NCBI GenBank assembly: GCA_013115135.1 | Contig: JABANP010000092.1 | Coordinates: 1 to 64,000 of the forward strand | Source of the DNA: Perkinsus olseni | Lineage: Eukaryota; Perkinsozoa; Perkinsida; Perkinsidae | Reading direction: 5' to 3' | Length of the DNA: 64,000 nt | Shown: positions 1 through 64,000 of the stretch, piece by piece | Layout: every line of letters begins with the position of its first letter | Position numbering within the stretch: the first letter of the stretch is position 1 | Notes under the pieces: model-generated | What the model saw: only the letters and a program-made list of their open reading frames with translations | The model's database searches: none | Told to the model about the DNA's origin: nothing | Made by a program: the position numbers and the translations under genes

Positions 1-195
1 GTCACTGTGCGGGACACATTTCCACACAATCACTCTCGTTCGTCCTGCGTATCTTAGCCTAGCCTAGCTCGCCCAAAACGGCTGCACTACTATTCTCTCT
101 CCACACACTCTATTATCTCCACTCTCTGCACTATAGTCCTATCTCTCTAGTCCTAAACTAGAGGGTGTTGTGTTATTGAGTCTCTTCCGGTAACA
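1..195 (+). repeat. 5' LTR (lacks its first base)
   Basis: Identical base for base to 6864-7058. The full LTR is 196 bp, begins TGTCACTG and ends GGTAACA (TG...CA ends). It is short for an LTR. It contains one GTATCTT word at 49-55, the same 7-mer that is dispersed through the rest of the window. Confidence 0.95.
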
Positions 196-211
196 TCTTT
201 CTACCGGGATC

Positions 212-2404
212 ATGCCCTCTTCTATTCGCCGCTTCATCAAGCTCCCCGACCGCGACGTTTGGTTGCCGTGCTACATTCTCAAGAAGGATGAAGCCCACCA
301 AGGTCTCTATGTTGTGGTCGAGATTGGTCACTCTACCATCGCCTCCAAACTATTAGGCGACGATGTCTCTCACCATCAAATAGCTGACAATCACTACGTC
401 GGTGCTTGGATCCACCTGAGCTACAAAACTGGTTGGAGAACGTCCCCAGCCACGGTTCCTGGTGGCAAGGCTCTCTTGGGAGGCTCAGCTCTTGAAGATG
501 AGCAAGTGACGGACGACCTGATCGAGGCCATTGAGGCCTTGGAGGTCCCTCTACCTCCACCTCAACTAGTTTCTGACGAAGGCCTCACAAGTGATCTGCA
601 CCCTGCTACAGGCAGTCAGCATCCAGATGGCTCTAGCTCAAGCAGTGGTGCCGGTGGGTCTCTTCTTCATCATCAAGGTCCCACCTTAGTTGGTCAAGTC
701 CCTATTGGTGGTCATCTACCTCCTCATCAAGGACCAGTTCCTGTTGGTCAAGTCCCTATTAGTGGTCATCTACCTCCTCATCAAGGACCAGTTCCTGTTG
801 GTCAAGTCCCTATTGGTGGTCATCTACCTCCTCATCAAGGACCAGTTCCTGTTGGTCAAGTCCCTATTGGTGGTTCTCTACCTCTTCATCAAGTTTCCAT
901 CCCCGGTGGCCAAGTGCCCGTCGGTGGTTCATTACCTCCCCATCTAGGACCTATCTCTGCTGGTCATGTGCCTATCAGCAGTGCTCTCCCTGGCTCACCT
1001 GCCGTTTGCAGCGTCCCGAGTTCACATGGATGGCCTCATCTCGGTGCTTCGACTTATGATGGAGCACCGCAAGCTCAGTACACCCACGGCGTAACCATGC
1101 CGGCTCAACCTAATCCCATGGTCCCTGTCAACTATTTCGACAGGAGTCATCTGAGGCCCTTATCATTGCCTACTTGCCCTTATCCGTCACCGGGACTTCC
1201 AGGACCGGTAGAAGGCCTCACTGAGGTACCTAAGTTCGTCATATCTCAGGCCGCCAACGACATGGTCGATGGAGTCGTCAGGCATCGTGCCAAACAAGAA
1301 GCTAAGGACTCGCCGCTCCCGGACAACCGTCCCTTTTCTGGTGTTGATGATCCACGCCCCGTTGTCAACATTATCAAAAGTGCCAATCGGTTGTCTTCTA
1401 CCAATGGTTGGACCGCCATAGAGTACTACTTCTACCTCTCTCGCTGCCTGGACGAGTCCGTCGCCCAGGAGATCAATCCCGTTCCTCAGCAGACTCATTC
1501 TGCTTATGGCCAGGAGGTCCTACGTATGTGTCAGCAACTGTGTCATCTCTACCAGACATCTGAGACTGAGTACATTCGCAGCCTCTTCGCTTGGAACAGT
1601 CTGACTATGACCGACAAGCAGAGCCTTGCCGAGTACCTTAAGGCCTTCGATAACCTGAGAGCCGAGATAGAGCGGCAGCAGCGGTACTCCTTTGATGACC
1701 GGTTCCTCTCTTCTAAGCTCGTCATGAGCCTTCGTGGACACCATCATGAGATGGCCTTATCAAGGATGAAGACCCTTTCTTACCGTCAGCTTCTATACGA
1801 GCTTATAGACTTGGATCGGCTGCGGAACCTCTCTGCTCAACAGCGCTCTAAGTCCAACGCCTTGGCTTCAGACTCGTCTCGTGCCTCCCGCGGTACCGAG
1901 GCTCTCCCCAAGCTCCCCGTCAACGCGGTCTCCGCTACCGCAGCCTCGACAGTGCCTGTCACGTCTGGTCCTCCCCCTCCTCCTCACGGACAAGGTAGCT
2001 CACCCCAGGTTTCCAACGTTGACTCGAAGGCCTCAGCCGCCAGGAAGAGTAAGCGTCGTTTCAAGCGCACTATCAAGTGTCCGCGCTGCCTCGACCGTGA
2101 ACCTCGGTGCTCTGGTGATGTCAACTCCTGTCCGGCCCCTATGCCCGTTGAGAAGGATGGTCGTTGCCCCCACTGTAACCGCCCAACTCCTAAGTGCTCC
2201 CCACCCTGTCCGAAGAGTGACTTACTATGTACTCGAGGATGCGGAGGCAAGCACCACCCGGCTCACTGCAAGAAGGCTCCTGCTACTTCGACAGAGGCCG
2301 ACACCCTGGCTTTCCAAGCCCTTGACTTCAAAGATCGAAGTCACCTCTGTCGCTCTGAACTTCACCAAGGTGCCACTGTCGTCAATGCCTTCACCTTTGC
2401 GTAA
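212..2404 (+). CDS. Gag-like capsid/nucleocapsid protein of the retrotransposon
   Basis: An open frame of 730 residues starts at the first ATG after the 5' LTR. Residues about 150-260 hold tandem 18-residue repeats (GHLPPHQGPVPVGQVPIG type). The middle is helical and charged, as in retrotransposon capsids. The C-terminus (about residues 615-690) is Cys/His-rich with CPRC, CPHC and HHPAHC groups, consistent with an atypical zinc-binding nucleocapsid region rather than a classical CCHC knuckle. The stop at 2402-2404 falls inside the overlapping pol frame, which is +1 relative to gag; pol is therefore probably made by +1 frameshifting upstream of 2404. The frame is intact. Confidence 0.9.
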   Translation: MPSSIRRFIKLPDRDVWLPCYILKKDEAHQGLYVVVEIGHSTIASKLLGDDVSHHQIADNHYVGAWIHLSYKTGWRTSPATVPGGKALLGGSALEDEQVTDDLIEAIEALEVPLPPPQLVSDEGLTSDLHPATGSQHPDGSSSSSGAGGSLLHHQGPTLVGQVPIGGHLPPHQGPVPVGQVPISGHLPPHQGPVPVGQVPIGGHLPPHQGPVPVGQVPIGGSLPLHQVSIPGGQVPVGGSLPPHLGPISAGHVPISSALPGSPAVCSVPSSHGWPHLGASTYDGAPQAQYTHGVTMPAQPNPMVPVNYFDRSHLRPLSLPTCPYPSPGLPGPVEGLTEVPKFVISQAANDMVDGVVRHRAKQEAKDSPLPDNRPFSGVDDPRPVVNIIKSANRLSSTNGWTAIEYYFYLSRCLDESVAQEINPVPQQTHSAYGQEVLRMCQQLCHLYQTSETEYIRSLFAWNSLTMTDKQSLAEYLKAFDNLRAEIERQQRYSFDDRFLSSKLVMSLRGHHHEMALSRMKTLSYRQLLYELIDLDRLRNLSAQQRSKSNALASDSSRASRGTEALPKLPVNAVSATAASTVPVTSGPPPPPHGQGSSPQVSNVDSKASAARKSKRRFKRTIKCPRCLDREPRCSGDVNSCPAPMPVEKDGRCPHCNRPTPKCSPPCPKSDLLCTRGCGGKHHPAHCKKAPATSTEADTLAFQALDFKDRSHLCRSELHQGATVVNAFTFA
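664..925 (+). repeat. 54-bp minisatellite inside gag
   Basis: Units begin near 710, 764 and 818, with degenerate units before and after (to about 925). Each encodes 18 residues ending GQVPIG or GQVPIS. The 54-bp period keeps the frame open, so copy number can vary without breaking gag. Confidence 0.9.
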
Positions 2405-5400
2405 CGCAGAGTTCTCCTTCGCGACCACTGACGGCCGCGGCGCTTCCTTTGAAGGCCTTATGGATACCGGTTGTATGCTTCTGGCTTGCTCTGAGGTAGG
2501 CCTCAACAAGCTGCGGTTGGCCAACGTCCACCTTTCTCCCACGGGCCAGTCCTGTACTGCTACTCTCGCGGTCAACAAGAAGGTTTCATCATGCCCCATC
2601 TACGAGATCACCTACATTCACCGGTCTCAGAAGGTCGACACCTACATCGCTATGGTACGAGGCCTTAACCGAGACTTTATATGGTCAGCCGAGGTCTTCC
2701 GCCGTCTGTCACAACCGATTCTCTGGGTGTTCAACAATGCCGGCGATAAACTCATCTCCCTGGTGGATGCTACTGCACAGGTTACGACGGCATTCTCTCA
2801 GCTCCTCTCTGCCGTTGACTCTCCTCAGTCGTCAAGCCCACCAACAACCACAGCTGCTTGTGCCTTTGAGGTTTCTCACCAAGAAGACAATCCCCTATGT
2901 GATGATCCGGAGTTAGAGAAGGACCTTATATCTCTTCCCTTCTCGATCGATGACCTTCCCTATGATGCTGGCGATGACATTCCCCAGGAGTGCTGCAACT
3001 TGGCATTCTCCGGAGAACCTCCTGTCATCTCCTTGGCCTCATTGTCTGCATCATCTTCGAGATCACCTACGAAGTCCTCAACTGCCAAACCGTCCCTTAC
3101 TGTGACTCAACCTACTAAGGCTGTTTACGACCCCTCACATCCGCGCCGCTTCTCCTACCGGTTGCGCTGGCTTTGCTCTAGAAGGCCTCAAAATGATTCG
3201 ACCCCCTTCATCAAGCGAGCCACGAGTCTAGCACATCAGCTACGTCGCAAGGGCCACTTCGACCTCTACAACGACCAGCTCAAGGCCTTCGAGAAGTCCG
3301 GTTACGTGAGGCCCGTCCACAAGCACCAAGTCCGCTATTGGCTAAACCACTTCCCTATCTACAAGAACAAGGCTCCTGGGCCTACCAAGCCTTATCCTAC
3401 TGACGTTCTTCATGTCAGTAGCGACCGAAGCAGTATGGCGGTTAGACCAGTCTTTGATGGCAGCACGCTTGCAGGCCTCATTGATGCGAGCTTGCCACCT
3501 GGACTTCTTCAAGGCGTCGTTCAAAGCCTCAGCTTCCTGAGGAGGTACAAGCACATATGGTGCTTGGACCTGGTACAGGCCTTCTTACAAGTGGAGATCG
3601 ACCTCCGGGAAGATCAGTGCTGCTTAGGCTTTTGGTGGAACCAGCAGGCATTCTGCTTCACCCGCTGCTGCTTTGGTGTTCCCGACTCCCCCTTCGCCCT
3701 AGCAGACTCCTTGTTGGACCTTATGTCGCCCTTCTCTACAGCCAACTACCGGTTGCTGATGGACGACATTCAACTCGGGTCTGACTCTCCCGTCGTCCTC
3801 ATGCAGCTCCGTGATGGCCTTAAGAGTCGTCTCCAGTGCCGTCTTATGTCAACGAATTCCAAGAAGGATCTTTCAACGTTACCTGGGTCCTCAACGTCCG
3901 GTTCTCACCCCCTTCTTGGCTTGCTTTGGCGCTCAGATGACGACCTCCTCATAGTCGGTTCTCGACTCCGACATAAGGCCTCAGAGTGCACCAGTTTGCG
4001 CAAGCTCAAGGGCTTCGCTAATTGCCTCTTCGACCCCCTGGGATGGTTTTTGGAATGGTCTATGCGACTTCGGCTCCTCTGCAGAGCTGCTCGTGCGAAC
4101 GCTAACTCCGAGACCGGTCATCTGCAGCTAGCTGACGTGAAGGCCTTAACTGCGTGGGAGGAACAATTTCGTTCTCAAGAACAATCTGTTCCACGTCTAC
4201 TAAGGTCTGAGGATGAGACTCATCGTTCATCGCTGTGTTTACTGACCGACTCGAGCGACTTGGCCGGTGCAGGTGTTCTGTATACTCTTCATGGGCGCCG
4301 CCTTATCAGCCACGGCTATGTCCATGCTGTTCAAGGCCTGAACCGACGTACTGCACCCAAGTTTGAGTTGGACACCTTGGCCACGGCTATGGACTGGGTC
4401 TGTGACTACCTATCGGAGATTCAAGACCATTCCCCTACTTCGAGCCTCTTGGTACTCACTGATAGTACCATTTCTATCTCTCGCCTGCGCCAGTACACAC
4501 CCGTCGTGGCCTACTCGTCAGAGGAGCTGGTGACTATTCGCCGTATCATCCGCATTAAGAATGCCATTCTTCGGCTCCAGGCAGCGTGTCCAGGTATTCA
4601 AGTCTTCATCTCCCACATCAGTGGCAAGTACAATCTGGCTGACGCTCCGTCGAGGTGCCTTCTGCCGTCCACTACCATCGACACTGTCGAGCTATTTCGG
4701 TTGGTTCGCAGTTACCATGACGGCCTTCTCCGGTGTAACGAGTTCGACTTGGATGCTATGCCCTGCCTCTATCGGTTGCCCCTCTCGTATGAGGCCTTGA
4801 CTCCCCCAACATCTGTCACCAAGAAGTCCTCAACCTCCCGGAAGCCCTTGGTACGACCTGATTCACTAAGAGACGGTGTTGCTTCACTTTCTGTCATACA
4901 AGTAGGACACCCCGAGGGAGATCACGATGAAGGCCTCATGCTCCAGTATTACTTCTACAAGCTCCTTCTCAAGGTCTGGGCCCTTTGGGTCTCTATGCTG
5001 CCTGCTAGCCCTCACACTGTTGGTGACTTGCTGACTCCCGCCCATCTACTGATTCGCCGTGAACAGCGAGTCTATGGTACGGTCGGTACGCACTCCCATC
5101 AACCCTTCCATTCGGTCGGAACTGATGACTGTGTGTATCGTGCGACGAGGCAGTCAGCTCAAGGAACCCTCTACAAGCAGCTGGTGGTCCCCAAGGAAGC
5201 ACTTCTTCTCCAGCGACTCGTGGTCCTTCAATGTCATGACCGCCATCACGAAGCTGTGCAAGGCACTCTTGACCGGCTCACTCCGCTCTATGCATGGCCA
5301 CGTATGAAGTCTGCCGTGACCGCCGTCTGCTCTGCTTGCCGCAAGTGTAAACTTGCCAAGCCTCAACGCCGAGCTCCAGCACCAGCTAATTCCTTTGCCA

Positions 5401-6743
5401 TGCCGGATCGCGTCTGGCAATATATTGGCTTGGACCACACCGGCCCCTACGACCTTCCGGCTCATGACCGTGCTCTACCGTACTGCCTTGTGGCTACCTG
5501 CCTACTGAGTGGTTACCAGGTTGCTATCCCGACGGCCTCAACTTCACTACCTCATACTCTGACGGCCACCAAGAAGGTCTTCGCGATTGGTGGAGTCCCC
5601 AAAGACCTTCGCTGTGATAACCACGCAGTGTTCCGCAGTGGCCCCTTCAGGAGTATGGTACTAGCTCACTCGGTACGGTTGTGCTATATCCCTTCAGGGT
5701 CACCACAGCGAGGAGGTGCTTACGAGCGACAACATGCCGCTCTTAATGAGCAGCTCCGTATTCTACAAGCCAAGGATCAGCCTTGGGAAGTGACCGTCTT
5801 CGAGGCCACCGCCCTCTCTAATGCTCGGTTACGTTGGTCCTCTCTGTCCTCTCCCTCAACCGCACCCTGGGATTTAGCCCACACCTACCCCTACATGCAG
5901 TCTGTGCCTACTGTTTCGGCTGATATCCCGCCACCCTCTGCAAGAGTGTCTGACTTCCTCCTCCATCAGTGGGAAGAAGGACGTGAGAAGACCCGCCGCA
6001 AGTGTGGAGATGCGCCTCATCGTATCGAGCCTGGTTCGGTTACTTACATCGTCAAGCCTAAGCGGTCCACCAAGCTCGGTAGTCAGGTTGTTGGACCATA
6101 TCGCGTGCTGTGGGTGAGTGGCAACACAGCTCATCTACAAGCAACTACTGGCCGTCATCGTCCAGTCTTCGTCCAGCCTGTCGACAACCTGATAAGGTCT
6201 CCTACCGCTACCCTTGTGGATCCCAAGCCAACGCAGTCCTCAACTTCAAGCGGGCCGCCAGATCCAGCCGTCTCGCAAGCTCCGGCTGTACCCCCTACTT
6301 GCAGTCTGCAGCAAGGAGATTCGAGTCCTTCCACATCTGATGTGTCGCCGTCTTCCTCGGAGTCCGTAGCTGACAACTCCTCCACGGACAAGACTCACGT
6401 TGATGACTCTCCCAAACCTCAGTCGACGACGACTACCAGAAGGCCTCAACTAACCTCCTCCTCTCCAGCAAGAGCGGTTCGTTCTCCTCGTGACTACCGC
6501 CGTGTGGGCGACCCTTTGTCATCCGCTGGCATCGATTCTGCGCGTTCTGCCAACGATTTTGGTTACGTCAGAGTTCGTGGCAAGACCTTATGCGGTAAGG
6601 TGCTGGACTGCGACAACGGTACCTTCCGTCTACAGTTGGCTGAGCGGGATGGTGCTACTCTGAAGCTCACTAATGACTATGTCAGCTCTGACGATGTTCG
6701 ACTACTCCGAGTCCAAGACTCCACTGATGATCAAACTCTCTGA
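1881..6743 (+). CDS. Pol polyprotein: protease, reverse transcriptase, RNase H, integrase
   Basis: The frame is open from before 1881 but overlaps gag up to 2404; real pol translation probably enters by a +1 shift in the overlap. In order: aspartic protease with LMDTGCMLL near 2460; reverse transcriptase with RPVFDGST, WCLDLVQAF, FGVPDSPF and catalytic LLMDDIQLG near 3760; RNase H with LLTDSSD and a second acidic site LVLTDST, ending near HISGKYNLADAPSR (about 4610-4650); integrase with an HHCC zinc region (HDRHHE, CSACRKC) near 5235-5350 and a D,D,E core (GLDHTGPYD, LRCDNHAVF, GGAYERQ) at 5425-5730. The tail is Ser/Pro-rich with a chromodomain-like or unknown end. No internal stop, so the element may be active. 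Confidence 0.92.
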   Translation: MPPAVPRLSPSSPSTRSPLPQPRQCLSRLVLPLLLTDKVAHPRFPTLTRRPQPPGRVSVVSSALSSVRAASTVNLGALVMSTPVRPLCPLRRMVVAPTVTAQLLSAPHPVRRVTYYVLEDAEASTTRLTARRLLLLRQRPTPWLSKPLTSKIEVTSVALNFTKVPLSSMPSPLRNAEFSFATTDGRGASFEGLMDTGCMLLACSEVGLNKLRLANVHLSPTGQSCTATLAVNKKVSSCPIYEITYIHRSQKVDTYIAMVRGLNRDFIWSAEVFRRLSQPILWVFNNAGDKLISLVDATAQVTTAFSQLLSAVDSPQSSSPPTTTAACAFEVSHQEDNPLCDDPELEKDLISLPFSIDDLPYDAGDDIPQECCNLAFSGEPPVISLASLSASSSRSPTKSSTAKPSLTVTQPTKAVYDPSHPRRFSYRLRWLCSRRPQNDSTPFIKRATSLAHQLRRKGHFDLYNDQLKAFEKSGYVRPVHKHQVRYWLNHFPIYKNKAPGPTKPYPTDVLHVSSDRSSMAVRPVFDGSTLAGLIDASLPPGLLQGVVQSLSFLRRYKHIWCLDLVQAFLQVEIDLREDQCCLGFWWNQQAFCFTRCCFGVPDSPFALADSLLDLMSPFSTANYRLLMDDIQLGSDSPVVLMQLRDGLKSRLQCRLMSTNSKKDLSTLPGSSTSGSHPLLGLLWRSDDDLLIVGSRLRHKASECTSLRKLKGFANCLFDPLGWFLEWSMRLRLLCRAARANANSETGHLQLADVKALTAWEEQFRSQEQSVPRLLRSEDETHRSSLCLLTDSSDLAGAGVLYTLHGRRLISHGYVHAVQGLNRRTAPKFELDTLATAMDWVCDYLSEIQDHSPTSSLLVLTDSTISISRLRQYTPVVAYSSEELVTIRRIIRIKNAILRLQAACPGIQVFISHISGKYNLADAPSRCLLPSTTIDTVELFRLVRSYHDGLLRCNEFDLDAMPCLYRLPLSYEALTPPTSVTKKSSTSRKPLVRPDSLRDGVASLSVIQVGHPEGDHDEGLMLQYYFYKLLLKVWALWVSMLPASPHTVGDLLTPAHLLIRREQRVYGTVGTHSHQPFHSVGTDDCVYRATRQSAQGTLYKQLVVPKEALLLQRLVVLQCHDRHHEAVQGTLDRLTPLYAWPRMKSAVTAVCSACRKCKLAKPQRRAPAPANSFAMPDRVWQYIGLDHTGPYDLPAHDRALPYCLVATCLLSGYQVAIPTASTSLPHTLTATKKVFAIGGVPKDLRCDNHAVFRSGPFRSMVLAHSVRLCYIPSGSPQRGGAYERQHAALNEQLRILQAKDQPWEVTVFEATALSNARLRWSSLSSPSTAPWDLAHTYPYMQSVPTVSADIPPPSARVSDFLLHQWEEGREKTRRKCGDAPHRIEPGSVTYIVKPKRSTKLGSQVVGPYRVLWVSGNTAHLQATTGRHRPVFVQPVDNLIRSPTATLVDPKPTQSSTSSGPPDPAVSQAPAVPPTCSLQQGDSSPSTSDVSPSSSESVADNSSTDKTHVDDSPKPQSTTTTRRPQLTSSSPARAVRSPRDYRRVGDPLSSAGIDSARSANDFGYVRVRGKTLCGKVLDCDNGTFRLQLAERDGATLKLTNDYVSSDDVRLLRVQDSTDDQTL

Positions 6744-6862
6744 TTATCTCGAGCTAGTGTGCGACTTTTGGGTCGAATCAGATGAGATCTCTATGTCTCT
6801 CCCTTTTAATCAATTTTGATGCACTAAGTAGCCGTTGCTCTTTCTCTCGCGGGCCGCCAGAA
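6744..6862 (+). other. Non-coding tail between pol and the 3' LTR
   Basis: About 120 bp with pyrimidine-rich sequence. A polypurine tract is expected just upstream of the LTR but the last 15 bases are GC-rich mixed sequence (GGGCCGCCAGAA), so plus-strand priming is not explained. Confidence 0.5.
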
Positions 6863-7058
6863 TGTCACTGTGCGGGACACATTTCCACACAATCACTCTC
6901 GTTCGTCCTGCGTATCTTAGCCTAGCCTAGCTCGCCCAAAACGGCTGCACTACTATTCTCTCTCCACACACTCTATTATCTCCACTCTCTGCACTATAGT
7001 CCTATCTCTCTAGTCCTAAACTAGAGGGTGTTGTGTTATTGAGTCTCTTCCGGTAACA
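6863..7058 (+). repeat. 3' LTR, 196 bp
   Basis: TGTCACTG...GGTAACA, identical to the 5' LTR over the shared 195 bases. The following bases TAGTTTCG are the host flank; the duplicated flank at 9512 shows the same sequence preceded by GCATTC, which is the likely uninterrupted target. Confidence 0.95.
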
Positions 7059-7277
7059 TAGTTTCGAAAATTTGCTACGCGTGCAGAACGTTAAACTCCA
7101 CGAACGCAAGTTATGCAACAAAGATTGCTCGGTAGGACTTGGATGTAACATCTCGCTAGCGAGTTCCTCTGGTGCGCTCGCTCAAGCTGAGATCCTGGCT
7201 TGGTTGCCGCAGGCAAGGGCCCTTTGCTTTTCGTTCGCCATGTCATTGAGTTCGAAAACTACTTTCCACACAAAACA

Positions 7278-7350
7278 AGCCTTCTGCCGGAGTCGAACCG
7301 ACGACTTCCCGCTTACTAAGCGGGTGCTCTACCAACTAAGCTAAGCAGGC
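7278..7350 (-). tRNA. tRNA-Thr (AGT), copy 1
   Basis: Cloverleaf of 73 nt on the minus strand: box A TTAGTTGGTAGAGC, anticodon loop TTAGTAA with a perfect CCCGC/GCGGG stem, T-loop with GGTTCGACTCC. The acceptor stem GCCTGCT/AGAAGGC has one G-A mismatch at pair 5. No CCA is encoded, as normal for eukaryotes. Copy 2 at 9731 repairs this mismatch but has another. Confidence 0.9.
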
Positions 7351-7650
7351 CGCGACTACTCTAACTTCACCTGTCACTGCCGGCTGGCGCCAACTTTCGC
7401 AAGGCACTACGCCCAAACCATATTTCGATTGGCCCAAACGTAACGACCAAAGCCGTGGGTTCTCAACATTAGTACAACTCGACAACGCCACATGTGAGCG
7501 TTCACACGAGATGCGAGGAGACTATCCAGATTGTCAAAATAGAGCCATCAAGAAATGGCATGAATGAAAAGATTTCAGGAGGAGCTCGCGAGAGAAAGAT
7601 TCTGAGAACAGTATCTGCATCACGGACTCTTAATTAGCAAGCTGCTATCC

Positions 7651-8592
7651 TTAACAGCTAGTGAGAGTGGTGTCAATGAGGAAGCCAGCCTTAATATGAA
7701 CCTCAGTTGGACTGATGATGGTACCATCGATACTCTTGATATGGAAAGCATTCATCAACTTCTGTAGCATGGGATCGTAATTCGAGAAGACGATCTTTGT
7801 CCCCTCAACTTCGTAGTCGGCACCTGCACTCTGACCGAGAACGCTAACAGTAGCGCGACCCTCCTCGAAGTCAACACTGAAGCTTTGGCCGAAGAGGTTG
7901 CCACAGTACTTCCCACCGAAACCCTCGGTAGCGGTGGTGGTGGTCGTGGTACTTGTGGTGGCCTGAGTAGTCGCTACAGTTGTGGTTGTTGGAGGCATCG
8001 TCGTTGTAGTGGTAGTTGTTACTTCAACCGTCGTGACAGACGTGGGAGCTGCGGTAGTCGTGGTGGCTTCCGTAGTCGTAGAAACAGCGGCCTTGGTAGT
8101 AGTCGTAGAAACAGCGGCCTTGGTAGTAGTCGTAGAAACAGCGGCCTTGGTAGTAGTCGTAGAAACAGCGGCCTTGGTAGTAGTCGTAGAAACAGCGGCC
8201 TTGGTAGTAGTCGTAGAAACAGCGGCCTTGGTAGTAGTCGTAGAAACAGCGGCCTTGGTAGTAGTCGTAGAAACAGCGGCCTTCGTAGTAGTCGTAGAAA
8301 CAGCGGCCTTGGTAGTAGTCGTAGAAACGGCGGCCTTGGTAGTGACAGGAGGAGTACTTACTGTGTCGCAGGGAATCGCATCACCGACACAGGAAGAGTC
8401 TGTTGGCTGGAAGCAAACTGAGCCATCAGACTTCTTCATCAGGCCGAAGCAGATGGGGCTACTCAGCCACGACTTGCAATATGATCCGTACTTGGAATTA
8501 CCACACCCGCTGACATCAGAGCACATCTGAGCACACGGATCTTCCGTAGCAGCTGCTACAGCAGCAATAACCGCGAAGAGATAGGAACGCAT
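7651..8592 (-). CDS. Secreted Thr-rich mucin-like protein, copy 1 (313 aa)
   Basis: Starts at the ATG of MRSYLFAVIAAVAAA, a clear signal peptide, rather than at an upstream TTG. Residues about 17-80 form a Cys-rich head (CAQMCSDVSGCG, CKSWLSSPICFG, CFQPTDSSCVGDAIPC). Next come ten 9-residue repeats KAAVSTTTT, then a looser Thr-rich stretch, expected to be O-glycosylated. A C-terminal globular domain of about 95 residues begins at EGFGGKYCGNLFGQ and ends LTSC. The protein is probably secreted or on the cell surface; function unknown. I do not recognise a named family; it resembles lineage-specific secreted proteins of perkinsids (inference). The copy at 10104 differs by one repeat and a few substitutions. 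Confidence 0.85.
   Translation of the reverse strand: MRSYLFAVIAAVAAATEDPCAQMCSDVSGCGNSKYGSYCKSWLSSPICFGLMKKSDGSVCFQPTDSSCVGDAIPCDTVSTPPVTTKAAVSTTTTKAAVSTTTTKAAVSTTTTKAAVSTTTTKAAVSTTTTKAAVSTTTTKAAVSTTTTKAAVSTTTTKAAVSTTTTKAAVSTTTEATTTTAAPTSVTTVEVTTTTTTTMPPTTTTVATTQATTSTTTTTTATEGFGGKYCGNLFGQSFSVDFEEGRATVSVLGQSAGADYEVEGTKIVFSNYDPMLQKLMNAFHIKSIDGTIISPTEVHIKAGFLIDTTLTSC
8076..8345. repeat. 27-bp minisatellite in copy 1
   Basis: Ten tandem units close to GTCGTAGAAACAGCGGCCTT plus 7 bases, coding KAAVSTTTT on the minus strand. Long frames on the plus strand here are shadows of the repeat. Confidence 0.95.
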
Positions 8593-8784
8593 TGGTAACG
8601 AAAAAACAATGAGGAAGATCAACTAAGCATTCGAAACCAACTAGTGGAACCATTCAAGTAAGACGGCCTTACTGACCAAGATATGACCGAACTACGTGTC
8701 TCGCGGGCTTCTCGTGCGCTAGCTTCCTTCGGGACACTGTAATCTGAATTCACGCGACTTTGTGTCCTATCGATCGAAACCATC

Positions 8785-9035
8785 TTTACTTTTCTCACTC
8801 GCATCGTTGAGACGTCGTCTGCTAGCGACATGCAGTATTAACACCGCTCTCGTCTTGCATAAAAAACTCGGAGAGAAATAGTAATGGTCGAGAGAAACAC
8901 GCTGCCACTCGTTCTGGGTTCACAAATAAACTCCAAGCTCATTCTGGATCCTACCGTCATATGGTTGCTGACTGCTCAGGACGACGAAGTCTTCGGAAAT
9001 TCCGTTAGTGACGAAAGGTCGTAATAATAGGTTGT
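8785..9035. other. Unique spacer between duplication copy 1 and the tRNA cluster
   Basis: About 250 bp without a supported gene; no repeat match to copy 2. Confidence 0.5.
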
Positions 9036-9107
9036 AGGTCCTATCGGGATTTGAACCCGAACTGCTGGATTCAAAGTCCAGAGTGCTGACCACTACACTA
9101 TAGGACC
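9036..9107 (-). tRNA. tRNA-Gln (TTG)
   Basis: 72 nt: acceptor GGTCCTA/TAGGACC, D-arm with AGTGTAGTGGTCAGC, anticodon loop CTTTGAA in a CTGGA/TCCAG stem, T-arm with CGGGTTCAAATCCCG. All stems pair. Confidence 0.95.
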
Positions 9108-9242
9108 GCTATTAAGTTTGTTGTACTGCAGTGTCTGTGCAATGGGTGCTAAACATTTCCCTGCGCGGTTAATGTATCAAGGCCAGGCGTGGTTCAGCAC
9201 GAGTCGCAAGTGCGAACACGAAAAGGCACCACTCACGCGGGA

Positions 9243-9314
9243 GGCCCTGTGGCGCAACGGTAGCGCATCTGACTCCAGATCAGAAGGTTGTCCGTTCGAA
9301 TCGGGCCGGGGTCA
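9243..9314 (+). tRNA. tRNA-Trp (CCA)
   Basis: 72 nt: acceptor GGCCCTG/CGGGGTC (with two G-U pairs), D-stem GCGC/GCGC, anticodon stem TCTGA/TCAGA with loop CTCCAGA, T-arm GTCCG TTCGAAT CGGGC. No intron. It is the only plus-strand tRNA in the cluster. Confidence 0.93.
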
Positions 9315-9425
9315 TCGTTGAGTACGCATCGTCTTGCGCGGAGACGCTTATGATCGGCGCGAGTGAGACATTGTGAACAAGCTGCTCCTGGGCAGGAAAT
9401 GCGATGAGAAGCCAGAGCAGTATAT

Positions 9426-9497
9426 AGTCAATACCCGGATTTGAATCGGGGTTGTCACGGCCACAACGTGACGTCCTAACCACTAGACGATAGCGAC
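9426..9497 (-). tRNA. tRNA-His (GTG), with two weak pairs
   Basis: 72 nt: anticodon loop TTGTGGC in a TCACG/CGTGA stem, D-arm CGTCTAGTGGTTAGGACG, T-loop TTCAAAT. Two positions do not pair: C-T at acceptor pair 5, and A-C at the base of the T-loop. The extra 5' G of tRNA-His is not encoded. It may be functional or slightly degenerate. Confidence 0.82.
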
Positions 9498-9730
9498 ACG
9501 AACCTGCATTCTAGTTTCGAAAATTTGCTACGCGTGCAGAACGTTAAACTCCACGAACGCAAGTTATGCAACAAAGATTGCTCGGTAGGACTTGGATGTA
9601 ACATCTCGCTAGCGAGTTCCTCTGGTGCGCTCGCTCAAGCTGAGATCCTGGCTTGGTTGCCGCAGGCAAGGGCCCTTTGCTTTTCGTTCGCCATGCCATT
9701 GAGTTCGAAAACTACTTTCCACATGCAACA

Positions 9731-9803
9731 AGCCTTCTGCCGGAGTCGAACCGACGACCTCCCGCTTACTAACCGGGTGCTCTACCAACTAAGCTAAGAA
9801 GGC
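9731..9803 (-). tRNA. tRNA-Thr (AGT), copy 2
   Basis: Same tRNA as at 7278. The acceptor stem GCCTTCT/AGAAGGC is perfect here, but the anticodon stem CCCGG/GCGGG has a G-G mismatch next to the loop TTAGTAA. Each copy of the pair therefore carries a different single stem defect. Confidence 0.88.
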
Positions 9804-10103
9804 CACGACAGCTCTAACTTCTCCTGTCACTGCCGGCTGGCGCCAACTTTCGCAAGGCACTACGCCCTAACCACATTTCGATTGGCCCAAACGTAACGAC
9901 CAAAGCCGTGGGTTCCCAACATTAGTACAACTCGACAACGCCACATGTGAGCGGTCACACGAGATGGGAGGAGACTATCCAGATTGTCAAAATAGAGCCA
10001 TCAAGAAATGGCATGAATGAAAAGATTTCAGGAGGAGCTCGCGAGAGAAAGATTCTGAGAACAGTATCTGCATCACGGACTCTTGATTAGCAAGCTGCTA
10101 TCC

Positions 10104-11072
10104 TTAACAGCTAGTGAGAGTGGTGTCAATGAGGAAGCCAGCCTTAATATGAACCTCAGTTGGACTGATGATGGTACCATCGATACTCTTGATATGGAAA
10201 GTATTCATCAACTTCTGTAGCATGGGATCGTAATTCGAGAAGACGATCTTTGTCCCCTCAACTTCGTAGTCGGCACCTGCACTCTGACCGAGAACGCTAA
10301 CAGTAGCGCGACCCTCCTCGAAGTCAACACTGAAGCTTTGGCCGAAGAGGTTGCCACAGTACTTCCCACCGAAACCCTCGGTAGCGGTGGTGGTGGTCGT
10401 GGTACTTGTGGTGGCCTGAGTAGTCGCTACAGTTGTGGTTGTTGGAGGCATCGTTGTTGTAGTGGTAGTTGTTACTTCAACCGTCGTGACAGACGTGGGA
10501 GCTGCGCTAGTCGTGGTGGCTTCCGTAGTCGTAGAAACAGCGGCCTTGGTAGTAGTCGTAGAAACAGCGGCCTTGGTAGTAGTCGTAGAAACAGCGGTCT
10601 TGGTAGTAGTCGTAGAAACAGCGGCCTTGGTAGTAGTCGTAGAAACAGCGGCCTTGGTAGTAGTCGTAGAAACAGCGGCCTTGGTAGTAGTCGTAGAAAC
10701 AGCGGCCTTGGTAGTAGTCGTAGAAACAGCGGCCTTCGTAGTAGTCGTAGAAACAGCGGCCTTCGTAGTAGTCGTAGAAACAGCGGCCTTCGTAGTAGTC
10801 GTAGAAACAGCGGCTTTGGTAGTGACAGGAGGAGTACTTACTGTGTCGCAGGGAATCGCATCACCGACACAGGAAGAGTCTGTTGGCTGGAAGCAAACTG
10901 AGCCATCAGACTTCTTCATCAGGCCGAAGCAGATGGGGCTACTCAGCCACGACTTGCAATATGATCCGTACTTGGAATTACCACACCCGCTGACATCAGA
11001 GCACATCTGAGCACACGGATCTTCCGTAGCAGCTGCTACAGCAGCAATAACCGCGAAGAGATAGGAACGCAT
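10104..11072 (-). CDS. Secreted Thr-rich mucin-like protein, copy 2 (322 aa)
   Basis: Paralogue of 7651-8592: same signal peptide, Cys-rich head and C-terminal domain, with eleven KAAV repeats instead of ten. One repeat reads KTAVSTTTT. Substitutions are few (for example NTFHIK for NAFHIK), so the duplication is recent. Start chosen at MRSYLF for the same reason. Expected to be exported and heavily O-glycosylated; function unknown. Confidence 0.85.
   Translation of the reverse strand: MRSYLFAVIAAVAAATEDPCAQMCSDVSGCGNSKYGSYCKSWLSSPICFGLMKKSDGSVCFQPTDSSCVGDAIPCDTVSTPPVTTKAAVSTTTTKAAVSTTTTKAAVSTTTTKAAVSTTTTKAAVSTTTTKAAVSTTTTKAAVSTTTTKAAVSTTTTKTAVSTTTTKAAVSTTTTKAAVSTTTEATTTSAAPTSVTTVEVTTTTTTTMPPTTTTVATTQATTSTTTTTTATEGFGGKYCGNLFGQSFSVDFEEGRATVSVLGQSAGADYEVEGTKIVFSNYDPMLQKLMNTFHIKSIDGTIISPTEVHIKAGFLIDTTLTSC
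10527..10825. repeat. 27-bp minisatellite in copy 2
   Basis: Eleven tandem units of the same 27-bp repeat as copy 1, one of the changes reading CTTCGTAGTA for CTTGGTAGTA. Confidence 0.95.
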
Positions 11073-11279
11073 TGGTAACGAAAAAACAATGAGGAAGATC
11101 AACTAAGCATTCGAAACCAACTAGTGGAACCATTCAAGTAAGACGGCCTTACTGACCAAGATATGACCGAACTACGTGTCTCGCGGGCTTCTCGTGCGCT
11201 AGCTTCCTTCGGGACACTGCAATCTGAATTCACGCGACTTTGTGTCTTACCGATCGAAACCATCGTTGGGCTTTCTAGG

Positions 11280-11311
11280 TTGGCCGCAGGTTCGAGTCCC
11301 AGTCGGGACAT
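11280..11311 (+). pseudogene. tRNA 3'-end fragment at the duplication edge
   Basis: GCAGGTTCGAGTCCC followed by AGTCGGGACA looks like a T-arm and acceptor 3' strand, but no pairing 5' half is present within 80 bp upstream. It adjoins the duplication breakpoint. Confidence 0.55.
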
Positions 11312-12387
11312 GTACAGAGAAGCCGTTTCGGAAGTTTTCTGAAAAACGGTGGCAGACGCTTTTGGCACTGTGCCACGGTCTACATTGAGCTGGGTTCATC
11401 CTAACGCTGTCCGACCGATCTTAAATTATATCTAGAAAGTGCTTTGCTGCCCACACTCGATATAACGGAATACCCTGCACACTTCAGCCCTTCAGACGCT
11501 TGGTACTGCAAGTTGCGAAAATAGTCGAGTAGAGCCGAAAAGAGAAAGACATCGTGCGGGTCACTGGTTATCACAAACCTCCGACGCCGGCGTTGACGTC
11601 CCTTGACCGACGGGAGAACCCACACTCTCCGGGAGATAAAAAATTGCATCTTTCGAGGAAGCATTGTCCATGCTACAAACATCATGACGGTCACCCAGCC
11701 ATTCATGCGCAGTTGGTGAAACTTTATGAAAATGAGGTTGGCCAAGTATCATACAGGAATATCCTATGCTTCTGGAAGTAGAATATTAGAACACCCCTTG
11801 TAAGCAGTTCGCCGAATGCCTTCCTTCTCGTCTGGCATCAGCCCGAAACGACTAGCAAAAACATGATACCTAAAAGACACAACAATGGTCTTTGAGCGTG
11901 CCTGATGGTACTGGTCCTTACATGCTGTCCCGATATTCAATCCGCAAGCATTTCCCCTGACCCCCGGCGAGTTCACCGTCGAAGGCAGCCAGAGTAACCT
12001 TCACACACGAGCTCATCTGAAAAGTTACTGCTCCGAGTATGATGAGCAAACAAGTTATAATAATCATCGAAATTACATACAAACACACTCAACAAAAGCT
12101 TCATCGTTATTCCAACGCGAATAGCAATAGAGCTTCAATGCGAGACGCGACGTTAGTCAATATTGATATGAAAAGGAAGCGCGAAGAAACATCATGGCTT
12201 TGAATAAAGAGGCTCAAGTAAGACGAAGGTTGGTCCATCTGAATACACCAATTGTAAGGTAGCCTTGATAAAGGCTTCTGGACGAACAGTTGCACTGCGA
12301 ACAGCGCTACAAAAAACCATAAGTGAGCACATCGCTTCGAACTCGCACAGACCAGCTATGCTCCTGCTCAGAACAGTTATCCCTTAC
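11312..12387. other. No gene identified
   Basis: Several short frames on both strands, none with a recognisable domain. The part nearest 12240-12340 may hold a further 3' exon of the MGAT1 gene (minus strand, after an acceptor TTTTTTGTAG). Confidence 0.4.
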
Positions 12388-14356
12388 TTCATTCATGAGC
12401 CATCGATCGAAGGTCTCCTCATTCTCAACATGACGGAGCGGACGAGCGGTGTCCGAGAGGAAGTCAACAAAATCGGTGTTAAGTTTGATTCTCGACAGGT
12501 GTGCTGCGAAGTACTGCCCTTGGGATTGTCCCTCTTCGCCGAATGTATACGACCTGAGCTTGCGGAGTCGCGGTCCGAGGAAGTTCTTCACGATCTAATC
12601 CCTTTTCGCATAACCTGCTGGCGCCGGTGTAGCCAAGAATTTTCTACACCGATGGCAAAACGTTCAACATGCAGCGATCACAAATTAGCTGAATCGTCCT
12701 AATTTCTGATCTGATCAGGTTTCTGATGTGGACTTGATCAGATAAGCTGAAATCTTATCGTCGTACGCGCATGGTGAGGTGAGGAGCCTCTGCATCCCTA
12801 AGGCGGATCAAGGGCGACCTACCGGCTTATCTCCGGTCTAAGGCAGTGTCTACCCTTACGCACATCAGGACGACGCATAAACTCGTCCCAGTAACTAAAG
12901 ATACTCCTATGAATGTGATAGGCCGCCACGAGGTACCCTGATGGCCATCGAGATCTAACTTCAGCCCACAGCTCTGACGTCAGCATCCATCCCAGGCCTG
13001 GGAAGAAGTCCGTCCGGTATCTATCAAGGGGAGGTTAGCGCTAGGGAAGCCCAACCATGACGCCCGTACATCATCCTGGGGTCCTGTACAGCCGTCTCGT
13101 AACCGTTGTCGTTCCAGGCACTGACGCAGTAGAGTTTCGGATCTGTTTTCAGTAGGGGAAGGGAAGCGAGGAAATAGTTGAAGAAATCGGGGGCGATCTC
13201 CATGTCCTCCTCGAGGATGATAACCTATCAGCGGGCTAACGGTGTTCAAGAATTGCGGGATACTCGGAGGTATCTTAGCTCGCAGCGTGAGCGACAGCTC
13301 GATCCTGGGCCGGCAAAATGACCTCCCAGCAGAGGAAAGGTGTCCTACTAAGGCGAGCTCAAACGTATCTTGCCTGCTTGAAGCCAAGATAGTCGAACAT
13401 CCTTCCGAGAGCCCAGCCGTAGTGCTGAGCTAGCTTCTCGTAACCATTCCCATGCCCTTGTTCATGGCGCATGCTATATCTGATCGGACCGTCTCTCGAC
13501 GCCGTCGCCTCAGTGTTCTCACACTATAGACGACCATTGGGAATTTTCAAGGAGTTGTTTGACTCCCGGGTCGTGTCCATCTTGGGACACAACGATTGGC
13601 AGGTGGGTTGCTAAAAATGACCCAGCTGGGAGTAGAACCCGGGACCTCGCCCACCATCGGGACGATTCTTGGTGAACGACGTGAGGGCTCTGTCCAAGTA
13701 CTGAGCTCTTCTGCAGGCTATCACTAGGACGCCGATCAGTGGTGTGGACGATTCACTAGCTGCAATGGACGCCTTCAAGGTCTCCAAGTGCAGCCGTCCC
13801 TCGCGAGGCCCCGACCCTGCGCAAAAGACAAATGGCGTCGAGCTTGTCGGAACTTCGCGTCAACCTCGGATATTTGCGGCTGGCACGGGTGTCGTTATAG
13901 GCTTCGGCTTAGATTCTTTTCTCAAGCTGTCCTTCATCTCCGCGAGCTCCTCTTGGAGGGAGGCAACCTTGAGCGAGATTCCCCAACTGAGATAATCGCC
14001 ACAAGACCTGCCTTCTTTTTCAACTCGTCCCTCTCGCGCTCGTAATTGCGCATATCAGGCTCCTGGCCAAGTGGCATACTCTCAGGGAATGACGCTGAAC
14101 TTCGAGCGCCGTCTTCCTGAATGGAAGCTCCCATCTGGTAGGATGGTTTCTCCTACTTGGACTGACGAGCCCGCCATCATCTCCGACCACAGGACGCCGA
14201 TTTCACTGAAGGCGGTGGCTGAGCTCGGCAAGAGGCAACGAGTGTTGATTGTTACATTCCGATGCACAGAGTGACGGCAAGGACCAACAGCCCGAACCCA
14301 ATAGGGACCTTCCGACCGCGGCGGCTGCGGCTGCTGCTGGAGAATAATAACGGCAT
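12388..14356 (-). CDS. MGAT1: Alpha-1,3-mannosyl-glycoprotein GlcNAc-transferase I, multi-exon
   Basis: Type II Golgi enzyme that adds GlcNAc to the Man5 N-glycan core. The start at 14356 gives MPLLFSSSSRSRRGRK then a signal anchor (VPIGFGLLVLAVTLCIG), followed by a coiled-coil stem. Catalytic exons in phase: LIGVLVIACRRAQYLDRAL (about 13655-13740), LPIVVSQDGHDPG (to 13610), YEKLAQHYGWALGRMF (ends 13365), VIILEEDMEIAPDFF and CVSAWNDNGYE (13070-13224), YRTDFFPGLGWML (12937-13020), YWDEFMRRP and CLRPEISR (12823-12894), YTFGEEGQSQGQYF and RIKLNTDFVDF (12388-12553). The metal-binding EDD motif reads EED. The 3' end may lie in another exon below 12388. The stem exon joins are uncertain; catalytic joins agree in phase. 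Confidence 0.88.
13021..13069 (-). other. 49-nt intron in MGAT1
   Basis: Minus-strand GT...AG, phase 2, between QDPRMI and YRTDFFPG. Its acceptor is TTGATAG followed by ATACC, so the downstream exon starts ATAC. Confidence 0.75.
13611..13654 (-). other. 44-nt tRNA T-arm-like intron in MGAT1
   Basis: GT...AG on the minus strand, phase 1, joining RPD to ATHLPIVVSQD. Most of it is a T-arm-like sequence with GGTCCCGGGTTCTACTCCC, ending TTTTTAG. It belongs to the intron family described in the findings. Confidence 0.8.
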
Positions 14357-14399
14357 TCAGACAACAGAGCAACCAAATATTGCGCAAATCGTGTCCCCA

Positions 14400-15340
14400 A
14401 AAACGCAAAGGAAGCTGTGAAAATTGTGCAGACTGTCTCTCTTACCCTGTGGTCCTCAGGACACTCAGCGGATGGCTGAAGTATCCTCAAGCAAGTACGT
14501 GGTTGTGATCTTAATGATTGATCGGTCAGTACTTGTATACCAAGTATCACTCTTGTGGTTACCATCAGCCACCCACGTTGATATATATTATGGCAAAGAG
14601 TGGGTATTCTCTATCATAGTGGGTATTGATATTGTTATTGAGACAAGTCTGGACTGGTGTTTTCATCAGTCTAGTCCTGGAAGACCGTGGGATATTTTTT
14701 ACCGAAGGGTTCACAGAAGACGATCGACGCAAACAACCGTCGGTGACCGCCCTGTCGGACAAGATTTGTTCGTTCTCACCCACCCGCGGCATGCGTTCTC
14801 CGTCCGGCTATACTTCGTCTTTTTGGGCTAGGAGGTTTACTCAAACACCCTGTATCATCATCGAGCCAATTAGATCATCGAACAGGAGTTTCGTGAACTG
14901 ATCAACTCCATACCATTGCAACAGCAAAAACAGCAGCTTAGGGATGCTATACGGTACGTAACTAAGGCATGGATGGAGCTTCTTGCCGTTCGTGGGAGAT
15001 GAGATCTTCGATTTCATGTTGCAAGAGATGTACCTCAGCTTGAACCTGGTTAGACAAGGGGAAACCGATCATATCCCGTATTCTGATTTTCCATCTTTTC
15101 CGATTTGTCGACGAACACCGCAATTTTTAGAAAGTCGATCGAGGGCGGGATCCTGGACTCAATTGGGTCAGCGTACGAACAGGCGTGGCAATTGCGCCGC
15201 CAGTCGTACCATAACTCACCGAATTCCTGCTGTCAAGGCATACCGAGAGGCTATCATCAATGAATTTCTTGACATCTTCAAGCAGCCCGAGCAGTATCTA
15301 ACACCAAGACTTACGGTAACGAGACTTGTTTGATCACGAG
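14400..15340 (+). CDS. Unidentified possible multi-exon gene
   Basis: Several stretches read like coding exons: EQEFRELINSIPLQQQKQQL followed by a GTACG donor near 14955, then WSFLPFVGDEIFDFMLQEMY near 14975-15050, and a third near 15140-15260 (KSIEGGILDSIGSAYEQAW or, in another frame, AYREAIINEFLDIFKQPE). They are helical and charged with no domain I recognise. Frames, start and end are not resolved. Confidence 0.3.
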
Positions 15341-15838
15341 GAAAGATCTGCAAAAACCGGATTGTCTACTGCGCAGACTGGACCATCGCAGCAGCTGGAA
15401 TTTCTCGCGGTACAAATTAGTCCCGGAGGCATCACAATGAACGACTTCTGCTCATCTCACATGCAAGAGGCAGGGTAACCTCAACTCCGTGGCCTCCGTT
15501 CACGTTTCGACACTTTCAAGCATATTGCGCGAAGCAGACTTTGTCATAGTGTGACCCTACTAGGGTCCTGCGGACCCAAAATTGAACCATCCGCAAAAAG
15601 TACACAATGATTAGATCAATACGATATCATATCGTAAACAAACAATCCATTGATTTTTGCCGAGCAACTGTTCACTGGATGAATGATCGGTGCAAAACGC
15701 GTTTTTGCTCGGAAAACCAAAACCGCGTTTCCAATCTGTCGATGAAAATCCCCAACAATTAGAATCTTATATAGAATGCCTGCGATATCCGAGCACGTCG
15801 AAAAGATATCTTGCCCGCGGTAGACAAGGTGGCGGCCA
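15340..15838. other. No gene identified
   Basis: AT-rich stretch without a convincing frame on either strand. Confidence 0.4.
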
Positions 15839-17480
15839 CAAGGAGTCTGAATACCTGTCGCTTGCTTTCTTCTAACTGAAGGATGCGGTCAAGTTGAAGT
15901 TGAACTTCTCCTATCCCGTACGAGTTCAGAATACTCGGCAACTCGTAAGTTCCGCTCTTCAACCTAAGATACCCACTCATCACAACCTACGACCTCGCTC
16001 CCCACGCCTCCCACTAAGAGGCTCCCACGAACTCACGAGTTCAACCGCTGTTTCAGCCAGCAGATCGCCACGGGCCTCGCTCGCCCTCTTCCGCTCAGCA
16101 CAGCGTTCGATAAACCTCTCATGCCCTACACCCAGTTGCCTTCGCAACAGAGAGCTACTCAAACCCACTTTTCTTTTCCTGATGATATTCAGCCTGTTCG
16201 GCCTCGTGTCTGGCTTTGGTGTCTCTGTATACTTTGTCCAAAGACTGCACTTCAGCTTCCTGGGTATCGCGGACCGATACTAGGGCGAACTGAAGAACGG
16301 AGGACCATCGCCCGACGCATCATCCATTCGCAACGCCTAACATTCTCCTGTGCGAATCCTTCGAATATTTGCCTGCCTCGGTTCGCAGCTCGCTTGAAAG
16401 TACCTTCTCGAAAGCGTATCTTTCGAGGGTTTAACGATGGCAGAGGCACCCACTGTGGCTCTGATTGAGATCCCTCTCAAAGAATTATACATGGCTTGGC
16501 CCATGTCTATTTCTCGGCCTATCATTTCTAATGTGTATTTAGCGAGGGCATACCTGTTGCATAAGTGCAGCGAGTGAGGGTATCTTAGTTTACAGCTTAG
16601 CTCTTCCATGAGCGATCTCACGCTGCTTTGGTGCCGGTGCCTTTCGAGCTGAGAAGATAGCAATGGGAATCTCGCAAGTTTGAACATCTCAGCCAAGCTC
16701 AACGGTAGTTTCCTTGAGAGTCTCAAGATTTCTTCAACCCTCTTGAGTTTTGTAACGGTTTGAAGATGGGTGTACGCTCGGACCGCGTTTTTGAGTTTCA
16801 CTGCGACCTTTTCTTCAAGCAGGAGCTCAGTAAAACGAGCGTGTCACTCATCTATATCAAATGATCATTCGGTACCGTTGATTTCAGTCATCGCAGTCTG
16901 GCGGCAGTTGTGCTCACTCCCTCGGCATGTCCGTGGATCCCAAGTAGCTATGCGTTCATCGACGAGCTCCTCGATCGGTCGACCCCACAGGGACTTCTCT
17001 CCATCTACCAACAGCGACTTCGGAAATCCTAAACTCTAGAAGGGCAGCCTCACTCAGGCTGATGGACACCTCTTTGAGTGCATGGTAAAGCTGCTGGGCA
17101 GCAGACGCCAGGTCTTCCTCCTGTTCCGATCCATCTGTCAGCCCATCTGGAGGTGCATCGCGTCGCTTCGACACTTCCTTGACCAATTCTATCTGCATCC
17201 GTGAAGAGTTGAGAAAGGGGTTGAATGATCCGGATTCCGGAAACCCTCGGTATGGTCGAGAATAGGAAGGATCAAACTCTACAGTGTAAACTTTCTGCGC
17301 TGAAATTCCTGAGATGCCTCTTCCCTTGAAGATAGATTTGGTCGCATCCCGCAAGGTGATGCCGAGGCGGCTTCTTACAACGCGAGAGAGCTGTTCGACT
17401 CTCACTGCATTACTGCCCTCGCCAGTGGTCACTTGGGGTAACACGTGCCTGTCGAGTCCCTCACACCACGCGATGTGCAT
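15838..17480 (-). CDS. Unidentified helical/coiled-coil gene, several exons
   Basis: Minus-strand coding segments in order: about 17480-17040 (LSRVVRSRLGITLRDATKS, YTVEFDPSYSRPYRGFPE, ALKEVSISLSEAALLEFR); about 17000-16870 (KSLWGRPIEELVDERIATW); about 16850-16400 (RFTELLLEEKVAVKLKNAV, EEILRLSRKLPLSLAEMFK, IGREIDMGQAMYN); about 16390-16260 (IFEGFAQENVRRCEWMMRR); 16250-16170 (EAEVQSLDKVYRDTKARHEA); 16130-15987 (RFIERCAERKRASEARGD); 15963-15850 (YELPSILNSYGIGEVQLQLD). Composition is helical with coiled-coil character. I do not recognise a family. Joins are by eye; the 23-nt intron proposed at 15964-15986 is unusually short and carries GTATCTTAG as its 3' end. Whether all segments belong to one gene is uncertain. 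Confidence 0.5.
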
Positions 17481-17669
17481 GGCCCGATTCTCACTCTTCT
17501 ATACAACGTTGAGGTAGAGAGTAGCCGATTGATCGCAGTAGATGGCCTAGCTCCTTTATGTCCAGGCATCCTGAGTCGTCTTCGTCGTACGCCTCTGAGA
17601 GCCAAGCGTGCCGATTATAAGCTTATTTCTCGTGTCGAACGTTGGGTGTCCAACTGCAGTAGAATGGTA

Positions 17670-18351
17670 TGATTATGCGTTACGGTATGCAGACACCGCT
17701 GCGTCGGCTCTCAGGCTAAACTACACTAAGCCTTCGATTGCTCCATTCAATTTAGTATATCCTTCTTTCCGATGTGGAAGAGCAGCTGAGCATCAACGGA
17801 AGCGTCTGCATCGATGCAAGCCTGGGTGCACGGATTCTCCCTCACAAGGTGTTGAGCGTAGGAAAGGATCTTCTACGATGAGCTCAGCAGCGGAAGTAAT
17901 GACCGTAAATCCGAAGTGACTTGCAATTAACATCCACGCACTTGGTACGTACTATGCTCCGTCGTTCTCGAGAAATGCTTCGAAAAGAAATTGCTATAGC
18001 CTGGTAGAAAGCGAGAAAAATGGGTGAATTACAAATAAAGGAGAAAGAATCGATGACGGGCGCCTGGATTAACGCCATACTGAGCTTCTCTTTAAGTACG
18101 CTGAGGCCTGGAAGGCCTCCGAGATTCCAAAGAATCTTCGGGTGTCCGGGAGACTCACTGAAAAGCTCTTCGAGAGACATTGTTCTTTTGATGGTGCCCG
18201 TATGCTTCAACACCGGTTTGGATGCATACCCTGGGACACAAGGAAGCCAGAGTGTTTGTCCCATCAGCAGCAAGCGCCCACCTTGGGGGACGCCTGGCTT
18301 TCCGACGGCGCCATTGTCTGGCGGAGTGTCGAGATGATCGCCATTGTTCAT
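17670..18351 (-). CDS. Unidentified exons upstream of the coiled-coil gene
   Basis: Two coding-like stretches on the minus strand: about 18320-18080 (GVPQGGRLLLMGQTLWLPCV, GYASKPVLKHTGTIKRTMSL, EELFSESPGHPKILWNLGG) and about 17885-17760 (SYAQHLVRENPCTQACIDAD, DAQLLFHIGKKDIL). They could be 5' exons of the coiled-coil gene or a separate gene. No domain recognised. Confidence 0.35.
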
Positions 18352-18777
18352 TTCTATGAATTCTAATCACTATTGGTGGAATGAGAGGGGAGCATAACGG
18401 AGAGCGATAGCGAGTTGAGAAATTTATGGTACTAAGTCTTGATCATGTGGTCACTTCCGCGGGAAGGCATATCTTACGCCGATGATACGCTTGCACAGCG
18501 ACCTCCCATCATGCTTGCTTCTGCAGCCCCGTCTCAATCATAAGTCCTTCTTCTACACTCCCCACCGTGAACAGTGCTGATCTGACCAGCCTGGTCAGCC
18601 TCCTCCCGCGACTTCCCAGCTTCAAGCTTAGATACGCGTCGCTCCGCCGTGCCCCAACGAAATGCTCTACAACTCCCCGACACTATAAATCTTTCAACTC
18701 AACGAGAGTGATTGTAGAAAATACGCGGCGACTTGTGAAAAATAAGATATCAATTGTTACCACAGAACAGTGAATAC

Positions 18778-19027
18778 ATGAGCGTCCTCAACGAGACGTT
18801 TGGTACCAATCTAGTCATCATCCTCGAACCTGAAGGATGAACTCATACCACACCATACGAACTTCCTGCCGAAGCCTACCAGTGATAGGCGATTTATCAT
18901 TCCCCGCCAACCATCTTTCTATAGCTCCTCGCTCGTACGTGTGACCATCACACGCCACGGCTGGGGACCTCATAGGAGCTCGAGTGATCGGACACATGAA
19001 CGTGTCTGGATCTAGCCTGAACTCCAA
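18778..19027 (-). CDS. U-box E3 ubiquitin ligase (partial)
   Basis: The first exon (19027-18880) encodes LDPDTFMCPITRAPMRSPAV, DGHTYERGAIERWL and KSPITG, the N-terminal two thirds of a U-box, which recruits E2 enzymes. A 50-nt GT-AG intron (18830-18879, phase 1) leads to the second exon (18829-18778) with TRLVPNVSLRTLM, the end of the domain. The joined product has U-box length and order. The donor after LRTLM (phase 2) shows that more exons follow downstream, not identified. No ATG at the left edge of exon 1, so the true start lies upstream. Confidence 0.85.
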
Positions 19028-19029
19028 CA

Positions 19030-19547
19030 GGTATAAAAATCTCCGACTGGACAGCTGCTCTGCTGCGAAAAATGGTCACATAGCTATCACGGCAATCGGG
19101 ATGATGAATCGCGAACGACTACCCAAAAGACTCGATCGTGGTACCAGCGGCGCGATAGCCGAGAGTTGATCCATACATCAGCAGCACGCCGGGGTGGTCT
19201 CATAACACTCCAGCTCTAGGACAGCTTTCAACCTCCATTAATGGAAAGGAAGGTCAAACTCTGTCCAATTCCATCACACACGCGAGCTGACTCGTGAGCT
19301 GATACTCATCGTTCAGGTCGAATTGCGGATGTTGCGCATTTTTCGAGGCGATTCCCACTGTAAGTGTCAATATGAACTGTAACAATTGAGAACTCCCGCG
19401 TCTGTCATACGATCTGATTTGATCATACTAAGGTCCGAAAAATTCGTACAGACGCCCCTTCGTAGAATACTGGTTTCTCTCTACCAAATTCGATTCGTAG
19501 AGAAGCTACTCGGAGATCAGGAGGCAACTAAGGTATGACAGGAAACC
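19030..19547. other. No gene identified
   Basis: About 500 bp with only short frames. Confidence 0.4.
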
Positions 19548-19808
19548 TTACCCCCGTTCTTCACACAGCCTCTTCAGCCTTTCTTCCGCAATCTCCGGTA
19601 GCATGGGTGGCCACTCTGCTGCTGCCACCTGCTGACGGTATCGGGGAGGAGGCGAGAGTGACGGTCGTCTTGCTGGGGAGGGGCCTCTACTGAACTCTAT
19701 ATGAATGGTAGGAGGCCTCCAACGCCGCTCGAAGTACACTGATGATGCGTCCGAATACCCATCATAAAAGTCACTGCTGTCGTCCGATATCTGGCCCAAA
19801 ATCTGCAC
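19548..19808 (-). CDS. Unidentified C-terminal exon, acidic then Arg/Ser/Pro-rich
   Basis: Frame of 86 residues ending in TAG: QISDDSSDFYDGYSDASSVY, then FERRWRPPTIHIEFSRG, an RRPSLSPPPRYR segment and a helical end LPEIAEERLKRLCEERG. It begins beside an acceptor-like site. Probably disordered plus a terminal helix. No family recognised. Confidence 0.4.
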   Translation of the reverse strand: MQILGQISDDSSDFYDGYSDASSVYFERRWRPPTIHIEFSRGPSPARRPSLSPPPRYRQQVAAAEWPPMLPEIAEERLKRLCEERG

Positions 19809-20342
19809 TTGCTCTCTATCTTGCTCATCTTGCGTCTACTTACACTTCCTCCACTCTCATATCCCCACTGTTCTCGTCCTCTCATAACTGATCCAGGGCT
19901 CGAGTCTCTCATAGATGGTGACCTCCTGACGTCAGACAACTCAACGGCGAAAACGCCGCATCTCACTCACCGTCCCGGAGGCTCTTCTCTGCTCTGCGGC
20001 CTCCACCTGCGGTCCTCTGCCCGATCCGGGACGTCTCCTGAAAATACCGATAAGGTCGACTTCGGAGACAGCACTCATACTGCCGATAACAGCGCTGAAG
20101 GGGGCTGAATTTCGCCCCCATCATTGTGTTACTGTTTTCCAGGAGTAGTAGGAAATGATAACATCCACGTGGAACGGACAACTCAGTGTAGTAAAGCACT
20201 CCTAGCGACTCTTATCAGTGTACTAGGGATATCGTATGAACATGATAGTTAATCAGCCTCACGCCACTGAGATCAAACCAACAGTGGTTTTGGTAGCCCT
20301 GCAGCTTCACGATACGTCATGTGGTTCTCTATGTTGTCATGG

Positions 20343-20486
20343 TTTTTCTCAGATATTACTCCTCCTCGGTCGCACAGTGGCTTCGTACGGTTTTTCTTAG
20401 ATATTACTCCTCCTCGGTCGCACAGTGGCTTCGTACGGTTTTTCCTAGATATTACTCCTCCTCGGTCGCACAGTGGCTTCGTACGG
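20343..20486. repeat. Three tandem 48-bp repeats
   Basis: Units at 20343-20390, 20391-20438 and 20439-20486, differing only at the bases after TTTTTC (TCAG, TTAG, CTAG). Because 48 is a multiple of 3, frames on both strands stay open through the array; none has other support as a gene. Confidence 0.95.
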
Positions 20487-20599
20487 CAGAGGACGAAATC
20501 CTCGTTGCTGGTCACGTACGGATATCCCAATGCCCACCATACGCACTCGGTGAGCGACACTACCGAGCGATCACTCGTTCTTCAGGTCCACACACGTAC

Positions 20600-21790
20600 T
20601 TAGCTAGATGTTCGTCGAACTTCAAATGACGAAGAACAGATGGGCGACCAAGGGAATCATGTGCTCTCCTTTATCGGCAGCGTGAACTTGTCTCCCACCA
20701 CTCATCAACGTCACCAGTTCCGTGGGTCTCTTCACTGCTGACAGAGCCCTCGGGCCTTCAACCGACCACGCTAAATCGGTCAGATCCGTTGGAGCCTCTT
20801 CTTTCCATCCCTCCTCGCGCCGCTCCAGAGATTGGCGGCCACAATTAACTTGAATGACTCAAGTTAAATCCTTCTACTCGACGTGCCATTTGGGACGCAA
20901 CAACACCCAACGTTTTGGATCCATTCTCGTAACGACCGTCTCGTGGCTCAGGCCTCGAGACGATCTGGGGCTCAGTAAATGACCGACAGCACTTTGCAAG
21001 CGCAGGAGACGACAGACCATCAAGGGTTGAAGTCAAGATCCACGGTGCTCCATAGTCTCATCACCCACAGTCTCAACCACCTAGGGTGCCGTTAGGCACA
21101 CTCATCGCAAACTGAGGCGCAGAGTAGTGGAGGTTTGCACTCACAGGCATTAACCAAAGAGCATTGCTCTCCTCGACTAGAGGTCGTGGCTATAGTGATG
21201 CAAACCTGGCACGCAAGGCCGCTTCTCGAGCAACCATAATGGTTGCTCGGTTGAACCATTACCCAGTGAGGAGCGACAGCTATTCTCAACATGCAGTGAA
21301 TGCGCCTCGAAACGGCTGCCGCTGGGGTAGATCGCGGTCTGATACTCACCGTGATCTCATAGCCTTGCCCAACTGAGCTTGCTCATCTCGAAGAACCACC
21401 AACCAACACACAAGCCGTCATGTGTGGCGTGTGAACACCATATTGTATTACAAAGTTGGTGATTCGAGGCGTATGCTTGCACATGGAGAGGAGATAACTC
21501 TGAGTTGAATGCGTTCACTCAGCATTTTCGCGTTAATCCGAGTAGCGCAAATTTAATGAGCGAACTGATTTCAGTTCGCCAAGCTCATTTTGCACTTTTT
21601 CGGAAAACTTTGAAGTACTGCGATTTGAGCGATAGCAACGACGGGGATCCGACTACTCGTATGTTCCACTGTTTCACATCTTTTTTATGATATTATTTCG
21701 ATCACGGAGTACATGAAAATGATGTGAATTAAAGATATTATCCTGCGACCTTCAAAAATGTTTCGCAATATCATCCACATTTTCCTCGGT
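20600..21790. other. No gene identified
   Basis: Only short frames. A small inverted repeat (GAGCAACCATAATGGTTGCTC, 21 bases, near 21227) is present. Confidence 0.4.
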
Positions 21791-21796
21791 CCATGA

Positions 21797-22012
21797 TCAA
21801 GATAAGATACCAAGACACCACGGCCCATCCCGTTCGACCCTACTCTGCTCTGGACGGTAACTACTCGGACGCGGGGGATTTAACGCTCCCCGAGCTTCTT
21901 CTGCAGCCGCCCTCCACAACCCAGGGCTGAACTCCGTTACATGAACTTGAGGGCTCGACGGGGAGTACTGGGAGAGCAAGAATAAGACAGTAACGAAGCA
22001 GCCCAGCAACAA
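21797..22012 (-). CDS. Possible exon with a hydrophobic N-terminal segment
   Basis: 71-residue frame with LLGCFVTVLFLLSQYS near its start, a signal-anchor-like segment, then VTEFSPGLWRAAAEEARGAL. Could be the first exon of a secretory-pathway protein, but the continuation was not found. Confidence 0.25.
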   Translation of the reverse strand: MLLGCFVTVLFLLSQYSPSSPQVHVTEFSPGLWRAAAEEARGALNPPRPSSYRPEQSRVERDGPWCLGILS

Positions 22013-22469
22013 CAGGTGTGCCCTCTGGTATTACAATCCTTCGGCGCTGCCTCGGCGGCGATGGACTCCTATCATCCTCAGAAGAGCCTCCATCATCATC
22101 AGTAGTGGTATCTCTTTCATATCGAGAAGGAGAGTTACACCACCATTGGGGAGGAGGGAGAGGAGAGGGAGAGCCTACGACCGAAAAAAATAGGGTATAG
22201 CTGACATATCAAATGCGAGTTCGGAAAAATCCATCGAACTTCAATTTTTCCCATCTTCTTTCAGAGTGATGAGACCTCAGTTTTCATAGATGAATTTCAA
22301 GCTCGGCAATTCAAAGCAGAATGTCTCACCTCGCGTCCAGGGAGGGCCGCGCCAGACAGGACTGTCACGATCGGACCAGTTGGCGGCGGCAGGATTCCAG
22401 CGGGGCGGCGGTTCGACTGAAATGGGATGACAAGCCGATTCCCAGTCAACCGACGAGGCGAAAAACGAG

Positions 22470-22900
22470 GATTGTGGGAGTAGAACCTGCGACCTCCTAG
22501 TAAACCCCTAGCCCCTCTCTAATTAGCCTCGAGAAGCTCTCAGCCCTCCCATTACCATAGTCACTATCGCTATCATCATCACTGGAAGGGGGCGGTGGAC
22601 GCTCCAGGGGCGGCATCATCCCACCCATCCATCGCCGGGGAGTTCCTCTCCGCCAGGGAGGCGGCATTACCACCTACCAGACGATCAAGTACACCAAGGA
22701 CGTTCTTCCATCGAAAGGTCCCCGGATCGATCCCTGCAGCTTACACTTCCATCCTGCTCCTCCTCCGACGACTCTTCGTCGGACTCCTCCCACTCTTCCC
22801 AAGATTCGTCATCCGAGCTGATCGAATCTTCACGTGGAAACCCCGGACGACGACGATGAATATCCAAATAAACCGCGCCCCAACTCATAAAATAAAAAGC
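22470..22900 (-). other. Acidic coding-like stretch and two tRNA T-arm-like segments
   Basis: 22685-22888 on the minus strand reads SISSDDESWEEWEESDEESS, an acidic run that could be coding. 22468-22495 (minus) and 22708-22732 (plus) carry T-arm-like words GGTTCTACTCCC and CGGATCGATCCC of the kind found in introns elsewhere in the window. Confidence 0.3.
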
Positions 22901-23870
22901 AACCCTGACAGGACTGCAATAATCGATCGCCGAGGCGAGCGCTAGTCACAAGGTCAAGACTATCAATTAGGACACTACAATACGCACTGCTACAGAAAGG
23001 GAATATCATACGTTGCACATGAGTCAACCTAGGATACTTTTTCGGACACTTCTAGCTACCATAAAATGCCCTCTTCTGAGGAGTAAGAATTTCTCATGCA
23101 ATTGACAAACACTCAGCCGACACCATTACAGATGGTAATTGGTTCGGCCGGCCGACTACACCGTTGCCCGGTCGACTCCCTGTTTCGGAGTAACGGGCTT
23201 ATTATTTTCCTTTTCAACTTTTCAGGTGATCGATGCTTTTTCCCTTCCGTCCCACAATTTTCCATGGTATTAAATGATTCATTCCCAAGTTGCTTTGAGA
23301 TACATATATGTTGGGCCGTTATGACAAAGCATACAACCCATCGGGAGACTGTGTAGTTGCCATTGGGAAGCGTTCTATACAGAGTAGGGAAGTTGGAAGA
23401 TTCCTCGCAACCTCATCTGCCGAGACCTCGAGTGAAAGAAAGATACATCCACCCTGAACGAGTCGATAACATAGAAATCCGCGAGGGACCACAATCTGGC
23501 ACGAGTTAGGACTGGAGTGGTAGTACCACTCTTCCATTTCACCGTGGTGGCGATAACCCTCGGCTAGCCTTCGAACTTCGAAGGGATCCCTGAGGGGAAA
23601 TACGAGACTTGTGACACAGTAACTGCTCCAGGCCGTGAGAAGTGGAAGCCCCCATTGAAACTACAGCAACGCAGCGAATCATCATCATCATCATCACCAG
23701 CAGCAGCAGCGACTGCCAACACCAACAACATCCGGAACAACACGGCGACTCCCTATCCAACTACATTCAGGGGCGCAGAAGTTAATAATAATAATTGCCC
23801 ATGCAGACCTTCTCATCATCACCACCAAAATCATAATCATCACCATAGCTACAATCATGAAACACTTACC

Positions 23871-24389
23871 TCATACTCGCCCCTCAGTCTGATAAGTTAC
23901 ATCACAGCGAGAACCCTTCGTTTTCTCGAACTTCCATCCTCGACTCTCAGCAGAGATGAGCGCACCCTCGGCAGCTCCGCGATACAGAGCGCACAAATCC
24001 TTGAAATCCCCAAAGTCTCTTATAAGCGCATCTTTGGCAGTCCAGCAGACTTTCTCCAGTCTTTGCACCGCGACACCAGTCGCCTTGTCGTGAGGCTCCC
24101 CCTTCTCGCTCACGTACAGGTACCGCCTAGTCACCAAATAATCATCAGAATCGAACGACTCTTCGCCGTACCCAGGGGACGTCGGCAAGTCATGATAGAA
24201 ATAAGGGGACTCAACTTCACCAAAGGCTGAGATCAGCTGCTTCAAATCATCTTGGGGAGCTCCAACCTTCACCAAGCTAAGAGGGTCCACGGCGAGCAGT
24301 CTCCCAGGAGCTCTGAACTGGAAAATGCTTTCCTCTAACGGTTTCCCGTCGAGTCGACGATAGCGGTCTAAATCTGATGTGGCGTACAT
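23871..24389 (-). CDS. Unidentified exon, 172-residue frame
   Basis: Long minus-strand frame with protein-like composition: YRRLDGKPLEESIFQFRAPG, LLAVDPLSLVKVGAPQDDLK, HDLPTSPGYGEESFDSDDYL, VQRLEKVCWTAKDALIRDFG. It probably ends before the GTAAGTG donor near 23870. No family recognised. It is preceded by GTAAGATAC-poor non-coding sequence and its partner exons are not identified. Confidence 0.5.
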   Translation of the reverse strand: MYATSDLDRYRRLDGKPLEESIFQFRAPGRLLAVDPLSLVKVGAPQDDLKQLISAFGEVESPYFYHDLPTSPGYGEESFDSDDYLVTRRYLYVSEKGEPHDKATGVAVQRLEKVCWTAKDALIRDFGDFKDLCALYRGAAEGALISAESRGWKFEKTKGSRCDVTYQTEGRV

Positions 24390-24769
24390 CCTCCACCTAC
24401 AAAGAACGAATCATCATAGAAGTAACAATTCTCCGTTCCTATGCGGCTTGGATGACACGATCTTAACGACGACGACGCAATATTATAATGGTCAGCATTG
24501 AATAACTTAATATTAGTCAAATACAGTGCCAGTACTTTCCATATCGCTAGGCGCGCCTTGTGGGGTCCTACGGCCGTGAGCGAATGGCAAAAAAGGTGGA
24601 AGGCCTGATTGTTTGCTTCTTAGGCCGCAAGAGTTCCTTCAGGCTGCTCGGATGCACTCCTAAGGACTTTCACACTTGGCTTATACCACGCACACTAATC
24701 GAATACAATTTTAGTAGTAACAATTTCTAGCTTATACAGAACTCGCAACGCCCTGTCCCCTTCCACAAC

Positions 24770-24964
24770 CTACAGCACATGAAACGCTGGCCAATCACCG
24801 TCTTCCCTCGGGCAAGCAACCTCAAGGCTCTGCATGCCACCCTCATTCACGATTATGGTCAAGTGCTCCTCGTCCGGGTCGGGGCCGAACCGGTTGCCGT
24901 AGCGGCACAGAGTCGAGTTGAGGAGGGCGTCGAACTCGGTAGTATTATGAAGGGGTGGATAGCC
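24770..24964 (-). CDS. Unidentified C-terminal exon (64 codons)
   Basis: After an acceptor TTCTCCTCAG the minus strand reads GYPPLHNTTEFDALLNSTLC, then YGNRFGPDPDEEHLTIIVNE, then GGMQSLEVACPREDGDWPAF and a stop. The preceding segment (25095-24990) contains SFALVAVLTVVLL, a possible membrane anchor, suggesting a type II membrane protein. Family unknown. Confidence 0.45.
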   Translation of the reverse strand, partial: GYPPLHNTTEFDALLNSTLCRYGNRFGPDPDEEHLTIIVNEGGMQSLEVACPREDGDWPAFHVL

Positions 24965-25458
24965 CTGAGGAGAACGACTGTCAGAACGGCGACTAGGGCG
25001 AACGAGGGATACAGTGAAACGGAGCGAGTTGCCGGCGCGCGCGTGGAGGCTCGGGAGAGGGTGTCTCGTGGAGAAGGGAGATTTCGCGTAGCCATCTCAG
25101 CTTAAGTCACAGACTATCTGATCTCTGAGTTCACGTCGTCAATCGGGCGTGAAGCGGCTGAGGGGGTCCGCGCTCACCACAAGTTGGGCACACAAAAGAA
25201 GATACTACCGTAGGTTAGTCTTAATAAGCAAACCACGTTATAAAATTATAATAGAATGTTGTTTCTCAGACTCGGTTGACGCCTCTAACGACGTTCCCCT
25301 AGTTTCCTTCATAACCAATTATCATGAGCATGATCGGAAGCCTCAGCGATCGGGTACTAGCCGATAAGGCTATATTCACTCCACCCCGTACTATCTTTAT
25401 GATAATAAAGGTGGCGGCCAGCCACCTCCAGCCGGTTGCATTGCCCCCCTACTGTCTC

Positions 25459-26153
25459 TTACATCAGTAGGGGGGTTGTGTTGGGCCACTGAGCCGATAG
25501 CGGCAACGAGGGGTGAGTTGGAGAGTAATGCAGCAGCAGCTGACACTCCGATAATGATGAACTGTTTTGGGGACATTCAGGAGGGTCGACTTTAACGCTG
25601 CTTGGAGGAAGGACCGGCGACTCTTCCTCAGGGCCTGTTGACGGAGGCTGGCCAGAAATGTTCAAGCAAGACGCGGAAATACCCCGTGGCCCGACCTTGA
25701 GGGGAAATGCCGCCCGAAGGCGATCTCGCTCGCCTGCTTGGACGAGCGAGAAGTGGATCAAAGCTCTCCACTTGCAACGTGCAGACTGCGTGGACATGGC
25801 GATGGACAGAGGGTGGGAGAACTAGCGATACTGGCCCCAGTGGAGATGTTTCTACCACCTGGGGGTCTGGGTGGTCGGACCACCCTACTCAGACAGCCGT
25901 CACTTATGACACGAATCAATGGCCGCGAGATAATTGCCGAAAACAGGCACAAGGATGTAGCTGTTGATGCTTCACGGATACTTACCGTATTCCAGCCATC
26001 GGTCCGCCACAGTACACCCGGACACTGTTTGGAAGAGCTGATAAATGATGAGGAGTGCAAAAGCGAACAGTTACCACACTGAAGTACACAAGCAATGTGA
26101 TGTATCCGAAACATGTGAATGAATTCAGAAACGACATATTCCGCGTCTTGCAT
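25459..26153 (-). CDS. Unidentified possible exons
   Basis: LFQTVSGCTVADRWLEY followed by a GTAAGTATC donor near 25985, and downstream KVGPRGISASCLNISGQPPS with CPQNSSSLSECQLLLHY (25460-25690). Composition is protein-like but frames are not joined and no domain is recognised. Confidence 0.3.
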
Positions 26154-26704
26154 GGGTCAACCTAAGATATGTTTTCCTCGGATCATCCTTTCTCCTCATC
26201 ATCTTGATGATAATCTTCCATCAAATTAGCGGTCAACTCTGATAGGACCGTTGCTGAAGGCCTCGGATCTCCCTCCACCATCAACGGTGATAACCTAAAA
26301 TCTTGCTCTCTTGCTCAATCTTGCATTTCCTCAACTCACTTGTGAACTCCCTCAGCGTTTCTAATCAAACCCGTCGACAAGTAAACTCCCTCATCACAGC
26401 AATCAGAGTCAGAAGACCACCAGTCATCCTCTGGCATTGCAGCTTGGACTTCAGCTATAAGATAAAATCTCGTAATCTTACCATCACTTGCAATTCCTCA
26501 ACGCACCTGTATTGAAACTAACAGTCATTCCCTTTGCTGCTTCCTTCTGTGTTAATTCCTCCTTTTCTTTTATCCGCTTGTAAACCTTCCGTCCCAGACT
26601 GTATAAATAAAGTAATTTATCATCCAGCGACTTCAACTCACGCCACTCGTAGTACGGTATTGCCATCACGACATATCTGTAATGGACTCACGTTGACCTA
26701 TTTT

Positions 26705-26732
26705 GTATCTTACCATGATCAACCTAAGATAC
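26705..26732. repeat. Palindromic element GTATCTT...AAGATAC, 28 bp
   Basis: Perfect 7-bp arms around a 14-base centre containing TCAACC. GTTGACC lies 16-10 bases before the left arm. Same size as the copies at 38973, 39587, 61556, 61877 and 62418. Confidence 0.9.
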
Positions 26733-27276
26733 CATCTCACCCTTGAAGTTCCAGCAACCGTTGATGAAGTTTCGACACTGATGTCCTCCTAGTGCTATCC
26801 GCGTAAAACCTGCCCCCGAAATCTTGCAATCTTGACAATTCTTGCATTTCCTCAACTCTTACGCATACGGCCCCAAGCACTCCACAACAACCTCATACCG
26901 CCGCCTTTTTTGTGCTTTATTCGCTCGCCCCAGGCGTATCTTCGTCCATCGTGGTCTCTCCCGGCTCAACCCCTCGAGGGTCGGCATGCATTAAGATATC
27001 CATACACTCGTTATCAACCAACGACCGACTTTTCACACGTACTTTCATATGGTCCTTCAGTAACCAGTAGCTGAGCGACAGCAGCCGTCACTGCGCCACG
27101 AAATTATTCCGAAAAATATAACGATAAATAATTTTTTCCCAACACCCATCAGAAACCAAGTACTAACATGCCGAGTGAGAGCGCTCTCGGATGGTCTTTC
27201 AAACCTTGAATTGAATCTTACGAAAGCTCCCGAACTCGAAGAGAGGAAGTAGTCTACTGATCACCTCCAAGCATTT

Positions 27277-27603
27277 CTAATACCCACCGTCAACGCGCCA
27301 CGAAGCTACAAAAATGCAGAAGAATTTTCGCCCATTTCCGTTACATCTCGTTGGCCCAGCGAGGGCGTATCCGTCTTGTCGGCGCCTTCGTGTTCGCCAA
27401 CGCCGCCTCGAAAAATTGCCGAATATCTTCACCAAATTCTGAATCTTGGAACCTGATCGACAGATGTTGACCAAAATCTTGCACTCTCTTGCTCTCTTAC
27501 ATTTCCTCAACGGCATTTGGTCGGCAGTATTTGAGAATTTGACACGCATTCTTGAATACTCGGAGTTGGGCAAGTTGTCCGGCGGGGACTTGATTGCTTC
27601 CAA
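27277..27603 (-). CDS. Unidentified exon(s) after a T-arm-like intron
   Basis: Following the 43-nt intron-like unit at 27604-27646, the minus strand reads LEAIKSPPDNLPNSEYSRMR and, after a segment carrying the TTGAGGAAATG word, DIRQFFEAALANTKAPTRRI ending RPRWANEM. No family recognised. Confidence 0.35.
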   Translation of the reverse strand: MEAIKSPPDNLPNSEYSRMRVKFSNTADQMPLRKCKRARECKILVNICRSGSKIQNLVKIFGNFSRRRWRTRRRRQDGYALAGPTRCNGNGRKFFCIFVASWRVDGGY

Positions 27604-27646
27604 CTAAATACCAAAAATCACCTCCACCGAGGATCGAACCCGGGAC
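27604..27646 (-). other. 43-nt tRNA T-arm-like intron
   Basis: Minus-strand GTCCCGGGTTCGATCC ... TTTTTGGTATTTAG with GT and AG ends. Same layout as the MGAT1 (13611) and DUF1764 (38827) introns. Confidence 0.6.
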
Positions 27647-28019
27647 CTTCTCGGAATCCTACTACGCCGATCACCTTCACTGTTACAAGGTATCATTCAA
27701 TAATAGAACTCTTTTCATGAGGTATCATTTCTCACCATCTTCGAGTACCACAACATCCGTAACTCTCAGAGTGCCCTCTGCTCACCTTCTTTTGTGTGTA
27801 ATCGCCTGGCCATCACTCCCATGGTGGATGTACTGGCAAGGGAGAACAGATCCCTCAATACCGAGGTGGACGGGAACTCATCAGCGAGAGAAACTAGACT
27901 GAGGGCAGAGAAGAGAATGACGAACTATCCACGATCATATGGCGCAATGGTTAAAAATAGTCCGCTAAGAGCTGACTAATAGGCTAGAGCCGACGGCTAT
28001 CACCAGTGTTATAAACTAG

Positions 28020-28740
28020 GGTTCACAAACTGCGTTTCACCAACGAGGGATAGAGCATTCAACTGATTTTGCCAATCGGCCACGATAAGAGCAAAAACGT
28101 AAAGAATTTTTATTCAGAGTTCCAACTACAATTTGTGATCGCTGTTCTCATCTCCCCGTGTGATGCAAGTATGAAAATTAGGAAACAAGCTGAGAACAGG
28201 AACGAATGAGCAGAGTTCAAGCGACGCACCTACTTCCCCTGTTACCTCTGGGCCAGCAGTGAGAGGGACTGCATATCGAAGGTATCATTATCCCTTCCCT
28301 TAGTCCGATCCGATACTGAGTTACTAAAGGAGTGGTATGGAGGTCAACTCAAATTCACATACCATTATCCAACTGCAATGCTCTTTGTAATCGAGCGGCT
28401 ACAGCCTGTTCCGCGTACAGCCGCATCTTCCTCGACCGCCAATCCAATCGAGCCAAGGCGTTGAGGCCCACCGCTAGTGTCTGAATAAATCATCATTGAC
28501 AATGGTATTGTAGCATGAACGCGGATTATCATTAATAACGAGGCTGTATCGTAATTTCATTATCAATAATAGTGTAACACAAAAATACATTGTCAGTGAC
28601 AATTTGTCACTGACTCAGTGACACCGAGAATGATACTGTTGCATCACGAGAAGACGATGAGTTCGATCTCGCCATCAATTATTCATGCACATTCTCGCCA
28701 GTCGAAAGTGTACTGCCCATAATTAATCTCTGCGGCAGTA
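28020..28740. other. No gene identified; local inverted repeats
   Basis: AT-rich. Around 28590-28625 the word GTCACTGACTCAGTGAC and nearby TTGTCAGTGACAA are palindromic; otherwise nothing is supported. Confidence 0.4.
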
Positions 28741-28744
28741 TCAA

Positions 28745-28870
28745 CATCTTGAGGTTGGCCTTTGGGGCAGCGTCGACATCTTGAGGTTGGCCTTGTGGGG
28801 CAGCATCGTCATCTTGGGGTTGGCCTTGTGGTGCACCTTTGACGTCTTGAGGTTGGGCTTGCGTGCTACT
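28745..28870. repeat. Four degenerate 33-bp tandem repeats
   Basis: Units start at 28745, 28777, 28810 and 28843 with CATCTTGAGGTTGGCCTTG-like heads. On the minus strand they give an 11-residue repeat resembling HHKANPKMTML, within a 66-residue frame of no recognised function. Confidence 0.85.
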
Positions 28871-29019
28871 TTCAGTGACACCTTGGACTGTCCACTATCA
28901 GATATCTCCATCGCAGTACAATCATATGGTGCTCCACTCACTGAGTGGCACTCAGTGTAGGAGAGATTACGAGACTCATCAACGTTAGGCAGCGCGGCAG
29001 TATATGGTAAGGGAAGAGG

Positions 29020-29530
29020 TTATGATACCTCATTGAGTCCAGACGAGTATCCACTACAGCCATACGCCCAACACTTGCCGCAGATGGGTCCCCAGACCAT
29101 AATTGTGCCCCCCCCCATTATACGTGCGTGACTGTGAATGTCGGCTGTCTCAGTGGGCTTCAAGTGATGGAACGCCCCATAAGGACCCTCCAGAAAGAAA
29201 TTCTTTTCATCGGAGAAAACAAACTCACCAGAATTTCGTTCCACCGATGACAGGTCTCGAGGCCCATGCTACTCTAGCAGCCTTGTGGGTGGGTTTCAAT
29301 CCCCAACTCAACTTTGTCTCGGCTCCCCAGACTCCCGCAGTACCCTTGGGAACCACCCCACTATCTCATCGCTCACATCCTGACTCACTCCGGGGGCAGC
29401 CACCAGATCTCTCAAAGTGAACTTCCGACGGCCCCCGGGCTCCAAACGCCGCCCTTCCAATTTTCCGTTGGTCGGCCGCGAAAAAAGCTTGTATGCGGGG
29501 CATGGTCGCTCAAGATGAATGGCCAATTAC
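29020..29530 (-). pseudogene. Tc1/mariner-type transposase remnant
   Basis: FVFSDEKNFFLEGPYG and MGGGTIMVWGPI match the part of Tc1/mariner (IS630-like) transposases around the second catalytic Asp. Upstream on the same strand KFTLRDLVAAPGVSQDVSDE resembles the DNA-binding helix-turn-helix. The two parts are in different frames with stops between, and the C-terminal catalytic residue region is missing, so this is a dead fragment. Terminal inverted repeats were not found. Confidence 0.65.
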
Positions 29531-29559
29531 AAAAGTGACCGTCAGCCATAATATACCCA

Positions 29560-30020
29560 GACTGGTACCATCAATGCTCCTGAATAGCCCAGTCCAAGTG
29601 CGGTACAATGTTTATATACTATTGATACATTTTTCTGTACCGTGTCATGGTGATAATTGCTAATATATTACACTCATGAACCTTGTTATATTAAATAATG
29701 ATCCGTACCGCACCATTCCCGATCGATTTGATGATTTGCCACTTCCGTTTCACATTTTTCCACTTCAATTTCACGTGATCGATATGTATCTTTTCGCTTC
29801 CGTTTCACGAAAAAAACCTTTGTTATATTGAAAAGTAAATTAGTGAGACGGAAGTGCCCTTTCATAAAATCAGAAAATTCATAAATTCAATGAATTCCCA
29901 TTATGAAATCATAAATCGTTAGTGAGGGAAGTGGGACCATAACTTAATTTTCACAGGGGTCGCATTTTCGGGGAGCCCCAGAAGGACCACGGGCTTCCAG
30001 AGACGAGAAATGAAAATCCC
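29560..30020. other. No gene identified, AT-rich
   Basis: Short near-repeats such as CACTTCCGTTTCAC and CGCTTCCGTTTCAC; nothing coding is supported. Confidence 0.45.
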
Positions 30021-30744
30021 AGATGTAAATCAGCCTTGGCATATCTTTACTACCTCCTGCCGCTGAAGCTCAGCGTATCTTCTGCAATGGTGGGTGAAAG
30101 CACGAGAGAGAATCTTTAAGGAGCCGCTATGTCGTAAATCGACCTGAGGAGAATCTTTAGGTTGACTCTGGCAACAGACGAAGTAGCTACTACCTTCGCC
30201 ATGCCGTGAAGGACTAAGCCCACTAGAAATGGTTCCGAACTCCATCGGAGCTGAGGATTCTGACAAAAAGGAAACAGTCCTCGGGTCAAAATTTGAACTT
30301 TGAATTTGAACTTCAAATCGCAGGCCCTCCGTCTCCACACTGAAATCGGAGTAGATGAGAAAAAGGAGTTGCGGAGAACGCCATTTCAGAGTTTTCCGCA
30401 ACTTCCACGATCGAAAACAAAATCGACCTCCACAAGAAAAAGTATTGAGCGCTGAACACTGGTAATGAACTAGGCTCACACCGTAAAAAGTCATGGGCGA
30501 GTACTACCGAACCAAACAAAATTTCCATCCCCATCTTAATAGTAACACAAATTTATTCTCAAAAACGCTGAATGAAAATACTTTCTCCCCCTAATGTACT
30601 CTCTCTAGATCAGGATCTTTGGCGCTGAGTATTTTAACCTAAGCCTAAAGTGAATTGATGTCGGTGACGAGTCCACAGCAGCAGCGGTGGTGGTGAACAG
30701 TTCACTCAAACCCAGCGCAGATTGACGATGTTGCCTTCCCGTTA

Positions 30745-31224
30745 TTACCGTCGCTCTTTCAATTTCCCTCCCGACGGCGTTCCAAAATGGAGCATGATAG
30801 ATGCCGAATACCCCGCTGCATTACATGATAGGGCGATTATTAAGGAGGTCCAGGTGGGTATCCGGTCCGGCAGACACAACTGAAAGAGAGGAAATTCGTG
30901 GCGCAGTGGCGCCTCCTCGTCCTGTGTCCACCATCTGTTTCGAATGATGCCACCGATGAGATGAGACCACGTGATAGGTGCATAACAACATAAAATCATT
31001 CCTAAAAATCCCGGGCAGACATCAGAAACGCAACGTCGATAAGATGACACAGGAGTATGATGTCCAGCATCCGCAAATTCACTTCCGAATGCCACGGGAA
31101 CGACGCTATGCATATTGATAGTATAGAAAGGGAATTGAACGGCCGGCCAAAACGCACTCGGAGAAGGTTGCGAGTCGCTCTCCCAGTGTAATGCTCCACT
31201 ATCATGTAAATTCGCCATCGACAA
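30745..31224 (-). CDS. Unidentified frame, 159 residues
   Basis: Open minus-strand frame from ATG: MSMANLHDSGALHWESDSQP, SAFWPAVQFPFYTINMHSVV, hydrophobic FLGMILCCYAPITWSHLIGG and TWTSLIIALSCNAAGYS. It could be a small membrane protein or an exon; no domain recognised. The 154-residue frame at 30030-30494 on the same strand may be linked. Confidence 0.3.
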   Translation of the reverse strand: MSMANLHDSGALHWESDSQPSPSAFWPAVQFPFYTINMHSVVPVAFGSEFADAGHHTPVSSYRRCVSDVCPGFLGMILCCYAPITWSHLIGGIIRNRWWTQDEEAPLRHEFPLFQLCLPDRIPTWTSLIIALSCNAAGYSASIMLHFGTPSGGKLKERR

Positions 31225-31259
31225 CTCGCCACGCGAAGGAAACTAATTATCAATTACTT

Positions 31260-32880
31260 TCAACAACCTAGAGACAGGAGTCTCTGCACACTATTGCGAT
31301 CCATACTAATACAGAAACCAAGCTTCCTGTGTGGACATTGGAAGAGTATACCGTCGGAAAAGTGCGATGTATGCCTTTCTGCTGGACCAACAATAACGAC
31401 AGCACATCGATGTAAGCCTCAGGGTCAGTCCTATCATTACGCCCTCCTCCTCCTCATCATTATTACCTCATTCATGAGAAGTTCTATCTGATCGATTCGG
31501 CGATACTCCAGTCTTCTATACGCCCCGAGGAGGAGCGCCAACTCCAGCGTATCAAATTCCGATATATTTTTCAATATGGCCGGACTGATCGACTGTAGTA
31601 ACTGAAACTGAGAAGTAACTGAGAATTACGCTGAAGGCAGTAGCAGCAGCTGATGACCTTGGGGTCTCTGTAGCGTATCTTTGCGAATCCCAAAAGACAC
31701 GTGGTGAGCTCCCGATGACCCATATGAACGGACATTAACACAGCACGTTTACCTGACACGAAATTCATATTACACGCAGGAAACAATCAGCAAGGAAAAA
31801 TTAATGACGATGATATGACGATTGAAAGGACTACAATTTGAAAGACCATGAGAGGATTCTTCCCACCGCGGAGCCCTCCAGCGAACTTCGCAAGTTTTGA
31901 ATCAAAACCATGTAATTGAACTGGCTGTTGGCGGGCCCCGAGGTCCTACACTATACTAAGATGAAATTCATGACTCAACACACGTGTCGATTCTCCCTCT
32001 GAAAAATTAGCCCAATCCAGTCTAGAACAACCATTCTATGAAATTCTCTTTCTCGCATAGTGATGCCACAATGAAGGTATATCATAACTCTACAAAAAAC
32101 AATGCATCTAACGTTTCTCTGAGATGAACTTTCTCGCAGACGGACAGGAATCATCGAACTCGCCAGAAAGAATATTCTCGAAACCATCATCACTATTACC
32201 CATCATGAGCTCGAGACGAAAGATTCGGCACAACTCTACGTACTTAGCTTGGCCCAGAGGCGCTCATCTCGAACTCCCCTCATTGATGTTCGCCATACCA
32301 ATTTCGTGAGGGCTATCGGGGACTCCATCCACGACTTGGACGAGTGTAACTCCCATCGCTCTTGTTCTGTTACAACCTGTGCAACGCCAGGTGGACGAAG
32401 GGACACAGAAAAAGGCACAGGGACAGGTTCAGCACACTAATTGCCGTTTAAATGGTATAGAGCTATTATGGTGGGGAAAGTTGCGAATTGAAATTCTCGG
32501 TTGAGAAAGACCGATATTCTCATTAACTTGTTTCACTCTTTCAGTCGGACACAAAATCTTCATTCATAAGATGGTCTAAGATTGGAACAATCTGGCAAGA
32601 TTCTCACCCACCTCATCCGCAGCAGGGATAGTTGTGTTGTATCTAACCAGCTTCAACCTCAGAGGTGGAAAGATACGCCGTGCGGGAGCTCGCGTTGTGG
32701 ATATCATGACGACAAAGTAACACTAAACAATTCAGTGTAAACACAGTCCATCAGCTCGTTCAGAAAAGCGCCCAGGCCGATACAATCTACCAGTTCAAGG
32801 CTTGCGTTTTCCCCTAGGAGCACAACTCGAATGAATAGCCAGCAACGCACTACTTGCCGAAGGGTCGCGCGGTAGTAGTG
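31260..32880. other. Mostly unassigned; two coding-like fragments
   Basis: 31640-31760 (minus) reads MSVHMGHRELTTCLLGFAK and 32236-32418 (minus) reads GVAQVVTEQERWELHSSKSW. They may be isolated exons. The rest has no supported feature beyond dispersed 7-mers at 31675 and 32670. Confidence 0.3.
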
Positions 32881-32886
32881 CGAACG

Positions 32887-33105
32887 CTACTTAATAGAAA
32901 ACATCTCTATGGGAATGTAGTTTGCTACACTGGGCTGGGGAATCATCCGAGTAAACACGAAAGGGCAAGCCCGTGGAGCCTCTAGCACACAGGTTGTGAT
33001 GTACTTTTGGACATGCCGCTTGCTGGGCCGGCCGGGAACGTCATTCTCACGGCGAATGGCGATCAACGCAACACAGCGGTCGATAATCACGTATGAAGAT
33101 TCCAA
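32887..33105 (-). CDS. Unidentified 72-codon frame or C-terminal exon
   Basis: MESSYVIIDRCVALIAIRRE, then VPGRPSKRHVQKYITTCVLE and APRACPFVFTRMIPQPSVAN, ending in a stop. Composition looks like a folded domain, but I do not recognise it. Confidence 0.4.
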   Translation of the reverse strand: MESSYVIIDRCVALIAIRRENDVPGRPSKRHVQKYITTCVLEAPRACPFVFTRMIPQPSVANYIPIEMFSIK

Positions 33106-34014
33106 AATTCATCCTCTCATTATCGGGTGGAAGCAGAACTATACACGTCTGGCATGGTAGGTCATACGAACCACAAGCGAACTGTGAACGACTATCCTCT
33201 CAGCCGTTGAGTGGTCGTGCTGAATCGGTCAGCGTTCACTATCACGGAAGCCTTCCACGGAGAAGCACTAAGCAATACACTTGAGCGTGGCCTTTCCCCA
33301 CTGTTACGCAACGCAAACCGAAACAGCAAATGCCTGTTACGACGAGTCCCTCGGCGACACCCTCATGAAACGCTACATAACTAGAGTGACTTCAAAATAG
33401 AGCTTCTCAATAGTGATGGGGAACCACCGCTACCGATTCTTTCTGAGGAAGATCGGCGCGCCATCAGCCGTTTCATATCCCGAGGAATCTCTCTCGGAGC
33501 GCGCCACAAATCGATCGAAGTCCCTAAGGTGCGCCGGCTCAAGATTAAATAACGATGATCGTTATAAAGAAAAAAGATACTCCCCGCCCGGCCTGCGGGG
33601 TTAAGCCTTCCGAGGAAGTGGATTTCCCATACCTCGGCTTTGACGGGGTTCGCCCTGACAAAAGACAGCGAAATGGCCTGCCGCAAGGCTGGTTGCCTCC
33701 TTTCCCTCCTTGGGGGCAATTGGAGTTCGCCACCCTTCACCGACGCCGAATGTGCGGCTCGGTGAAGAAGAAGCTCGACTTCTCAGATTGCTGAGAAAGT
33801 CGCTGCTTGAAAAATAACAAAAAACAATAAAAAACTTTTATGGGGACCGAGTCAACTCCACCTCCCCGCGGTGGTCCCTGGGGAAGCGGCTCTCACTCGC
33901 TGAGAACGCTTTGCTAACGGAGCTCTGTTAAACGTCACAACCGCGGCAGCGAATGTCACGATGAAAAGACCCTGGGCCTCTCAGGCACTCCTGGGTCCCC
34001 ACAAGTTGTGGGCC

Positions 34015-34061
34015 GCAACGCGCGCTACTCGTCGCGTTACGCGACGAGTAGTGCGTGTTGC
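34015..34061. repeat. Hairpin in foldback element centre
   Basis: 22-base arms with two mismatches around a 3-base loop TTA; core CTACTCGTCGCG pairs with CGCGACGAGTAG. Confidence 0.9.
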
Positions 34062-34396
34062 GAGCTCCTATTGAAAGGGCGCGCTACGATTCCCATTGCT
34101 CTATTCAAAGTGTTCGCGGCCCGCACTGCGGGCCCCGCAGTGGTGAGTTCCAGCAGACTCCGTAATTTCATTGTGCTGACGTCGTTGTTGTCTCTTTGCG
34201 CATGCGTATTTCGCGCTTGCGTGCTAACTTAGCACTGCTAAGATGTGGATTGAGTCAGCTCAAGTCTTATACTTCCCCTCCTGATATATCTGGTGTTACA
34301 CAGTCGGCGGGGATAACGGATACGCAACAAAGACTACTGCCCACAGCTATATGATATAGGCTGTATCGAGCAAGACGTCTACATGTTGAGGGCATC

Positions 34397-34459
34397 AACA
34401 TCACAGCGCTGGCTACGGAAGCCTCAACTTGAGGCTTCCATAACCAGCGCTGTGATGTT
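34397..34459. repeat. Long hairpin in foldback element centre
   Basis: AACATCACAGCGCTGG (34397-34412) pairs with 34444-34459, and inside it GGAAGCCTCAA (34417-34427) pairs with 34429-34439, leaving a 1-base loop. Confidence 0.92.
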
Positions 34460-34919
34460 TTACAGAGCTCCGTTAGCAAAGCGTTCTCAGCGAGTGAGAG
34501 CCGCTTCCCCAGGGACCACCGCGGGGAGGTGGAGTTGATTCGGTCCCCATGAGTTTTTTATTGTTTTTGTTATTTTTCAAGCAGCGACTTTCTCAGCAAT
34601 CTGAGAAGTCGAGCTTCTTCTTCACCGAGCCGCACATTCGGCGTCGGTGAAGGATAGTGAACTCGCACTCCCCCCAAGGAGGGAAAGGAGGCAGCCAACC
34701 AACGGGTTGGCCGTTTCTTTGTTTTTGACGGGGCGAGCACCGTCAGTGCCGAGGTATGGGAAGTCCACTTCCCCGGCAGCCTTTACCCCCGGACGGGGGG
34801 TGTCACTTTTCTTAATGGCAGGCATTTGTCAATTGAGCGAATCTTAGGTCTGCGCACGAAGGTTACGATCGATTCGGGGCGCGCCATTATGAAGATTCTT
34901 CTCGGTTATGAAACGGCTG

Positions 34920-35570
34920 GAAGATTCCTATGTGATCCAGTGTGAATGCGATGACTAGTCGCTTTAACTAATAATTATGCATACTTCCGTTTCAGCAAAT
35001 AAGAATGCTAGTCGCGTTAATGCTGGGGACACTCTAGTGACTAGAGTCTGGTCGGTAGGCTGGGTACGGATTTGCCACAATGCTTTTGGCGTTTAACACC
35101 ACCCATATTGCTTCGGCGTCGCTGAGTCAGTAGTCCTCTTGGATCTCCCTTCGAGGAATACCCGATCGCTTATGATCTTGGCAACTCACTTCCACGGTGC
35201 TAGAAGTGCGCAATAAACCGAGAACTGGGAGCCACTTTCGCCCTGCACTGCTCAACCTCAGTGGGAAGGTTTGAGCAGCACACCTTCGCTGTGCTAGGGA
35301 TGCACGCCTGGCAGGTCGTGTGACTGTTCACTGATCGTCCCAGCTCCTCGGATTGTTCGTTTTGTTTTTTTGTGTAACGAGGAGCTTTCACGGGAAGCTT
35401 ATTTTCATATTAGTTGTGAAAATCAGAAGCGTCTTTTGGTTCACCATCGTTCGTGTCGAAAAGGTCTACTTCAAAATCGCCTCTTGAGTCCCAGGTTGAG
35501 CAGGGTATTTTCTCTTTCTAGGATTTCATGAACAGCGAGCCTTCAACATCAGATAATTTGTTTTCTTAAT
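34920..35570. other. No gene identified
   Basis: Only short frames and no repeat longer than about 12 bp. Confidence 0.45.
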
Positions 35571-35571
35571 A

Positions 35572-35767
35572 ATGTCATTCGATCCGTTCAACCAGATGCC
35601 CACCGGCGGCTACGCCAATTCAATTCATGTCACCATGGTCGGACTCCGGCGGAGGACAGCAGCACCACGGCAAACAGCAGCAGTCCAATCCGCTGGATGC
35701 CGCACTCGACGAGATAACGGATCATCTTGATATGAGCAAGTTCCAAGTGATAGGCACTCCATCGACG
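35572..35767 (+). CDS. Unidentified first exon
   Basis: ATG at 35572 gives MSFDPFNQMPTGGYANS; a second frame from 35627 gives PWSDSGGGQQHHGKQQQSNP then DEITDHLDMSKFQVIGTPST, directly before a strong donor GTAAGTATC at 35768. The frame switch near 35620 is unexplained. Looks like a disordered N-terminus. Downstream exons were not found before the M60 gene. Confidence 0.4.
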
Positions 35768-36420
35768 GTAAGTATCTTTCCTCTCCGTGAAAGCCATGGA
35801 TCAACCTATGATTCAGTTATCGGTGTTCTCGGATACATCGCGATCTATCATCGCCACCCCAGGACCGGAGCCCCAGTGTCTCCTCGCCTGTGCTACCCTC
35901 GGCAAAGGGACGCATTGTTGCTGTCGGGGCATGAAGGGTAATACGGAGGTCGAACCTTGCATTCCACGCTTATCAAAGATACTCCCTTCTTTTCACATTT
36001 TCTATTAACATGCTACTTGTTTGCTCAACTTCGAACGCCTCGCCATGTATACGTTTCAAAGGCAAAGTATTGGAATATCTTCAGTCTTATCAAAGCTACG
36101 GGTCGACCTAAGATACTTCGGTAGATGGGCGTACACTATTCCATCGCCCTTGTAAAGGCACTCGACCATTACTTGTACTGACCATGGCACTTGTAAAGGC
36201 CATTCTTGTACTCGAAACTTTCTGGGCGAATTTTCTACGAGTTTTCTCTCTTCTCCATTTTGTTTGTTCTCTTAATTTTCTTTACTTTTTTGTAGAGAAA
36301 AGAGAAAGAAATGATAGTGGTAATGGAAAAAAGTTTTTTGGGTGGAAAAAATTCTCGAGTTACTCGAGTCGAGTAACCTCGAAAATTTTCGACTCCCCGG
36401 CAGGTACATACCCCTAGCTT

Positions 36421-38679
36421 ATGATAATGCTCCCTACGGATGAGGAATCTAAGGTTGCTGTTGGCGTGATGCAGAGAGCTCGGCGCTGGGTGGCCAGGTC
36501 GAGGAGGGCCATGCTGGTACGCTTCTACGAGGACCACAATATTGTTATGTCAAGGAACGATTATGACGTGGTCTCGTTTCGAACCAACGACCTTTCGCTT
36601 AGTAACCCGGCGACTCCCCAGGAGGCCAATAGACTTCTTTCTCTCGTACGAGACGAAGGCGTTGGTCTACTTATTGGTATCAACGGATGGGGTTGGGAGT
36701 GTCTCAATAGAGGTCACACCATCGCCGAGCATCCGATGCAAGAAGTCGCTCTCCAAGCTGGGATATGTTTCGAATCGGAGTATCTTCCGGGCCAGCGACC
36801 TCTGACTAGCGACCGGAGGTTGACCGTGCTTAGCGAAGTGAGCAAAGATTCCTTCCACACATTGATACCGTTGATGAAGGTTTGCGTGGTCCCTGGCAAG
36901 TCGACCAGGATGGGCGATATTGTATTACAAGCTGTGAACAAGAGGTTGCACTTGAGCTCGGAAGATACCTCAAAGATACGCCAGTTGTTAACCGAGGCTG
37001 CCACGGGAAGGTGGAGGAACGGTGATGGTGTGAAGAAGACCAATCTGATGCAACTAGTAGCTACATTTCTTGGAGTTCGCACCGCAAAGGATTCCTGGCG
37101 ACGTCAGTATGAACGACGTGCTCGGCCTGGCTGGAAAAGATTTCCCTGGGGTCTGTCCTGCGGCGGCGCAAGATGCGCTTAGTAGGTCGGAGGGCGTCAC
37201 CAACGAGGAGGTCGAGGTCCGCTTCGAAGCCATTACTAAAGATACGCCGCATTCGTCGGTCACCGGAAGGAGCTTCGACCCGTGGATTAGTACTGGCGTT
37301 TATGCTAGGCCTGGCCAGGCTATCAGGGTGAGGTTGGAATCTTTGGTTGAAGCTGGCAGTTCGCAGGAAGCGTCGAAGGGTGAAGGTCGCTCTGTGTCCA
37401 TGGCTGATGCCCTTCCCGATGACTTTGGTTTCCGCGTTCGGATTGGCTGCCATAAAGACGACAACACGAAGCATGATAGTTGGCGCCGGTGGCCCAGAAT
37501 CTCTGCTGTGAGCAAAGATATCCTTTCGGGAAGGAATCTTGAGGTCGAGCTGGTATCAGTTTTTGGAGGTCTAGTGTATCTTGAAAGGATACGCGAGAAT
37601 GGTGTTGAGGCCGGGCAAGGCTGCCGGCGGCGGAATCAACCTCAACGTGGATTCTATTTTGATGGCGTGTGCACGCGTGCAAGGTGGGGTGCCGTCGCTG
37701 TGGTGGTCGAACGGTCAGTGGATGCTAGGCGGGCATCCAGTAGGGAATCTTAGGAATCTTCCGCGTGCGCAAGATGCGTATCCTCCATGGGGCGAGGTCC
37801 AAGCTAAGCACGTTATTCTGTCTCTCCCTACTCGACTTTTACTTCCCTCACGCCTTAGCCGCCGGAGAGGACGGTTGGGCGGACACGGTCACAGATTTTT
37901 GGGACAGGGTGATTCGAAGCCACTGCGATATCGCCTGTCGGCCGGTCTGCGGCGAGGAAAGATTCCGTTTTGTTTTTGACGTTGAGATCTCGGCAGGGTG
38001 GATGCACAGCGGGTATCCGATCATGGCCCATGAAAATTCTACGGCTGAAGATTCCTGTGCGGTGTGGGGCGATGGAGGGAATCTTCGCGGTGCGCACCGC
38101 CCGGGTAAGCTCCTTTTGGAGGGAGATTGGGGGTTGTTCCACGAGCTTGGTCATCATTTCCAGCGGAGAAGGTGGACGTATAAATCCTGTGGCGAAGTGA
38201 CGGTGAATCTGTTCAGTATGTACAGTATGATGACGATAATTGGGCGAAAAATTCCGACGCGGGATATGGAAAACGTCCGGGAGGGGCATGAGGATGCTGA
38301 GAAGTTCATAGCGGAGAGGATACGCTCGGAAGGAAGAGGGCGGGCGATTTATTCCGCCGCGCACAATCGCTCGCCCATTACTGACGCCCTGGACGATTGG
38401 AGTCCCTGGGTGGGTCTGACGATGTATGTTGATGTCATCGAGACCTTTGGGTGGGATCTGCTGAGGAATGTGTTGAGGAGTTACGAAAAAGATGGTACTT
38501 ATGATGAGGAGCCGGACCCGACGGAGTGGTGGACGAGGGTCAGCCGAGCATGCGGGAAGGGGCTGTCGATGTACTGTCGCGTCTGGGGCGTCCCGATTGA
38601 CTTGGACAAGATGGACCGAGAAGGAGGGAATCCGAACGACCAGTGGCTGCCGGCGTGGATTCAGCAGAAGTTGATGTGA
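36421..38679 (+). CDS. Peptidase M60 / TCAF-like protein, broken into shifted frames
   Basis: N-terminal part resembles TCAF proteins (VGLLIGINGWGWECLNRG). It continues through FDPWISTGVYARPGQAIRV, VRIGCHKDDNTKHDSWRRWP and WGEVQAKHVILSLP to the M60 domain with ISAGWMHSGYPIMAHE, zinc motif HELGHHFQ (bases 38140-38163) and downstream GEVTVNLFSMY, then a C-terminal helical region ending WLPAWIQQKLM. M60 enzymes are gluzincin metallopeptidases often acting on glycoproteins; all HExxH residues are present. Reading needs frame 1, then 2, 3 and 1 again, changing near 37065, 37620 and 37840, each time by +1. These may be tiny introns, sequence errors or decay. Confidence 0.75.
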
Positions 38680-38786
38680 GTGTTTGGGAGATAGTAGTTT
38701 CGGGATAGTCGGTGTTGTGTTTAAGTGTAATGGTATGGAGGTTGAGTTATTTTGTATCTTGCAAGGTTGGAGATTGGATTCTTCCT

Positions 38787-39489
38787 ATGGCGGCGACGGC
38801 AGCGAAGGCTAGTGTCAAGTCGAAGGGTGAGGAGGCCGTGGGTTCGATCCCTGCGAGGGAGATCTTTTTCAGGGAAGGAGATCAAGACGAAGGATATTCG
38901 GAAAAACGGCAAGAAAGCCGCACCCGTGCATAAGGAAGGTAATACTTGGTGGCGTAGTTGTTGACCTGTTTCGTATCTTTCACGGGTCAACCTCAGATAC
39001 CAAGAAGAGCGAGTCCTCTTCCGAGTCGATCGATGATATCTTCGGGGCATTGAAGAAATCCACGAGGTCGACCTCGACCTCCACAAAGACCAAAGATACC
39101 CCTAAAGAGCAGCAGCCTGCCGCCCCTCCCGACCCCAGGGCTCAGCGGACGATCCACTCGGACTCGGCAACCGCGCGGGAGGTGACCGGAAGCGAACCGA
39201 GGAAGGGTTATAAAATATATACTGAGGAAGAGCTGAAGATAGGACAGGGGGGAAGTAATAATAAGGGAAGGAATCTAGGCGTATCTTTTTTTCTGCGGGT
39301 TACTAGAGTCGACCTCCGCACTGTGGCTGCATATGTAGTTCGTGCCCCTAATTCAGCTAATAGTTATCCGTCGGTGGAGGAATCATTATTAGGAACTCGA
39401 CTTCACAGCTGGATCTCTCATACTCAGATTTTCCTGTTTTTCTATCAGATACTCCGGACTGTCCTTTCGACTGTTGGTGCTGTTTCTAG
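38787..39489 (+). CDS. DUF1764 family protein, 134 aa, four exons
   Basis: Exons 38787-38826, 38873-38938, 38997-39254 and 39449-39489; all three introns are phase 1 and the joins are exact. The product starts MAATAAKASVKSKGKEIKTK, is Lys-rich, has the conserved SIDDIFGALKK near residue 45, KGYKIYTEEELKIGQGG and the invariant ending CPFDCWCCF before TAG. DUF1764 is a small eukaryotic family of unknown, probably nuclear, role. Intron 1 (46 nt) is T-arm-like; intron 2 (58 nt) ends inside a palindromic element so that exon 3 begins ATACC. Residues KDTPKE come from an AAAGATACC word in exon 3. Confidence 0.92.
38827..38872 (+). other. 46-nt tRNA T-arm-like intron of DUF1764 gene
   Basis: GTGAGGAGGCCGTGGGTTCG then ATCCCTGCGAGGG and TTTTTCAG. 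Phase 1. Confidence 0.9.
38973..39000. repeat. Palindromic element covering a 3' splice site
   Basis: GTATCTT, then TCACGGGTCAACCT, then CAGATAC (right arm with one change). The splice acceptor CAG ends at 38996, inside the right arm, so ATAC is the start of exon 3. Confidence 0.85.
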
Positions 39490-39586
39490 TCTTAACGTAA
39501 ACTACCTTGAACGTTCCTTGTTATAATTACCACCGCACTGAAAGGCCGGTTGAGTTATCAAGATGGGGTTCAGGTTGACCTAGTTT

Positions 39587-39614
39587 GTATCTTGCACGGT
39601 TCAACCTTGGATAC
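39587..39614. repeat. Palindromic element before the WW gene
   Basis: GTATCTTGCACGGTTCAACC followed by TTGGATAC, ending 4 bases before the ATG at 39619. AGGTTGACCT precedes it at 39572. Confidence 0.85.
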
Positions 39615-39618
39615 CCCT

Positions 39619-39813
39619 ATGTCAAGTGACTCCCTTCCCTTGGGTTGGACTCGATACACCACTGATGATGGTGAGGAGTACTTCTACAACGAAGTGACGG
39701 AGCAGACCCAATGGGACCGTCCAACTCAACCGGCGACAGCTAGAGGTGTCAGAAAGCAGAAGAAAAATAACAAAAAGGGAGAAGGGAGAGTAGTAGGGGA
39801 GGCGCTGGGTTGA
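39619..39813 (+). CDS. Small WW-domain protein (64 aa)
   Basis: ATG at 39619 gives MSSDSLPLGWTRYTTDDGEE then YFYNEVTEQTQWDRP, a complete WW domain with both Trp residues and the final Pro; WW domains bind Pro-rich ligands. A basic tail RKQKKNNKKGEG follows and the frame stops at 39813. It may be a whole small protein or the first exon of a longer one; there is no donor before the stop that I favour. Confidence 0.75.
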   Translation: MSSDSLPLGWTRYTTDDGEEYFYNEVTEQTQWDRPTQPATARGVRKQKKNNKKGEGRVVGEALG

Positions 39814-40239
39814 GTCTGCAAGAAAGCCATCGAATTTTCCGGTTTTTCCATCAGAATTTTCCCCTTATTTCCTCCTTGTGGACTGCGGAATTTGGTTCTT
39901 AATGATTACTGTGTTGACCAAAAATAATTCTACAGCCGGCTTCCGTTATGGCTTGTGCGGGGGAAGCTACTTTCTTAGGGCGCTTTTGGAGTAGAAATAG
40001 TAGGGTTGTACATCTCTGGCGTAGTAGATAGAAGCAACCTCGGGTGAGAATGTTTCCGTGACGTTGTCACAGGACAATCGAGACATTGACTAGGGAAGAG
40101 ATGGTATGGTAATAAATTATTGGTAGTACGGTTTATTGTATATCTAGGTCTAGTGATATCATTGTTATTCATGTAGCTGATATCAATATGCTAATGTTGG
40201 CGAGTTCATTTTTGATAATACGACACTATCGCATCAATA

Positions 40240-40490
40240 CTAAAGGTGGGCGACAGTACGGGTACGGTCTAGTACGGAGTACGGTACGAGTACGGCTCCG
40301 TACTAACCGTACTACCCGTCGCAGCGGCTCCCAAGTACGTACTAGTACGCCGTACTTGAAGTACGGCGTAATTTAATACACGTATGCGTTGTTTAATATA
40401 GTTGATGCGTACTAGTTCTCCGTACCCGTACTAGGTTGGCAGTTTGGAACGTACTCCATACCGTACTTTCCTCGACCCCAGTACGGTTGC
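40240..40490. repeat. GTAC-rich patch
   Basis: More than 20 GTAC tetranucleotides in about 250 bp, as GTACGG, AGTACG and CGTACT words in both orientations. Not a simple tandem array. Confidence 0.85.
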
Positions 40491-40781
40491 CCAGCTCTAA
40501 TCAATACCTCACTTAAGTTCATTCAGTCTCAGTAGTCGGGCTAATTACCGATCTTCTCACTGCGCCACGAAATTCTGATGTATATGAAACGGTTGATCGA
40601 TTTTGCGTATCTTTTAAGATACGTTCCGATCGACGCTGGAGCTCTGATGGATGAAGGCTTCGAAGGGACGGAGGAGGACAAGCAGAAAGAAATACCATCC
40701 CGCGGTATGACAGACAATTTCGTGGCGCGCGGGAAAAATTGATCCTGAAATATCTTAGGTCCGATCAAGTACGATGTGCCC

Positions 40782-42248
40782 ATGGTTGACTTCAGTAGCG
40801 GGTCGAAAGATACCAATGAGGTTGAAGGAAATCGATCGAGTGATCGATCAAAGATACTCAATTTGGACGGCCAACTGGACAGCGCCCCCAAACGTTCTGC
40901 TGCCGGAGGCGATGCAGCGGCGACGTCCTCATCGTCATCGGAAGTATCCGGAGGTTGGCTCTTGTCGAAGTTGACGTGCGGACTAACACTTTCATATATA
41001 CAGGATAACTTCTTCGATGTAATAGGCCGTGGGTTCGATCCCTGGCGGGGGTATTTTTCTTGCATTTAACTCGCTGGGAATTTTCAGGTCACTTCTCGAG
41101 ACGTTGAAGGAAGACTTCTACTCGCCATATGGCCATACAGGTAAGACAAAAATTACCCAAAAAATTCTCCCTATTTTTCGGATTTTTTTCGTCAGATTGT
41201 CGCTCCTGTCGCCCTCATCTTCCCTCCAGCTCCCCTCTCCCGGTTCAACCGGTTCTCCCGAGGGCGGCCGAGTTGCTCAGTTTTTCACCCGACACTTTGC
41301 GGATTCCATCCAGCTGTTGTCTTCATTCCGAACCAATCCGGATCTCTGGGGTAGTAAAAAGGAAAATTTTTGGTTTTTTTATTCTTGGGGCTTCGCGGGC
41401 GTGTGTCGCATTTGGCACGATTGGCGCATGTGTACAGTTCGCTGGTGGCATAGACGAGTCTGGTAATTGGAAGGTCCCCGGATCGATCCTCAGCGGCGTC
41501 GTTTTTCCAGGCCCGTTCTGGATCTGCACTACCGCTGTTATTTTTCTAACCGCAACCGCAAACTTTTCTCGCCAATTGTTGAGCGGAGCGAAGCAGGGAG
41601 AAAGTTCATACGACTGATTACACTTTGGCCGGTAGGTCCCGGGTTCGATTCTGGGGAGCGGCATTTTCGTATCATCAGGCGTTAGCCGGAAATTCTCGCC
41701 CTGAATTCGTCAGCTTTTTTGATGGGGTGGAGTCCTTTAGTTTACTTCTCATTGGCAGAGAAATTAAGAAAACCTTCGCTGTGCGCTGAAAGATACGCGT
41801 ATCTTTTCTTCTATACAAGAAATTCTGTGTCAAAGGTATCCAAAATTTCCCGGAAATTTCACGGAAATTTTCTTTCAGGAACCGCGTGGCTTGTTCTATT
41901 CGGTGTTGTTATCCTCGCCCCTCTCATCACCCTCGGCCTTCTTCTCTGGATCACCAACCGAACTCAGCAGACGTCCGGCGACGACGAGACCGGCTGGTGG
42001 GACCGCCTACCTGCTTGGCTTCGCCCCGCTACTACTCGACACAACACTTATGTCATCGATGATGCTGCTACTAATGACGGAGGGAGCTACGCAGTGCCTC
42101 CGGCTCACGGACAGCAGGGCGGAGCGAAGGCGTCTTTGTGGTTGTTGTTGACCAGCTCGTACGGTTACAGCGTGGCGGTGATGTTACCGCTGTCAATTTT
42201 GTGGATGGTGCCTTTGGGATGGGTGAAAAGCCTAGCGTGCGGTCTCGG
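40782..42248 (+). CDS. YIPF1/2-like Yip1-domain Golgi membrane protein
   Basis: Exons 40782-41018, 41088-41140, 41196-41350, 41511 to about 41630, about 41710 onward, and 41879-42248. Phases agree for the first four. The N-terminus is Ser-rich and cytosolic; then IQDNFFD joined to VTSRDVEGRLLLAIWPYR, PDLWGPFWICTTAVIFLTAT (the family signature PDLYGPFWI), TM segments AWLVLFGVVILAPLITLGLL and YGYSVAVMLPLSILWMVPLG. Yip1 proteins bind Rab GTPases in Golgi traffic. The region between the first and second TM is less certain (a 19-nt intron would be needed to avoid a stop). The gene continues past a GTAAGT donor at 42249; a hydrophobic exon at about 42535-42686 may be the end. Confidence 0.87.
41019..41087 (+). 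other. T-arm-like intron 1 of the YIPF gene
   Basis: 69 nt, phase 0; contains GGCCGTGGGTTCGATCCCTG, nearly the same 18 bases as DUF1764 intron 1. Confidence 0.9.
41351..41510 (+). other. tRNA-like intron 3 of the YIPF gene
   Basis: 160 nt, phase 1; its 3' half carries GGTCCCCGGATCGATCCTC then GTTTTTCCAG, with possible box-A-like TTGGCGCATG further up. Confidence 0.88.
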
Positions 42249-43160
42249 GTAAGTTGGAATTTTGAGGGGAAAATTTTTAGTAGAAACAGAATGGTGGGAT
42301 TTTGTGTTTTGACTTTGATTTGGGGTTGGAGAATTTTCGGTGTGCGTATTGGTAATCGTTTGGCCGATGAAGAATGTTGGATAATATTTAGAAGCGAAAA
42401 GTTCGGAATGAATATTGACTGAAAATTGCAGAGTCGATTTTCGCTTCTTAGAGAGTATCTTTCATGTCTGTGAAGGGCAAGGTCAACCTTTAGATTCCTG
42501 ACCAGCATGGTATTCATATACGTATCTTTGCTCCGGACGGGCGGTGTGGATGGAGCTTCTGGTGCCTCGCCGGTTTTGCAACGATTGGGGGTCGCCGAGC
42601 CGAGTCAGAAGGTTTGTGTGGAAGTGGCGGTGGTTACAGCGGCGGTGGCGATAGTTATGGAGGGTGGTATCTGGGCTTCATGCAGGTAAGATACGGAATA
42701 GGTTAGACAAGGTATCTTCTGCGAGTCCTCTGGATTTGGCACCCGCCCCTGAATTTATCGTGACAACTCGTTCTGAAGAAAAATAGTTATTTTTAACCTC
42801 CCTCGTATCTTGCGCGCTCCGACCTTGGATGCTCCAGCAATCAGAGTATTTCTTTCAGGTGGTATTTCCTCGCGTGAACATAAGAAAGATATTTCCCATT
42901 CGAGTTGACGCTGTACTTCTCTCTTCCATCCAGGCGTTGAGTTATACCATCCTCAGAAGGAATCTTTAGGTCGACCTCACCCGTATCTTACTAGCTTAAC
43001 TCGAACCATAATGAACTCTGTGCAGTGCAAACGGCCACGTCAGCCCTGCGTGCTGCCACCATCATCAGCAGCTGCGGAGGGCTCTCGAGGGTTCAATTCC
43101 GGCTGAAGAAAAATTAGAGCCGACTGAGGTCGTTCAGAGGGTCATGGCGAGTCCACGGTA
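42249..43160. other. Introns/intergenic with many dispersed elements
   Basis: Holds six GTATCTT or AAGATAC words (42455 to 42983), variant GAATCTTTAGGTCGACC (42962), a T-arm-like word near 43090, and the CCACGAAATT word at 43158 in reverse. Possible last YIPF exon at 42535-42686. Confidence 0.5.
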
Positions 43161-43844
43161 ATTTCGTGGCGCGTGACGTTTTCGGGGTGTATTTTTTGAG
43201 CTCAGATTTGCGGAAATTCCACTGCCTGGTGGGAGTTTATTATGACAAGGAGAAGGGAGAATATTGCAACCGATTTTCTGACGACAAAAGTAGGGTTTTC
43301 GAATTCAAAGCTAATTCGCAAAATTACGGCGATGGATGTGCGTGTGAGAAGTCCATCGTGTGATGCTAGGGCAGCAGAATATCTTAGCGCTTCATTTGAT
43401 CCGAGGTTCAACCTAAGATACTATCGAAAATAACCTATCGCTGCTATTCTGTATTATGGAAGTTACTTGATAGATGCGCGGCGTATCATAGGTTGAAGAT
43501 GGGCAGATACGAAACAAGTCAGCGGTCGAGCCTGCCTGCTTGTTGCATTTTTCCGCACGCTTCGCTCCGCTCTCAATTTTTTCTAAATCGGACTGAATTT
43601 GAATTGTTTTGTGAATCTCAGGCTGTTGGCGCCTCCCTCTTCACCCTGCTCACTACCTCTCCTCATACGTTTTTCGAGAGGTATCTTCTGATCATCACTG
43701 CCGAAAACGAATTGCTTGGATATTTCGCCAATCTTGCCTCAACGACAATCATGAAGTACGTGCGTCAACCTAAGATACCCTTTCAAGTCGCTGGTCCGTA
43801 GGTATTAGCCTTCATACAAGGAGCGTCACGCGCCACGAAATGTT

Positions 43845-44476
43845 ATGGCGATGACGGAAATCCTGTCACTGCGCCCGGAAATTCGAAAGTTGTCGGCCAT
43901 CGGCGAGTCCTTTGGATGAAGCGCGAAGAAGACAAAGATCGACGGATATTTTTCGAGGCTCGAATGCGACGCCGTGACGCCGGGTCTGTGGCATTCTCTA
44001 GTGGGAAAATTCGACACGGAAAAAGGCGGAGCGAAGCTGATCGATGCAGTGGACGACGCCGAGTACTCGGCAGCTGATGAGGAGGGCAAACGGGAGATGA
44101 GGAAATCATATATTGTTGGTAGGTTTGGAGAATTTTGGGAAAAATAGGGTAAAATTACAAAATTCCCGGGAAAGTTGCGTAAATGTCCTGATTTTCCCGG
44201 AAAAGTATTTAAAAATTTCCGAATTCCTGGGAAAATTGCGTTTATTTTCAATTTTGAATTAATCGTCAATCAGAGGCGAATCGCGACGCCCGAGATTCTG
44301 TGCAGTTGGTGGTATATCTGGTTGATGCTTGCGTGGGAGATGTGTCGCAAATGCTGCGTATCTTGTGGTTGAGCGTGCAGGATACGGAATATGTCAGATC
44401 AAATGGAAGCTCATCTCCACGATGGGAGTGTCCCTCACAAGAACCCCCGCCTCGAACCCCTGGCCGATGACTTCAT
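43845..44476 (+). CDS. Unidentified two-exon protein
   Basis: Exon 1 to 44118 reads MAMTEILSLRPEIRKLSAIG, an in-frame TGA at 43917, then KKTKIDGYFSRLECDAVTPG and LWHSLVGKFDTEKGGAKLID. Donor GTAGG, phase 1; exon 2 from 44274 continues EANRDARDSVQLVVYLVDAC and VGDVSQMLRILWLSVQDTEY. Composition and phase support coding. The TGA implies another small intron or a later start. No family recognised. It may overlap the 5' end of the CCDC97-like gene. Confidence 0.5.
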
Positions 44477-44924
44477 CACTGAGTCGATCGATCTTGCTGA
44501 CTTCGACGCCGAGGCAGCAGACTGTCGGGAAGAAAGAGTGCAAGCTTTGAGGAAAACAATGCAAGTAAAAAAACGCTTCGCTCCGCTAGAGATAGATTGC
44601 GGTCAGTGGGCGATTCTGTTCGACAACTTTCAAAGCCTCATGAACTGATATTCATGTATCAGTTGAAAAGAGGAGCAGCAGATCTTGCAATCTTGAAATT
44701 TCTCAACGCCATTCTCAGGCCCGATTCCTTGACGGCAGGGATGGAAGGTTCATCGATTACACTGAGATTGACGAGGACGAAGATCTGGATGCGTTCATCA
44801 GCAGGGAGCTTGAAATGGTAGCCACGGCATGGACGGAAGATACCTTTTTCGAGCGCATGTTTTCCATATTCTTTATTGTTCATGCCAGGACATACAAGAG
44901 AAGTACTTCGACGAGTCTGAGTGA
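44391..44924 (+). CDS. CCDC97-like (DUF2052) protein, C-terminal region
   Basis: Exons 44391-44564, 44719-44817 and 44889-44924 join in phase 0. They give DCREERVQALRKTMQ, then ARFLDGRDGRFIDYTEIDED, DLDAFISRELEM, and DIQEKYFDESE before TGA. This matches the C-terminus of CCDC97, an SF3B-associated splicing factor. From the ATG at 44391 the product is only about 102 residues, short for the family, so N-terminal exons may lie upstream or the protein is reduced. Intron 1 contains the TCTTGCAATCTTGAAATTTC word. Confidence 0.82.
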
Positions 44925-45078
44925 GGTCCATTTCGCGCGCCACGAAATTCCACTGTCCGCCGCCACAGTTGCGAAGTTGATATAATTGTTACTCCTCACG
45001 TATTGTTTCTAATTTCATCAATTACTTGAGTCAACCTAAGATACTCTATTTTGTGGCGCAGTGACTTTTTATTTTTCA

Positions 45079-45439
45079 ATGACAACTTCGCCGTTGAGCA
45101 ATAGTTCTCCTCGTGTGCGCACCTCCTTCAGCCGAGTTGAATTTGAAGTCTTTGGTAAAGTCCAGGGCGTCTTCTTCCGGCGAGACGCGGCGCGCGAGGC
45201 GGAAAGGCTCGGCCTTCATGGCTGGTAAACTCTTGCTCAACAGAGGTTACAAATACCGTTAATGATGGTGTAGGTGCATGAACACTCCTACTGGTACTGT
45301 TGACGGCTGCATTGAAGGGCCGGCGAAAATTGTCGATGAGATGGTCTATTGGCTTGGAAATGTTGGCAGCAAACGAGTAGCCATCCTGGGGTGCGGCGAT
45401 GCTGTCGTCGGTAGACAGGCTGCCGTGTGGTTGCATTGA
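45079..45439 (+). CDS. Acylphosphatase (103 aa, two exons)
   Basis: Exon 1 45079-45224, a 49-nt intron, exon 2 45274-45439; phase 2 join inside the Trp codon of LHGW. The product has the family signatures [13 protein letters not shown] (active-site Arg) and [14 protein letters not shown] (active-site Asn), then [19 protein letters not shown]. Acylphosphatases hydrolyse carboxyl-phosphate bonds in the cytosol. Length is typical. About 20 bases before the ATG lies a TTTTGTGGCGCAGTGAC word, one copy of the dispersed CGCCACGAAATT motif in reverse. Confidence 0.95.
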
Positions 45440-46159
45440 TCTAAATCGCTCCCTTTCTGTATTAGTTGAGATAAAAGCGACGGGTCTTAAGGATAAAATT
45501 GACGTACAGTGATATTACTTCACTATCGTACTGTTACTCTCCTCTTCTTTTCTGTACTTTGTGCTATCATTCCTTCACGCGTTGTATCCGTACATTTGTA
45601 TTGGTGTTAACGAAACCTTCGGCCTGATAGCCTTCAACATCGTCCCTCGATGATGTGGTTCGATTATCATCGTGACATCTGCCGGGGGTTGCGTCGTGAT
45701 ACCCTCAGGAATTTTCTCGTTCGTCGCCTCAGCGTTGTTGGTAATACCAACTTGGTATCGTGTCAGTCCCGAATAGATAGACTAGAGGTTAAGACTAGGA
45801 AGGAGATTTCTTTGGACGACAGGCAGTTCACTTCTTTCGTGGTGAGAAAACGATGGGACGGGGAATCGAACCCGCTATCTTCGGCTGGATATCCCTGGAG
45901 CTTGCCTGCTCATCTACTCATCCACGTTTCAATTGTTGGCATCATCTTCGCAGGTGCGCCACTGACCTAATTTCGATTACTATGAGCATCTAAATGGCAT
46001 AAGGATTCTTTACATTATCTTGTTGAGTTCGCACGATAAAACGACACCTGCCAGGGATCGAACCAGGGGTCTCTTCTTCCACTGATCGCGAACGCGGAGC
46101 GGGATATATACAAACAGAAATGCATGGCATGCGACCTTCCAATGCATGGGTTAGAGAAC
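45440..46159. other. Convergent intergenic region with T-arm-like segments
   Basis: No gene is certain. T-arm-like sequences on the minus strand at 45850-45880 (GCGGGTTCGATTCCCCG) and 46041-46075 (CTGGTTCGATCCCTGGCAGG) suggest introns of a 3' extension of the TauE gene. Confidence 0.45.
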
Positions 46160-47976
46160 CCTTGGAGCTGCTGATCATTCAGCATCTTCTGCACCCCAAC
46201 AATGGCAGCGAAAATAGCGCTTATGACGACCACCACCAGGAGGAGCAGCACTAAAGTCGATTGACGGCCTGAGCGGAAAAACTTCGCTCCGCTAAGAATT
46301 CCGTAGCGCCTACGGACCATGTTTTTCAACTGCCTTGGTGATGTAGAGCGTCCCAAGTAGAGCACCCAGGAAGGAAAAGAGGCCGTAGAGGAGAGTACTG
46401 TCGGACACGAGATGGCCTGATGATCATAATGAACATCTCCCGCAGAGATTAGTAGAAATGCGTAGAAGTCCGAGGCAGCCGTGATTGAAAGGGAATTTCG
46501 TGGCGCGCGGTCGGACCTTCCATAGCCAGCTGTCCTGCCGCGATACTGCTGGTCATTAATACTGCAATTGCGGAGGTCGCTGTAGCGACGGTAGGCTTCC
46601 TGCCGAGGCTTAGTAAAAGCGGGCCGAATATCATACCTCCACCAATGCCAATGACAGAGCATATGATACCACCGGAGAAGCTCAGGAAGGAGTAGGTCAA
46701 AACAGAAGGGCGACGCCGAGGTTGATGTGGGGGCTCGGGGGTCGGTACCACACTTGAGGGGACAGAAAGTCGACTACTTTGTCTGAGATAGGGTAAAAGA
46801 TTTTCCGAATCGATCGGCTGATCGATTATGACATCATCGAGATGGTCATGAGAACAGCTATGGCGAGAGCCAGGACAGCCCAGTAGGATGAGGAGCAAAT
46901 CTTGAGACCTACGACCAAAAGAGGCAACCTCGCCCGGTCGATGCGAATCTTCTATCTCACCAAGGATGGAAGGAGTTCTATGCCCGCCGAGGACGAGGGT
47001 TATCAACCAGACCATTACCCAGGATATTATCAGCACCGCGGCTGTCGCCCAAGAGTTGCTGTCGGAATCGACGCTAGTTTTGCATAAATCGAGATCGCCG
47101 ACTAGCGGTCTGTTCAACTCGTTAAGCTGCTCCTTCTTCCTGCAAGTGGTCCCAGGCTCAAATCTTCCCACCGGCATTTCTCACCTCGTCTTAATGAATC
47201 TTCCGAACGCCGAGTAAGCCACCCAGGCGAGGACGAAAACCGTGAGGAGGAGGATGAACCAATCGGGGCAAGATTTACTGATCAGAACGCCTGACAAAAA
47301 ACAAGACTTTTCCCGTCTTTTTTTCGGAAAAATTCCCGAAATTTCCCGATTTTCCCGCGGACCAATCATCGTTCCAGCATTAGCAGCTGGCACGATCAAC
47401 AAACAGGAGCTGTAGTCGACCAATCCGGACCTGAAATGACCGCTGCGCCACGAAATTACGGAAGCCACGCACCTTATGTTGACGGCAGCAAAGGTGACGA
47501 GCGTGACGGAGAGGGCGGCACTTTGATGAGCCTCGAGGGGAGTCGCGAGACCGAGGATGCCGCTGTTGAGGAGTGGGACGAAGACACCACCACCGCCGAC
47601 GCCTGAGAACGGGAGTTGCGTTGTATCCGTGTATCAAGCACGGTGGTACAACGCAGCTGGCAAGTTGACAAACAATCGACGGAGATACATGGGAAGAATG
47701 AGAAATTGCGAGAATTGAACAGTGAGAGGAAAGAACGTTTCTGAGCCGACCTGCCGAGATGCAGAGGGTGCTGATGATCGAGAAGATGAGGGCGACGAGG
47801 ATGGCGTCCAGAGGGCCTCCATAGGGGACGTCTGAGGGGAGGGCGAGATGACGAGGTGTGGCCAGTTGAAAGTTCTTCGGGCCACCTGCCCCAGCCGGGG
47901 TGAGCTGCCCTGTAGCCTGACCAGTGACGGCGAGTGGGAGAGTTACGAGAACCACAAGGGAAGGGAGAGATGACAT
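46160..47976 (-). CDS. TauE/SafE family membrane transporter, nine exons
   Basis: Exons (minus): 47976-47751, 47602-47473, 47430-47363, 47290-47185, 47139-46961, 46908-46833, 46782-46517, 46416-46318, 46268-46160; every phase agrees. A signal-like start MSSLPSLVVLVTLPLAVTG is followed by the first TauE repeat (GVGGGGVFVPLLNSGILGL, VDYSSCLLIVPAANAGTMIG) and, after a long hydrophilic loop, the second (CSVIGIGGGMIFGPLLLSLG, ATATSAIAVLMTSSIAAGQL), then LYGLFSFLGALLGTLYI and LVLLLLVVVVISAIFAAIVG. The family exports sulfite or organosulfonates. The last exon may continue past 46160. Introns are mostly 42-150 nt. Confidence 0.9.
47140..47184 (-). other. 45-nt intron of TauE gene, T-arm-like in reverse
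   Basis: GTGAG...TTGCAG; the T-arm-like word GGTCCCAGGCTCAAATC lies on the opposite (plus) strand, so the family occurs in both orientations. Confidence 0.7.
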
Positions 47977-48550
47977 GAGGAAAGGGCTGAAGTTCAGCCG
48001 CTGAACATCGTCGTAATTTCGTGGCTCAGCGGTCGAGAGATCATCATTCACGGCACTCCTACTAGACTCGATCAACCCTGTGGCGGAGTGGATGCCCAAC
48101 TGCATGTACTCTCCCGGTAAGTGCTTCTGAGAGCAATTAGCCCCAACATAGAGCAGGCGGATGTGTCCGGCTCGGACAGCAAACCCCGAAGACCTCGGAC
48201 CAGCTTGAACCCCAAGATACTTTCTCGTTTATAGTAGCTACCTAGCATCATTGCAATTTCGAACTAGGCCAACCTTGGTGGCTCATCTCTAGCGCCTGAC
48301 CAGCTGGGCTCCTTCCGGCAGACGGTTGCCCGATACTGATGAGCACTCAACAGCATCTTTCGGCGAGACACCTCGCAACCCAATACGCAGAGTTGATAAC
48401 TGTGAAAGATCGCAGTGGGCGAACATCATGAAATATCAGCTAGTAATCAAATGGTTCTTGTAGTGAAAAACATCGTAAATATTCTACACAAAAAAGAAGC
48501 AGAAAAAAACTTCGGCCGATTCCTCACTTGCCATGTCGCTGCTGCAGGGG
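47977..48550. other. No gene identified
   Basis: Contains the CGTAATTTCGTGGC word at 48010 and one AAGATAC at 48214. Confidence 0.45.
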
Positions 48551-48551
48551 C

Positions 48552-49699
48552 CTACGCGGACCTCTTAATCCGTAGTGGTGTGTCCCCAAACGGCACGTAC
48601 ATAGCATCCTTAGTTGGAGCGAAAAGCCAATCGAAGCTGACTCGCTCAAGTAGTGGTGACCCTGGGCATCGCTGTCTGCATAAGGCTAGCTTGTCGGAGG
48701 TGAAATCACCAGTAGTCCCCCTCTTACTGATACAAAAGACTCGACCGCCATCCCGACGGCAGGGGTAGGGAACGTGAAATTCACTGGTGGTGACAGCGGA
48801 CCCCGAGCACGAGCAATCGATGTTCAGTCGAGTAACGTCCTCCAAGACGGTACGTGAGTGTAGCGAAGGGGGCCACGTCCTCGGTGTAAGAGTACACTCC
48901 GGGCGAAAGGAAGTATCTACTCCTTGTGAGAGGGTAGAGCTCTCCTGTGCTGGCAAAGGCCTGGAGGAGGATGGTGTTGGGTGAGAATGTGGACAATACT
49001 TTGGAAGTCTTCTTCTGAGGGATCCGGGTAAGGGCATTTAGCCGCAAGCCCTTCTTGAAATGATTTCAAGGTAGGGTACCGAGCGAAAAAAGGGGGCTCT
49101 TTAGGGTCCTTGAGTTCGAAGTATGCATCGTCGGAGCCTACGGGGTGGCGTGGACTGAGCTCAGGACCACATTAATAGTGGCATCCTCGCCGGCTTGCTG
49201 CTTCAAGTTGTTACAAGTGGCGGTTATCCTCACAAACTCAGTCTCTGATAACTTGACTCTGAAGTAGAACCCCTCAGGCCCCGGGCAAGGTCACATCAAA
49301 AAGACCAGGATTAGGGAACGGCGACCAGTTTTCGAACTGTATCTTTCGACCTTGAAAAACGGTGAAGACACCATCATCGTCGCTCGTCAGCGTGGCGAGA
49401 TCTCCGGGTTTGATGTCAGCTGCTGGGAAGTGATCGCGGATGCCATCGTAGAGGGCCTCAACTCCCCTATCAGGGCTGAGGAAGTCGATGGTGTAAGTGC
49501 CGGGGCCTCCGCTAAGGCGCATGCCCGAAAAGTAGAACACCGGTTCCTTGTAAGGGACCTCGAAGGCCACCGAGAGGTAACCATCTTCAGTAAGATCGTA
49601 CATGATGGTGTAAGCTGGGTGGTAGTGAGCGAATTTGCCTGGGGTCTGAGCCTGAGCGGCCATCCACCACAACGCCGGGAGTAGTAGGTGAAAATTCAT
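48552..49699 (-). pseudogene. Decayed copy of the secreted protein at 51489-52661
   Basis: Starts like the intact copy (MNFHLLLPALWWMAAQAQT, then GKFAHYHPAYTIMYDL), but the frame breaks after DVTLPG near 49280, again near 49140 and near 48890, so at least three frameshifts are needed to follow the paralogue to its end (RDGGRVFCISKRGTTGDFTS, FAPTKDAMYVPFGDTPLRIK). No shared splice signals explain the breaks. Confidence 0.85.
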
Positions 49700-49739
49700 C
49701 GAAAATGAAGTAATAAGGTCAATGATGAACTAAGGATAG

Positions 49740-51480
49740 GCATCACCTCGGCCGGGGTTGAGCGAATGGAGGGTATTCACCAAGCCAAACCAAAGTTCTC
49801 AACACTCTCTCCCCTGCCACAATGTGCAGCATGCAAGGCGATATTAAACTCAGCGTTGGACGCCTTTAAGTGACGCCTGCGTGCAGGGCGGTACGCTGAC
49901 GCAGATTCTGGTCACGGCTATTTGATGTTGAAATTAACCTCGAACGAAGTCTCGGAGGAAGGACAGCAGGGTGGATGGGTGAGAAATGGTAGAAAGGGTA
50001 CTTTTCGAAAAGGTACTTACAGCTCTTGGATGCGAAGGAGATCGGAACTCGCGATGTGGGCTTCCAAGCTATGTCACACTCGGTCGTGTCCCGCGAAGAG
50101 TATCCGTCGGAGACTGTCTCCGGAAGACAGGGGCGGCTGTCTACCGATCACCGCAAACTTCCCCGCTATTGCAATGGAATGTGTTGGAATGACGAACATA
50201 CACAAAGCAATGATGGACCCACACTGTGTGTGACGATAGGCGACAGTCTCACACTAGTCGATCGGTGGCCCATCCGCAGCTGGACCATAGTATGGTCACC
50301 ATATACATCGGGAATGACCCGTGACACTAGAACTGAGTAGACAGAAGGGCCGTGAATCACAGCCCGTGATGAGAAGTCCGCCCATTAGTCGGTACAGTGT
50401 GGACCTTCGAGAATGTCGAAGCGAGATAAGGTATATGTTATAGCAGTCAAGTCGGTCCTATTATGCGTTGTTCCCTCATTGTTCCTGCATAGCTATGAAC
50501 GTGACCACTTCAGTGCAGGATAGAGTAAGCGCAGGTTTCGTCTCTCTTAGGAGACCTGTGATCATCAGTCTGTGGGGCGTCTACCCAAACGAACTCGATA
50601 CTATAAAAGTATATGAAGCTAAAACCAGCCTCGAGGGGAGCCCGGGCGAAAAGCTGTGTTTCATTGCTGTTGCATTCCATTGCTATGCTGCGAAATGCGG
50701 AGCATAAATTATGCTATATCACAAATTATCCCAGTGTGAACTCATCCGAGTAATTCCATCATTATGGTGCATAATGATAAAATTACTCGGATGAGTTGAA
50801 GGTGGCGAAGCCTCCACGAGGCAGCGAGAAAACTGGCTGCAAAACGTGAGAAGCAATATGATATTACTATTACTGTAATAGAAATAATACATGGAACTGA
50901 ACAATACTGTAACGGGCATTGGATTGTTGGCAACTCGTACATGTATTATCACGGTGGGTAGTCAAATGCCGAGAACGAATAGCCCGAAGGTGGACCAGAT
51001 TTCCCAGTTGGAATCAATAACGACTTGAAGCTGAATCATTGTGACTGTCGGGGGCCGGACTTCTGCCAATTATTCTGACACTCTCGGGGTCGGAGGGTGT
51101 CAGAATCTGACACTGCTGAACTTTCGGGTTGGGGAGTACCTACCAGGTCTTCCGAGGCTTAGAGATTACTGATTTGGACGCCCTTACGAGAGTACTGGCT
51201 GAAAAGTGTCACGGTTGGTGTCACACCTGTTTCAGACAGGCTTTTTGGCGTGCACTTTGACAGCCACTGGTAACTCAACATCACCTTTCGTTCAAAACCC
51301 CTGCGACCCATAGACTGAGTTGCTAAGTGTGAGAGACCGTGTTAGGGGACTCTCATGAAATACCATTTTCCGGTGATATTGCTCATCATAGTGAATCAAG
51401 ATCATAAATGTCCAGCTCGAGAGAAATAAAAATAGCTTCGGCCGGTTCCACCACGCCATCATCTACTGCATCAAACTTAC
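49740..51480. other. No gene identified
   Basis: Short frames only; holds the hairpin at 50739-50797. Confidence 0.45.
50739..50797. repeat. Nested perfect hairpin, 59 bp
   Basis: AACTCATCCGAGTAATT (50739-50755) pairs perfectly with 50781-50797; inside, ATCATTAT pairs with ATAATGAT around GGTGC. Confidence 0.92.
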
Positions 51481-51488
51481 TGATCCTT

Positions 51489-52661
51489 TTAGTCGCTTTC
51501 AATTCGTAGTGTTGTCTCCTCAAACGGCACGTAAATAGCGTCTTGCGTGGGGGCGAATACCCAGTGGAAGCTGATTCCCTCAGCGAGACGAGAGCCAGGG
51601 CATCGTTCCCTACATATGGCCAAAGTGTCCGAAGTTTGATCTCCAGATGTCCCCGTGCCCTCAATACAAAATACCTGACCGCCATCCCGATGGCAAAGTC
51701 GAGTATCCAGGAATCCAGTGGAGATAACGTCAGACTCAGGGCATGAGCACTGTATGTTCACACCGACAGGGTCCGCAAAAATGTATTGCACCAGAGTGAA
51801 GGGGTCCACGTCTTCCGTATACGTGAATACGCCAAGGGGAAGGGTGTGGCTGATCCTTGTGAGAGGGTAGAGTTCTCCTGTATAAGTATAAGCCTGCATA
51901 TAAACGGTGTCGGGAGAAAAAGGGACCACAAGCTTAAAGTCGTCATCAGACGGATTTGGGTAAGCGCAGCTAGCCCGAAAAGCTTCTTGAAGCGACTCCA
52001 AGGTGGGGTATTCATCGGAGGGAGGCAGGGTCGGGTTTGTTATATCCTCAAGCTCAAACCATGGGTTAGGGGAACCCGAAGGCTGCTCGGTGAGAGCAAA
52101 AGTTCCAGTCACAGCATCAGAGATACCAGGGCCTCCTTGCTCTATCATATTCTTGCAAGTTAGGGTTAACTTCACGAAGTCCAACACGTAAGCTGTTATC
52201 TCGAATATGAACTCGACTTCTTCGGGCCCAGGTAAGTATAACTCGAAGATACCAGGAGCAGGGAAAGACCATCTCTCGAGCTTTATTCTCCGACCCTGAA
52301 GGCGGGCAAAGACCCCTTCGTCGACGACCGTCAGAGTAGTCAAATCCCCCGGCTTGATGTCAATAAGAGGGAAGTGGTCGCGGATGCCATCGTATAGGGC
52401 TTTAAGCCCTTTATCCGGGTTCAGGAAGTCGATGTCATATGTATCGGGGCCTCCGCTCAGTTGCATGCTGCCAAAATAGAACGGTGAGGCCTCTTGAGGG
52501 ACCTCAAATACCAAAGAGATATAACCATCTCCGATAAAATCGTACATGATGGTGTAGGCTGGGTGGTAGTGAGCGAATTTGCCGAGGGTCTGAGCCGTAA
52601 CGGCTACCAGAGCTTGAGTGGCCATCCACCACAAAAACGGTAGCAGTAGGGGAAAATTCAT
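51489..52661 (-). CDS. Secreted protein of unknown family (390 aa)
   Basis: Single uninterrupted frame from ATG with a signal peptide MNFPLLLPFLWWMATQALVA. The mature part is beta-rich in composition, with YHPAYTIMYDFIGDGYISLV, YDGIRDHFPLIDIKPGDLTT, TYTGELYPLTRISHTLPLGV and a Cys-rich C-terminal third (IQCSCPE, CHRDGG, FCIEGTG, CRERCPG). It ends VPFEETTLRIESD. No membrane anchor. Likely secreted; family not recognised, probably lineage-restricted. It lacks introns, unlike most neighbours. A broken paralogue lies 1.8 kb downstream on the same strand. Confidence 0.88.
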   Translation of the reverse strand: MNFPLLLPFLWWMATQALVAVTAQTLGKFAHYHPAYTIMYDFIGDGYISLVFEVPQEASPFYFGSMQLSGGPDTYDIDFLNPDKGLKALYDGIRDHFPLIDIKPGDLTTLTVVDEGVFARLQGRRIKLERWSFPAPGIFELYLPGPEEVEFIFEITAYVLDFVKLTLTCKNMIEQGGPGISDAVTGTFALTEQPSGSPNPWFELEDITNPTLPPSDEYPTLESLQEAFRASCAYPNPSDDDFKLVVPFSPDTVYMQAYTYTGELYPLTRISHTLPLGVFTYTEDVDPFTLVQYIFADPVGVNIQCSCPESDVISTGFLDTRLCHRDGGQVFCIEGTGTSGDQTSDTLAICRERCPGSRLAEGISFHWVFAPTQDAIYVPFEETTLRIESD

Positions 52662-52669
52662 TCACACTG

Positions 52670-53930
52670 TAAATAAGGAAAACGGCGAGCTGATAAGGAG
52701 ATTGTCCTTGACTTATGCAGATGTATTGAGGATTATCTACCAAGCTTAGGCGACATCTTGGCTGTCTCCCCGAGTGTCACCAAACCCAGAAGAGAAACCC
52801 AGAAGAGTGACACTCTTCAAAGAGAACCCCAAGCTGTTGTGATGGCCCTCATTTATCGCCTTAACGCCTGCGTACACGACAGCACGCAGTCGCAGGGGTC
52901 GGGTCACAGCCTATAACTCAAGCGATTCGTTGGAACTGATACTCCCGAATAGCGTTCCGAAGGAAGGAGAGCATAACAGATGACCGAGCAAGAGTGAAGA
53001 GAGTGTTGATCCACGCTATCCTCACGGACGCTGAAGGCGGAAAGGAAGGCCTCAGTCAAGCTCAGCATGGCAAGCTGCGGGACATAACCTTTGTCCTATT
53101 TGGTGATGTCCCCCGGAAAATGTCCCCCCCGAGACTGACTCCGGGAGGATGTTAATCCTATTTAATTCGTTAACGCTGGTAAAACAGGAAGATTGCTCAC
53201 CTCCACAAAAATTTCATCGTCGCCTCTGCGAACCCAGGCGAGTCTTTCGGAGAAGCAGTTGACACTGGCTTGTGTCGTAAGTCATCCCTCTAGGGTCTGA
53301 CGCTGAGCGTCACAAACAGGGACACTAGCGCCCACATTCTCTGATGTCTATGCTACGGGTTATCCGTTAATTGTTTCAAATATTTCCGGGAAAAATTTGC
53401 AACCCAAAAAATTTTCTCGCTGCGCTGTCTTCTCAAGCCGGTGATTTCCTAGGCAGTCCCACCCAACCGTGGGCTCGTTGCCGCTGACTGCGAAGCAAAT
53501 TCTCTCCCGCATCCGGGCTCGCGGACCACCACGGGTGAAGTGGTTTTTGCAACATGGCCGTGCTTTCGCAACTTTAACTTTTGCAATTGTTGCGATCTAC
53601 GACGGTCAAAGCCGCTTTTTGCAAGAAAGCTATTCTGTTGTCTAAACCCAGGAGCAATGTCCGCGTTGCGCAAATGTTTCGCTTAGCCGTCACTTTTTCC
53701 CATGTTGGATGTCTTCGGCGAGTCAGTCGTTCGGCAAACGACGCACATGGGCGAGTTACTCACCGTGACTCACGGTGTAAGCCGTCAGTAATACTCACGG
53801 TCCGTGAGTATTACTGACTCACCTGCTCACCGTGACTCCGGCGGACGAATACAAGACAGCACTGCGTTATCATGACAGAATAGCTGGTATCGAGACTGTC
53901 ACAGCCACTACCCCACTGAGACAGTGTGAC
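52670..53930. other. No gene identified; palindromes near 53.78 kb
   Basis: Non-coding except for weak frames; see the two palindromes listed separately. Confidence 0.45.
53761..53818. repeat. Two adjacent palindromes
   Basis: 53761-53777 CACCGTGACTCACGGTG (8-bp arms) and 53784-53818 with perfect 17-bp arms (GTCAGTAATACTCACGG) around one base. Confidence 0.95.
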
Positions 53931-53932
53931 CG

Positions 53933-54217
53933 TCACATTTTCGACCTACACTCTACCTTCTCGCTTCCATTTGAAATGGACCATTTCCTAGCAGCCTCCG
54001 CACTCGCGCTTCTCTTCTCATACTCATATTGCTGCTTCTTTGCTATCTTCTGGAGAATATCTCTGCGCGCTCTCTCTTCTTCCGCAGTCAGTGGGAAGTC
54101 ATCATCAACATTGATTGAACCTGCTATTGGCCGCTTCTCCGACGACCCGGGAATGAGGGAAATGGGAAATTTCCGGAAATGGGGGGAAATGACGACTCGG
54201 AAATGGGACTCGATCAT
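53933..54217 (-). CDS. Unidentified charged exon
   Basis: Minus-strand frame with SINVDDDFPLTAEEERARRD then ILQKIAKKQQYEYEKRSASA, an acidic-to-helical segment ending in a stop at 53933. Composition suggests coding, possibly a terminal exon. Confidence 0.4.
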   Translation of the reverse strand: MIESHFRVVISPHFRKFPISLIPGSSEKRPIAGSINVDDDFPLTAEEERARRDILQKIAKKQQYEYEKRSASAEAARKWSISNGSEKVECRSKM

Positions 54218-54487
54218 ATTCGAAGAGCCGCTATCACTCTCTGGAGTCTGAGGTGGTAATTGAGAGCAATCGGCTTCACCACTTTCAGTGTCATAAACGT
54301 CTAGTGCATCGTCGTCATCATCATCTCAGGCATCACCCTCATCTATTTGATGTTGCAGGAAATTTCCGGTGGTAGCAACATCGTGCATCTCCTTTACGAG
54401 TTGACCACAGTCTGTGGTCCACAGAGGGTAGCGGAAGACTTGTCCGCAGTGACAGTATCAGTTGAGTGGTTCAATAAGCATCAGCTG

Positions 54488-54600
54488 CTATAGAACAGCA
54501 ATATCCGTCTCTTTTGGGACTAACTTGACTTTCGGTTCCAACTGCTCGGGCGCTAGGCAATGCCTTTCCCACCGAGGGAGGTTACGACTGGGTAGGTTAT
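54488..54600 (-). CDS. Unidentified C-terminal exon
   Basis: After an acceptor-like CTACCCAG the minus strand reads NLPRWERHCLAPEQLEPKVK then LVPKETDIAVL and a stop. No family recognised. Confidence 0.35.
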
Positions 54601-54916
54601 CAGCCTTGATCGTTACTATCCGTAGCCGTAGTGACGGTATCGTCCGTAGCCGCAGACTGCGGCCCGCAGTTACAGCTGTAGTAGCTGCAGTAGCAGTAGC
54701 GGGACTCGCTCTCCAGGCACGAGACGGGAGCGAGAGGGAAAGTCTTCCGAAAATCTGAAACGGAAGTTTCACTCTTTTCCCGTCTCGCTGATTCGCCGGC
54801 GCTGGAGTATCAATCAAGTTGATTGATCATCAATCATTGATACTTCACTGAGAGTGCCGTTGTTATCGCCGAGGTTTTTAGCCGAGTGGAAGTAGCGACG
54901 TTCTGAGAAGCGGAAA

Positions 54917-57530
54917 TTGAGTGAGGCACAATTTCGGGTTGATCCTACCGTCCTGACGTTTGTTAGGACTTCGCGGCATGTTTTGAGAGAACTTCGGGCC
55001 TACTGGCAACTTTTATCAGGGCTCAAAGCAACCTTGACTTCCTGCTTCGCTGGGAGGACGACTGTGCCGAGAGAACCTCTCCGTCGAGAGAACCCCTCCG
55101 TCGCACGTCCCGAGTATACAACCATCCGCATGTTACAGTCCTCCTCATATTCGGACTGTATATTGAGGTCAATCCTCCCGCCCTAACACCCTTTCGCCGT
55201 GGCGTTCATATCTCGGCTTGCCTTCGTTTTCTACTTCGAGGGAAGACTTCCCTGGGAAGTCCCCCCCCCCCTGAGGACTCCTCAGGATCCTTGGGGATCA
55301 CAGCAATATCCATTGGCGCCACCTACCAAGCATACATATCGAGGCCATCGAGCTGTAACTTGCAGCTTGCAAGCACGAGCACCCACACCTCTCTGGCCAC
55401 CACCGCTCTCTTCTCATCGCCGCGACTGTCTGAGCAGGCTGGATGAGGGCGCCATTGAGCAACCATGCTATCAACAGACTAACAACTCTAAACGGACACT
55501 GAGAGAGAACTAGAAACTACGTCGGTGCACTCTTTTAGAGTGAAAACTGCGATTCGGTACACGCTTAGTGTACACTAACCCAGTGTCACTGACTCAGCGA
55601 CAAGGAGGAGGATCGAGAGGAGAGACTAAGAACTCCTACTGTATATACCGGTGATCTCAGATTCACTATGCTCTCCACACAGGGTGATACTTGATTGAAT
55701 CAAGTTGATTCTGTTTCGAAGAGTTTTTTTCATCTGTATGTCACATACAGTATGTGTCCAGCAAACTCTCCTGAGCCTCAAATGCAATGAAACTGACTCA
55801 ATTTACACATCTCATTCAAGTCACTTAGTTTAGTGAGCCGGGCCCACTTGGGTGGCAATCTTATTCCTCAACCTCATCGTTAATCTCCCAGCAATCTCGA
55901 AACAGCATCGTTCTCGGCGATTTTCTTTGAGCTCTTTGTTGAACAGAACAAAAACTCGCCGGTGGTAAGTTCGACGTAATTTCTCGCCGTCGAGGGCAGC
56001 GTCGCGAGCCTTTTTACTCTCAGTGAGAGCCTCTCACCCTCCAGCGGAAGACAGGAAGTTCAGCGTAGGACCTTGATAAAATTCCTTCATTCGACCTCTT
56101 TCTTCGGCCACATATGCGATACTCCGGTGAGCCCCTGCAGACAAGTCCGTTTTTTCAAGCCGAGGTCCTACAGAGGAAGCCAATCATCAGTTAATAACAA
56201 TAATTGCACGACCAGTTGCCTATCATTCTCTCTCCTCTTCGTTGAGACTCTCAATGAGGGGCCCTCATGCACTCTTCGTGTATTATGGATTGCCGCAATC
56301 CGATCGCGATATCACTCCCAAATCCGCTTACTTTGTGTCACAAAGTTTGTGAGATAGTGGTGCCGTTCTAATCCGGTTGTCTTGCATTTTTGCTCTCTAA
56401 TCTCCCCGTAGTTTGCCGATCGCCCTTCGACGCCTATTCTGAAGTTCACGCCCTGGAAGTACCTGCTATTTTCAATGGTCATCTGAGCAAGCTCGGCCTC
56501 GTTATGATGAGGACCTCGGTCTCCACTGATTTGATTACCTGCGCCAGTGTCGTACCGGAGCTCATCCGCAAGCGTTATTCATCTAGGGGTACCTGCCGAT
56601 GCAGATAGGAATCCGGAGCTACTTTTGACTACCAGGAGAAAAACACATTAGAACAATCCGCAGGCTCGATACTCGATCTTAACTGTCTGGTGGGCCGGCG
56701 GCTCGGAGCCGCTGTTTTCGGGTACTAGTCCGAGAAGCGCAGGATTTCAATTTCAGGGAGGATGAAGAATGATCAGTGAATCAGCTTTGGCAGTGCGGTC
56801 TCCTTCTCTGGCGAGTTGACAGCTGAGATATTCTTCGCTACAGCGCTTCAATTGCCAACCACTCCGGCAATGAATCCAGAGGGATACTTGGGCTGAAGGA
56901 ATAAAAACTGGCTAGAGGGCGATGTGCGTTATCCGGTCATGTGTGAAATCTCCAACTTGAAGATTATGAGGTCAATGTTTTTAGAGAAAAACATAGAAAG
57001 AAAATTTCTGTGTTACACAAATTCTAGCCGAAGAGTCTTCGGCCATCCTTGCCCCTGAGCACCATTGTGCATGAACTACGTATGCTGCTCAGGGGCTCTG
57101 AGTCAGGGCTGTGAACGATGTTGCCCTCGGTATTCTTTACGCCAGTTGGTCACAGTCGGCTGTGCTTCCTACACAGTTGCGAACATACACGGCCCTTGTG
57201 ACAAGGAAAACCCTTGCTACAAGAATCACGAGAATTCTTGAAGAATAGACTATTCTGAATAGTACTCTCAGAACGGAACGCCGTTACTCTCGAAGGTTAT
57301 CCCCGCGTCACCGACGCGGGGCCAACAGTGTTAAGCCAACACAATTTGAGTTGGCAATCATCCACTTAGTCTCTTGCACATTGTTGAGGGCGTCGTAGTA
57401 CCCGGCGTAGGGTTTAGTGGATTTTGTTTCGGCTCGAGTATGTAGAACCAGTCCGCGACTGACGAAAAATACGGGCCAATATGAGAGATACAGTAAAAGA
57501 GTATCGACCAGCCTTCACCGCGCCACGAAA
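54917..57530. other. Mostly unassigned
   Basis: Two plus-strand stretches look coding: 54920-55020 (EAQFRVDPTVLTFVRTSRHV, LRELRAYWQLLSG) and 56410-56590 (YSEVHALEVPAIFNGHLSKL, TSVSTDLITCASVVPEL). No family is recognised and no joins are certain. The rest holds nothing I can support. Confidence 0.3.
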
Positions 57531-57613
57531 TTAACTAACGCTGGACGATAATCTCCAGAAACAAGAAAATAATACAAGCAGTAGTGAATTTTAAAAGAAA
57601 AACATCATCACAA

Positions 57614-59293
57614 TCATCCCAATCCAATTTTACGAAACTTCGCTCCGCTGTTGTTACCAACTTTTTCGCAACTTCTTGCCGCCTTCCGCGCTGCCACTTT
57701 CTCTTCAACCCATTCAGCCAATCGCCCCCTCCGATGGTCAATCAAATTCCTCCAACCACCGTCGTGATTGAGAAGACACGAATATTTTTCAACCATCATT
57801 TTAGATATCTTTTCGACCTCACCATCGAAGTGTGAGGAAGGCCAGCTTATCAGTCGGCGCTCCTTGCAAATCGTCGCCACAAAATTTGATACTGTCCGAT
57901 CGACCGTCGTCGAACTGCAGGAACTCGAGGCCTTAGGAGGCTGCTCGAAGGGTCGATGATGATCGTTGGCTAGATAATTTTGTGGCGGGCGACGCTGCAT
58001 GGGGTAAGTTTGCGGCGCGTGACGCTGCTCTGTAGGCGGGGGAGCTCCCAAGTAGCTGAGCCCCCTCAACGGTTGCCGTATGTTCTTCTGATAGACCGTC
58101 TGAGCGCCCAACAACTGCGAAAGAGAAAACCTTCCCGCCGTAGGCGGCGGTAGGGTATCTTTCACTTGTGTATCTTCCCTGGTCGACCTCAACTCAAACC
58201 GAGCTGCCTGCCTAAGCGTATCTTTCACGCCGTCATCTTCAGAGTCGCTACCACCCTTCATCGGTCGCCACTGCACCGCTTGCCTCGGCCGTCCAGCCCC
58301 TCCTTCTCCTCCTTCCCAACGTCCGTGCCTCCTCCTCTCCTTCGGGACTGCTCCCAACAGGAAGTCCTCCTCAGGCACTTCCCCTCTCCCGATTTCAACA
58401 TCAACTCCGGCGGTTTTCAACTTCGCCGCTGCTGCCATCTTCCCGCCCGCCGAGAGCCTCGCAAGACGGAGTGCCTTAAAGTGAAGGGGTACAGAGTGGA
58501 CTGATGGCCAGAGGTCGGAGCTTAGCTTTGACAAAAGAGAAGATACTTCTCCAACCTCCATCGGATTAAGATTCGTTCCGGAGACGTCGAGGTCGGATAG
58601 AAACCATGTAACTTTGGACTGCTTCGCTCCGCTAAGTTTATCGAGTTTCTTATCATAACTCACTTGAGCCGACTTCAACGACCTCAAGATTTTACAAATC
58701 ATCTTGCCGGTGGCGACTGTGTTATCGGCGAAGTCCAGCTGAAAATACCCTCGTGTCGGAACGCGTTCAGCTTCCCATACCACTCCTTCCTCAACTAATA
58801 CCTCCCTCCAATTCAGCATGGCCTCTACCACTCCTTTCTTAACTTCCCTCACCAACCCGCTCTCATCCCCCGCATGCCCATCAACAACACTGTTCGTCAC
58901 GCCTATCCGAATCGCAACCTCCCAATTTTGTGGCGCAGTGACGGTGATATACGTCGGCAATACGACCACTGACTTCTTCTTTCGCGACTTTTCCTTCGGC
59001 GTATCTTTCACTTCCTCTTCTTCTTCTTCCTCCTCCTCGCTGCTAGTGCCAAGCTCAACAATTTCTTTGCTCTTCACTTCGCACGGCAAAGATTCGCTCG
59101 GCAAAGATTCGCTCGGCAAAGATGCGCACGGCAAAGATTCGCTCGGCTCAGCACTCGAGCTGGACGCAGCGGGCGATGACTCTGTAGAGGAGATACTCTC
59201 CTCCACGACAGGAGGAGGGAGATGGCTACTGTGCTGGGGACAAAACACCTGACAAGGGATCGAACTTGCGACCTCGCGAGTGCCAACTGCCAA
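57614..59293 (-). CDS. Unidentified 559-codon frame, low complexity, repeat-laden
   Basis: Minus-strand frame without an ATG at its left edge (TTG), so 5' exon(s) are missing. Order: Ser/Glu-rich start with SLPSESLPSESLP repeats and a run of nine Glu; a central region (ITVTAPQNWEVAIRIGVTN, YFQLDFADNTVATGKMICKI, LNPMEVGEVSSLLSKLSSDL) that looks folded; a Pro/Arg-rich linker; and a helical end (DGEVEKISKMMVEKYS, LAEWVEEKVAARKAARS). VKDTPKE, VKDTLRQ and VKDTLPP are each encoded by the AAAGATAC word, VTAPQN by the GCGCCACAAAATT word, and SGAK twice by AGCGGAGCGAAG. A 39-nt T-arm-like unit (59234-59272) interrupts the start and may be an in-frame intron. Function unknown. Confidence 0.6.
   Translation of the reverse strand: MAVGTREVASSIPCQVFCPQHSSHLPPPVVEESISSTESSPAASSSSAEPSESLPCASLPSESLPSESLPCEVKSKEIVELGTSSEEEEEEEEEVKDTPKEKSRKKKSVVVLPTYITVTAPQNWEVAIRIGVTNSVVDGHAGDESGLVREVKKGVVEAMLNWREVLVEEGVVWEAERVPTRGYFQLDFADNTVATGKMICKILRSLKSAQVSYDKKLDKLSGAKQSKVTWFLSDLDVSGTNLNPMEVGEVSSLLSKLSSDLWPSVHSVPLHFKALRLARLSAGGKMAAAAKLKTAGVDVEIGRGEVPEEDFLLGAVPKERRRHGRWEGGEGGAGRPRQAVQWRPMKGGSDSEDDGVKDTLRQAARFELRSTREDTQVKDTLPPPTAGRFSLSQLLGAQTVYQKNIRQPLRGLSYLGAPPPTEQRHAPQTYPMQRRPPQNYLANDHHRPFEQPPKASSSCSSTTVDRTVSNFVATICKERRLISWPSSHFDGEVEKISKMMVEKYSCLLNHDGGWRNLIDHRRGRLAEWVEEKVAARKAARSCEKVGNNSGAKFRKIGLG
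59234..59272 (-). other. 39-nt tRNA T-arm-like intron candidate
   Basis: GTCGCAAGTTCGATCCCTTG ... TTTTGTCCCCAG on the minus strand, length divisible by 3, phase 0. Confidence 0.65.
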
Positions 59294-59859
59294 TTCATCC
59301 CATTAACCCATTCAAGTGATATTCAAATCTCCCCGTTAGAAGAGAGGAGCTGCAGCGGACAACCATCTACGCACTGGGTTCCGAGAGGATGGCAAAACCG
59401 TATAAAATTATTTTATTAAAATATGCATAACCCGTGAGCCGCCCTCTCCCTATTATTACCTCTCCATCCGGGACGTTCGGATATCCCGCGCAAAAAGGAT
59501 GGAATGGAGCATCGCACGTCATCACCTTGGACGGCCCTTTCCGTGTCCTCTTGCGTGGAAGCTCGGCGTCACATAAGAGCATCACTCCCCTCTGGTCAGC
59601 AGGGGCTGCTTGGATGATGGAGTTCCCACATATCACACAACGATAGGTGGAGGCGTCCGACTCTTCAGAAGAAGGAAATCTGTGCGAGAGGATATTATGT
59701 CGAACTCTCCATCGCAAATCCCGGGTTCTATCCTATCTGTCGGTTAATTGATTTTTTGCGTGTCCATTCAAATTTTCAAGAATTCCATTCACACCGAGGA
59801 ATCGTTGAGAAAATGCAAGATTGCAAGTGAACGCCCTCCCACCATCCGCCAATCCCTAA

Positions 59860-60390
59860 CTACCCGTCTTCCTCCTCATCCAATGTATCAGCCTGCTTGG
59901 CCTCTTGCACTTGAATGACCTGTTCTATCATCAACCGCCAGTCCACCCTCGAGGAATCTTTAGGTCGGCTCAGACTGTACTCAGCAACATAGTGGATGGT
60001 GGCTCGGCAACTCGGACAGGAGTTCTCTCGCTGGGTACTCCAATGCTGAAACAATCGAAATTTTCGATTTCGATTCGAAAACCCAAAACTTTCCGCAAAG
60101 AATTCTGAAATTTACCGAAAAACCGCTCTCTTGCCCGATCGGTTAAAATTTCCAATACGATTCCTTCCACCAGCGAAAATTCGCAAAATTCGAAAGATAC
60201 GTAAAATCGGAATTTTCACCAAAAACACGATAATGGTTGAAAGACAACTCCGCGAGCTTACTTCCAAACATCCCACGTGAAAGGGATGCTCACAGCAGTC
60301 CATGAGAGCGTATCTTGCCGGGCCCTCCATAGCTGCCATACCGCCAACCTCCTCATCACCGAATACCTCTCGGCAAATCGGACAGTCCAC
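59860..60390 (-). CDS. RING-finger protein, probable E3 ligase (two exons seen)
   Basis: Exon 60390-60262 encodes DCPICREVFGDEE, then a spacer and DCCEHPFHVGCLE; a 216-nt GT-AG intron follows; exon 60045-59860 continues HWSTQRENSCPSCRATIHYV. Joined, the cysteines and histidine form a complete C3HC4/C3H2C3-type RING, which binds two zinc ions and recruits E2 enzymes. A helical tail (WRLMIEQVIQVQEAKQAD) ends with acidic residues and TAG. The first exon has no ATG in frame before a stop; an acceptor-like CCTCAG near 60436 suggests another 5' exon. The ATG at 60485 in the next frame could be the true start after a frame-changing intron. Confidence 0.87.
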
Positions 60391-60499
60391 AGACCCGCCG
60401 TCGGAGGTAGCAAAGCCCGCTTGAACGAAGGACAGCTGAGGACCGAACAGTCACTGACTTCAGTGGGTTCTTCACGCGGCGACATTCCACCAGAAAGAG

Positions 60500-61010
60500 G
60501 ATTTTCCCTCAGAATTTATTTAATTTCGGAAGAGTGTGTTCGGGGATGCAGTCTTAGAGACCAGAGGTTAAACAAAATACAGTCCTGTCGAAGAAAATTG
60601 CAAATTACAATTACTTACAGGTTGCTTACAATTACTCGGCAGATAACCTTTCCGATTTCTCTCTGGCCCATTTTCTTTGACAGGGCGGTATAGTTTTTAC
60701 TCCACAAAGTCCTTCAGAAAACCTTCATCGCTTCATCATTTGCAACCTTGACCGTTTGCGTCCATTTGCACAATTTTCCACATCAAACATCATTCCGATT
60801 TTACTGACTTCCATTTCTACTAATCCAGTATGAGCAAGCGCCGGCGCTTCAATTTTTCTCTGAAGAACCGGGAGATTGAAAAGAACTTGAAAATCATACT
60901 AATAAATTCCTGATTCTGAACTATTAAGAAATTTTCAAAAATTCCTGAATACAACCGCTTCCGCTTTCATCGCTGCCGACCCATCACTGAACCAGTCATT
61001 CCTCCGTCCA
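60500..61010. other. No gene identified
   Basis: AT-rich intergenic sequence with short frames only. Confidence 0.45.
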
Positions 61011-61045
61011 TTTCAGAAGTGAAGCCCAACTAAAATTATTTGGCT

Positions 61046-61293
61046 ACCACACTTTCTCGGCAATTGGCAGCAAAAGCACCGACAAAGTCGTAGCGAAACC
61101 TGCGCTGTCTTCCACACGAGCGTTTTTCTCAGCAGCGATCGCAGTGGTCTATCACGCGGTTTCATATACACGAGCGCTCCAGCGCAATTTTTGGTGGAAA
61201 TTCCGCAAAACGTACTTTCCCGGTTGCTAGTACTACCTCCTCGCTGAAGTGGCCTTTGCTCAGCAGTCGGGAAGAGATCCTTTTCTTGGGGGC
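61046..61293 (-). CDS. Small unidentified protein with possible C-terminal membrane helix
   Basis: ATG at 61293 gives MAPKKRISSRLLSKGHFSEE and VVLATGKVRFAEFPPKIALE. After an intron of roughly 45 nt the strand reads EKNARVEDSAGFATTLSVLL then LPIAEKVW and a stop. This would be a basic protein of about 75 residues with a short hydrophobic end. The exact join is not fixed; family unknown. Confidence 0.45.
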
Positions 61294-61383
61294 CATCGGG
61301 GGAGCATGGGACGGTATGAACTGATGAAAAAATGGGAAAATACAAGCCCAGGTTAACTCGACTAGGTGGGGTACGGACAAATC

Positions 61384-61830
61384 AGATCAATGGCATGGAA
61401 TGTCAGAATCTTTGTAGTGCGGGATTTGGGAAAGATACGCCTCGATTAACCTTGACAAAAATTACTGAAGAATTGAATCGCTGGTATTATCGCTCAGAAA
61501 TCTCTCCAATGCAATTGCAGGATTCTCCAATGATGGTTCGCAGCTGACCTGTTTCGTATCTTGCACGGTTCGACCCCAAGATACTTCGTCATTTATAGCG
61601 GCAACCAAATCCTCCAAGCATCTTTGCAGTTCCCTTCCCTGCTAAATGTAATGTCATCGGATCGAGATTTCGACCACTCGCGCATTTACTCAGATAATTA
61701 TGAGGAGAATCTTTCGACCTTACGAAAGTCAAGCTTGAAGATACCGTCTTCACAAAGATACGCTGATGTCGCTTCGACCTCACTCGGATATAAAAGATTC
61801 CCCAACACCGGCCGGTGCGATCATTAGGTG
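61384..61830 (+). CDS. Unidentified coding-like stretch with palindromic elements
   Basis: DTPRLTLTKITEELNRWYYR then SEISPMQLQDSPMM near 61433-61540, and DRDFDHSRIYSDNYEENLST with SSQRYADVASTSLGYKRF near 61650-61800. Four AAGATAC words and one full palindrome (61556-61584) interrupt them, so these may be exons separated by element-bearing introns. No family recognised. Confidence 0.3.
61556..61584. repeat. Palindromic element, full 29-bp copy
   Basis: GTATCTTGCACGGTTCGACC then CCAAGATAC; preceded by GACCTGTTTC. Confidence 0.92.
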
Positions 61831-61876
61831 AGCTTAGGACTATCTCTTTGATAACTTCGATGCCAAGTTGGTCGGG

Positions 61877-61905
61877 GTATCTTGTAGGTTGAGCTGGCAA
61901 GATAC
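61877..61905. repeat. Palindromic element, 29-bp copy with different centre
   Basis: GTATCTTGTAGGTTGAGCTG then GCAAGATAC. Confidence 0.9.
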
Positions 61906-62156
61906 AAGACAAGTCGGAAGGAGCCGAAATATCGTCCGTCATGACCTCCACGGGCGTCCTTTTGAAACGACTCACTACGATTTGCTGCCGCCGAATCGCA
62001 GCGCCCATTACTACTGTTGAGAAGCGTGTCGCGGGTTGGTCGCCGAAAACGCAAGTCAGCGTTAAGGAACTGCAAGACTATCCAAGAGTGCAAGATTTAC
62101 TGCAAAACTCGCAGGTTTCGATCTAAGATTTGTTTTCTACTTTTCCCACCCCCACC

Positions 62157-63988
62157 ATGTTGTTATCCCATCGCTGCAAGCCCCTCTCCTCCTCGATGAT
62201 GGCGATGTGCGTGCGCGCTATTTCTTTTCATACCACTCCATCCGCAACTCTCCTTTCAAGAGGCCTTGCGAGCGCGGCTGCTCGAACCAGCGTATTGGAC
62301 GGCTATCGACATCTCATTGAAAAAGGTAACGGCAGAGGGGCTATCCTTCAGTGAAGCTTCACCGAGCCACGAAATTATCGGTGACAGTATAAGGAATTGA
62401 ATAATTTGAGCTCTCTCGTATCTTGCACGGCTCGACCCCAAGATACTTAATCGTTCAAGGTGCCAACTAAGCACTCCGAGCATCTCTGATGAATGACAAA
62501 AACTTTGGAAGCGTTAACTCCGGGATGGTCTTTGTTTCTTTCTCTTCGTTATTCGGATATTTTCGATCTGACTTTTGTGTGAAATTCATCTCGAAAATCA
62601 GATCCAAGGGAAAATTTTCCAGTTGTACTAGATGGTACGTAATCATCCGTCCCTTGATTATATATTTTCAGGTGAACTCAGTCCCGATGAGAAGCAAGAA
62701 TCTATCATCATGAAGCTGAATGAAATAGCTCAGGGTCTCGAGAGATACTCTCCAACATATAACCAGCTTACACCGGAAGAAACAGCGGCCACTTCGACTC
62801 AGACGACCACTGGAAAAGGTAATGAGGGAAGGGATGTAACGAGTCGTCGCGGTTAAGGGCTGTCAAACCAAACAGACAGAATAACCGAGACCTTGATCTA
62901 AGAGGGCTGCGGACTAGTACTCAACCCAGAGCATCCATGAACGTTCGAGCGGGTAACGTAGGCTCACACTAGTTTAGCCAAATGAACGGCCTGAGGATTG
63001 AACCCCCGACCAGTAGACTGTCAGGCAGCTAGAGTTTTTAGGAGGCCGCGGTTGGGACAGGGAGCATCCCAGGATTCGTCGAGATTTTTGGCGAAGTGAA
63101 GAAGAGGATGAAGAGAAAAATCATGTTGTTGTTGTTTTCCTTTTTCTCGTCTTCATAACACCTCACTTAATAAACTAATTCTCTAGAATCGATTCTGGAT
63201 ATGATTTTTACGCGTAGGATGCAGAGGTTCTAAGATCGATTCTGAGTTTCAGAATTGGCTTATTAAGCAACCCGGTACCGACTGAGTTGGGGTACGGCGG
63301 CCGTACTACGGCTTCACACACAAAACTTGCCCCGATGATTTGAGGCCCCGTCTTATTTTTTTTTCGCGCAGGTTCATCAACACTAAATGGTGCTAACGAG
63401 ACCGCTAATAGTAGCGGAGGATTTTTCAGCCGCCTTTTTGGTGGTTCTGCAGCATCCACAGCTAGAGCTGAGATACCTCCAGTGGCCTTCCGCGGGTAGG
63501 TATTTTGCAACTCGGAAAATCGGTGAGCTTGGAAGTCTTCACCCTCATGGAGTTTATCTTCTCGGAATAATTATAGGGTTTCAGAAAAGCTCGACAAAAA
63601 TTTTCCGACTCTCCGAAAATTACCGATTGTATCTACCGGTCGGTGACCGACCGACCGTCGGTCGATTCAATGTGAAACTTGATCATCCTGCGAAAATTTT
63701 GGAAATTTGATACAACATTTCCGGGGTTTTTCGAATAGACGGAAAAAAGGTGTTTTCTTGATTTTCAGGTTGTACTTATGGGGCGGTTGCGGTAGTGGTA
63801 AATCGATGTTGATGGACTTATTCTATCAGCATGTTGCGGTCAAGGCGAAGAAGCGAGTTCATTTTCACGAATGGATGATGGATGTGATAAAAGGGAGATT
63901 TTGGGCGGAAAAATCTCCGGAAAAAATGACGACTTTTTCTCTTGATGTGGGGGCTTGGGATTCCTTTGGTTATGGTATCTTCTGTTGA
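62157..63988 (+). CDS. AFG1-like mitochondrial ATPase, 5' part (runs off window)
   Basis: Four exons: 62157-62325, 62671-62818, 63372-63495 and 63769 onward; introns of 345, 553 and 273 nt join in phases 1, 1 and 2. The N-terminus MLLSHRCKPLSSSMMAMCVR, then AISFHTTPSATLLSRGLAS, is a typical mitochondrial presequence. After a helical region (QESIIMKLNEIAQGLERY) and a low-complexity linker comes GLYLWGGCGSGKSMLMDLFY, the Walker A P-loop, and KRVHFHEWMMDV, both diagnostic of the AFG1/LACE1 family of AAA-like ATPases in mitochondrial protein quality control. The frame after HEWMMDV (to 63988) may already be intronic. Walker B and the C-terminus lie beyond the window. Intron 1 contains a full palindromic element and a CCACGAAATT word. 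Confidence 0.9.
62418..62446. repeat. Palindromic element inside AFG1 intron 1
   Basis: GTATCTTGCACGGCTCGACC then CCAAGATAC, differing at one base from the copy at 61556. Lies mid-intron, 93 bases after the donor. Confidence 0.92.
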
Positions 63989-64000
63989 CCCGAGGAGGTT

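What the first reader, a model, noticed from the sequence alone, without database searches (positions are those of the whole stretch)
13611..59272. A family of micro-introns made of a tRNA T-arm-like sequence
Introns in unrelated genes share a B-box-like core, GGTTCGATCC or close variants, followed by a T-run and AG: MGAT1 13611-13654 (44 nt), 27604-27646 (43 nt), DUF1764 38827-38872 (46 nt), YIPF 41019-41087 and the 3' end of 41351-41510, a candidate at 41631-41709, and 59234-59272 (39 nt). In the shortest ones the T-arm plus acceptor remnant is almost the whole intron. A TauE intron (47140-47184) has it in reverse. MGAT1, DUF1764 and the first YIPF joins are fixed by phase and family sequence. 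Similar introns at unrelated positions is the hallmark of introners; a tRNA- or SINE-derived introner of this size would be new to me.
Basis: partly seen in the sequence, partly recalled or inferred. Interest (0 to 1): 0.9.

Follow-up and report, generated by a model that had tools for sequence, protein, structure and literature searches.

The report
tRNA-tail repeats inside Perkinsus introns
A marine shellfish parasite carries well over a thousand copies of a 35-letter DNA repeat that looks like the tail end of a tRNA gene, and many copies make up most of a tiny intron, which suggests an unusual source of new introns.

Summary
The window is Perkinsus olseni or a near relative. The word is real. 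AGGTC-N3-GGTTCGATCC-N11-ATTTTT, which equals tRNA positions 44-73 plus a Pol III terminator at exact tRNA spacing, occurs 1,459 times at up to 3 mismatches (true tRNAs included); the reversed control gives 5. The unit is 35 nt: sequence information is near zero outside it, with no target-site duplication. Copies at unrelated places share variants, so they were copied. Many copies form about two thirds of a short GT-AG intron. Joins are supported by protein homology for MGAT1, a dynein, two SNF2 genes, a WD40 gene and TauE. Both orientations occur. Two reader sites fail: 59234-59272 (true intron 59249-59459) and 27604-27646 (no supported gene). It is not an intact tRNA: T-stem pairs do not covary. 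Recent gain is not shown: 20 of 20 scorable duplicate copies keep the insert, and the TauE and YIPF introns are shared with an unnamed relative. Eleven dynein paralogs lack the dynein intron. Best reading: an old introner family with a tRNA-3'-end-like core.

The parts
13611..13654 (-). 44-nt element intron in an MGAT1 (GNT-I) gene, element sense at 13613-13647
   Evidence: Pfam GNT-I spans the join, E 7.3e-10; matrix 36.5 bits
38827..38872 (+). 46-nt element intron in the DUF1764-like gene, element sense at 38833-38867
   Evidence: predicted at these ends by a gene finder blind to the motif; matrix 31.0 bits; no homologue checked
41019..41087 (+). 69-nt element intron in the YIPF gene, element sense at 41024-41058
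   Evidence: open frame across the join; the same intron read through in relative P0069
41351..41510 (+). 160-nt intron in the YIPF gene with the element at its 3' end, 41472-41506
   Evidence: in-frame join DLW^GPFW; exon end NPDLWG in P0069; matrix 34.7 bits
41634..41668 (+). element copy between YIPF exons; intron ends not established
47140..47184 (-). 45-nt intron in the TauE/SafE gene with the element in antisense (element strand +, 47147-47181)
   Evidence: P0006 and P0007 are spliced exactly here; orthologous unspliced intron of the same length in P0009; matrix 17.5 bits
59249..59459 (-). 211-nt intron of a RING-type gene whose 3' end is an element remnant (59240-59274 by matrix)
27614..27648 (-). 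element copy, no supported intron
   Evidence: matrix 38.1 bits; no open spliced frame in sense
22716..22750 (+). element copy, possibly antisense in a gene
   Evidence: matrix 28.2 bits; antisense spliceable score 12.2, not verified
22461..22495 (-). element copy, context unknown
   Evidence: matrix 24.8 bits
45846..45880 (-). element copy, context unknown
   Evidence: matrix 23.7 bits
46038..46072 (-). element copy near the TauE gene 3' end, context unknown
   Evidence: matrix 28.1 bits
62978..63012 (-). element copy, context unknown
   Evidence: matrix 20.5 bits

Best explanation
An old family of introner-like elements. The unit is 35 nt and has the layout of a tRNA gene's 3' end: variable loop AGGTC, T-loop/B box GGTTCGATCC, 11 mostly free positions, then C/T-A and five T. 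It spread by copying (shown by shared variants at unrelated sites; the machinery is unknown and left no target-site duplication that I could detect). When it lands in a coding exon, sense or antisense, it can be removed by the spliceosome: in sense the T-run acts as the pyrimidine tract, the first AG after it becomes the acceptor, and a GT a few nt upstream becomes the donor (the layout is shown; the roles are inferred). Insertions that are spliced out survive, so genic copies are found as short introns. The copies tested here are old and fixed.
For: Abundance and exact spacing. By my count 91 of the 100 places listed have the 11-nt gap that a tRNA would have. Sharp 35-nt unit. Copying: pairs with at most 3 differences at 11 variable positions, 24 seen against 10.9 expected in 47 unselected loci and 149 against 59.4 in the 97 unique cores, none of 1,000 shuffles reaching either. 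Intron status: joins spanned by GNT-I, SNF2 and dynein matches, by WD40 and, below Pfam's cut-off, SNF2 matches for two antisense copies, and by TauE gene models. Spliceable sense context 20 of 75 against 7.8% of 600 random places, P 9e-7; 12 of 47 unselected loci, P 2e-4. Layout: 24 hand-curated sense introns, median 52.5 nt, 8 nt before and 6.5 nt after the unit, first AG after the T-run used in 23 of 24. Gain: 11 dynein paralogs run without a break through the intron site, 3 of them read.
Against: No empty allele found: 39 joined sites searched, 20 of 20 scorable duplicate copies at 11 sites keep the insert, one (C705) unscorable; each search scored only its 31 first-look candidates. No target-site duplication, fresh or decayed. 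Antisense spliceable context is not above chance as a class (10 of 75, P 0.07). The T-run lifts the acceptor score, so part of the sense excess is built in. A plain coding-bias test over 58 copies showed nothing. The TauE and YIPF introns are shared with a relative, so those are not young. Paralogs without an intron could have lost it; one dynein paralog (C59) may have an element-free intron there. The curated introns were chosen by frame and by eye, which favours the first AG.
Confidence: 0.52

Rival explanations
1. A constrained splicing or gene-regulatory motif, not a mobile element: the T-loop word supplies a branch-site-like TCGAT and the T-run a pyrimidine tract, and selection keeps it in a subset of introns.
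For: Position-specific conservation: in 47 one-mismatch copies 15 of 16 changes inside the B box fall at 57, 59 or 60. A58 lies 22-49 nt from the intron end, median 26.5. The core is recognisable in a relative's TauE and YIPF introns.
Against: Clear genealogies among copies at unrelated sites; many copies have no supported intron; ordinary introns here show only a weak excess of TYGAY in the branch zone, 13 of 97 against 7.3 +/- 2.5; the spacing matches a tRNA, which splicing does not require.
Confidence: 0.17
2. Short mobile element that lands in existing introns as well as elsewhere; it does not create introns, and the host intron later shrinks back to the usual size.
For: Element introns are about as long as ordinary short introns here; copies also occur outside supported introns; element at the 3' end of longer introns (160 and 211 nt).
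Against: In the shortest introns (42-47 nt) almost nothing is left of a host intron; 11 dynein paralogs have no intron at that site; spliceable sense context is about three times the random rate.
Confidence: 0.17
3. Genuine or decayed tRNA genes, or TFIIIC-binding B-box sites kept for their own function.
For: Layout and conserved positions match tRNA 3' ends and a B box plus Pol III terminator; the genome is rich in tRNA-like candidates; two elements in L018 give weak tmRNA matches (16.4 and 9.7 bits, cut-off 47), a family of the tRNA clan.
Against: ARAGORN finds 1 tRNA in 20 and 0 in 20 motif loci; Rfam at E up to 10 reports no tRNA-family match at the elements in the window or in six sampled stretches that carry them; T-stem pairs 49-65, 50-64, 51-63 pair in 41, 70 and 41 of 97 copies, the shuffle means being 45.8, 71.1 and 41.5; no clearly conserved position upstream of 44.
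Confidence: 0.09

Closest known systems
Introners as surveyed by Gozashti et al. 2022 (PMC9860276; outline, sections 7 and 8 and passages read)
   Same: Similar sequences at many unrelated intron positions; families of 5 to over 2,000 copies; median lengths 30-654 nt, so this size is not new; some families lack TSDs and TIRs; splice sites may be taken from flanking sequence.
   Different: The tRNA-3'-end layout is not mentioned in the main text (0 hits for tRNA and 0 for Perkinsus; supplement not read); no recent gain shown here.
Introner elements of Amoebophrya (Farhat et al. 2021, PMC7789003; passages read)
   Same: Repeated introns in a basal dinoflagellate relative.
   Different: Those are defined by inverted and direct repeats in introns with non-canonical splice sites; here no target repeat was found and the introns examined are GT-AG (chosen as such).
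tRNA-derived SINEs (recalled; only search listings seen)
   Same: B box, T-run terminator, dispersed copies.
   Different: No A box at a fixed place, no body, no tail, no target-site duplication; 35 nt only.
Fungal introner-like elements thought to spread by reverse splicing (as described in PMC9860276 section 8)
   Same: No TSD or TIR.
   Different: Here only an inner 35-nt core is shared; intron ends differ from copy to copy, unlike a reverse-spliced whole intron (inference).

Membership tests
Introner | Similar sequences in introns at non-homologous positions | tested here: met
Introner | Multi-copy family in one genome | tested here: met
   1,459 places at up to 3 mismatches against 5 in the control; true tRNAs included
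Introner | Intron present in one copy and absent in another (gain) | tested here: inconclusive
   11 dynein paralogs lack it; 20 of 20 scorable near-identical copies keep theirs; two introns shared with a relative
Introner | TSD or TIR (found in only part of known families) | tested here: not met
   TSD: longest shared words 4.90 against 4.83 expected; decayed-TSD identity 25.4% against 24.4%. TIR: judged from the consensus only
Introner | Removed from mRNA in RNA-seq | not testable with these tools
   no RNA-seq held
tRNA-derived SINE | A box and B box at the start of the element | tested here: not met
   B box present; no clearly conserved position from -60 to -6 before the unit in 58 copies. 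Loose A-box words in those 60 nt: 18, 12 and 6 of 58 for three patterns, against 7, 6 and 9 downstream and 13, 5 and 3 in the reversed upstream, a weak and mixed signal
tRNA-derived SINE | Target-site duplication | tested here: not met
tRNA gene | Cloverleaf with paired T-stem | tested here: not met

The most novel reading that the evidence does not exclude
tRNA-gene 3' ends were turned into a self-spreading 35-nt intron-making cassette, working in both orientations, in which the TFIIIC B box and the Pol III terminator double as splicing signals (branch-site-like core and pyrimidine tract), and which is then held by selection across Perkinsus species.
Probability: 0.25. Interest if true: 0.87.

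Novelty: new variant of a known kind. Interest (0 to 1): 0.66.

Why it matters
How new introns arise is a long-standing question. Most known introner families show at least one sign of DNA transposition (PMC9860276, section 8). A unit this short, without detectable target duplications and with the layout of a tRNA gene's 3' end, would point to another route, and the copy number makes it testable with existing Perkinsus genomes and RNA-seq.

Tried and rejected
Intact tRNAs or a longer SINE: rejected. T-arm as conserved RNA structure: rejected, no covariation. TSDs: none. Empty alleles among duplicates: none in 20 scorable copies. In-place constraint on the B box in duplicate pairs: 4 changes in 140 B-box positions, 21 in 350 other core positions, 88 in 1,967 flank positions over 14 pairs; too few to decide. 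Flank coding bias: over all 58 copies no sense excess (32 of 58, P 0.51); sense excess only in the 28 T-run loci (20 of 28, P 0.036), where the T-run was part of the selection. A branch motif in ordinary introns: weak only. A copying test on all 75 loci was set aside because some loci had been chosen for repeated words; one search repeats it on unselected sets. SNF2 paralogs as an empty-site test were inconclusive. RF00005 in the genome scored only 63 of 7,618 first-look candidates, so tRNA number is unknown.
Full report
What the sequence is. One protein of the window is 91% identical to P. olseni FOL46_008465 and 57% to a P. chesapeaki protein, so the window is taken as P. olseni or a near relative. 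The whole assembly (61.5 Mb, 968 contigs) can be searched.

Is the word real? GGTTCGATCC occurs 1,682 times on both strands against 97 for the reversed word. Adding the tRNA variable loop, AGGTC-N3-GGTTCGATCC, gives 508 against 0. Of these, 333 have A at the position of the tRNA discriminator; a quarter would be chance. GGTTCGATCC followed 8-16 nt later by ATTTTT gives 181 against 0, and by my count 91 of the 100 listed places have the 11-nt gap of a tRNA. The full word at up to 3 mismatches gives 1,459 against 5. These counts include true tRNA genes. ARAGORN called 1 tRNA among 20 and 0 among 20 of the fetched motif loci.

What the unit is. In 58 copies scoring over 18 bits, sequence information is high over 35 positions and near zero on both sides: 0.23 bits at most upstream (at -1) and 0.24 downstream (at +2) within 60 nt. 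The unit reads AGGTC, three variable positions, GGTTCGATCC, eleven mostly variable positions ending in C or T, A, and five T. This is tRNA positions 44 to 73 plus a terminator (tRNA numbering is recalled). The conservation of the fixed letters is partly a product of how copies were found. The three free T-stem pairs are formed in 41, 70 and 41 of 97 copies, no more than after shuffling. The T-arm is thus a sequence pattern here and not a kept structure. Changes inside the B box in one-mismatch copies fall at 57, 59 and 60 in 15 of 16 cases, the positions that also vary among tRNAs (recalled). Loose A-box words upstream give a weak and mixed signal.

Was it copied? At 11 variable positions, loci with unrelated flanks are more alike than shuffles allow: 24 pairs with at most 3 differences against 10.9 expected in 47 unselected loci, and 149 against 59.4 in the 97 unique cores, none of 1,000 shuffles reaching either value. 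Some pairs in the second set may be haplotype copies. I read this as descent from shared sources.

Are the introns real? No RNA-seq is held. Support comes from proteins. Spliced MGAT1 matches GNT-I across the join, a sampled gene (L018:3306-3352) matches the SNF2 domain with E 4e-27, and another (L040) the dynein AAA_6 domain with E 6e-34. For MGAT1 there was no PDB match. Antisense copies sit in an intron inside the SNF2 word LTG^TPIQN (L128, Pfam E 0.002, below the family cut-off), in a WD40 gene (L068; the join was refitted by hand) and at the end of a WD40 repeat (L102). For TauE, two P. olseni gene models are spliced exactly at 47140-47184. Of ten spliced proteins, four had no Pfam hit and several hits were weak or did not reach the join; of nine valid ones, five had none. 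A motif-blind gene finder trained on 264 kb predicted short GT-AG introns and recovered 38827-38872, 47140-47184 and L027:9861-9914; these three are the element introns among its 100 introns of 38-85 nt. That is about 3% of short predicted introns in a set that includes the window, which was picked for having it. Published cDNA work on P. marinus reports GT/AG introns from 39 to 1,622 bp, mostly under 100 bp (PMC3101222, passages), so the sizes are normal.

How the unit sits in introns. In 24 sense introns that I curated by frame and by eye (42-69 nt, one of 160), the median length is 52.5 nt, with 8 nt before and 6.5 nt after the unit; 23 of 24 use the first AG after the T-run. A58 then lies 22-49 nt from the intron end, a usual branch-site distance (recalled). 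That the core and the T-run act as branch site and pyrimidine tract is inference. In antisense introns the donor can overlap the reversed T-run (GTGAGAAA..), as in TauE and L102.

Enrichment. A spliceable, open, coding-like sense context scores over 7 at 20 of 75 independent copies against 7.8% of 600 random places; in the 47 unselected loci it is 12. The T-run of the element lifts the acceptor score, so part of this is built in. The antisense class is not above chance (10 of 75, P 0.07). A plain flank coding-bias test over 58 copies showed nothing. In 200 kb of unselected sequence 10 copies were found, of which 2 are well supported introns (L027:9861-9914, L018:3306-3352).

Gain or old? Eleven dynein paralogs read without a break through the site where L040 has its 56-nt intron; a twelfth (C59) stops there and may hold an intron without the element. 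Against recent activity, 39 joined sites were searched in the assembly, and all 20 scorable copies (8 at 5 sites, 12 at 6 sites) keep the insert; each search scored 31 candidate places. Proteins P0009 and P0069, unnamed and from a source labelled lgn, are 47% and 61% identical to the TauE and YIPF queries over half and two thirds of their length and look like translations through unspliced introns. P0009 has 15 extra residues at the TauE join (the intron is 45 nt), needing at least 10 changes in 48 nt where shuffled peptides need 25.4 on average and never below 14; P0069 matches the YIPF T-arm with 3 changes in 27 nt where none of 300 shuffles got below 5. So these two element introns are shared with that relative and their cores are well kept.

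Corrections to the finding. 59234-59272 is not the intron; the exon starts at VFCPQHS and the intron is 59249-59459 with an element remnant at its end. 27604-27646 has no supported gene. 41631-41709 holds the element but its ends are unsupported.

Comparison. Introners are known from many eukaryotes, with families of median 30-654 nt and some without TSD or TIR (PMC9860276, outline, sections 7 and 8 and passages; its supplement was not read). The main text has no hit for Perkinsus or tRNA. Amoebophrya introners are defined by inverted repeats (PMC7789003, passages). A search for Perkinsus with introner gave one paper, the Amoebophrya one; further searches showed no report of a tRNA-derived introner in the rows listed. 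The library lacks most subscription papers and all preprints.

Verdict.

Noticed in passing
window 47431-47472 (-), 40705-40758 (+); L027:7487-7530 (-); 15 matches of TT[CT]GTGGCGC in the 264 kb, 14 of them in the window: A second short dispersed word, AATTTYGTGGCGCRGTGA, occurs in introns and elsewhere: ATTTYGTGGCGCGCG 919 times genome-wide against 0 reversed. Its TGGCGCAGTG part resembles a Pol III A box (recalled). In the TauE intron it reads as ISWRSG also in relative P0009, so it is conserved there.
   Followed up: partly
window 38966 (+) and 61549 (+): A third shared word, GACCTGTTTCGTATCTT, in an intron of the DUF1764-like gene and at 61549, where it runs into a B-box-like GGTTCGACCC.
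   Followed up: no
L049, L050, L051 (C88, C161, C263): The element lies inside a longer repeat that is 99% identical over about 390 nt at three places.
   Followed up: no
L059 and L060: Two loci share 97% identity from about 18 nt upstream of the element through the fetched downstream part (233 nt in all), but their upstream flanks differ, a break just 5' of the element.
   Followed up: no
G000, whole assembly: Several loci occur in two to five copies at about 91-99% identity (haplotypes or recent duplicates).
   Followed up: partly
P0003 (P. chesapeaki): The deposited protein joins the RING-type gene and the TauE gene into one model; in this window they lie about 10 kb apart.
   Followed up: no
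window 7277-9804: Five tRNA genes in 2.5 kb, Thr twice. P. marinus has over 500 copies of five tRNA types and Dada transposons in tRNA genes (PMC3706591, passages).
   Followed up: no
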